Virus record (IMG/VR): IMGVR_UViG_3300042923_000644 | Span: 1 to 25,598 of that record | From: a virus | Direction: 5' to 3' (one strand) | DNA length: 25,598 bases | Shown here: positions 1 to 25,598 of the stretch, piece by piece | How positions within the stretch are numbered: the stretch's first letter is position 1 | Layout of the letters: the number at the start of each line of letters is the position of its first letter | Made by a program: the position numbers and the translations under genes | The notes under the pieces: generated by a model | Told to the model about the DNA's origin: nothing | Seen by the model: only the letters and a program-made list of their open reading frames with translations | The model's database searches: none

Positions 1-4
1 CAAT

Positions 5-65
5 TGGTGCCGAGAAAGAGAATCGAACTCTTACTCCATCTCTGGAACCGGATTTTGAGTCCGGC
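5..65 (-). other. Prophage attachment site: 3' half of tRNA-Leu(CAA)
   Basis: Read on the minus strand this is the second half of a class II tRNA. It has an anticodon stem TCCGG/CCGGA (52-48 and 64-60) around loop CTCAAAA with anticodon CAA. A 15-nt variable arm follows with stem TCCA/TGGA, then a T arm AAGAG/CTCTT with loop TTCGATT, the acceptor strand TCTCGGC, discriminator A and CCA (7-5). The D arm and 5' acceptor strand are absent: the sequence beyond base 66 is AT-rich and unrelated. A 3' fragment without its 5' half is the usual scar where a tyrosine integrase has recombined into a tRNA 3' end. Orientation puts host DNA to the left and phage DNA to the right. It could also be the attP core if the window comes from a free phage genome. 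Confidence 0.8.
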
Positions 66-165
66 TTAATATATTGTGTCATTTATTAATAATGCTATGT
101 ACTATAATGCTTGCAGAGCATTTTAATCTTCAAAATCTACCAGAAAAACCCAATATCTTACAAAA

Positions 166-201
166 ACTTTGCCACAAAGTTTGCCACAGTCTTTCCACCT
201 T
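166..201 (+). repeat. Three tandem 12-bp units beside the att core
   Basis: Three consecutive 12-bp units read ACTTTGCCACAA, AGTTTGCCACAG and TCTTTCCACCTT. The first two share TTTGCCACA and the third keeps TTTCCAC. They lie about 100 bp inside the tRNA fragment. Short direct repeats at this distance from an att core are typical of integrase arm-type binding sites; that role is inference. The rest of 66-288 is AT-rich, with a TATAAT at 103-108 but no clear gene. Confidence 0.5.
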
Positions 202-288
202 AACATGACATTACAAATTAATACTATCTAGATTAATGTTCCCTTTTTGTTGTATTATTCGCACATCAGAGAACGTCAAGGAGTGGGT

Positions 289-513
289 ATGTTTATAAGA
301 TGGGAATCTGCAACACGCTATTTTGAAATCCATGTTGGAAAAGATTTACTTGGCGACCTCATGTTTGAAAAAAGATGGGGTGGTAAATTCAATCGCCAGG
401 GTAATAATTTTAAAACCAAGGTGACTAAGCAAGAAGCCCAAGCTATGATAGCTGATATTGCCGAGACCAGAAGAAAGCATAAGTATGTTGAAAAAGTCCG
501 AACAGTGCATTGA
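289..513 (+). CDS. Small WGR-domain protein
   Basis: A protein of 74 residues made almost entirely of a WGR-like domain. It has the pattern RYFEIHVGKDLLGDLMFEKRWGG followed by a charged stretch and a helix with EAQAMIADIAETRRKHKY. WGR domains occur at the ends of PARPs and as stand-alone proteins in bacteria and phages, and are thought to bind nucleic acid ends. The name tripeptide reads WGG here. The ATG at 289 is chosen because AAGGAG (278-283) sits 5 bases upstream; an in-frame TTG at 247 has no ribosome site. It is the first gene inside the putative att site and lies on the strand opposite the virion genes, as expected of an accessory gene. The WGR call rests on pattern recognition only. 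Confidence 0.7.
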   Translation: MFIRWESATRYFEIHVGKDLLGDLMFEKRWGGKFNRQGNNFKTKVTKQEAQAMIADIAETRRKHKYVEKVRTVH

Positions 514-517
514 TAAT

Positions 518-527
518 GGGCGCGCCC
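518..527. other. GGGCGCGCCC palindrome after the WGR gene
   Basis: A perfect 10-bp self-complementary GC block begins four bases after the WGR stop codon in otherwise AT-rich sequence. It has no loop and no T run, so it does not look like an intrinsic terminator. It may be a protein-binding or restriction-type site. Confidence 0.3.
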
Positions 528-588
528 TGCTGAATTTCACAGCAAACACCCTCGCTTATTAGCCACGTCTGAGGCGCTTTTATGCCCT

Positions 589-638
589 TGTTATATCAAT
601 AACATACCATATTAATGGCATCATTAAAATGCTATAAT
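589..638 (+). promoter_or_regulatory. Extended -10 promoter with upstream inverted repeat
   Basis: TGCTATAAT (630-638) is a perfect extended -10 element (TGn then TATAAT), placed about 30 bases before the start of the 115-codon gene. Upstream lies a perfect inverted repeat TGTTAT-ATCA-ATAACA (589-604), which could be an operator. No good -35 is seen, which is usual for extended -10 promoters. The same 14-bp block AAAATGCTATAATC recurs at 1005-1018. Confidence 0.55.
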
Positions 639-667
639 CTCGCAATCAGAACGAGAGGGTGCGTTGA

Positions 668-1015
668 GTGTTTGATAATTATTGGGAAAATAAGACAGAT
701 GAAGATATAAATAAAGAGCTTGAAACTCTTTATCATTCTTCAATATTTTCGTTAGGTACATCTTACTTGCATAAACTAGAAACCGCATATATTGATGATA
801 TCATTCAATGCATAGAGTCCAAGCGTTGTTTAACAAAAGCGAAGGTAAGAATTAGTTTTAAATATAATGATATGTGGAATGGCGGGATTGTTTTAAAAGT
901 ACCTGATCTTTTCATAACAAAAAAGCAAATTTTAGAAAGAAAAAATAAATTAATAGAACAAACCCCATATTGGCAAAATGTAATTAATGAAGCACAGCGT
1001 AGAAAAATGCTATAA
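668..1015 (+). CDS. Hypothetical protein, 115 residues
   Basis: I do not recognise this protein. It is 115 residues, soluble, rich in charged residues, with no signal peptide or membrane segment. The N-terminal part is acidic (ENKTDEDINKELETLYHSS) and the C-terminal third is helical and basic (KKQILERKNKLIEQTPYWQNVINEAQRRK). The start is a GTG at 668 with GAGAGGG about eight bases upstream; no ATG fits better. A clear extended -10 promoter precedes it, so it has its own transcription unit on the plus strand, apart from the virion genes. Its last codons contain the TGCTATAAT of the next promoter. Position near the att site and independent expression suggest a gene carried for the lysogen, function unknown. 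Confidence 0.6.
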   Translation: MFDNYWENKTDEDINKELETLYHSSIFSLGTSYLHKLETAYIDDIIQCIESKRCLTKAKVRISFKYNDMWNGGIVLKVPDLFITKKQILERKNKLIEQTPYWQNVINEAQRRKML

Positions 1016-1103
1016 TCAAGCGGCAGTAGCGGCGTTGAAAGCAGAAACGCATTTAGGGATAGATATCACTCCAAGTCCTGTGATGGGTAGTTCCGGAGCG
1101 TAG
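987..1103 (+). CDS. Possible 38-codon ORF overlapping the structured RNA
   Basis: ATG at 987 opens a 38-codon frame, one frame away from the end of the preceding gene, reading MKHSVEKCYNQAAVAALKAE and ending in GIDITPSPVMGSSGA. The composition looks protein-like, but no clear ribosome site precedes it. It runs through the -10 element at 1008-1016 and into the hairpin-rich stretch. It may be a real small protein, or chance reading of a structured RNA. Confidence 0.25.
   Translation: MKHSVEKCYNQAAVAALKAETHLGIDITPSPVMGSSGA
1008..1016 (+). promoter_or_regulatory. Extended -10 promoter of the candidate small RNA
   Basis: TGCTATAAT is a perfect extended -10 element overlapping the stop codon of the 115-codon gene. 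Transcription would start at about 1022-1024, exactly where the GC-rich, hairpin-forming stretch begins. The -35 region has no good TTGACA match. Confidence 0.55.
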
Positions 1104-1279
1104 CGTAAGTGATAGCCGGAGTAGCGCCCGGCCTACTGCTAGCAAAGAGGCTGATCACTGCGTAGCGGGGGTTGGCCTGATGCTTACTGTTTAGCTGATC
1201 TGCCAGCAGCATAAACTCTGCGTCAGTGTAGAAACAGTCCCGGCTCCGTCTCGCAAGAGGCGCAGCCAGCCTTATTTTT
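1022..1279 (+). ncRNA. Candidate structured small RNA, about 258 nt
   Basis: This stretch is visibly richer in G and C than its surroundings and has no long reading frame on either strand. It starts at the predicted start site of an extended -10 promoter and ends at a strong intrinsic terminator. Complementary pairs within it include GCAGTAG (1023-1029) with CTACTGC (1133-1139), TCCGG (1092-1096) with CCGGA (1116-1120), and ACTGTTT (1186-1192) with AAACAGT (1232-1238). The terminal hairpin closes on a GCAA tetraloop. The motif GTAGCG recurs three times (about 1099, 1121 and 1162). I see none of the signatures of tmRNA, RNase P, SRP RNA or a group I/II intron. A 38-codon frame enters its first third. 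No function can be assigned; a phage regulatory RNA is the simplest reading. Confidence 0.45.
1242..1279 (+). terminator. Rho-independent terminator with GCAA tetraloop
   Basis: Stem GGCTCCGTCTC (1242-1252) pairs with GAGGCGCAGCC (1257-1267), with one C-C mismatch, around GCAA (1253-1256). The T-rich run TTATTTTT (1272-1279) follows. It would end plus-strand transcripts from the promoter at 1008 before the lipoprotein gene. Confidence 0.65.
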
Positions 1280-1369
1280 AACGCACAGCTTTATCCACAA
1301 ATTCTGTGGATAAGTCTATCTAGCTTAATCACCTTTATTTGGAATATTCCCAGCGGATTCTAGGATTTT

Positions 1370-1378
1370 TGCTATACT
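1370..1378 (+). promoter_or_regulatory. Extended -10-like element before the lipoprotein gene
   Basis: TGCTATACT is one base from TGCTATAAT, the third such element in this plus-strand block. It lies only 7 bases before the AAGGAG ribosome site, so the leader would be very short. The -35 is not recognisable. Confidence 0.4.
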
Positions 1379-1397
1379 CCATGTAAGGAGTTTTAGC

Positions 1398-1562
1398 ATG
1401 AAACGGACTTTGATTTTATTGATTATTACTTTGCTTATGGCTGGCTGTGTGACGCAGGTTAATACCACCTCTCAGGCCAACAATCCCATCCCGATTGCTT
1501 CTACACAAAAGCCTTCACTTTTACCGAGCATTCTTAATTGGATTAAATGGCTGAGACCTTAA
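1398..1562 (+). CDS. Small lipoprotein, 54 residues
   Basis: A 54-residue protein with a textbook lipoprotein signal: MKR, a hydrophobic stretch TLILLIITLLM, then lipobox LMAGC with the modified cysteine at residue 17. The residue after the cysteine is Val, not Asp, which favours the outer membrane. The mature part is only 38 residues, with five prolines and a C-terminal SILNWIKWLRP. AAGGAG (1385-1390) sits seven bases before the ATG. It ends in a 4-base tail-to-tail overlap with the convergent membrane-protein gene. Short proline-containing lipoproteins in phages are often outer-membrane spanins (Rz1 type), but no inner-membrane spanin partner is adjacent, so a lysogen surface protein is equally possible. 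Confidence 0.65.
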   Translation: MKRTLILLIITLLMAGCVTQVNTTSQANNPIPIASTQKPSLLPSILNWIKWLRP

Positions 1563-1939
1563 TGCTTTACGATAAGCCCAGGAAGATGTACTAGAGGCTC
1601 CATATGATTAGCCCCCATAAGATACCCTAAGCCATAAATTGCAGCGAATATTGCGCCTAAAGAAAATATAATATGAAGCCAGTATTTGCCAACAAACGAT
1701 TTAATGTTATTCCACATCTTTTGATTAGCTTGTTGCTGAGCCATGATAGAAGCTTTGAAAGTTTCAAGGCTATCTTTCATAACCATGATAGCATCACGCA
1801 TCACTGAATTAGAAGCTATAAGAGCAGAAAGCACTTCTCGGTCTTGCTGTTGATTTGCTTTCATCACTGCAAAACCACCTTCTAAGTTGCTCAAGCGTTC
1901 CTCCACCGAAACTTCAGGCTCTATTTTCAGTGCCTCCAT
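1559..1939 (-). CDS. Coiled-coil protein with C-terminal membrane segment
   Basis: A 126-residue protein. Residues about 10-75 are a charged, heptad-like helix (VEERLSNLEGGFAVMKANQQ and onward through AIMVMKDSLETF), followed by a membrane segment at about 87-109 (YWLHIIFSLGAIFAAIYGL) and a short tail. The layout, an N-terminal coiled coil then one transmembrane helix, resembles XhlA-type holin accessory proteins and other small phage membrane proteins. No endolysin is beside it, so a lysis role is only a possibility. The ATG at 1939 has AAAGGATG upstream. It lies downstream of the terminator that ends the fibre genes, so it needs its own promoter. Confidence 0.6.
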   Translation of the reverse strand: MEALKIEPEVSVEERLSNLEGGFAVMKANQQQDREVLSALIASNSVMRDAIMVMKDSLETFKASIMAQQQANQKMWNNIKSFVGKYWLHIIFSLGAIFAAIYGLGYLMGANHMEPLVHLPGLIVKH

Positions 1940-1962
1940 CTTACATCATCCTTTATTATTTT

Positions 1963-1993
1963 TATATAGGTTTTTGTTGCGTTAATTTGTAAA
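1963..1993 (-). promoter_or_regulatory. Possible promoter of the membrane-protein gene
   Basis: On the minus strand TTTACA (1993-1988) and TATATA (1968-1963) are 19 bases apart, upstream of the 126-residue gene and just below the preceding terminator. Spacing is longer than ideal, so the call is weak. Confidence 0.25.
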
Positions 1994-1994
1994 C

Positions 1995-2020
1995 AAAAAA
2001 AAGGGGCAATTAAGCCCCTT
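1995..2020 (-). terminator. Strong intrinsic terminator of the fibre operon
   Basis: On the minus strand AAGGGGC (2020-2014) pairs with GCCCCTT (2007-2001) around a 6-base loop and runs straight into eight T residues (2002-1995). It lies eleven bases after the stop of the 278-residue gene. It would end the transcript that begins at the late promoter near 3628. Confidence 0.85.
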
Positions 2021-2031
2021 ATAATGGTAAA

Positions 2032-2868
2032 TTAGTTATCAAAAGACCATTTGATTACTGACACATCGCTTGCTTGTAGTGCAGTAGCATCAGCAGCTTG
2101 CACGGAGTTAATCACAAAGCTAACGCCAGGGGTGATAGTGCCAACTGATAATTGACCTAATGCAGAAGCGCCAGTTGCACCAATACTCATTCTTGAAAGG
2201 TCAATTAGAGAGCTGGCTGTTACAGAAGTAGTGGCAACAGTAGCTGTGCCACCAGTCAAGGTTACTGTACCAGCAGAGTTTGCGCCAGCAGCGGTGGTGT
2301 TGCTAGCAGCCGATCTAACAATCTTATTACCAGCAGCACCTAGAACAAGATTTCCGTTGGTTGTTGCTAAGTTTGTTCCAGCAGTTATGGTTGTAGAAGC
2401 GCCAATAGAGCCAGTAACGGCCATATTACCAGTAAACCCAGATGTGCCGGTAACTTGGAAGCTTCCGCTCCCATTAGGGGTCATCTGGATATTTCTGTTA
2501 GTGCCAGCAGCTATAATAAAATCACTTGCAGCACCCCCAGTTAGGGTATTGTTAGCACCTACAGTAATTGTAGAAATACTTTCTAAGCTCTCACCTGTGG
2601 TATCAGCATAGCTAACCAAGCCATGAGCAGTAGCGCTCGTTGGGGTTTCCACACTTCCTGTAACATCATTCCATGCGCTGCCACTCCACACATATACATG
2701 ACCCTCTAAGATGTCTTGGCTTGTAGAGGTGTAGGTGAAGCTTGCTCCAGCACCAAAGCCAGTGCCAGCAGTTAAGCTTGATGGGATTTGGCTTTCTGAA
2801 GTGATAATAGCAGGTGAAATCCAATATTCTATTAGGGGGTTATTTCCTAAATCTGGGCCGAATGACAT
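2032..2868 (-). CDS. Tail fibre/appendage-type virion protein, 278 residues
   Basis: A protein dominated by Gly, Ala, Ser and Thr in short beta-forming repeats, with almost no charged residues in the middle. This is the composition of trimeric phage fibres. The N-terminal part (residues 1-75, with YWISPAIITSESQIPSS and HVYVWSGSAWNDVTGS) may be the virion-attachment region. The repetitive shaft runs to about 215 (VTGTSGFTGNMAVTGSIGA, LVLGAAGNKIVRSAAS). The last 60 residues form a less repetitive tip ending VSVIKWSFDN. AGGAGATATAAAA precedes the ATG. It is the second gene of a two-gene unit, 18 bases after the 227-residue protein, and is followed by a strong terminator. Function as a receptor-contacting fibre is inference. 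Confidence 0.6.
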   Translation of the reverse strand: MSFGPDLGNNPLIEYWISPAIITSESQIPSSLTAGTGFGAGASFTYTSTSQDILEGHVYVWSGSAWNDVTGSVETPTSATAHGLVSYADTTGESLESISTITVGANNTLTGGAASDFIIAAGTNRNIQMTPNGSGSFQVTGTSGFTGNMAVTGSIGASTTITAGTNLATTNGNLVLGAAGNKIVRSAASNTTAAGANSAGTVTLTGGTATVATTSVTASSLIDLSRMSIGATGASALGQLSVGTITPGVSFVINSVQAADATALQASDVSVIKWSFDN

Positions 2869-2886
2869 TTTTATATCTCCTATTTT

Positions 2887-3570
2887 TTAAGTTAATTTGC
2901 CTTTTGCGGGAAGGTTTGAGTGCATTGCGCCTGGTTGGGCTATCTCAAACCACACTGCGCCGTTTGTGTATGAATTGATGATTAGTCGTGCGAACTTATA
3001 AGCCTGTGGAATTGCGGTTGACTGTGTAGTTGTTTCTGAGGCAACATTTGGGTCGTTATAAATTCGGGTGGGTAATTCTGATTTAGCGTTTTGAAAAGTG
3101 TATTGAATGGTATAGTTAAGTGTTGAGCTTGTTTCTACATAAGCACCTAATCCTGGGGCAAAAAAGTCTCTCCAGCAGTCAATTTGACACCAAGGGGTTG
3201 CTGTTTGCGTTGTAATGCCAATGCTGATATCACCAGAGGCATCGTCAGAAATGCTAATGCCATTAGATTCAATTGATGAAAAAGGCACAGGAATAACTAA
3301 AGTTGTGGCATTTGGGCCAAGCACAGAGTAGGTGTATGTCAAGCCACTTAAGTCTTTACCAGTAAAGGTAAAAGTATTGCCACTTTCATCGGCCACTGCG
3401 GTTATTAGTAAAAATTGAGGCGTCGTATTTGCATATCTGCCATTACTCGTTAAAGCACCATCTAAGGCAATGTTACCAGCAGGATAAGTATCGGCTGTGA
3501 CCAAACCATCAGGATCAGCAGCATTTAAAGTAATTTTAATACTTTGGTCTAACTGGGTTTTGCTATACAT
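2887..3570 (-). CDS. Putative virion structural protein, 227 residues
   Basis: I do not recognise a named family. The protein is beta-rich, with many Thr, Ser, Asn and Ile residues, and contains DPDGLVTADTYPAGNIAL, GNTFTFTGKDLSGLTYTYSV and a Trp/Cys-containing centre (TPWCQIDCWRDFFAPGLGAY). There is no signal peptide or membrane segment. It is the first gene of a two-gene unit with the fibre-type gene 18 bases downstream, and the 16-bp late-promoter motif lies 57 bases before its ATG. Co-transcription with a fibre gene under the same motif as the head operon argues for a late virion role, such as a fibre-associated or baseplate-decorating protein. Confidence 0.55.
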   Translation of the reverse strand: MYSKTQLDQSIKITLNAADPDGLVTADTYPAGNIALDGALTSNGRYANTTPQFLLITAVADESGNTFTFTGKDLSGLTYTYSVLGPNATTLVIPVPFSSIESNGISISDDASGDISIGITTQTATPWCQIDCWRDFFAPGLGAYVETSSTLNYTIQYTFQNAKSELPTRIYNDPNVASETTTQSTAIPQAYKFARLIINSYTNGAVWFEIAQPGAMHSNLPAKGKLT

Positions 3571-3627
3571 AGATCATCTCTCTAGTAATAAATATCTAGT
3601 GAGATGCTAGTAATTCCTGAGACTTAC

Positions 3628-3643
3628 TTCATAGTGGTACTTT
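3628..3643 (-). promoter_or_regulatory. Late promoter motif, copy 1
   Basis: Minus-strand AAAGTACCACTATGAA, identical in all 16 bases to two other intergenic copies (8026-8041, 21510-21525). It lies 57 bases upstream of the start of the 227-residue gene. The CACTAT core followed by GAAG resembles SP6/T7-type phage polymerase promoters. No consistent sigma70 -10 follows at a fixed distance. It could instead be a site for a phage activator. Confidence 0.65.
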
Positions 3644-3697
3644 TTGGGTTTTGCGGCAGAACCTAAGAAAAATATATACTCAATACTACGGGGTAGG

Positions 3698-3752
3698 TTT
3701 ACAGAAAGCATTAAATGTAATACAATTATTACATGTATTTCTTGTAATACAA
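3698..3752 (+). promoter_or_regulatory. Autoregulated promoter of the RelB/RelE-type module
   Basis: TTTACA (3698-3703) and TACAAT (3721-3726) are exactly 17 bases apart. The -10 is covered by the inverted repeat TGTAAT-ACAATT-ATTACA (3716-3733), and TGTAATACA recurs as a direct repeat at 3743-3751. Repeats over the promoter are the usual operator arrangement for ribbon-helix-helix antitoxins acting with their toxin. Confidence 0.65.
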
Positions 3753-3768
3753 AAGAAAGGGGATTAAA

Positions 3769-4086
3769 ATGTTAAGCTTACGACTACCAAAAGAACTAGA
3801 AGCACGGCTCGATACGCTAGTTGAACATACAGGAAGAACTAAAACCTATTATGTTAAAAAAGCGCTTGAAAAGTTTATTGAAGATCAGGAAGATTACCTG
3901 TTAGCGGTTGCTGCTTTAGAAGAAGGTGGTGAAAATATCCCGTTTGAAGAGGTGAAAAGATTAGTTTATGGGCTGGATAATAGGGTTCAAACCAAAAGCA
4001 AAGGAGCTGTTGCTAAAACTTCCAAAATCAGCGCAGATTCAAATAGCAAAGAAACTAGAAAAAATCGAGAAGCTCCCAGACCCTAG
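3769..4086 (+). CDS. RelB/CopG-type ribbon-helix-helix antitoxin with extended tail
   Basis: Residues 1-45 form a ribbon-helix-helix DNA-binding domain: strand MLSLRLPKELEARLDTLV, then TGRTKTYYVKKALEKFIEDQ. Residues 46-70 look like the usual toxin-binding tail (EDYLLAVAALEEGGENIPFE then VKRLVYGLDN). Antitoxins of this family normally stop about there, near 75-80 residues. This frame continues about 35 residues further, as a basic low-complexity tail inside the toxin gene in another frame. AGAAAGGGG precedes the ATG. The product should neutralise the RelE-type toxin by direct binding and repress the promoter upstream. The role follows from family knowledge; the tail could be unimportant or could alter the complex. 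Confidence 0.8.
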   Translation: MLSLRLPKELEARLDTLVEHTGRTKTYYVKKALEKFIEDQEDYLLAVAALEEGGENIPFEEVKRLVYGLDNRVQTKSKGAVAKTSKISADSNSKETRKNREAPRP

Positions 4087-4234
4087 AATGCAGGGTGAGC
4101 CATTAAAAGAAAACATGGCTGGCTTGTGGCGTTACAGAGTAGGGGATTATCGGCTAATTTGTGAAATTCAAAATGATGTTTTGCAAGTCTTAGTGATTAA
4201 TATCGGCCATCGAAAAGATGTCTATAAGCATTAA
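3968..4234 (+). CDS. RelE-type mRNA interferase toxin
   Basis: An 88-residue protein of the RelE/ParE fold. It has an opening strand MGWIIGFKPKA, helices carrying AKELLLKLPKSAQIQIAKKL, the family block MQGEPLKENMAGLWRYRVGDYRLI and the C-terminal HRKDVY. The basic and aromatic residues R55, R57, R62, H81, R82 and Y86 match positions used by RelE-family toxins for ribosome-dependent mRNA cleavage. The length is normal. The ATG at 3968 gives the correct N-terminal strand and overlaps the antitoxin frame by 119 bases, much more than the few bases usual in such pairs. The pair sits between late virion units on the opposite strand, so it is probably an accessory stabilisation or defence module. Confidence 0.85.
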   Translation: MGWIIGFKPKAKELLLKLPKSAQIQIAKKLEKIEKLPDPRMQGEPLKENMAGLWRYRVGDYRLICEIQNDVLQVLVINIGHRKDVYKH

Positions 4235-4244
4235 CCCCCTCTAT

Positions 4245-4271
4245 TTGACATCCAGCAGCTACGGGTATATC
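4245..4271 (+). promoter_or_regulatory. Probable promoter of the secreted-protein gene
   Basis: A perfect -35 TTGACA (4245-4250) is followed by TATATC (4266-4271) with a 15-base gap, or by a weaker TATCGT at 17 bases. The gene start is about 40 bases downstream, which fits an independently expressed gene. Confidence 0.45.
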
Positions 4272-4309
4272 GTCACCTTTAGTTATATAAACTAACTGAG
4301 GGGATGATC

Positions 4310-5023
4310 ATGTATTCAGTAGCAAAAGCTTTTGTAGCAGGTTTGGCGGTTTTGGGTGGGGCTAAGGCTCAGCAACAAACTCAAACGATTTATAATTTAA
4401 ACCCTGGTGATAATGGTGTTTTTGGTATTCCCGCTAATTGTAGCGTTCAAGGCGTTTTTCCTTCTGATAATTCATGGGACTTGTCTGTTATTCCTGTTCA
4501 ATCCTCACCTCAAATATTGCAGATAGGTTTATCTGAAAAGACTTTCAACTATTCAAATTCTTTAGACAATAGAATATGGGTTTATAACGGCGGCAACAAA
4601 AGCGAAGAAAATGGGGCTTTATTTGATTGTACAGAAGGTGCTAACTTTTTGTGCATTCCAATCCCAGGATCAACAATTTTGGGGAATAATTTCTTCAATT
4701 ATCAGACCCTCTGTGGAGGTTTGGATAATGAAACAGAATTTAACTGTATCCTGTTTAAATCCCCCGATGATTCTTCGCCATTTGAATCTAAAGTACGAAT
4801 CTATACAAAAGGGTATAGTCCAGATCAAGATGGAGTTTCAGCTGACTCAATTGTGAATATACAATCTGGAGTACCATATAATTTCAAATTAAGCTCTAAT
4901 ATAACTAGTGATGTAGAAATAATGGCTATCCCAGAAATAAAAACACAAGGAACTGTTTTTTTAAGTTGTAGTCAACAGCAGTCATTAAAACAAAAAGAAT
5001 CTCATTCGGAGTTTTCTCATTAG
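4310..5023 (+). CDS. Secreted protein of unknown function, 237 residues
   Basis: The protein opens with a Sec-type signal peptide: MYSVAKAFVAGLAVLGGAKA followed by QQQTQ, with probable cleavage after AKA. The mature part has about 217 residues, is rich in Asn and Ser, beta-like, with cysteines in C(S)VQG, DCTEGANFLC, TLCGG, FNC and LSC contexts that could form disulfides in the periplasm. The ATG at 4310 is preferred over the in-frame ATG at 4304 because GAGGGG ends right at 4303, leaving a proper 6-base gap only for 4310. It has its own TTGACA promoter and ends at a terminator. It lies beside the toxin-antitoxin pair on the strand opposite the virion genes, as expected of a lysogenic conversion gene. 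I recognise no family. Confidence 0.65.
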   Translation: MYSVAKAFVAGLAVLGGAKAQQQTQTIYNLNPGDNGVFGIPANCSVQGVFPSDNSWDLSVIPVQSSPQILQIGLSEKTFNYSNSLDNRIWVYNGGNKSEENGALFDCTEGANFLCIPIPGSTILGNNFFNYQTLCGGLDNETEFNCILFKSPDDSSPFESKVRIYTKGYSPDQDGVSADSIVNIQSGVPYNFKLSSNITSDVEIMAIPEIKTQGTVFLSCSQQQSLKQKESHSEFSH

Positions 5024-5031
5024 ATAATACA

Positions 5032-5052
5032 GGGGCATTTAGCCCCCTTTTA
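5032..5052 (+). terminator. Terminator between convergent genes
   Basis: GGGGC (5032-5036), loop ATTTA and GCCCC (5042-5046), followed by CTTTTATT. It separates the secreted-protein gene from the convergent 972-residue gene, whose stop is immediately beyond. The minus-strand T run is poorer, so it serves mainly the plus strand. Confidence 0.65.
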
Positions 5053-7971
5053 TTAATAATAAACCACCAAGTTAATATTGACGTTCTGGCCTCTTGACTC
5101 ATGGCCTGACGGAGGTAATGTAAAATCAATAACATTTCCTTCATTCCCTTGCGTAAATGCCTGATTTGTTCCATTATCAGTAACAAATCCACCCAAGATA
5201 GTGTGGTCATGAGGGCCGGATTCATTTAACTGCAATGAACCAGTATTATCTCCGCTCGCGCTTTCAAGCGTTCCAGACGAATTGTAGTATAGAGGTAGCC
5301 TTGCATAATAATCAGGGTCTCTAGCCAATATCCCATTCAATATAAAGTATTCATCTGCTATAACTGTTTGCTGTGGCGCGATTCCGCCTATTAAGGAATA
5401 TTGCCCATTAATAATAAGTTCATCTCCACTAGTCCCTTGCTGGCTTAAGCAAATGCTATAATTTAATGTGCCATTTCCTACTGTAATTGCATCCGTGGTA
5501 TTTGCATCAGGTGTAATGCTTAATACTGAAACGTAGGTATTAACTGAAGTAACTGTAGCATGGTCACCTCCAGCCAGTGATTCACTTATTTGAGTGCCAT
5601 CTGTTCCAAGGCCTACAATATCAAAATTCACCAATGTTTCATCATCAATAGATGTAATGGTGATTTTTGAAGGGGTTGGCAAAATAGCTTCGCCATCGAT
5701 ACCAATATAAGTGCCTGTTGCGTTGGTATTTGCACTAGGAATAACGCTAGTAATTGCAGAGTATGTCCTTGCAGAGGTGACAAATTGAGGCGAGGTAGGA
5801 GTTCCTGTAGCAGAACCCACTAAAGATTCAGGGGTGCCGTATGGGTTTCCATCTTCGTCTAACCCTTCAATGCTAAAAGTGACAGCGCCATCATTGCCCA
5901 AAGAGGTAATTTTGATAGTAGAAGCATAAGGCAATACAGCAGTAGCGCCATTTTGCCAGAATCTAGGTGATAAACCCCTAACATCGGGTAGGCGATATTG
6001 AGCAATAGACCACTGAGCGGCAACTAATTGAGCTATTTCTGCTGACGTTTCTGTTCCATCATAAACGACTTTAATTCCTTTTTTGCCTGAAAGTGCAGGT
6101 AGGTTAGCAGGGTCTTGGGTCTGGTTATTCTTAGCAAACCATAAGTAGTATTCTTGGCTAGGTGATTCAAGCGTGAGATATGAGCCATTAACAATAGCGC
6201 TGCCTGCTAGACAAACTATACCCGCTATACCTGGAGTGCTTACCCCTCCTGCACTGATTTGAACAACAGGAAAGGTAGTATTATTATCTGCGATAGCTGT
6301 CACAGTGCCATTGCTAAAGCAAGTTCCCTGTACAGCATTTTGAGAAAGGGTTGCGGTAAAGCCAGCCACTATTGCAGCTTGAATTAAAGCAGCGATTTCT
6401 GCGGCTGTTTCAGTTCCAGTGTAGACAACGGGAACTGCTGTGCGACCTGGCACTGATGGCACTGACCCTGAGTTATTAAACCATAAAAAATAGCCAGTCG
6501 ATGGACTGTTATAGAGGAAGTATGAATTATTTGGAATATCAGCCCCAGGCTTGGCAAAGACAGTGAATTGAGCTGCAACGCTGGGTGTGCCTGTTACAGT
6601 TGAAACTATCCCAAGCCCACTATTGCCGTCCACTGCCGCCGCTGCCACTCCAACAGAAGAGGCTGTTGCATTAACCGCAAATGCGCTAGTCAAAGCATTA
6701 GTTGAATCATAATATTGAGCTACAAATCCCGCTGGCCCTGTTCCCCATGCTAGTTTTAGCTGCGAACTATCCCAGCATTTTTGGCCAAGATTATAATAAT
6801 CAGAGCCAAACTTAGGCAATCCATTACATAAGAAAGAATAATCAGGGGCTATGTTATTAATCCAAAGCTGCATCTTCCCCGCTCTAGGGATAAACGCTAA
6901 ATTAAAGCTTCCTTGAGGCAATATAGGGTCATAGCAGCCATCAGCCGGGTTTACGGTAGAAGAGAGAGGATATTGCAAAGCTATTGAATTTGCCTGGGTG
7001 ATGTCTACGCTTTCTTCTTGGAAAGGGACGAATTCATTACCGAATCTATCTATAATGTTGGTCAGGCTCACATCACAAATAGTATTGAGCGGTAGATCAA
7101 AGTTTATAGCGAGATAGTCTCCGCCATTAGGGTCTATTGTCTTACTGGAAATTGAGGGGACTTCTATTAAAACTTCATTGTTTGCCCAGCTCGTTGTTAA
7201 GGTGATTCCGCTTATGTCCTCATCTACAGTAGCTGAACCGGCTGCCCCAAAGTATTGAGTTGTAGAGATGGTTATTTGGTTTTGATATGGGCTTATCCCC
7301 TGGAATTGCAGATTAACCGTTTCATTGGCAAACTGTCTTACAGAGTTGAACTTTACCCTAAAGCGCTTGGTAGCTTCTCCTGTTCCTGGTACTCCAGCAA
7401 AATATCTTATATAGGCTTTGGGGTTATTAGGTACTTGAGTTTGACCAGGGCTAAAATCTGTAACATATACAATATCATTTGTTGCTGTGGTATTGTCCTT
7501 CTCAAAGTACCAGTTGCCAGGGGCAATAGGGATTTCAGCGGCTTGAAGATTGCTAAATCCTCTATCACCAGAGGTATTGATAGTCTTAGCATAATCAAAG
7601 AAGAACTGCCCATTAATGATATAGTTCTGGATATCAGTTTCTAATAAGATGATATTCCCTGAATTGGGGTCAGGATATCCGTACATCTCACCGATGGTTA
7701 CATTATTTGAATCGGTAATTCTAATATAATAGGGTGCGTCATCTTCCCCGATAATAGGATACCAAGTGCCATTATCTGATTGCTTACCTGAAGCATCTAG
7801 GGTTATTGGGTGGTCCCAAGGTACAGTTAAATCAAAGTCTTGATATACAGGCTTTGGAATAGTAGGGTTATCAGATTCAAAGAAATAAGCTTTACCACCA
7901 GAGGCGGGCAAGCCATCAAGTTTAGTGAAGTACCAAAACGGACTGTAAAGCAATAATGGACTAGCGGGCAT
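5053..7971 (-). CDS. Large tail fibre with interrupted tail-collar domain
   Basis: A 972-residue virion protein. The N-terminal part (1-110, with PLLLYSPFWYFTKLDGLPAS and VYQDFDLTVPWDHPITLDAS) looks like a virion-anchoring domain seen in podovirus tail proteins. Residues about 368-396 (LWINNIAPDYSFLCNGLPKF) match the first half of a phage tail-collar domain. Its second motif LPDVRGLSPRFW comes only at 661-672, and the final HDHT and QNVNINLVVYY at 920-972. Two insertions split the domain, each containing a duplicated module: 478-531 and 593-650 (YFLWF / YYLWF, VVYTGTETAAEIA / VVYDGTETSAEIA), then 683-754 and 767-832 (KITSLGNDGAVTFSIEGL / TITSIDDETLVNFDIVGL). The late motif lies 54 bases upstream of the ATG. 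Role in host recognition is inference from the domain type. Confidence 0.75.
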   Translation of the reverse strand: MPASPLLLYSPFWYFTKLDGLPASGGKAYFFESDNPTIPKPVYQDFDLTVPWDHPITLDASGKQSDNGTWYPIIGEDDAPYYIRITDSNNVTIGEMYGYPDPNSGNIILLETDIQNYIINGQFFFDYAKTINTSGDRGFSNLQAAEIPIAPGNWYFEKDNTTATNDIVYVTDFSPGQTQVPNNPKAYIRYFAGVPGTGEATKRFRVKFNSVRQFANETVNLQFQGISPYQNQITISTTQYFGAAGSATVDEDISGITLTTSWANNEVLIEVPSISSKTIDPNGGDYLAINFDLPLNTICDVSLTNIIDRFGNEFVPFQEESVDITQANSIALQYPLSSTVNPADGCYDPILPQGSFNLAFIPRAGKMQLWINNIAPDYSFLCNGLPKFGSDYYNLGQKCWDSSQLKLAWGTGPAGFVAQYYDSTNALTSAFAVNATASSVGVAAAAVDGNSGLGIVSTVTGTPSVAAQFTVFAKPGADIPNNSYFLYNSPSTGYFLWFNNSGSVPSVPGRTAVPVVYTGTETAAEIAALIQAAIVAGFTATLSQNAVQGTCFSNGTVTAIADNNTTFPVVQISAGGVSTPGIAGIVCLAGSAIVNGSYLTLESPSQEYYLWFAKNNQTQDPANLPALSGKKGIKVVYDGTETSAEIAQLVAAQWSIAQYRLPDVRGLSPRFWQNGATAVLPYASTIKITSLGNDGAVTFSIEGLDEDGNPYGTPESLVGSATGTPTSPQFVTSARTYSAITSVIPSANTNATGTYIGIDGEAILPTPSKITITSIDDETLVNFDIVGLGTDGTQISESLAGGDHATVTSVNTYVSVLSITPDANTTDAITVGNGTLNYSICLSQQGTSGDELIINGQYSLIGGIAPQQTVIADEYFILNGILARDPDYYARLPLYYNSSGTLESASGDNTGSLQLNESGPHDHTILGGFVTDNGTNQAFTQGNEGNVIDFTLPPSGHESRGQNVNINLVVYY

Positions 7972-8025
7972 TTATTCGCCTAAAATTGTGGGTTTTAAGC
8001 GAGTGTAGAGAGGGTTTATAAAACC

Positions 8026-8041
8026 TTCATAGTGGTACTTT
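8026..8041 (-). promoter_or_regulatory. Late promoter motif, copy 2
   Basis: Minus-strand AAAGTACCACTATGAA, the same 16 bases as the copies at 3628 and 21510. It starts at the last base of the upstream gene's stop codon and ends 54 bases before the start of the 972-residue gene. Its position lets the fibre gene be expressed separately from the long head operon. Confidence 0.65.
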
Positions 8042-10128
8042 TATTGCTGGTTGAACTGCCCTATGGCATTAGCTATCAAGCGTGGGTCAGCTAATGCGCC
8101 AAGGCCATTTACTGCTTTACCAGCTATAGAATTAGGATTGGTTATGCGTGGTAAAGACTGATTGATATAGGCTTGCTTTAATTGTGGACTTTCCATAAAG
8201 CGAGCAACGCCCCTATTAGCCCCTAACGCTCCTGTTATAGTGGGTATGACCGCTCCAGTTGATTTTAAACCAGCATAAGCTCCAGCGCCTAACCACCCTA
8301 AGCTCTTAAGCATGTTTTCAAGTCTTCCTCCAGTATATGGGGGATTAATAGCAAGCCTTGCGCTGTCACTCACAGACTTTAAGGCCTTAAGTTTGTTGAA
8401 TTCGTTTTGAACATCAGGAGAGGCTAAAAGATCAGTTGCATTTTGAGATAGATTTGAATAGGCATTAGAAAGCTTGGAAGCATTAGTAATTTGTTTGCCT
8501 TGTTCATCCTTACTGTCAGCATTATCAAAAAGATCTTTTAGAACGAGATTCTTGCCTTGAGGACTTAGTTGCTGTGCAACAGTTCTTATTTGGGGGGTTT
8601 GGTTTTTAGCTAAAACTCCAGATAAGTTTTGTGGGTTATCTACATAGCCTTTAGCTATAGGGTAGATTTGAGGCGATTTATAAGGGGCCACATTATTCGC
8701 AAAATATGCCCTTGCTTGTAGATACTTCGCTTGAGCTGGGGAACCTTGTAAATTAACTTGAATATCATTATCTAAAGCATTTTGCAAACCGTATAACCAT
8801 CTGGCTTTAGTTTGATCTTCTTTAGGGTTTGAAGCAATACTAGCTGCTTGGGTTCCCAAAGAAGAAATCTGGCTTTGTGCCTGTCTCAAACTTACAATAT
8901 TATTGCTATCACGTTTGAAAGCGTTCCCATTAGAATATGATTCAGCCAAACTTTCTAAGCCAGAAGGTATAGTGTTATCTAGCTGTTCTTTTTGCAAATA
9001 AGCATTTACATTCGGCGTTGATACTAAATTAAAGTTATTGGAATCCGCTGTTTTTATTGCATCCTCATACATATTAGAAGCAGTATTTTTATTTGTACTG
9101 AAATTGCTTTTAATTTCTGCTGCAATATTAGTATTAACATCAGAAGGGGCGGTGTTACCTAAAAGCATTTTATTAATGCTGTCAGCTTGGGTGTCAGTTG
9201 CAGCTACCGAGTTTTCAAGCTTTGGCATAACACCAGAGAACGGCGCAGATGCCATTGTGCTTTGATAGGTTTTTTCTAAAGGCTTACTGTTTATGAAAGT
9301 CCCGAAAGAGACAGGGTTATTTTCTCCAATAAGACTTAGCCTTTGAGCAGCATCTTGTGGAGTTAATAAAGGAGAGCCAGGATTAGCAGAACGAGCGGCT
9401 AATTTTTGTAGGCCAAACTCAATGCCAGCAGCTGGCGCTTTAATTGCCCCTTGTAATCCTAAAGGCAATGCAGCAGAAGCGGCGATACTACCAGCCGTGG
9501 GGGTATTACCGTTAGCGCTACCATAAACCGCCCCATAACCAGCTCCTGTGGCTGCTGTATTGATAGCTGGAGCAGCCTTAGATAAAAAGCTTCCAATTTT
9601 AGGGGCGACATTACCAACGAGCCGCGCGGCTTCTTCAGCACCGCTCACTTCTGGCATTCCAGGAATAAAGGAGGATGCTAGATTACCAGCTTCCGAAGTC
9701 AATGGATTTGGGTCATTTTGATCTAAATTAACAGACATAGGGGCAGGCACAGGCTTGCCAAATAATGGCGCATATAATCGTTCTTGAAGGTTAATAGCCC
9801 CAGTTCCTAGATTTGCTATCCCCTGGGCTGCCCCTCTTATTGCGCTTCCAGCATAAGATCCTAATGCTGCTGGCACTCCTCCCAAGAAGTTAGCATCAGC
9901 AGGTGAAATTTGTTGGGATTGTTGCTGTTGCTGTGCATTTGGGTTAGCTTGCTTATACATTGCCATGAGCTGAGATACGTTATCGCCTCCAGCGCTTGCA
10001 GCAGAAGAGATAGGTGCTTGCTGGGTAGCAGGCGAAGCAGAAGCCCCAGAGCTAGAAGTATTAGCCTGGTTATACATAGCCATTAATTGCGATACGTTAT
10101 CGCTGGGTGCTTGTGCTGCTGCGGCCAT
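8041..10128 (-). CDS. P22 gp16-like DNA ejection protein
   Basis: A 695-residue protein in the place of P22 gene 16, the largest of three internal proteins ejected with the DNA to form a channel across the cell envelope. The assignment rests mainly on gene order, size and composition, being rich in Ala, Gln, Asn and Ser. The N-terminus carries an exact-looking duplication: DNVSQLMAMYNQAN at 10-23 and DNVSQLMAMYKQAN at 49-62, joined by Ala/Ser/Gln linkers and followed by a glutamine run. Glycine/alanine-rich, weakly hydrophobic segments follow (GAAQGIANLGTGAINL, SLGWLGAGAYAGLKSTGAVI near the C-terminus), suitable for membrane insertion. The middle is long and helical. The ATG lies within the end of the gp20-like gene (32-base overlap) with no strong ribosome site, suggesting coupled translation. 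Confidence 0.65.
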   Translation of the reverse strand: MAAAAQAPSDNVSQLMAMYNQANTSSSGASASPATQQAPISSAASAGGDNVSQLMAMYKQANPNAQQQQQSQQISPADANFLGGVPAALGSYAGSAIRGAAQGIANLGTGAINLQERLYAPLFGKPVPAPMSVNLDQNDPNPLTSEAGNLASSFIPGMPEVSGAEEAARLVGNVAPKIGSFLSKAAPAINTAATGAGYGAVYGSANGNTPTAGSIAASAALPLGLQGAIKAPAAGIEFGLQKLAARSANPGSPLLTPQDAAQRLSLIGENNPVSFGTFINSKPLEKTYQSTMASAPFSGVMPKLENSVAATDTQADSINKMLLGNTAPSDVNTNIAAEIKSNFSTNKNTASNMYEDAIKTADSNNFNLVSTPNVNAYLQKEQLDNTIPSGLESLAESYSNGNAFKRDSNNIVSLRQAQSQISSLGTQAASIASNPKEDQTKARWLYGLQNALDNDIQVNLQGSPAQAKYLQARAYFANNVAPYKSPQIYPIAKGYVDNPQNLSGVLAKNQTPQIRTVAQQLSPQGKNLVLKDLFDNADSKDEQGKQITNASKLSNAYSNLSQNATDLLASPDVQNEFNKLKALKSVSDSARLAINPPYTGGRLENMLKSLGWLGAGAYAGLKSTGAVIPTITGALGANRGVARFMESPQLKQAYINQSLPRITNPNSIAGKAVNGLGALADPRLIANAIGQFNQQ

Positions 10129-11506
10129 TTATAGTACTCACGAATTGTTCAGGGGATTCTCCAGCTTGTTGTGCTGCTGATCTTACATCTGCCATAGGCC
10201 ATACCTTACCACCAATATTATAGGTAGCCATTGGTTGTAATTGTTTGGCTGCCTGGAACGCTTCATTTCTAAGAGCGGGTGGTAAAGGTTGACCGCTTAA
10301 ATCTTTGGCCTGGTTATAAACATCAATGTTTAAGTTTTGCAGCATCTGCTTGGCTTGTTCAGGATCAATAGCATCATGGCTAGATATCTGATCTTGCATG
10401 TTCAAAATTGCTTTAATAGAGCTTGAACCTGTCAATGTACCTGCCACAGATTCAGTTGCAATTCCTAGCTGTTTCTCAAAGTTTAAATAATCAGCATATC
10501 CAGGAGGATAGGTTCCCACTTTATGATATTCAGCAATAGCTTGTTTAATCAAAGGAACGGCCTGCTTGCCCATATACTGAGTGACTTGCGGATTATCTAA
10601 TAAAGGCATGATTTGCTGCATACTTGAGGCATATTCTGGTAAGCCATTAGTCTTAATTAATGTTTTATGATCGACTTCTGAGCCACTTAAAATAGGTGTG
10701 CCAGGCGGTAGAGGCGGCATTGTATTGTTATTAGCAATATATTCATCCTGCTTGCCTTGGGGCCATAATGTAAAGTTTTGTTGTGTTGGGAAGCTTCCTG
10801 GTTGTCCGCCATAACCCACTGCTGGCTGTGCTGGAGCAGATGTTGGCATACCAGGGGTAACAGTTGAACTAACATTAGCTCCCTGGTTAATCGCTTCTTG
10901 GTTGGTGAGTTGAGCTTTTTGAGCTTCAGCCGCCGCTTCTGCTTGGTTGAGCTGTACTTCAGATTGAGGCTGTTTGAACGCAAGTGCGGCAAACCCTGGC
11001 AATGAAATGCCACTTTGTGTAAAAGGAGATGATGAGCCAGCTGGAAACTGAGTGCTTGCATTTGCATCAGCATAAGCTTGACCTCCTGGCGTTGAAGTAT
11101 TTATTCCTGTAGATTCTAACCCTAAATAAGCTCTGGCTGCTGATATTTGCTGAGGAGTAGAATTAGGGTTATTAACTATTGCTTGATATTGGAGCTGGGC
11201 TTGTCCGGCTGGATTGTTAAATCCATTTGTGATGTTATTAGCTTGTGCGCTATAATATTTTCCTTTCGCTGCTTGGTCTTGCCCCTCTCCCTGATATAGT
11301 CCTGCTTTTGCCTGATTCATAGCAATAAGGGATTGCTGCATTTGCGGCATATATTGCAATTGTGTGCCAGTGATCTGGTTTTGCAAGTTCGCTTGGGTAT
11401 TAGCTAAACCTTGCCCAATACCTTGCAAGCCTTGATTAAATCCAGCCATACCAGCGTTTTGCATGCCGTTAGGTATTTGTTCATAACCCATCAATCCAAA
11501 AGCCAT
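10097..11506 (-). CDS. P22 gp20-like DNA ejection protein
   Basis: A 469-residue protein at the position of P22 gene 20 (471 residues), between gp7-like and gp16-like genes. Composition is typical of internal ejection proteins: very high Gln, Ala, Asn and Gly, a helical N-terminal half (MQNAGMAGFNQGLQGIGQGL, MPQMQQSLIAMNQAKAGLYQ) and EVQLNQAEAAAEAQKAQLTN in the centre. Residues about 300-400 look more ordered (GKQAVPLIKQAIAEYHKVG, SSIKAILNMQDQISS). There are no membrane helices. AGGAGAATTAA precedes the ATG; the 3' end overlaps the next gene by 32 bases. Function is inferred from order and size, because these proteins diverge rapidly. Confidence 0.6.
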   Translation of the reverse strand: MAFGLMGYEQIPNGMQNAGMAGFNQGLQGIGQGLANTQANLQNQITGTQLQYMPQMQQSLIAMNQAKAGLYQGEGQDQAAKGKYYSAQANNITNGFNNPAGQAQLQYQAIVNNPNSTPQQISAARAYLGLESTGINTSTPGGQAYADANASTQFPAGSSSPFTQSGISLPGFAALAFKQPQSEVQLNQAEAAAEAQKAQLTNQEAINQGANVSSTVTPGMPTSAPAQPAVGYGGQPGSFPTQQNFTLWPQGKQDEYIANNNTMPPLPPGTPILSGSEVDHKTLIKTNGLPEYASSMQQIMPLLDNPQVTQYMGKQAVPLIKQAIAEYHKVGTYPPGYADYLNFEKQLGIATESVAGTLTGSSSIKAILNMQDQISSHDAIDPEQAKQMLQNLNIDVYNQAKDLSGQPLPPALRNEAFQAAKQLQPMATYNIGGKVWPMADVRSAAQQAGESPEQFVSTINGRSSTSTQR

Positions 11507-11515
11507 TTAATTCTC

Positions 11516-12142
11516 CTAAAACATGCTCGTTATGCCACTCAATACCCCACCAATGCCACCTGCAATAGAGTTTTGGCCGCTTTGTTGTGCTAGACCTTGG
11601 TTTGCGTACATGTTGGCAAGTGTATTTCCAAGACCCATTCGGTTTTGGTTCATATTGCTTGCAGCATTTAGCCCCATTCCGGCCATGCCACTTAGACCGC
11701 CTAAATATTGCTGGTTCACATTCATAGCATTACCTATATAGTTCTGCATATCCTGGCTCGTTAGACCTTGGGCATATTGCGCCATTTGTTGCTGTTCTTG
11801 TGGGCTTCCGAGCATACCGCCAGCAGCAGAGCTATTATTCATGGTTTGTTGTTCAGCGTTCATCTGAAACTTAGCCATTGGGCTTGTTTGATATTGCTGC
11901 ATTAAATTATTAACATAGCCCCCAGGGTTAGCCATGCTATTTAATGAACTACCGAGCTGGCCGAAGGCTTGCTGCCCTCCCTGGTTATAGGGGTTTAAAT
12001 AGCCTATACCTTGATTAAAAGAGTTATTGGCTGAGTTAATACCCTGTCCAATAGAGTTTGATAAATCCTGAGCGCCCTGATAGCCGAAATAGCCTCCTGC
12101 TAAGCCGCTTAAGCCTTGTCCTGCGCCATACGTTGCCATCAT
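11516..12142 (-). CDS. P22 gp7-like DNA ejection protein
   Basis: A 208-residue Gln/Gly/Asn/Met-rich protein at the position of P22 gene 7 (229 residues). The N-terminal stretch is glycine-rich and mildly hydrophobic (GAGQGLSGLAGGYFGYQGAQ). The middle is helical (MQQYQTSPMAKFQMNAEQQT, SPQEQQQMAQYAQGLTSQDM), and the C-terminus ends in a small glycine-rich hydrophobic helix (SIAGGIGGVLSGITSMF). This matches a widespread family of podovirus internal proteins. Either of two adjacent ATG codons (12142 or 12139) could start it, with AAGGA nine bases ahead. It is the first of the three-gene ejection set. Confidence 0.6.
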   Translation of the reverse strand: MMATYGAGQGLSGLAGGYFGYQGAQDLSNSIGQGINSANNSFNQGIGYLNPYNQGGQQAFGQLGSSLNSMANPGGYVNNLMQQYQTSPMAKFQMNAEQQTMNNSSAAGGMLGSPQEQQQMAQYAQGLTSQDMQNYIGNAMNVNQQYLGGLSGMAGMGLNAASNMNQNRMGLGNTLANMYANQGLAQQSGQNSIAGGIGGVLSGITSMF

Positions 12143-12154
12143 GATTAATATTCC

Positions 12155-12433
12155 TTAAGCTGCTGTTTTCGTTAAGTTATACAAAGTGCCGTTCAGGTTT
12201 ATTTGCAGTTCACCGCTATCGGTGTTGTAAATAAAAACCTGTTGCGAATACTGCGGATTAGCGCTTTGTTGTGCTGTTGTCAGACTAGGGACTGAATAGC
12301 CAGCCTGCAAAGTGGTACTTATTAGCTGATATAGGTTGTTAAAGAACATCAACCAAGGTGCGGTCAACATCATGTTATTAACAATCGGACTGCTTACAGG
12401 TGGTCTAACAAGTGTTTGATTTAAGTTTGTCAT
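12155..12433 (-). CDS. Small protein between gp10-like and gp7-like genes, 92 residues
   Basis: I do not recognise a named family. The 92-residue protein has a Pro/Thr/Asn-rich start (TNLNQTLVRPPVSSPIVNN), a hydrophobic and aromatic central segment (MMLTAPWLMFFNNLYQLIST) and a C-terminal beta-like part (QQVFIYNTDSGELQINLNGT). It sits where P22 carries gp26 (tail needle) and gp14, but it lacks the long coiled coil of a needle. The start is the ATG at 12433, preceded by GGAGGTGG and overlapping the stop of the gp10-like gene as ATGA. This implies coupled translation and a role in the same structure, perhaps tail closing or virion assembly. Confidence 0.6.
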   Translation of the reverse strand: MTNLNQTLVRPPVSSPIVNNMMLTAPWLMFFNNLYQLISTTLQAGYSVPSLTTAQQSANPQYSQQVFIYNTDSGELQINLNGTLYNLTKTAA

Positions 12434-13899
12434 GGGCCTACCACCTCCACCCAAAGCGACATATCTCGCATGAAAAAAGGAATGTCGTCGAAGTTTTGGA
12501 ACTTAAAGACCCATGCCCCGCTATCAGATATGCCAAGATTATGGAAATAAGCCTGTGTGTTATATTTGCCCATAGCACCAATACTGGCTCTCATGGACTT
12601 GCTATAGTTAATTCCGCCGTTTTTAGACCATGACAGCCATACTTCAGGGCTTGCCGATGTTCCTGTGTTAGTACCAAAGCCAGGGGCGCAATCAACCGTT
12701 ACATAAGCTATTTGAGTATCTTGTAGGGTAGGAGTGACAAAGCGGTGAGTAATACGCTCTTTGACGATATTTTCACCGTTAAAATTAGTATATTCTTGGG
12801 AGAGTTCATAAAGCTTATTATCGTTGTAAGACAAACAATAATTGCGCTCATTAAAGCTTAAGTGTGCACAAATAGGATGTCTTGAACCATCAGCAAGCTT
12901 TTGTTTACTCCAGGTATCATTAGTGAAGTTATAGAGCCAGGATGAATCTACTTCATTAGAATTGCTTGCAGTAAAGTTAATGGCATAGAAGGTATAGCCA
13001 TTTTCTCTAAACATATAAGCGTCAGCTGATTGAATAGTCTTTTTGCTATAGTTATTTATTTCCTGTTCAACATCGGTCGAGCTAATCACATTAGCCTGTC
13101 CGCCTTGGCTCATGAATACGGAAGTTGTTCCCTGTGCTGAACTACCCAAGAAAAACAACATATCCATCCCTTGAACAACAGAGCCAAGCGCTATAGTGCC
13201 GTATTGATAAAGCATGGTATCAAGACGCGCGAATGGGAATCCTGGATTTCCTGCATCGTTCCAAACTTCTGTAACTTGTGTACCGAATAAGTAAAGCTGC
13301 CTATTGTTGACAGCAACCGCTTGGATGGTATCCGCTGCGGTCTCCAAGGCTCCAATCAAAGGCGTATTGTTTGGATCAATCCAGGTTAAGCCATCGTTTT
13401 CTGCGCTTAGCTGAAACTCGTTTGAGTTGAAAGTATTAATAATAAAGCGGCCATCAAGGAATGCGACACTGCTAGGACTCCCTAAAAAGTTAACATCTGT
13501 TATGGTTTGAAAGGTATTGCTGACGGTGTTATAGATATAGCCATTAGCGCCATCAACTATCATCAATTGATTGTTATTGTTTCCCGCCATTTGAACGGGG
13601 CCACTATCGGTTGTTAGTGTTCCAATCAAAATAGGCTGCAAGGTGTTGGTGATCTTATAAACATATTGAGAGACCACCGCAAAGCCGAAAGTCTGATAAG
13701 GGAATAAGCCTTGAGTTCTGCCTGCCTTTGCCCTTGTAAATGTTGCCTTTTCTAAATAGCCAGGAACATTGATCAAAGCGTCAGGTGTTTTAGGGTCGTT
13801 CTCATTAATGAGATACATATTGTAGGTCTGTTCAGGGTTAATTCCCGCTTGTTTGACCTTGTTAAATGTTCCCACCACTGGGAAAGGAATCTTTGGCAT
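12430..13899 (-). CDS. P22 gp10-like packaged-DNA stabilisation/tail hub protein
   Basis: A 489-residue protein close in length to P22 gp10 (472 residues), which binds below gp4 after packaging and forms the tail hub that retains DNA. The sequence is a beta-rich succession of blade-like repeats: QTYNMYLINENDPKTPDALI near the N-terminus, QLMIVDGANGYIYN at 111-124, VAFLDGRFIIN at 145-155, and the family block AVNNRQLYLFGTQVTEVWND then FPFARLD at 196-227. The C-terminal half continues with short strands up to SLWVEVVGP. AAGGAAATCTC precedes the ATG. It follows the gp4-like gene by nine bases, the same order as in P22. Confidence 0.8.
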   Translation of the reverse strand: MPKIPFPVVGTFNKVKQAGINPEQTYNMYLINENDPKTPDALINVPGYLEKATFTRAKAGRTQGLFPYQTFGFAVVSQYVYKITNTLQPILIGTLTTDSGPVQMAGNNNNQLMIVDGANGYIYNTVSNTFQTITDVNFLGSPSSVAFLDGRFIINTFNSNEFQLSAENDGLTWIDPNNTPLIGALETAADTIQAVAVNNRQLYLFGTQVTEVWNDAGNPGFPFARLDTMLYQYGTIALGSVVQGMDMLFFLGSSAQGTTSVFMSQGGQANVISSTDVEQEINNYSKKTIQSADAYMFRENGYTFYAINFTASNSNEVDSSWLYNFTNDTWSKQKLADGSRHPICAHLSFNERNYCLSYNDNKLYELSQEYTNFNGENIVKERITHRFVTPTLQDTQIAYVTVDCAPGFGTNTGTSASPEVWLSWSKNGGINYSKSMRASIGAMGKYNTQAYFHNLGISDSGAWVFKFQNFDDIPFFMRDMSLWVEVVGP

Positions 13900-13908
13900 G
13901 AGATTTCC

Positions 13909-14637
13909 TTAAAATGGGGGAATGTTAGAAGACATAGGCCACATGAAAGTGGAGCCGCGTAAACTTGGGGCTTTTTGAATGGCGATATCAACATCATTGC
14001 CAGCATTGAACTGTTCACGAAGATACAGGAATTCAGTTTCTGCTCTCTCATCCCAAACAGAGCTTTTATAGCGCAGGGATAATTCTCTACCCAGGGCATA
14101 GCGTAAATACTTAAGCATATGGGGCGGTATATTGCTCATATCAGTATTCTTAGTGATATTGCTTAGGGCAGCTTTACCTCTGATAATGACTTGATAAACA
14201 TTGTTAGGCGCAGGGTAAAATTGAACTTGGCTTGTATTAACCCCTGGAACCAATATCATTTCACGAGGCATTGAATAAGCAATTAAGCTTCTAGCAGTAT
14301 CAAAAAATTCTTCGCGAGTTTTAATATAAATCGGGTATTGAGTGTTATTGAAAATGACCTGGGCCATTTCAAGTTCAATAAGAGGGTTTTCTACTAGATC
14401 TGCCTCTGAATCTGTGGAGATGGTATAGGCCGCTTGACCATTGACCGTGTTTAAGGTGTAGGCAACATAATATGGAATATTAATTCCGGATGCCTGGTCA
14501 GCCCCTAAAATCTGGTTGAGATAATCTATGCCGTCCTGATACATATTGTCAGGAAGGTCATCGTTTTGGTTAATAATGCCAACAAAGCTATAAGCCTGTC
14601 TTACGAAGGTAGCACTGTTAACTGTTTCTATTGTCAT
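13909..14637 (-). CDS. P22 gp4-like head-to-tail adaptor
   Basis: A 242-residue protein in the position of P22 gp4, the tail accessory factor that attaches to the portal after packaging. Residues 8-50 are helical (ATFVRQAYSFVGIINQNDDL, MYQDGIDYLNQILG), as in head-completion adaptors. The middle is strand-rich (QVIFNNTQYPIYIKTREEFF, SQVQFYPAPNNVYQVIIRG), then a helix HMLKYLRYALGRELSLRYKS contains the conserved-looking Arg/Glu pattern. It is longer than P22 gp4 (166 residues) but typical of relatives outside enterobacterial phages. A strong AGGAGG lies before the ATG. The gene begins just after a terminator-like hairpin behind the coat gene, so it is probably expressed at a lower level than coat protein. 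Confidence 0.75.
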   Translation of the reverse strand: MTIETVNSATFVRQAYSFVGIINQNDDLPDNMYQDGIDYLNQILGADQASGINIPYYVAYTLNTVNGQAAYTISTDSEADLVENPLIELEMAQVIFNNTQYPIYIKTREEFFDTARSLIAYSMPREMILVPGVNTSQVQFYPAPNNVYQVIIRGKAALSNITKNTDMSNIPPHMLKYLRYALGRELSLRYKSSVWDERAETEFLYLREQFNAGNDVDIAIQKAPSLRGSTFMWPMSSNIPPF

Positions 14638-14648
14638 GATTGCCTCCT

Positions 14649-14678
14649 AAAAAGGGGAAGGCTAAATAGACCTTCCCC
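14649..14678 (-). terminator. Intercistronic terminator behind the coat gene
   Basis: On the minus strand GGGGAAGG (14678-14671), a 9-base loop and CCTTCCCC (14661-14654) run into five T residues (14653-14649). The perfect 8-bp stem lies between the coat gene stop and the ribosome site of the gp4-like gene. It probably acts as a partial terminator or as a 3' stabiliser, giving abundant coat mRNA and less downstream mRNA. Confidence 0.75.
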
Positions 14679-14684
14679 ACAGGT

Positions 14685-15947
14685 TTATGCGTCAGTACAC
14701 ATCACGCAAACAAGCTCAGGAGCAATACCAGTTGCAGCAAGCGCATCAAGGTACAACACGTTTGTGTTGGTTGATGGGCTAGGGAACTTGGTTACACGGA
14801 AACCCATACCGGAATGTGGATCTCTGTATTGACCTTTCATGTTAGGGGCAACGTCAAACTGAATCTGATCGATAGGCGCAAACAAAATACCGCGTTTTTG
14901 ATAAGCAATATTGAGTTTGTGATTTCCCATGATTTGAACAGCATCATTAAGTGTTAATGGACGGTTCAAGTTACGGTTAGGATCTGAGCTATTAGCATTG
15001 ATCCCAGCAGAGCCAACATAGATAGTAACAGTCAATAATCCGCCGCCATCAGCAGTACCGCCAGTAACAACAGTTGCCGTGAAGTTTTGGCTAATGTCTT
15101 GACGAGTGACTGGGTTCACTTTTTGGCTATCAGTAAAGGTTAAGCGATCGCCAGCAACGATGGTTGCACCTGGAGTTAATCCTTTTAACTGAACGCTTGA
15201 ACCAGAACTTACGGTTGCTGCAACCTGTACGTTGGTATCACCAGCAGCAGTACCCGCTACGTGTGAATAGATAACTTCAGACCAATAGCAGTCAAAGCTT
15301 GATACATGCCCGATAGCCTTAATGTCATCACGCAAAATAGCATCATTAGTTTTAGGGAAGAACTGACTAGATGCAGCAGTACCGTTGGCAAGTGAAGCAT
15401 AATCACCTGGGGTCATATTCAAATACCAAGGCATATTGCTAGGTACTGAGTATTCGCGGAAGAAGGTCGCAGCTTGTAAGATTTTGCTCTTATTATCAAG
15501 CAAACCTGTCGCAGCGTTATCATAAGTGCTGGTAAAGTCTAGGAAGTTATAACCATAGAGTTCGGCTTGTTGAATCAAGTCTTGCTCCATACCAGCAGCA
15601 ATAACAGCTGCACATGGCTTAGCTGTTTGATCATCTAAGTCACGAATGAATAATTTTTCATCAGTGGTTGTGTAGTTTACCGAGGTGCGGTAGGGTTGCT
15701 GTACTGTTAAAGGTACAGTCCTATCGACAATCGCTTCTGATACAACAGTATTACTACGCTGTAAGGTGAAACGGTTATCAATTGGCACATTCACGACAGA
15801 GCCAACAGTCGTAATGGCATTAGTATTGAACATCTTTTTATATTCAGTATTTGCGGTCTTGATTAAAGGCGACTGAGTATAAAATTCCTGAGCAATACGT
15901 TTTGCAATCAGGGTTGGCGCTGCATAGTTAGATACTGTAATTGTCAT
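14685..15947 (-). CDS. Major coat protein, P22 gp5 family
   Basis: A 420-residue protein, near the 430 of P22 gp5, forming the icosahedral shell. The N-terminus MTITVSNYAAPTLIAKRIAQ followed by NTEYKKMFNTNAITTVGSVV and NVPIDNRFTLQ fits this HK97-fold family. Residues about 85-125 (RTSVNYTTTDEKLFIRDLDD, AAGMEQDLIQQAELYG) match the spine-helix region. A beta-rich inserted stretch at about 225-330 (VQVAATVSSGSSVQLKGLTP, GTADGGGLLTVTIYVG) is where P22 carries its telokin-like insertion domain. The C-terminus ends LVCVMCTDA. GGAG lies eight bases before the ATG. The scaffold gene is immediately upstream and a terminator hairpin is behind it, so it can be expressed most strongly. Confidence 0.85.
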   Translation of the reverse strand: MTITVSNYAAPTLIAKRIAQEFYTQSPLIKTANTEYKKMFNTNAITTVGSVVNVPIDNRFTLQRSNTVVSEAIVDRTVPLTVQQPYRTSVNYTTTDEKLFIRDLDDQTAKPCAAVIAAGMEQDLIQQAELYGYNFLDFTSTYDNAATGLLDNKSKILQAATFFREYSVPSNMPWYLNMTPGDYASLANGTAASSQFFPKTNDAILRDDIKAIGHVSSFDCYWSEVIYSHVAGTAAGDTNVQVAATVSSGSSVQLKGLTPGATIVAGDRLTFTDSQKVNPVTRQDISQNFTATVVTGGTADGGGLLTVTIYVGSAGINANSSDPNRNLNRPLTLNDAVQIMGNHKLNIAYQKRGILFAPIDQIQFDVAPNMKGQYRDPHSGMGFRVTKFPSPSTNTNVLYLDALAATGIAPELVCVMCTDA

Positions 15948-15974
15948 TTCTTAAGTCTCCATAGAGGCGACTCG

Positions 15975-17075
15975 TTACCTCATGTTTTTAATTTCCCATT
16001 CCTTGAGTTTATTAAGCTGTTCATTGCTCATTCGTTCGAGGTTCTTGGGGTCATAAACACGAGATTTAACGGGCGCGGATTTTGTTGGGATGGTTGATTT
16101 AATTTTTCCCGCAGGCTGGGGCTTAGGCTTAGCTGCTGCTTCCTGGTGACGGCGTTTCACCTCATAATTGAATTCCGCTTTCCATTCAGCGACCTTCATG
16201 ATTTGATGGTCTCTTGGCTTAAGCTTTAGGCTTGCCAGCTCTGCGTTTTTGGTCTTATGGAGATACTTGACGATTTGAGCAGCATTAGGGCTGTCTGATA
16301 CGGCTACCAGCATGTCTGGTGTGAAGTTATTAGGTTCATACCAAAGCTTTCTTAAATCTTCGTCGGTATCGATACGAGCTTGAACTGCACCCAATACCTT
16401 GTTTAAGTCGGCTTGATAACTTGCTTTTTGCTGAGCTTCAAACTGTGCCTTTTGTTGCGCTGCTTCTTGAGTCTTCTTAACAGAGTCCAGATAGTTAAAT
16501 TGCTCAAGAGCATTCATTTGTTCCCAGGGCTTAGAGAGTTCTGGAAGTGGGATTTGAGACAAATCTGCAACATGAGGGTTGACGGCAGATTGGCCGTTTT
16601 GGCCTGGTTGCGGTACTCCTGATAGTTGATTGATCTGTCTTTTGATCTGTTCCAGTTCGGCTTCTACGCCTTTGGTTTTTTGAACTTTCTTGGCAATGAT
16701 CTTATCGATGACTTTTTGTTGTTCAGGTGTGAACTGAACCCTTAAGGACTCATCGTCAGTATCTTCCGGGCTTAAATCATCAACTTTAAATAGGTCGTCA
16801 TCAGCTTTAGTTTCTGCGTTCTCATCCTCGGATGCTTTATTTGCAGAGTCTTCCTCAGCCTGATCGTCGTTGTCTTCTTCGCTTAAGAGTTGGTCAATAT
16901 CAATTTCTGGCTCTTCAGTCTCAGCCGTACTGTGATCTTCATTGACTGCTATATCAGCAGAATCTTCAGCTACTTGTTGGTTTTGTTGGTGTTTAGCATA
17001 TTCAGCATCAAGCGCCGCTTGGTCAACTTCGTCGTTTGATAGTTTTTGTGCTTCACTTTGATTTAAGCCATTCAT
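15975..17075 (-). CDS. Scaffolding protein, P22 gp8-type
   Basis: A 366-residue protein between portal and coat genes, the position of P22 scaffold gp8. Residues 1-110 are extremely acidic and disordered (EEPEIDIDQLLSEEDNDDQA). Next comes a helical stretch (FTPEQQKVIDKIIAKKVQKT, GVEAELEQIKRQINQLSG), then a Gln/Ala-rich coiled coil around 200-225, and a basic C-terminus (KPKPQPAGKIKSTIPTKSAP, KLKEWEIKNMR). A basic helical C-terminal tail that docks onto acidic coat surfaces is known for P22 scaffold. The acidic N-terminus, basic tail and gene order together support the call, although sequence identity to gp8 cannot be judged here. AAAGGAAAAAAC precedes the ATG. Confidence 0.7.
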   Translation of the reverse strand: MNGLNQSEAQKLSNDEVDQAALDAEYAKHQQNQQVAEDSADIAVNEDHSTAETEEPEIDIDQLLSEEDNDDQAEEDSANKASEDENAETKADDDLFKVDDLSPEDTDDESLRVQFTPEQQKVIDKIIAKKVQKTKGVEAELEQIKRQINQLSGVPQPGQNGQSAVNPHVADLSQIPLPELSKPWEQMNALEQFNYLDSVKKTQEAAQQKAQFEAQQKASYQADLNKVLGAVQARIDTDEDLRKLWYEPNNFTPDMLVAVSDSPNAAQIVKYLHKTKNAELASLKLKPRDHQIMKVAEWKAEFNYEVKRRHQEAAAKPKPQPAGKIKSTIPTKSAPVKSRVYDPKNLERMSNEQLNKLKEWEIKNMR

Positions 17076-17123
17076 AGTTTTTTCCTTTTTTTCCGTGTTT
17101 AATGCTTCACGTTCGCGCCCAGG

Positions 17124-19241
17124 CTAACTCTGCCCGTTAGAGGATGATTGCGCCTTTTCTGGCGGCTGCATTGCTACAGCGAGGTCTTTAACATTCTTAA
17201 AATGGGCTACATGGCTTGATGTCATATCGTTGTGATACTGCATCTGTGCTTTAGCGAGCTCTGCCGTTGTCTTGATCTGGTCTACCTTTCCATCGATCAA
17301 GGTTTGGATATAATCGACATCAGTCTTTTTGCTATCGTTTTGAATCTGCATAGCCTTGAGCTGGTTTTCAGCCGCGTTCTGTTGTGCTTCCATCTGAAGC
17401 TTTTGCTGTTCAAGCATGACTTGAGGTGGTGGAGGAGGTGGCGGAGGAGGTGGCTTACCATCTTCTTTAGCAATAATCTGAGGGGGGACTATTGCTTTAG
17501 CTCGCTCCACCAATTCAGGCATATTTGGCGCATTAGATAGGCCAAAGAGTTTGTCAGCGAAATAAGGGAATGCAGGAGCAGCAGAGGCTTGCAGAATGTC
17601 GAGAATGAATTGTCTTTCTTCCATGCGTTGCAGCTCATAGTTAGAGCCAACAGATACCATGACAGATAGGTCATCAGGCTTAATCTGGTTCTCAACTTGC
17701 ATTGTGTCTGGATTGAAATTATTGAGCTTGGCTCTATAAACTTTGTGCTGCTCAGCATAGAGATTCATTTCTCTTGGGCCGTCATAGAGATTATTGATAA
17801 GGTCGTTTGTGACAACTCCACCCTGTTCAATAGCTTTGTAGAGGCCATCCAAAAACTTGTTAACGAGAATGTTTTGCTGTCTCAAGCGGTTGGCAATAGC
17901 AACTCCTGAAACCTCAGGAGCAGCATCACCCATTGCAACTTCTGTGCGTCCTAATATGTCAGCCAGGTTATTACAGGCCACTTCAAAGGCTTGTAAGAGC
18001 TCAGGTGGAATAGGCACAGCCTCACGGAATATTGGAACGCCGCCAGGAACGGTAGGGTCGGGCTTAAATGGAACATAGCCCACAGGCTTTTCAGGGTTTT
18101 TGATGATATGAAGGCTGCCCTCAAACATCTTATGAGTGGCATATATAGTCTCTCTGCGATAGTTCTTAACGTGTTGGCATATTTCAGACCAGATAAAGTT
18201 AATTGAGCGCTGAGCATCAAAGGCATCATCAGTAATAGACTTAACAAACTGCTTACCGTTCAGCCAATAGCTATAGCCATCGACATATATGACGGGTAAG
18301 TGCCGGCCTGGGAAGTCATACTCTTCTAGGATTTCAACTTTGGTTAAACGAGTACAAGTAATGGTGTAATCATTAGCAGTCTTTCGGTCAATGATCTGAG
18401 GCAATGGGATACTGTCAGCAGGAATACCCATAGCGCTTGCCATCTGTTCAGCAGCTTCTTTGTATGAAGCTACATACTCTTCAAAGTCTTCTTCCTGGAT
18501 GACTTCATCTGGCTTGCCTGAAATGGTTGGGCTAACCTTAACCATTTTCTTTTTAAACCATTTCTTTTCGTAGATTTCAGCAACAGCTATAAGGGGTTCG
18601 CCATCATCGCCATTAGTTTCAGCAAGGGCTATTTCTTCTGAGTTGGTATCCCACTTTTCAGCAGTAGGTTCAGCATTAGGCCAATTCTTCTTGAATTCAC
18701 TTTGAACTAAATAGCTAATATCACCTGAATAATCACCGTCAGACTTTGTTTTGTTCTTAGCTTTGACATCCCAAAAGCAGAGTGTTGGCTCCTTTTTAGG
18801 CTCCATCATAACGTCTTGATCAAAGCTTGCTGCGCTTGAATAATCGGTGTAATACTTCAGCGCACCAAAGCCACCTTTAAGCGCACATTCAAAGGCAGTC
18901 TGATAGCATTCTTTGGCGTGGTTCTTGATCTGTATTGTGCGTAAGATATCGTTGCGTAAATTGATGCTCTCTTGGTTGGCTTCGTCTTTATCTACAACGA
19001 TTTGCATTTCAGGAGTAACAGATAGCTGTTCGCCAACAATCTGAGTGATAAACTTCTTGAGCAAGTTATGGCGCATCATAACTTTGCCGTTTTCAGTGTA
19101 GAAAGCGACAGTATCGCCATCCCACTGCTCGCCTTCATTAAAGGCTACGTTTTCATGATAATTGCTGATATTGTCCTGATAGTATTCATACCAGGCATCG
19201 ATCTTCGCATTGATCTTTTCAAGCTTCTTGGATGGTTTCAT
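17124..19241 (-). CDS. Portal protein, P22 gp1 family
   Basis: A 705-residue portal, close to P22 gp1 (725), which forms the dodecameric ring through which DNA enters and leaves the capsid and which docks the terminase. The N-terminal part has KINAKIDAWYEYYQDNISNY, NVAFNEGEQWDGDTV and the stem-region block RSINFIWSEICQHVKNYRRE. Residues near 410-440 (LADILGRTEVAMGDAAPEVS) match the helical core of this family. The C-terminus begins with ten consecutive prolines at 597-606 and continues as a Gln-rich helix (QVMLEQQKLQMEAQQNAAEN), the likely equivalent of the long helical barrel of P22 portal. Its ATG overlaps the terminase stop as ATGA, implying coupled translation. Confidence 0.85.
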   Translation of the reverse strand: MKPSKKLEKINAKIDAWYEYYQDNISNYHENVAFNEGEQWDGDTVAFYTENGKVMMRHNLLKKFITQIVGEQLSVTPEMQIVVDKDEANQESINLRNDILRTIQIKNHAKECYQTAFECALKGGFGALKYYTDYSSAASFDQDVMMEPKKEPTLCFWDVKAKNKTKSDGDYSGDISYLVQSEFKKNWPNAEPTAEKWDTNSEEIALAETNGDDGEPLIAVAEIYEKKWFKKKMVKVSPTISGKPDEVIQEEDFEEYVASYKEAAEQMASAMGIPADSIPLPQIIDRKTANDYTITCTRLTKVEILEEYDFPGRHLPVIYVDGYSYWLNGKQFVKSITDDAFDAQRSINFIWSEICQHVKNYRRETIYATHKMFEGSLHIIKNPEKPVGYVPFKPDPTVPGGVPIFREAVPIPPELLQAFEVACNNLADILGRTEVAMGDAAPEVSGVAIANRLRQQNILVNKFLDGLYKAIEQGGVVTNDLINNLYDGPREMNLYAEQHKVYRAKLNNFNPDTMQVENQIKPDDLSVMVSVGSNYELQRMEERQFILDILQASAAPAFPYFADKLFGLSNAPNMPELVERAKAIVPPQIIAKEDGKPPPPPPPPPPQVMLEQQKLQMEAQQNAAENQLKAMQIQNDSKKTDVDYIQTLIDGKVDQIKTTAELAKAQMQYHNDMTSSHVAHFKNVKDLAVAMQPPEKAQSSSNGQS

Positions 19242-20791
19242 ACTCTGCCGCTCCAGTTAGCTTCTTTGGTGAATAAATTGACGTTGTTATAGTCTTTGGT
19301 TAGGACGGATTCGCCATTGAGACCCAGGCACAGATATTGCAGAGCATCATGGATATGGGAGTTTTCGTTCTTGTCGGCAAAGTCGGCATATCTCACACCA
19401 TCGGCGCCAGCTATCATTTTGAAGTGATAGCCACCCAAAAACCCTTCACGCAGCAAAAAGCATTCAAGGCGATTAATAACAATGGCAGGTGAACCCATAG
19501 ACATCTTGTTCAGGGCTGCTTTAACTGCATCCCATCTAACAATTGGGTCGTTGCTGATACCAGCAGCTGGGTTAAAGTGATATTTCTCTAAAATAGAGAA
19601 GCAGCTCACGCCGTTAGACTGAGCATTGGTAATGCCTGAGGGATCTCCGAAGGTTGCTTTGACTTGCCACTTAGGACAGTAAGCATTGAGCCAAGGTATG
19701 ACTTGATTAGTAATAAGCTCTTCAAGGTTCATGTTCTCAGAGGTGAACTCTTTGAACACTTCGATCTTGCCGAGTGGGTTGTAGTGAGCTAATACAATGG
19801 CGGGTGTGTTGCCAAAGTCAGCTCCACAATAGATAGGCATGCCTTCGATATAGTTGATCTTATCGGCTGAATGAATATGATCGTTGTATTGTGGATAAAT
19901 GATCTTGCTGTCTTTATATGAGCCATACTCACCGAGACAAAACACTTTGATGAACTCATCATTAGCTCCAAGTGTCATCTTTTGGTAATAGTCTGGCGCT
20001 AAATTCTTCTTGTTATCGGCTTCTAAGTTATCAACCCATTCCCCGTTCTCATCTTTAACGAGTCCAGGCGGTTGTTTGAACATGACAAATTCGGGATGTT
20101 TTTCTTTCTCGAACATGCGATAAATCCATGAGCGAGTGTTAGGTGGGTTAGTATCTGCGATAATCCCTGTCCAGTAAGGCTCAGGGCATATCGACTTACT
20201 TGGATATCGTCCATTGATTCTTCCTTTCATGAACTGAAATACTGATTCTTGAAGTCCTGAAAGCTCATTAAGCCATGCACCTGTGAACTCAGCAGACTTA
20301 AGGCTTTCTAATTGGCCCGGTCTATCAAGTGCTAAGAAGATAATCTCAAGCTCACATTTGCCTTTATCATCGTAATATTCACAAAAGTAATAAGGCGGCT
20401 TTTGAGTGATGCGTACTTCACCAAAGTGTCTGAACCAATCAAGCCAGGTTTGCACTGTTGATATCTCAAGCATGCGATAGGTATTGCGGACAACGCACCA
20501 TTTAGCGCGTCTGGTGCCATCAATGCACTTTGGCATCTCACAAGTACGCTTTAATATTTCATGGCAGCAAGTGACGGATTTACCACTACCAAATGGCCCC
20601 ATGATCACTTTAAAAAAGCTGTCATCGCCATGAAACTGAATGCCAGTAGGGGAGGGCTTATAGAACCTGTTGTTTTTGTTTTGGGTGATAACATATCCGT
20701 CTGTTATCTGTACATCAGAAATTCGTGCGTCATTAGCGGTAAGTGATGCTCTGTAATTTCGCATCTCATCAAGCACTTTAGCGTAGGCCAT
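19238..20791 (-). CDS. Terminase large subunit
   Basis: A 517-residue packaging motor, similar in size to P22 gp2 (499). The ATPase domain has Walker A GPFGSGKS at 65-72, a Walker B-type strand FTGAWLNE ending in Glu176, and the coupling block GIIADTNPP at about 209-217. The nuclease domain has three acidic metal sites of the RNase H fold: Asp325 in GADFG, Asp383 in FGDPSG and Asp482 in HDALQYL. All catalytic positions are present, so the enzyme should be active. It hydrolyses ATP to pump DNA through the portal and cuts the concatemer. Its ATG overlaps the small subunit stop (TAATG) and its stop overlaps the portal start (ATGA), so the three are coupled. Confidence 0.95.
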   Translation of the reverse strand: MAYAKVLDEMRNYRASLTANDARISDVQITDGYVITQNKNNRFYKPSPTGIQFHGDDSFFKVIMGPFGSGKSVTCCHEILKRTCEMPKCIDGTRRAKWCVVRNTYRMLEISTVQTWLDWFRHFGEVRITQKPPYYFCEYYDDKGKCELEIIFLALDRPGQLESLKSAEFTGAWLNELSGLQESVFQFMKGRINGRYPSKSICPEPYWTGIIADTNPPNTRSWIYRMFEKEKHPEFVMFKQPPGLVKDENGEWVDNLEADNKKNLAPDYYQKMTLGANDEFIKVFCLGEYGSYKDSKIIYPQYNDHIHSADKINYIEGMPIYCGADFGNTPAIVLAHYNPLGKIEVFKEFTSENMNLEELITNQVIPWLNAYCPKWQVKATFGDPSGITNAQSNGVSCFSILEKYHFNPAAGISNDPIVRWDAVKAALNKMSMGSPAIVINRLECFLLREGFLGGYHFKMIAGADGVRYADFADKNENSHIHDALQYLCLGLNGESVLTKDYNNVNLFTKEANWSGRV

Positions 20792-21270
20792 TATTTGCCC
20801 TCCGCTTTAATTCGTTTGATCTCCGCCCACTCTTTCTTGATTTCTTCAAATTCGATGAGCTGATATTTCTTAGCTATGCCATTGATAAAGCTTTCAGCTT
20901 CCATTGAGCCAATAAGACCATTACTAGCAGCTTTAATGATTGAGCCAATCTGCTCATTGGGTGGAAGGCTGTCGTCATAGTCAAACTTCTTATCAAATAC
21001 CCCGCGACAGCAAAGCGTGAGATACTTAGATATTGCTTGAACATCACCCATACAAGCTTTTTCAAACAACGTGCTTACTACACGCTTAGCCCTCTCAAGC
21101 TTGGCTTCTTTGATTTCATCAGAAAACGCTTTACAGAATGTATCAAGATCAATCGGCTTTTTAGTTTGAGGATTCTTAATCTCAAGACGAGCATAGTCCG
21201 CTGATATCCCTAAAGACATGGATTCTCTAGCGTTAAACTTATCTTCGTCAGTTGGGATAAATTCCTTCAT
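20791..21270 (-). CDS. Terminase small subunit
   Basis: A 159-residue helical protein directly upstream of the large terminase and overlapping it by one base, the standard position of the DNA-recognition subunit. P22 gp3 is 162 residues. The N-terminal half carries NARESMSLGISADYARLEIK and a long helix (TFCKAFSDEIKEAKLERAKR, VVSTLFEKACMGDVQAISKY), then a loop DKKFDYDDSLPPNEQ. The C-terminus is a charged helix (FEEIKKEWAEIKRIKAEG) likely to contact the large subunit. The call rests on position, size and helical character rather than on a conserved motif. It should bind the pac site and stimulate the motor. Confidence 0.75.
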   Translation of the reverse strand: MKEFIPTDEDKFNARESMSLGISADYARLEIKNPQTKKPIDLDTFCKAFSDEIKEAKLERAKRVVSTLFEKACMGDVQAISKYLTLCCRGVFDKKFDYDDSLPPNEQIGSIIKAASNGLIGSMEAESFINGIAKKYQLIEFEEIKKEWAEIKRIKAEGK

Positions 21271-21295
21271 AGATATAATCGATTCCGAAATAGGG

Positions 21296-21454
21296 TTATT
21301 TGACTTTCTTGAGGTTGGGATTAGCTTTCTTGGCGGCAGGTGAGGCTTTGCGAGTAGATTCAGCTAGAATTGCTCCGGCATCTTTTTTGCTTACGCCTTG
21401 TTTTGCTGCGATCTTGTTTTGAACAGCTTTAAAACCTGGACTTGACTTAGCCAT
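21296..21454 (-). CDS. Small basic protein heading the late operon, 52 residues
   Basis: A 52-residue, lysine-rich protein: MAKSSPGFKAVQNKIAAKQG, then VSKKDAGAILAESTRKASPA and a C-terminus KKANPNLKKVK. The central part is helical (GVSKKDAGAILAESTRKAS); the ends are basic and probably bind DNA or RNA. GAGGG lies just before the ATG, and the reading frame is compact with clear codon structure. It is the first gene after the late motif (55 bases from motif to ATG) and 25 bases ahead of the small terminase. Similar tiny basic proteins sit before terminase genes in other phages, without known function. I cannot name a family with certainty. Confidence 0.7.
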   Translation of the reverse strand: MAKSSPGFKAVQNKIAAKQGVSKKDAGAILAESTRKASPAAKKANPNLKKVK

Positions 21455-21509
21455 ACATCCCTCGATATTTGTTTAGATACAAGGGTTTTTAGCAGTCACC
21501 AGAAAAAGT

Positions 21510-21525
21510 TTCATAGTGGTACTTT
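21510..21525 (-). promoter_or_regulatory. Late promoter motif, copy 3, heading the head operon
   Basis: Minus-strand AAAGTACCACTATGAA, identical to the copies at 3628 and 8026, 55 bases before the small basic protein and so at the head of the unit reaching to about 8041. The regulator gene on the other strand has its -10 only some 27 bases away, so the two promoters share a short divergent region. Confidence 0.7.
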
Positions 21526-21551
21526 CTTAAAGCGAAGTTAAAAACTTAAGC

Positions 21552-21557
21552 TATAAT
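21552..21557 (+). promoter_or_regulatory. -10 element of the HTH regulator gene
   Basis: TATAAT stands 29 bases before the ATG of the regulator, with AAGGA (21574-21578) as ribosome site between them. No good -35 is visible at 17 bases, so an activator or another feature may be needed. Confidence 0.45.
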
Positions 21558-21586
21558 TTGGACTATATGTCATAAGGAAATGAGAA

Positions 21587-21970
21587 ATGCCTACAGTGAG
21601 ACATTTACAGTATTTGAGAATTAAAAAAGGACTTACGAGATCACAATTAGGGAATCTAGTTGATAGGGATTATGAGACTGTGAAGGCATGGGAACAGGGC
21701 AAAAAGCCACTCCCACTTAAGAAAATGGATTTGATAAAGACGATATTGGGATTAGAACTTGAGGGGAGTTTCAATCCTATTCAAAAGATTGAAATATCAG
21801 ATGATGAATATTTGAAATATAGGAAGTTCTTGAGAATGGGGCCAATAGAATATACAAGCCCAACAATGCTTTTCTTTCTTGGTAAACACTTTCCAGTCAA
21901 ATCACTTGCAGAAGTTCATTCTGGTATTATGGAGCGGAAGAGGTTGAGATTATTGACTAAGCAGAGCTGA
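21587..21970 (+). CDS. XRE-type HTH transcriptional regulator
   Basis: A 127-residue protein. Residues about 4-55 form a helix-turn-helix of the XRE/Cro type: HLQYLRIKKGLTRSQLGNLV, then DYETVKAWEQGKKPLPLKKM, with the recognition helix at TVKAWEQG. The C-terminal 70 residues (SDDEYLKYRKFLRMGPIEYT, then MLFFLGKHFPVKSLAEVHSG) do not resemble a known domain to me; they could mediate dimerisation or ligand sensing. It is the only gene on the plus strand between 5.1 kb and the right end, and is transcribed away from the head operon with the late motif between them. That suggests it controls the switch between small accessory genes and late genes, but a repressor and an activator are equally possible. 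Confidence 0.75.
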   Translation: MPTVRHLQYLRIKKGLTRSQLGNLVDRDYETVKAWEQGKKPLPLKKMDLIKTILGLELEGSFNPIQKIEISDDEYLKYRKFLRMGPIEYTSPTMLFFLGKHFPVKSLAEVHSGIMERKRLRLLTKQS

Positions 21971-22165
21971 TTATTTATTCCAGTCTCTTTCAAGAGAAGG
22001 CAAGTCAGGCAATCCATTATCCATTGGTTTAAATCCTTCTGATTTGCGACCACATGCTAAACATTTAAGATAATTCCCTTGATAGGAGTATCCCTCTGTA
22101 AAGTCTAATATCTCGCCTTTTTGCAGTTGAATGTTAGGTTCATGGCAGCATTGTTTAAGTTTCAC
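21971..22165 (-). CDS. Small CxxC protein, 64 residues
   Basis: A 64-residue protein with CCH at 6-8 and CLAC at 35-38, a possible zinc site, and an acidic C-terminus (LPDLPSLERDWNK). The start is GTG at 22165, whose bases overlap the stop of the preceding gene as GTGA. It is the last gene of the overlapping chain and ends tail to tail, without a gap, against the regulator gene. Family and function are not recognised; one of four CxxC proteins in this chain. Confidence 0.55.
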   Translation of the reverse strand: MKLKQCCHEPNIQLQKGEILDFTEGYSYQGNYLKCLACGRKSEGFKPMDNGLPDLPSLERDWNK

Positions 22166-22458
22166 TTCACCCCCAGTAGTTTGTTAACTTTGGTTCCGCT
22201 GTCGATGATTGATGCTTTATATTCTGGAGAGTTAAGTTTGGCAAGCTCTTTAACATAGGTTAAATATTCTAAATAGCAATCAGCACAAAACCACACTAGG
22301 CATCCTCTCCAGTCTCCCCATTTGACTTCGCCCAACTTAAATACTGTGATATTTTCTTTTCGGCATTTACAACAAATATCTTTTGTTATGCCATTCTGAA
22401 TATTCTGAAATTGGGAGTAAACTGGAGTAATTGGCTCAGCCTTCTTCTTAAACCACAT
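22162..22458 (-). CDS. Zinc-ribbon-like protein, 98 residues
   Basis: A 98-residue protein with two CxxC pairs, C29-C32 (CCKC) and C58-C61 (CADC), spaced as in a small zinc ribbon. A Trp-rich stretch lies between them (VKWGDWRGCLVWF), and a helical tail follows (YLEYLTYVKELAKLNSPEYK). It has a basic start MWFKKK. It overlaps the upstream gene by 11 bases and the downstream gene as GTGA. I recognise no family; zinc binding is inferred from the cysteine spacing. Confidence 0.6.
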   Translation of the reverse strand: MWFKKKAEPITPVYSQFQNIQNGITKDICCKCRKENITVFKLGEVKWGDWRGCLVWFCADCYLEYLTYVKELAKLNSPEYKASIIDSGTKVNKLLGVK

Positions 22459-22693
22459 CGCTAAGATCCATTTGGCAACTTAATATAATACCTTTGCATG
22501 GGTTTTCTTCTCCACTCTTCAATCGCGCAGCTTGTTTTAAAATACTTAATTGAGTATCACTGCACTCAATAGCAGCCGAGCCAATAATTATATTGCCAAG
22601 CTGTATTTGTAATGGCTCATTGTTTTCGAGCATATATAAAATACTTCTTGCAAATTCACTTGCATGTTCGCTCAAAAGTTTGTAGTCACTCAT
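22448..22693 (-). CDS. Hypothetical protein, 81 residues
   Basis: An 81-residue acidic protein beginning MSDYKLLSEHASEFARSILY, with a helical N-terminus and a beta-like middle (PLQIQLGNIIIGSAAIECSD). It has no membrane segment or recognisable motif. It overlaps its upstream neighbour by 8 bases and its downstream neighbour by 11, which supports a real gene in the chain. Function unknown. Confidence 0.5.
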   Translation of the reverse strand: MSDYKLLSEHASEFARSILYMLENNEPLQIQLGNIIIGSAAIECSDTQLSILKQAARLKSGEENPCKGIILSCQMDLSDVV

Positions 22694-22949
22694 CGCCGTC
22701 TGCCTTAACTAATCTCATAGGAGTTCCTTCTTCTTTAGTACGCACAATAGCTTTCGGCCAAAGCTCTTTCAGATCATTCAATGCGTCTTTGTATCGATTG
22801 TCGTTGCAATCTGGTGCGGCATTGAAATAGACTTGAGCAGAAGCTTTACATGATGGACAATGAACATGAAGAATTTTATCGCCAGTCATTACCCTGTAGC
22901 CTTCTTCAAGCAATGGTTCTTTATCACAACACTTTTGAAAATTACTCAC
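22686..22949 (-). CDS. Small CxxC protein, distantly Lar-like, 87 residues
   Basis: An 87-residue protein with CC at 7-8 and HCPSC at 30-34, followed by KASAQVYFNA. Then come a helix around NRYKDALNDLKELWPKA and a charged C-terminus. Restriction alleviation (Lar-type) phage proteins have two Cys pairs and a C-terminal helix ending near Trp, so the outline is similar, but the first pair here is CC rather than CxxC and the match is weak. The start is GTG (TAGTG overlap with the upstream stop). A zinc-binding host-interaction protein is a guess. Confidence 0.5.
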   Translation of the reverse strand: MSNFQKCCDKEPLLEEGYRVMTGDKILHVHCPSCKASAQVYFNAAPDCNDNRYKDALNDLKELWPKAIVRTKEEGTPMRLVKADGDE

Positions 22950-23206
22950 TAGTCCGCTGCCTTGTCTTTATCTATATCATCTGCCAGTTTATTAAGATAA
23001 GCGGCAATTTTCCTCAATTGCTCAGCATTGTAATAACTGTAACATGGGTCTGATTCATAGCCATTATCACCTGACAGAATACGCACTGTGTTCTTAGGCA
23101 TATCATTTAACTGTGCCATTACAACATCTGATTCAATTATATCTTCAGCTAAAGATAGCTCATCTATTAACTCTTGTTTAGTGGTAATAAAACAATACTC
23201 GCTCAC
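22949..23206 (-). CDS. Hypothetical acidic protein, 85 residues
   Basis: An 85-residue acidic protein: MSEYCFITTKQELIDELSLA, a middle with MPKNTVRILSGDNGYESDPC, and a C-terminal helix (AEQLRKIAAYLNKLADDIDK). It has no zinc pattern or membrane segment. The GTG start overlaps the upstream stop as GTGA. Small acidic phage proteins of this kind often bind host proteins or mimic DNA, but nothing here is specific enough to name a function. Confidence 0.5.
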   Translation of the reverse strand: MSEYCFITTKQELIDELSLAEDIIESDVVMAQLNDMPKNTVRILSGDNGYESDPCYSYYNAEQLRKIAAYLNKLADDIDKDKAAD

Positions 23207-23607
23207 ATCATCCCCTTATCCAAGTCCGCCCCCGAAGTTTTGACCATATTTCCCGACTGGTGCAATTGGTGTTCACAAACAGGGCATATTTGAGTAGTGC
23301 AAAATGGGTGAGTGAGTTCAGTTTCAAAAGTATTGCGACAATTCTTACATGTTGTGAGACATTTCTTGTTGACAGGCTCGTAGTTGGCTTCAAACCATTC
23401 CTTCTCGTATAGGTACACATTTCTATTTCTATCAGATGTAATGTAATATTCCATAGGGTTTTTTGTTATTGTGAAATCAGTAATAGCTATAGTAATTCTA
23501 AAATTGGTATTACTTGGAACTAACGAAGCCATAATAGCTTTGGGCTTCCTCACTTTAAACCAGATGCGCTCTAGCCAGTTCCTGGGAATGCGTTTGTATC
23601 TTGTCAT
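23203..23607 (-). CDS. Zinc-ribbon protein, 134 residues
   Basis: A 134-residue protein. The first 80 residues are basic and beta-like (MTRYKRIPRNWLERIWFKVR, FRITIAITDFTITKNPMEYY). Residues 87-111 carry a four-cysteine zinc ribbon, C87-x2-C90 and C108-x2-C111, with an additional Cys at 83 and 103. The C-terminal tail is short and polar. Its ATG overlaps the stop of the 23-codon gene (ATGA) and its stop overlaps the next start (GTGA). I recognise no named family. It is probably nucleic-acid or protein binding. Confidence 0.6.
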   Translation of the reverse strand: MTRYKRIPRNWLERIWFKVRKPKAIMASLVPSNTNFRITIAITDFTITKNPMEYYITSDRNRNVYLYEKEWFEANYEPVNKKCLTTCKNCRNTFETELTHPFCTTQICPVCEHQLHQSGNMVKTSGADLDKGMM

Positions 23608-23675
23608 TTCTTCAATTTCCTGTAAGACTCAACGAGGTAATCGGGCCAGTCAGGTTGGCAGTTATAGGGGGTCAT
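23604..23675 (-). CDS. Mini-gene of 23 codons coupled at both ends
   Basis: A 23-residue frame, MTPYNCQPDWPDYLVESYRK ending in LKK. Its ATG overlaps the stop of the alarmone hydrolase gene and its TGA overlaps the ATG of the zinc-ribbon gene, both as ATGA. GAGGA lies 8-9 bases upstream. It exactly fills what would otherwise be a gap in the overlapping chain. The Cys-x2-Asp-Trp-Pro start and helical basic end look like a real peptide, but no function is known to me; it might also serve only to carry ribosomes to the next start. Confidence 0.55.
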   Translation of the reverse strand: MTPYNCQPDWPDYLVESYRKLKK

Positions 23676-24094
23676 TTAGTCAATTCCTCATAAGCCTTTT
23701 GATACCTTTGCATCAAGCTTTCATCAGGAACTTTCATGCGTGATCTGTCCATATTGTCTTTAAGATCATGTAGCTTGACAATTGTTGCTAGTTTATTTGA
23801 TTTAATTCTGAGAATAAAATTTTTATATGCCTCATTTTCTCTTCTCGTTAAACAATCCAAGGCTTCTAAAACTTCGGATGGAAAACCAAGTCTTTTAAGG
23901 TGATCTTGAGTAACGTAAGTATCTTCAATCACATCATGTAAAACTGCCACAATCATTTCTAATTGAGTATTGCAATTACTCATTACGCGCAATGGATGAT
24001 GAATATAAGGCTTTCCAGCTTTGTCTTGTTGATCAGTATGAGCGCAAACTGCTAGCCATACTGCTTCGCCAAGTAATTCTATTATATTCTTCAC
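23672..24094 (-). CDS. Small alarmone hydrolase, SpoT/MESH1-like HD domain
   Basis: A 140-residue single-domain HD hydrolase. It has AHTDQQDKAGKPYIHHP (His19, His32/33), the HD signature VLHDVIEDT (His53, Asp54, Glu57, Asp58), CLTRRENEAYKNFILRI and KLHDLKDNMD (Asp110). These correspond to the metal-binding and catalytic residues of the ppGpp hydrolase domain of SpoT and of stand-alone hydrolases such as MESH1. There is no synthetase, TGS or ACT domain, so it should only degrade (p)ppGpp or related alarmones such as (p)ppApp. In a phage this could lower the stringent response or counter toxic alarmone synthetases used as defence; that role is inference. It overlaps the nuclease gene and the 23-codon gene by four bases each. 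Confidence 0.85.
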   Translation of the reverse strand: MKNIIELLGEAVWLAVCAHTDQQDKAGKPYIHHPLRVMSNCNTQLEMIVAVLHDVIEDTYVTQDHLKRLGFPSEVLEALDCLTRRENEAYKNFILRIKSNKLATIVKLHDLKDNMDRSRMKVPDESLMQRYQKAYEELTK

Positions 24095-24435
24095 CCCATG
24101 TACTCCTCAATAGCTTTAATGCACTCATCAATCGATCTTGGGATTTTAACCAAATACCCCATTTTCTCGAAAGCTTCAACAAACCATTTTTGCTCTTTTG
24201 TAAGCTTACCATCTGTCGTTTTAATTTCCAAAATTAAGCCATGATAGCCTTTTCGTGGGACTAAGAACATGAAATCTAAGACGCCTTTACGCAATCCTTC
24301 ACGCTTGTAGTACATACCAGCTTGTGGGCTTCTCAAGCCAGCATTTGGAACAGAAAACCAAGGGTAATCAGGATATTTGAAATAGCAATATTGAGTTAAA
24401 GCGCACTGAGTATTGTGCTCAATTTGGCGTTTCAT
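24091..24435 (-). CDS. VRR-NUC domain nuclease
   Basis: A 114-residue stand-alone VRR-NUC nuclease of the PD-(D/E)xK superfamily. It has VPNAGLRSPQAG at 29-40, KGVLDFMFL with Asp54, LILEIKT with Glu70 and Lys72, and Gln82 in TKEQKWF. The ending GYLVKIPRSIDECIKAIEEY also fits the family. All core residues are present. Phage VRR-NUC proteins of this size are thought to act as structure-specific, possibly Holliday-junction-resolving, nucleases. Its start lies inside the 44-codon gene and its stop overlaps the alarmone hydrolase ATG as ATGA, so it belongs to the coupled chain. Confidence 0.85.
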   Translation of the reverse strand: MKRQIEHNTQCALTQYCYFKYPDYPWFSVPNAGLRSPQAGMYYKREGLRKGVLDFMFLVPRKGYHGLILEIKTTDGKLTKEQKWFVEAFEKMGYLVKIPRSIDECIKAIEEYMG

Positions 24436-24553
24436 GCTGAGCGTCCTGCTCTTTTTTAAATAAAATTCTTGCTAAAAGATATTGATTAATACTTGATAGA
24501 TCTTTTTCTAGAGAGGTAATACCAAGCCAATTTCTAATCCATTTTCTGATCAT
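24419..24553 (-). CDS. Small protein of 44 residues
   Basis: A 44-residue frame, MIRKWIRNWLGITSLEKDLS continuing SINQYLLARILFKKEQ and ending ETPN. The N-terminus is amphipathic and basic, then a helical stretch; it could associate with membrane or with another protein. GGAG lies eight bases before the ATG. The start shares one base with the preceding stop (TAATG) and the 3' end overlaps the nuclease gene by 17 bases. The position in an unbroken overlapping chain supports it. Function unknown. Confidence 0.5.
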   Translation of the reverse strand: MIRKWIRNWLGITSLEKDLSSINQYLLARILFKKEQDAQHETPN

Positions 24554-24666
24554 TACCACAACTCCAAAGTCCGACAATCGCAGTTTTTACTACACATATC
24601 AAAAACGCATTTAAACGCTCGCCAAGAGGTTTTAATCTTATCCCGCGCCCATCGTATTAAGCGCAT
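24553..24666 (-). CDS. Small Cys-rich protein of 37 residues
   Basis: A 37-residue frame, MRLIRWARDKIKTSWRAFKC followed by VFDMCSKNCDCRTLELW. It has a basic, Trp-containing N-terminal helix, then four cysteines within 11 residues (C20 also near), a pattern that could hold a metal. The start overlaps the preceding gene by 10 bases and the stop overlaps the next ATG as TAATG. The ribosome site is weak (AAGG 15 or so bases upstream), so translation probably depends on coupling. Supported mainly by the chain arrangement. Confidence 0.4.
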   Translation of the reverse strand: MRLIRWARDKIKTSWRAFKCVFDMCSKNCDCRTLELW

Positions 24667-24848
24667 GCTGATGTCTCTGCCTTGGGCTTGTAATTTGCAT
24701 TTTCGAGCATTGGCAGGTCATGCTTAAAGATGGTTATCAGTCTTCCATCTGCATTGATCAAAGCAGCGCCTTCAACTCTGATTTGCTGCTTGGTCTCTCG
24801 GTTTAGCTTGATGTTGGTTGGTACATGCTGTCCATCGTAAGCAATCAT
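24657..24848 (-). CDS. Hypothetical protein, 63 residues
   Basis: A 63-residue protein, MIAYDGQHVPTNIKLNRETK then QQIRVEGAALINADGRLITI and a Pro/Lys-containing tail. The start is the ATG at 24848 because AAGGAGG sits four bases ahead. A longer frame from 24890 would place that ribosome site inside the coding region. It is the first gene of the overlapping chain running down to 21971. No domain is recognised; the beta-like centre suggests a compact fold. Confidence 0.55.
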   Translation of the reverse strand: MIAYDGQHVPTNIKLNRETKQQIRVEGAALINADGRLITIFKHDLPMLENANYKPKAETSACA

Positions 24849-24871
24849 AATTCCTCCTTGGTAATCAATGG

Positions 24872-24877
24872 AGTATA
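24872..24877 (-). promoter_or_regulatory. Possible -10 for the small-gene chain
   Basis: Minus-strand TATACT lies 23 bases before the start of the 63-residue gene, in the 66-base gap behind the antitoxin gene. The -35 is not convincing. No terminator separates the chain from the BrnTA module, so readthrough from the strong promoter at 25480 is also possible. Confidence 0.3.
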
Positions 24878-24914
24878 GTAGATTATTCAAGGTTTGCAGG
24901 GGTATTTTTTAGCT

Positions 24915-25169
24915 TTAAGCAGCCTTATGTTTGCGTTCACTAAAAGCCAGCTTAGTCGCATAGTCATCAATCAAGTTTCTGATTAGCCTCTGGTAGGGAA
25001 CATGCTTTTGTTCTGCAAGTTTCCTGAATGCTTTTAGGCTATCAGCATTTAAATTGATAGTGACTTTGACCGTAGTAGATTTAGAGGCCAATTCTGCTGG
25101 AGAGGGTAAAAAGTCCTCTACAGGAGAAGATTCTATAGGCTCGTCAGTGTATTTTATTTTTCTCTTCAT
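24915..25169 (-). CDS. brnA: BrnA antitoxin
   Basis: An 84-residue antitoxin. The N-terminal 30 residues are flexible and charged (KIKYTDEPIESSPVEDFLPS), the part expected to contact the toxin. A ribbon-helix-helix domain follows at 32-72: strand TTVKVTINLNADSLKAFRKL, then YQRLIRNLIDDYATKLA. The ATG at 25169 follows GGGAG by nine bases and is preferred to a longer in-frame start at 25205, which falls well inside the toxin gene. It overlaps the toxin gene by 26 bases and lies downstream of it, the toxin-first order typical of BrnTA. It should neutralise BrnT and repress the shared promoter. Confidence 0.75.
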   Translation of the reverse strand: MKRKIKYTDEPIESSPVEDFLPSPAELASKSTTVKVTINLNADSLKAFRKLAEQKHVPYQRLIRNLIDDYATKLAFSERKHKAA

Positions 25170-25428
25170 ATTTTTTTCTCCCTTTTCTCCAATAACCTGC
25201 GCCAATGATTCTGATAGTTTTTTGACGATAGGTGAATCTTACAGTCATCACCTGCTGATTAACTTTTCCAAAACAAAAATATCTTGTTTCGTTTTGAGAG
25301 TGGGCTTTGTCGATTTCAATTAAACGAAAATCATCTAAAAAAGCCTGTATTGCTTCTGAAAATGAGACCCCGTGTTTATCAAGGTTTTCTTGCTCTTTCA
25401 GTAAATCCCATTCAAAACCAGCGCTCAT
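25144..25428 (-). CDS. brnT: BrnT-family ribonuclease toxin
   Basis: A 94-residue toxin with the BrnT landmarks in order: FEWDLLKEQEN at 5-15, KHGVSFSEAIQAFLDD at 18-33, the AHSQNETRY block at 42-50, VMTVRFTYRQKTIRIIGAGY at 60-79 and a basic KGRKKYEE end. BrnT has a RelE-like RNase fold and cuts RNA to slow growth. The usual C-terminal RIISAR reads RIIGAG, so a normally basic position is glycine, which might weaken activity. GAGAGTGAA precedes the ATG, and the gene has a perfect promoter with an operator-like palindrome. The module may stabilise the prophage or act in defence. Confidence 0.85.
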   Translation of the reverse strand: MSAGFEWDLLKEQENLDKHGVSFSEAIQAFLDDFRLIEIDKAHSQNETRYFCFGKVNQQVMTVRFTYRQKTIRIIGAGYWRKGRKKYEEKNKIH

Positions 25429-25441
25429 TTCACTCTCACTT

Positions 25442-25480
25442 TATACATACGATTATATGTATAGATAAGTGATATGTCAA
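25442..25480 (-). promoter_or_regulatory. Consensus promoter and operator of brnTA
   Basis: On the minus strand TTGACA (25480-25475) and TATAAT (25457-25452) are exactly 17 bases apart, a full consensus sigma70 promoter. A perfect inverted repeat TATACATA-CGATTA-TATGTATA (25442-25463) covers the -10 and the start region, the expected site for repression by the BrnA ribbon-helix-helix domain or the BrnT-BrnA complex. Confidence 0.85.
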
Positions 25481-25598
25481 CTACCCCGCAGCGGTTTCTT
25501 CTCTCATCTTCTTGGCTAAATCCGTGTTTCTCATGGCGTGAAATCTAGCAACGCCAATGTGGTGCTGAGCGTTAACGCAATTAAGATCGCCATCACGG
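25481..25598 (-). CDS. C-terminal end of an unknown gene, cut by the window edge
   Basis: A minus-strand frame open from the window end to a TAG at 25483-25481, giving 38 residues that end HAMRNTDLAKKMREETAAG. The part nearest the edge reads RDGDLNCVNAQHHIGVARFH. The stop lies directly at the -35 of the brnTA promoter. The sequence looks coding, but I cannot assign a family from so little. Confidence 0.5.
   Translation of the reverse strand, partial: RDGDLNCVNAQHHIGVARFHAMRNTDLAKKMREETAAG

What the first reader, a model, noticed from the sequence alone, without database searches (positions are those of the whole stretch)
1008..1279. Candidate phage small RNA with its own promoter and terminator
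A GC-rich, frame-poor stretch of about 258 nt begins at the predicted start of TGCTATAAT and ends at an 11-bp hairpin with a GCAA tetraloop and T run. Several complementary arms fold it into domains, one joining its first bases to bases 1133-1139. It matches none of the known RNA signatures I could test by eye.
Basis: partly seen in the sequence, partly recalled or inferred. Interest (0 to 1): 0.65.

Follow-up and report, generated by a model that had tools for sequence, protein, structure and literature searches.

The report
Orphan prophage small-RNA candidate, unproven
Near one end of an unnamed prophage lies a short GC-rich stretch with no obvious protein, its own promoter and a strong hairpin at the end; it is probably a small regulatory RNA gene of an ordinary kind, but no relative of it could be found anywhere, so this remains unproven.

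Summary
The anatomy is mostly as described. TGCTATAAT is at 1008-1016, and the following 262 nt are among the GC-richest of that length in the window (54% against 41%). No + strand frame of 20 codons or more lies inside. A stable hairpin (1242-1267, -16.7 kcal/mol) ends it, and 1022-1029 pairs with 1133-1140 (predicted P about 0.9). Three details weaken the reading. The hairpin has 10 pairs and a mismatch, not 11. Its T run starts 7 nt after the stem, so the terminator is imperfect. The body folds no better than shuffled sequence (z = -0.7).

No homologue was found in Rfam, phages, plasmids, E. coli, related phage records, 369 gammaproteobacterial genomes or 143 genomes of one further order, so covariation cannot be tested. 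The one close relative of the phage (G475) has a record that stops just before this place.

Two findings support an RNA gene. The same 14-nt promoter word starts the neighbouring cassette. In related phages GC-rich ORF-less gaps hold known RNA genes more often (4/18) than other gaps (1/75).

Best reading: a stand-alone noncoding cassette in the moron region of a prophage, probably a regulatory RNA (about 0.5); a new member of a known kind.

The parts
5..65 (-). 3' part of a tRNA-Leu (anticodon CAA), probably the attachment site; the prophage extends to the right
   Evidence: up to 87% identical to complete tRNA-Leu genes of gammaproteobacteria, similarity ending at 65; ARAGORN finds no complete tRNA. 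That it is att is inference.
626..639 (+). promoter word AAAATGCTATAATC in front of the ORF 668-1015
   Evidence: identical 14-mer at 1004-1017
668..1015 (+). 115-aa ORF of unknown function, neighbouring cassette
   Evidence: no relatives
1004..1017 (+). extended -10 promoter AAAATGCTATAATC of the candidate RNA; no good -35
   Evidence: TGNTATAAT 3 times on + against 0.72 expected
1018..1279 (+). candidate noncoding RNA (transcript start probably about 1022-1025)
   Evidence: GC-rich, ORF-less; no homologue
1022..1140 (+). 5' domain closed by 1022-1029/1133-1140
   Evidence: pair probability about 0.9; domain fold z = -1.4, not significant
1242..1279 (+). end hairpin 1242-1267 (GCAA loop) and T run 1275-1279; imperfect intrinsic terminator
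1291..1313 (.). inverted pair of perfect DnaA boxes TTATCCACA-AATTC-TGTGGATAA just downstream; not shown to belong to the RNA
1370..1378 (+). TGCTATACT, promoter-like word of the next + strand cassette
1398..1562 (+). 54-aa lipoprotein, weak Rz1-like spanin match

Best explanation
The stretch 1018-1279 is a stand-alone noncoding transcription unit in the moron region of a tailed-phage prophage, between the tail genes and the tRNA-Leu attachment site. An extended -10 promoter, independent of the candidate late-gene motif, would keep it transcribed in the lysogen. Transcription stops at or just after the 1242-1267 hairpin, giving an RNA of about 250 nt whose ends are protected by the 5' domain and the hairpin. 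Most likely it acts in trans on host or phage mRNAs or on a host RNA-binding protein. Shown: sequence anatomy, GC enrichment, shared promoter word, hairpin. Inferred: transcription, termination, function.
For: GC content at the top of the window; highest GC excess by 150-nt window among 98 ORF-less gaps of 31 related phage records, second when scored by 100-nt windows. GC-rich gaps of those relatives hold known RNA genes (tRNAs, int-alpA) in 4 of 18 cases against 1 of 75 for other gaps. Exact 14-nt promoter word shared with the neighbouring cassette. Stable end hairpin. No + strand ORF of 20 codons inside. The candidate late motif AAAGTACCACTATGAA stands only before minus-strand operons.
Against: Fold not better than shuffles. 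No homologue at all, so no conservation or covariation. T run 7 nt from the hairpin. No convincing -35. No transcript data.
Confidence: 0.5

Rival explanations
1. It is GC-rich foreign or decayed DNA without an RNA function; the -10 word and the hairpin are fortuitous.
For: No homologue, no significant fold, ordinary lack of ORFs; imperfect terminator; orphan stretches are common in phage moron regions (general knowledge).
Against: Promoter word duplicated exactly at the neighbouring gene; strong end hairpin z = -3.6; GC-rich gaps in relatives are enriched for RNA genes.
Confidence: 0.25
2. It is the structured 3' untranslated region of the 115-aa ORF's message, transcribed from the promoter at 626-639 to the hairpin; any short RNA is a 3'-UTR product.
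For: No terminator was found between the ORF stop (1015) and 1242, and the promoter at 1004 overlaps the stop.
Against: The second, identical promoter word sits exactly at the stop; 260 nt is long for a 3' UTR (general knowledge).
Confidence: 0.2
3. The minus strand encodes a small protein (48 codons, 1066-1212, within a 74-codon stop-free frame).
For: Open frame, third codon position richer in GC (0.65 against 0.55 and 0.49).
Against: No Pfam, PHROGs or phage relative even at E 10; 17% of shuffles have as long an ORF; no Shine-Dalgarno seen.
Confidence: 0.05

Closest known systems
Prophage moron-site sRNAs of E. coli O157 (EcOnc01/AgvB, EcOnc02; PMC4104026)
   Same: small noncoding units in prophages, several placed at a moron site; AgvB acts in trans on host RNA regulation
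   Different: those are unusually short, Hfq-bound and shown by sequencing and Northern blot; this is about 250 nt, GC-rich and without expression data
Phage regulatory RNAs VpdS (VP882) and PreS (lambda), reviewed in PMC12197685
   Same: phage-encoded RNAs; the size here falls within the 50-550 nt range that the review gives for prokaryotic sRNAs
   Different: both act through Hfq on known targets; nothing of that is known here and no sequence relation was found in the phage collection
int-alpA RNA (RF02996)
   Same: prophage sRNA in an ORF-less, GC-rich gap; a copy occurs in the related record G486
   Different: no match to this stretch; about 71 nt

Membership tests
Stand-alone bacterial or phage sRNA gene | own promoter | tested here: met
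   extended -10 TGCTATAAT, 14-mer shared with neighbouring cassette; by sequence only, activity not shown
Stand-alone bacterial or phage sRNA gene | intrinsic terminator with U tract directly after the stem | tested here: inconclusive
   hairpin -16.7 kcal/mol, but T run 7 nt further on; alternative -12.7
Stand-alone bacterial or phage sRNA gene | discrete transcript | not testable with these tools
   no RNA data, host unknown
Structured RNA family | covarying or conserved stems | not testable with these tools
   no homologue found; single sequence
Structured RNA family | fold more stable than dinucleotide shuffles | tested here: not met
   z = -0.71 whole, -1.41 and -0.63 domains
Any Rfam family (6S, tmRNA, int-alpA, etc.) | covariance-model match | tested here: not met
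   no match at gathering score or at E 10
CsrB/RsmY protein-sponge RNAs | many A-N-GGA motifs | tested here: not met
   one ANGGA, three GGA in 262 nt
Type III toxin-antitoxin RNA | tandem repeats in the RNA | tested here: not met
   no tandem repeat
Retron or DGR RNA | reverse transcriptase gene next to it | tested here: not met
   neighbouring proteins match no reverse transcriptase

The most novel reading that the evidence does not exclude
An undescribed class of structured prophage RNA carrying a repeated GUAGCG element (four copies; 0.7% of shuffles have any 6-mer that often) that binds a host protein or competes for host regulatory RNAs in the lysogen.
Probability: 0.1. Interest if true: 0.55.

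Novelty: new member of a known kind. Interest (0 to 1): 0.27.

Why it matters
If real, it adds a noncoding gene to the moron region of a poorly sampled phage group whose nearest named relatives share at best about 36% of the terminase. Functions of many phage-derived sRNAs are unknown (PMC12197685). As it stands it is a candidate from one sequence and shows mainly how far composition alone can carry such a call.

Tried and rejected
Homologues of the RNA: blastn against phages, plasmids, E. coli; exact 20- and 21-mers in IMG/VR; blastn in related viral records, gammaproteobacteria (which scored only two candidates per genome, so weak for the RNA) and one further order; Infernal model R1 in 58 sources and 369 genomes: only chance matches. 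Neighbour proteins as bait: nothing. Host by tRNA-Leu: exact scan empty, best 87%; host not identified.

Considered and dropped: known Rfam RNAs, CsrB-like sponge, type III toxin-antitoxin RNA, retron (see membership test); antisense pairing to another part of the phage (longest complementary word 12 nt, as in shuffles). REP-like elements (GTAG next to GC hairpins): GTAG 6 times against 2.4 expected, p 0.011 for this word alone, and no copies elsewhere; not pursued.

Full report
Setting. The window is a 25,598-base virus record. Its genes include a P22-type portal and a terminase, about 22% and at best about 36% identical to those of named phages. Bases 5-65 are the 3' part of a tRNA-Leu(CAA) on the minus strand, similar to complete genes in gammaproteobacteria up to base 65, so this end is probably the attachment site (inference). 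The late genes run on the minus strand from about 21.5 kb to 1.6 kb, with a few + strand ORFs at 3.8-5.0 kb between them. Between the late genes and the tRNA lie + strand units: a weak WGR-like 74-aa ORF, a 115-aa ORF, the candidate RNA, and a 54-aa lipoprotein.

The observation. TGCTATAAT lies at 1008-1016. The sequence AAAATGCTATAATC (1004-1017) is repeated exactly at 626-639, in front of the 115-aa ORF, and TGCTATACT stands at 1370, in front of the lipoprotein. So three successive + strand units have similar -10 words; none of them carries the 16-mer AAAGTACCACTATGAA that stands in front of three minus-strand operons. A -35 is not evident. The stretch 1018-1279 has 54% GC against 41% for the window and 25-31% just upstream. 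No + strand ORF of 20 codons or more lies wholly inside, but that is common in shuffled copies.

Structure. The hairpin 1242-1267 (-16.7 kcal/mol) beats all 200 shuffles of its 41-nt segment. It is followed by AGCCTTATTTTT, so the T run starts 7 nt after the stem; a stem placed next to the Ts is 4 kcal/mol weaker. As an intrinsic terminator it is plausible but imperfect. The pairing of 1022-1029 to 1133-1140 has predicted probability about 0.9. The whole and the two domains fold no better than shuffles. The apparent 'domains' are therefore what a GC-rich sequence gives by itself.

Search for relatives. Rfam: none. DNA similarity and exact words: none. Related phages were reached through the terminase. 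Only G475 is close (terminase 65%, portal 50%, gene order kept), and its record ends with a stop codon shortly before the place where the RNA would lie. An Infernal model of the sequence found only itself in 58 sources, and only chance-level scores in 369 gammaproteobacterial genomes. Blastn in 143 genomes of another order, guessed from gene content to be Legionellales, gave only two matches of 25 and 19 nt with per-genome E of 0.004 and 0.009, as expected by chance.

An indirect test. I listed ORF-less gaps of at least 180 nt in 31 phage records (the window and 30 relatives). The window's gap has the highest GC excess over its genome when measured in 150-nt windows, and the second highest in 100-nt windows. 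In the other records, 4 of 18 GC-rich gaps hold a tRNA or the int-alpA sRNA against 1 of 75 other gaps. The tRNA scan covered all of these records; Rfam was run only on part of them, chosen partly because they held GC-rich gaps, so the numbers are a rough guide. They raise the odds of an RNA gene but do not prove one.

Conclusion. A stand-alone prophage RNA cassette is the best reading (0.5), ahead of nonfunctional GC-rich DNA (0.25), a 3' UTR of the 115-aa ORF (0.2) and a minus-strand small protein (0.05). What it does is inference: phage RNAs of comparable placement or size, such as those in PMC4104026 and PMC12197685, act on host RNA regulation. It is not filed under any known RNA family, since the family-specific features that could be tested were not met.

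Noticed in passing
minus strand 21525-21510, 8041-8026, 3643-3628: The exact 16-mer AAAGTACCACTATGAA stands in front of three minus-strand operons (packaging, tail fibre, gene at 2887-3570): a candidate late promoter or activator box, absent from G475.
   Followed up: partly
1291-1313: Two perfect DnaA boxes in inverted orientation, 5 bp apart. The 27-mer TTATCCACAAATTCTGTGGATAAGTCT recurs between genes in many gammaproteobacterial genomes, in a few twice, and similar pairs occur in several related phage records. Function unknown; perhaps a DnaA-binding regulatory or titration site.
   Followed up: partly
window 19241-20791 and L225: Terminase large subunit: the N-terminal ATPase half is far more similar to that of G475 than the C-terminal nuclease half, as after a mosaic exchange.
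   Followed up: no
L330:9646-9720: int-alpA sRNA (RF02996) in a related phage record, G486.
   Followed up: no
17401-17520: Most stable 120-nt fold in the window (z = -6.1 on +, -4.0 on -), inside the portal gene near its 3' end.
   Followed up: no
1026, 1100, 1121, 1162: GTAGCG occurs four times on the + strand of the candidate RNA; 0.7% of shuffles have any 6-mer that often.
   Followed up: partly

Follow-up and report, generated by a model that had tools for sequence, protein, structure and literature searches.

Three identical elements ahead of late genes in a P22-type virus record are probably switches for a virus-specific regulator, not T7-style polymerase promoters

Introduction

The late genes of P22 and lambda are switched on by run-through of one long transcript, the task of Q. 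The virus record IMGVR_UViG_3300042923_000644 raises the question of what controls late transcription in a virus with P22-type virion genes in which three late units are each headed by the same 16-bp element, AAAGTACCACTATGAA. An earlier note on this DNA had read the element as a promoter for a dedicated T7/SP6-like single-subunit RNA polymerase or, alternatively, as the site of a specific activator. On the evidence presented here, the three tags probably act as switches for a late-gene regulator specific to this virus, and not as T7-style polymerase promoters.

The virus record and its late gene units

The window, i.e. the whole stretch of DNA that was analysed, is the complete IMG/VR virus record (25,598 bases), which is classed as linear and is probably a fragment. 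P22-type virion genes are present, namely those for portal, head closure Hc3 and ejection protein, and the podoviruses closest to them are Shewanella X14, Thalassomonas BA3, Vibrio VvAW1 and Rhodoferax P26218, with 22-30% identity. The nearest relative found was IMGVR_UViG_3300038435_000221 (29,181 bases, hereafter G001), with identities to the window of 63% for TerL, 51% for portal and 58% for coat; the window record and the two nearest relatives, G001 and G002, are all three partial. As the earlier note had described, each copy of the element heads one late unit: the fibre pair, the 972-aa fibre and the head operon. Late units, elements and the intervening insert are located in the window as follows.

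2032..3570, minus strand: the two genes of the fibre pair, 2887-3570 (45% identity with the G001 gene right after the fibre) and 2032-2868
3628..3643, minus strand: late element copy 1 (AAAGTACCACTATGAA), exact match, 57 nt 5' of the fibre-pair gene 2887-3570
3769..5023, plus strand: insert with RHH antitoxin, ParE/RelE-type toxin and secreted protein, on the opposite strand between fibre and fibre pair
5053..7971, minus strand: 972-aa fibre, 37% identical to its G001 orthologue over 771 columns
8026..8041, minus strand: late element copy 2, exact match, 54 nt 5' of the 972-aa fibre gene
12430..21270, minus strand: head operon, with a small gene in TerS position (159 aa), TerL, portal, a gene in scaffold position, P22-type coat, a 242-aa gene and Hc3
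21296..21454, minus strand: small gene of 52 aa that opens the head operon as its leader, assigned from the sequence
21510..21525, minus strand: late element copy 3, exact match, 55 nt 5' of the head-operon leader gene

A 16-bp element in three exact copies

An exact search of the whole window located three minus-strand copies of AAAGTACCACTATGAA with 0 mismatches (3643-3628, 8041-8026 and 21525-21510), the same three places that had been reported earlier, and the exact identity common to all three was 16 bp and no longer. The distances to the next ATG, 57 nt for the fibre pair, 54 nt for the 972-aa fibre and 55 nt for the head-operon leader gene, also agreed with the earlier values. Copy 2 starts within the stop codon of the preceding gene (8041-10128). 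When up to 3 mismatches were allowed, 4 matches were obtained against 0.39 expected and a maximum of 2 in shuffled sequences (n=100). The fourth match, with 3 mismatches at 12306-12321, was the only further copy in the record; it falls within an ORF, and a match of this kind is no more than chance would give. With repeats excluded, the 13-mers present at least 3 times in the window were those of the 16-mer copies only, and 60 runs of a third-order Markov null produced 0 triplicate 14-mers. Chance is no explanation for the three copies. In IMG/VR, exact searches for the 16-mer returned seven single matches, all in or overlapping ORFs and at about the chance level.

No significant dyad was found in the elements, and a search of the minus strand for sigma70-like sites was negative at all three element positions. 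Across the five element-headed leaders (window and G001), no -10-like hexamer occurred at a common position (p 0.52), in line with the earlier observation that no sigma70 -10 follows at constant spacing.

Identical short sequences ahead of exchangeable fibre genes might represent recombination boundary sequences or a recent duplication, with no regulatory role. However, a copy also precedes the head operon, the flanks of the three window copies have no significant similarity to each other, and two of the three positions are occupied in G001 by an independent element (see below). This explanation is therefore highly improbable.

Comparison with T7/SP6-type promoters

The resemblance of the element to the SP6 promoter minus one base holds literally over CACTAT followed by GAA, but it is statistically ordinary. 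In ungapped comparisons with the T7, T3, SP6 and K11 promoters, the best matches of the element sites were 9-13/23, when 243-335 places in the window score at least 12/23 against each of the four. The T7, T3 and SP6 promoters have the common core CACTATAG, with conserved positions -4, -3, -1 and +1 (PMC13029058). If CACTAT is aligned on this core, the element reads CACTATGA, by which -4 and -3 fit and -1 and +1 are wrong.

A polymerase gene, for which a search had been proposed, was found neither in this record nor in G001 or G002 (all partial), nor in Xanthomonas phage PBR31, with the Pfam RNA_pol profile, which matched T7 RNAP as positive control with an E-value of 1e-109. The sigma region 2 profile likewise had no match in this record and its relatives (records partial). 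What the element has in common with the T7/SP6 family is thus the CACTAT stretch and the presence of several copies at the head of late units; it differs in the failing -1/+1 positions, the background-level score, the lack of a polymerase gene in the partial records, and the different element of the relative, which is unrelated to CACTA. On these grounds a T7/SP6-type promoter identity is not supported, nor is the prediction of a dedicated single-subunit polymerase.

A full promoter for a phage single-subunit RNA polymerase or an alternative sigma factor, encoded in the unsequenced part of the genome, would suit the 16 gap-free conserved bases, the missing -35, the leaders of about 55 nt and the short CACTAT likeness, and the record is partial. 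Against this stand the two failing conserved positions within a likeness at background (PMC13029058), the negative polymerase and sigma profiles, and the relative, in which the element has no CACTA and the genome layout is lambdoid; we consider this possibility very unlikely.

A different element at the same positions in the closest relative

G001 has no copy of the 16-mer. It carries its own 27-bp element, ATAATAAATACCATNNAAATATTGCCA, at exactly two sites (10104-10130 and 23825-23851), and each copy ends exactly 59 nt 5' of an ATG, the first at the head-operon leader (ATG at 10190) and the second at the fibre (ATG at 23911). The two copies are 25/27 identical, when the best genome-wide value of 20 Markov nulls was 23, and in IMG/VR the G001 element was found in G001 only. 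The sole stretch common to the window and G001 elements is TACCA. On the basis of this sequence comparison, the position of the element is kept between window and G001 at the head-operon leader and at the fibre, and its sequence is not; homology of the two head-operon leader genes was not demonstrable. Conservation in relatives, whose lack the earlier note had named among the possible refutations, thus applies to the position of the motif and not to its letters. A kept position with a diverged sequence argues for a regulatory site that diverges together with its reader, and the specific activator named as an alternative in the earlier note fits this better than a polymerase does.

The G001 orthologue of the fibre-pair gene (45%) starts 13 nt past the fibre gene; it has an open AAAGGAG, and element and hairpin are both absent. 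The window fibre-pair gene, with the insert (3769-5023) upstream, has both. The simplest reading of the third window copy is that the fibre genes cut off by the insert needed their own late start.

A scan of genome contigs with the alignment of the TerL pair as query gave no match, and a scan with six TerLs gave 45 distant loci of 29-38% identity. Among about 60 other loci, mostly relatives at 20-43%, no comparable paired upstream elements at matched distance were found, and the element system is among these either rare or diverged past detection. Two weak element pairs were seen in this survey, at loci L045 and L070.

A candidate reader next to the head operon

One further gene of the window adjoins the head operon.

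21587..21970, plus strand: 127-aa basic HTH (XRE-like) protein, pI 9.9, candidate late regulator, with a weak HTH_3/HTH_31 match, divergent from the head operon

HTH_3/HTH_31 were the only Pfam matches of this protein. Its fold was predicted with low confidence (pLDDT 57) and is XRE-like at the N-terminus only, and it had no match in the PDB at an E-value of 0.001 or better. In G001, an HTH protein of 120 aa and pI 8.5 is encoded at 9652-10014 on the same strand as the head operon, as the last early gene, which in lambdoid phages is the position of Q. The two HTH proteins are 24% identical (pairwise E 2e-7) and both adjoin the head operon. A search for Phage_antitermQ (PF06530) gave no match. 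G001 is temperate as well as lambdoid in its layout, and its further genes include one for an S24-type repressor, one for GroES and, in Cro position, another HTH gene; since repressor and Cro position are thus accounted for by separate genes, the HTH protein in the place of Q is not the CI of this phage. Judged from sequence and gene order, the small basic HTH protein (120-127 aa) beside the head operon is the likeliest candidate for the reader of the element.

Several observations weigh against this assignment and against a simple activator scheme. A single close relative was found, the orthology of the HTH proteins is weak (24%) in a class, XRE, that is widespread among phages, and the HTH gene of the window is inverted relative to that of G001. 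An XRE dimer would favour a dyad site, and known activators mostly act at a fixed distance from a -10; the elements have no significant dyad and are followed by no -10 at constant spacing (p 0.52).

Repression is a frequent function of XRE proteins, so the element might instead be an operator by which the HTH protein keeps the late units silent during lysogeny. Copy 3 is flanked by the divergent HTH gene and the head operon, and control of the HTH gene, to which a TATAAT at 21552-21557 belongs, could be a second function of this copy. Yet the sites overlap no sigma70 promoter that a repressor could block, G001 has its separate S24 repressor, and a fixed distance to the AUG is unexpected for operators alone, which makes repression an unlikely role of the element.

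Hairpins next to the start codons

In the window, all three leaders fold into a predicted hairpin between element and start codon.

3575..3606, minus strand: RNA hairpin of leader 1, with GAGAGAUG in the 3' arm, dG -9.9, 1/100 shuffles as good
7976..8002, minus strand: RNA hairpin of leader 2, dG -8.5, 0/100 shuffles as good
21459..21485, minus strand: RNA hairpin of leader 3, with GAGGG in the 3' arm, dG -6.9, 0/100 shuffles as good

The corresponding G001 hairpins have dG values of -9.9 (1/100 shuffles as good) and -3.0 (15/100), by which the hairpin is strong in four of the five leaders and weak in the second G001 leader. In these element-headed leaders the 3' arm ends 0-4 nt ahead of the AUG. 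Among the other genes of the window phage and G001, a dG of -6 or lower was obtained in 2/39, a comparison designed after the folds had been seen, and its significance is to be read with care. The arm sequences vary from copy to copy. At least two of the window's three leaders include SD-like bases in the 3' arm (GAGAG, GAGGG), with a weaker AGGCG in the other, and none were recognisable in the G001 3' arms. About 20 nt separate the element from the 5' arm downstream of it.

Hairpins of this kind in T4 prevent the translation of read-through messages, and translation proceeds on late messages whose 5' end is within the hairpin (PMC3014915, PMC2988022). The arrangement is similar to that of T4 genes e, soc and I-TevI in the AUG-proximal hairpin 3' of a late element and in the SD-like 3'-arm bases of some leaders (PMC3014915, PMC2988022); it differs in the distance of about 20 nt between element and 5' arm and in the absence of a T4-type TATAAATA.

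The hairpins could also mean that the element acts in RNA, with transcripts started upstream and element plus hairpin forming a leader for control of translation or stability. The hairpins abut the AUG at dG values rarely reached by the other genes. Nevertheless, the element is largely outside the predicted structure, an Rfam search gave no match, and the short ORF from the element's own ATG is not conserved (MK-stop, 19 codons and 13 codons in the three window copies). Moreover, the extra copy is found at a point at which a late unit would have to be transcribed from a start of its own. A role in RNA is accordingly a minor possibility.

Discussion

The reading that we prefer, to which we give about an even chance as a whole on the sequence data, is that the elements are promoter-proximal recognition sites of a late regulon. 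A phage DNA-binding protein would recognise the element and recruit the host RNA polymerase at the head of each late unit. The reader would be the small basic HTH protein adjoining the head operon, which in G001 is the last early gene, in the place of Q. Element and reader would evolve fast together, by which a relative comes to have another sequence at the same places, and a late unit severed by an insert would carry an additional copy of the element. Read-through messages would be poorly translated owing to the hairpin, and messages starting inside the hairpin would be unaffected, as in T4 gene e. Such a start would lie about 20 nt before the AUG and would place the element near -40, an activator position; if the T4 scheme holds, it would also explain the fixed distance between element and AUG. 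The copies, their spacing, the orthologous positions, the divergence of the elements and the hairpins are observed directly; we infer that the HTH protein is the reader, that it activates and does not repress, and where transcription starts.

Antitermination by Q in P22 and lambda differs from this arrangement, which has several repeated late elements, no Phage_antitermQ match and a candidate that is a DNA-binding HTH protein. One element heads the late units here, as in a late-activator regulon that is Ogr/Ltr-like in function. In P2, one activator (Ogr) serves four late promoters with TGT-N12-ACA (PMC3931495), a sequence absent from the element. The likeness to P2 consists of multiple copies of a short element, one per late operon, and one small phage activator, here a candidate (PMC3931495), when sequence, the lack of a detected dyad, the HTH candidate in place of a zinc finger, and the P22-type virion set the two apart. 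Ltr/RinA of Gram-positive phages are small basic proteins of about 130 aa, and the HTH candidate, compared by description, fits Ltr in size, charge and position, being in G001 the last early gene next to a putative late promoter (PMC13123087). Unlike Ltr/RinA, it is XRE-like, its gene is inverted in the window, and 2-3 units are headed by a single element each, in contrast to one late promoter with four direct repeats.

Tentatively, and with some doubt, the data may point to a Gram-negative, P22-type lambdoid lineage in which Q has been replaced by a multi-site late regulon with a small XRE-type activator, an element and reader that change together, and silencing hairpins coupled to the sites. 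A P22-type phage with a relative of lambdoid layout seemingly uses several short dedicated late elements, which would mean that the late control layer is exchangeable. The pair of window and G001, whose elements differ at matching places and whose HTH genes are homologous, would represent a natural experiment on the co-evolution of a regulator and its site.

Accessory genes in the window

The fibre genes are split by an insert on the opposite strand (3769-5023, +), which holds a toxin-antitoxin pair and the gene of a third protein:

3769-4086 (+), RHH antitoxin of the pair
3968-4234 (+), ParE/RelE-type toxin of the pair
4304-5023 (+), protein with a signal-peptide-like N-terminal start

The gene at 4304 has an AUG-proximal hairpin as well, with GAGGGG within its 3′ arm, yet no late element (the 16-mer heading the late units) was found at this gene. 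A second toxin-antitoxin pair of the record, encoding a BrnT toxin (E-value 1e-21) and a CopG/BrnA-like antitoxin, was located at 24915-25428 (-), close to the end of the early region. In the second gene of the fibre pair, 2032-2868 (-), the C-terminal domain matched Pfam K1-lyase_C (E-value 1e-12), a domain found in phage capsule lyases; the protein is short and fibre-like, and it has no evident lyase.

Early genes of relatives

In G001, the nearest relative, 23-bp tandem repeats of AGATTCAGGGAAAGTCAGAATCT, possibly origin iterons, were present within the presumed replication gene (G001 6475-7227) at locus L004 5745-5882 (G001 6789-6926). The early operon of G001 also encodes a phage GroES-like protein (Cpn10, E-value 1e-16; locus L026, 8791-9075), and GroES is annotated at a similar place in Xanthomonas phage PBR31. 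In the distant relative L032 (IMG/VR 3300033148_005698), related sites around TCTCATCAGT recur at 1407, 2775, 3361 and 3726, within the intergenic early region, and are possibly early promoters or operators.

Upstream region of the HTH gene

Upstream of the divergent HTH gene, the candidate late regulator, the sequence at 21552-21557 (+) is an exact TATAAT, which has no good -35 to go with it. Copy 3 of the late element would fall at about -39 to -54 relative to this predicted promoter, a placement which could mean that the HTH gene is autoregulated.
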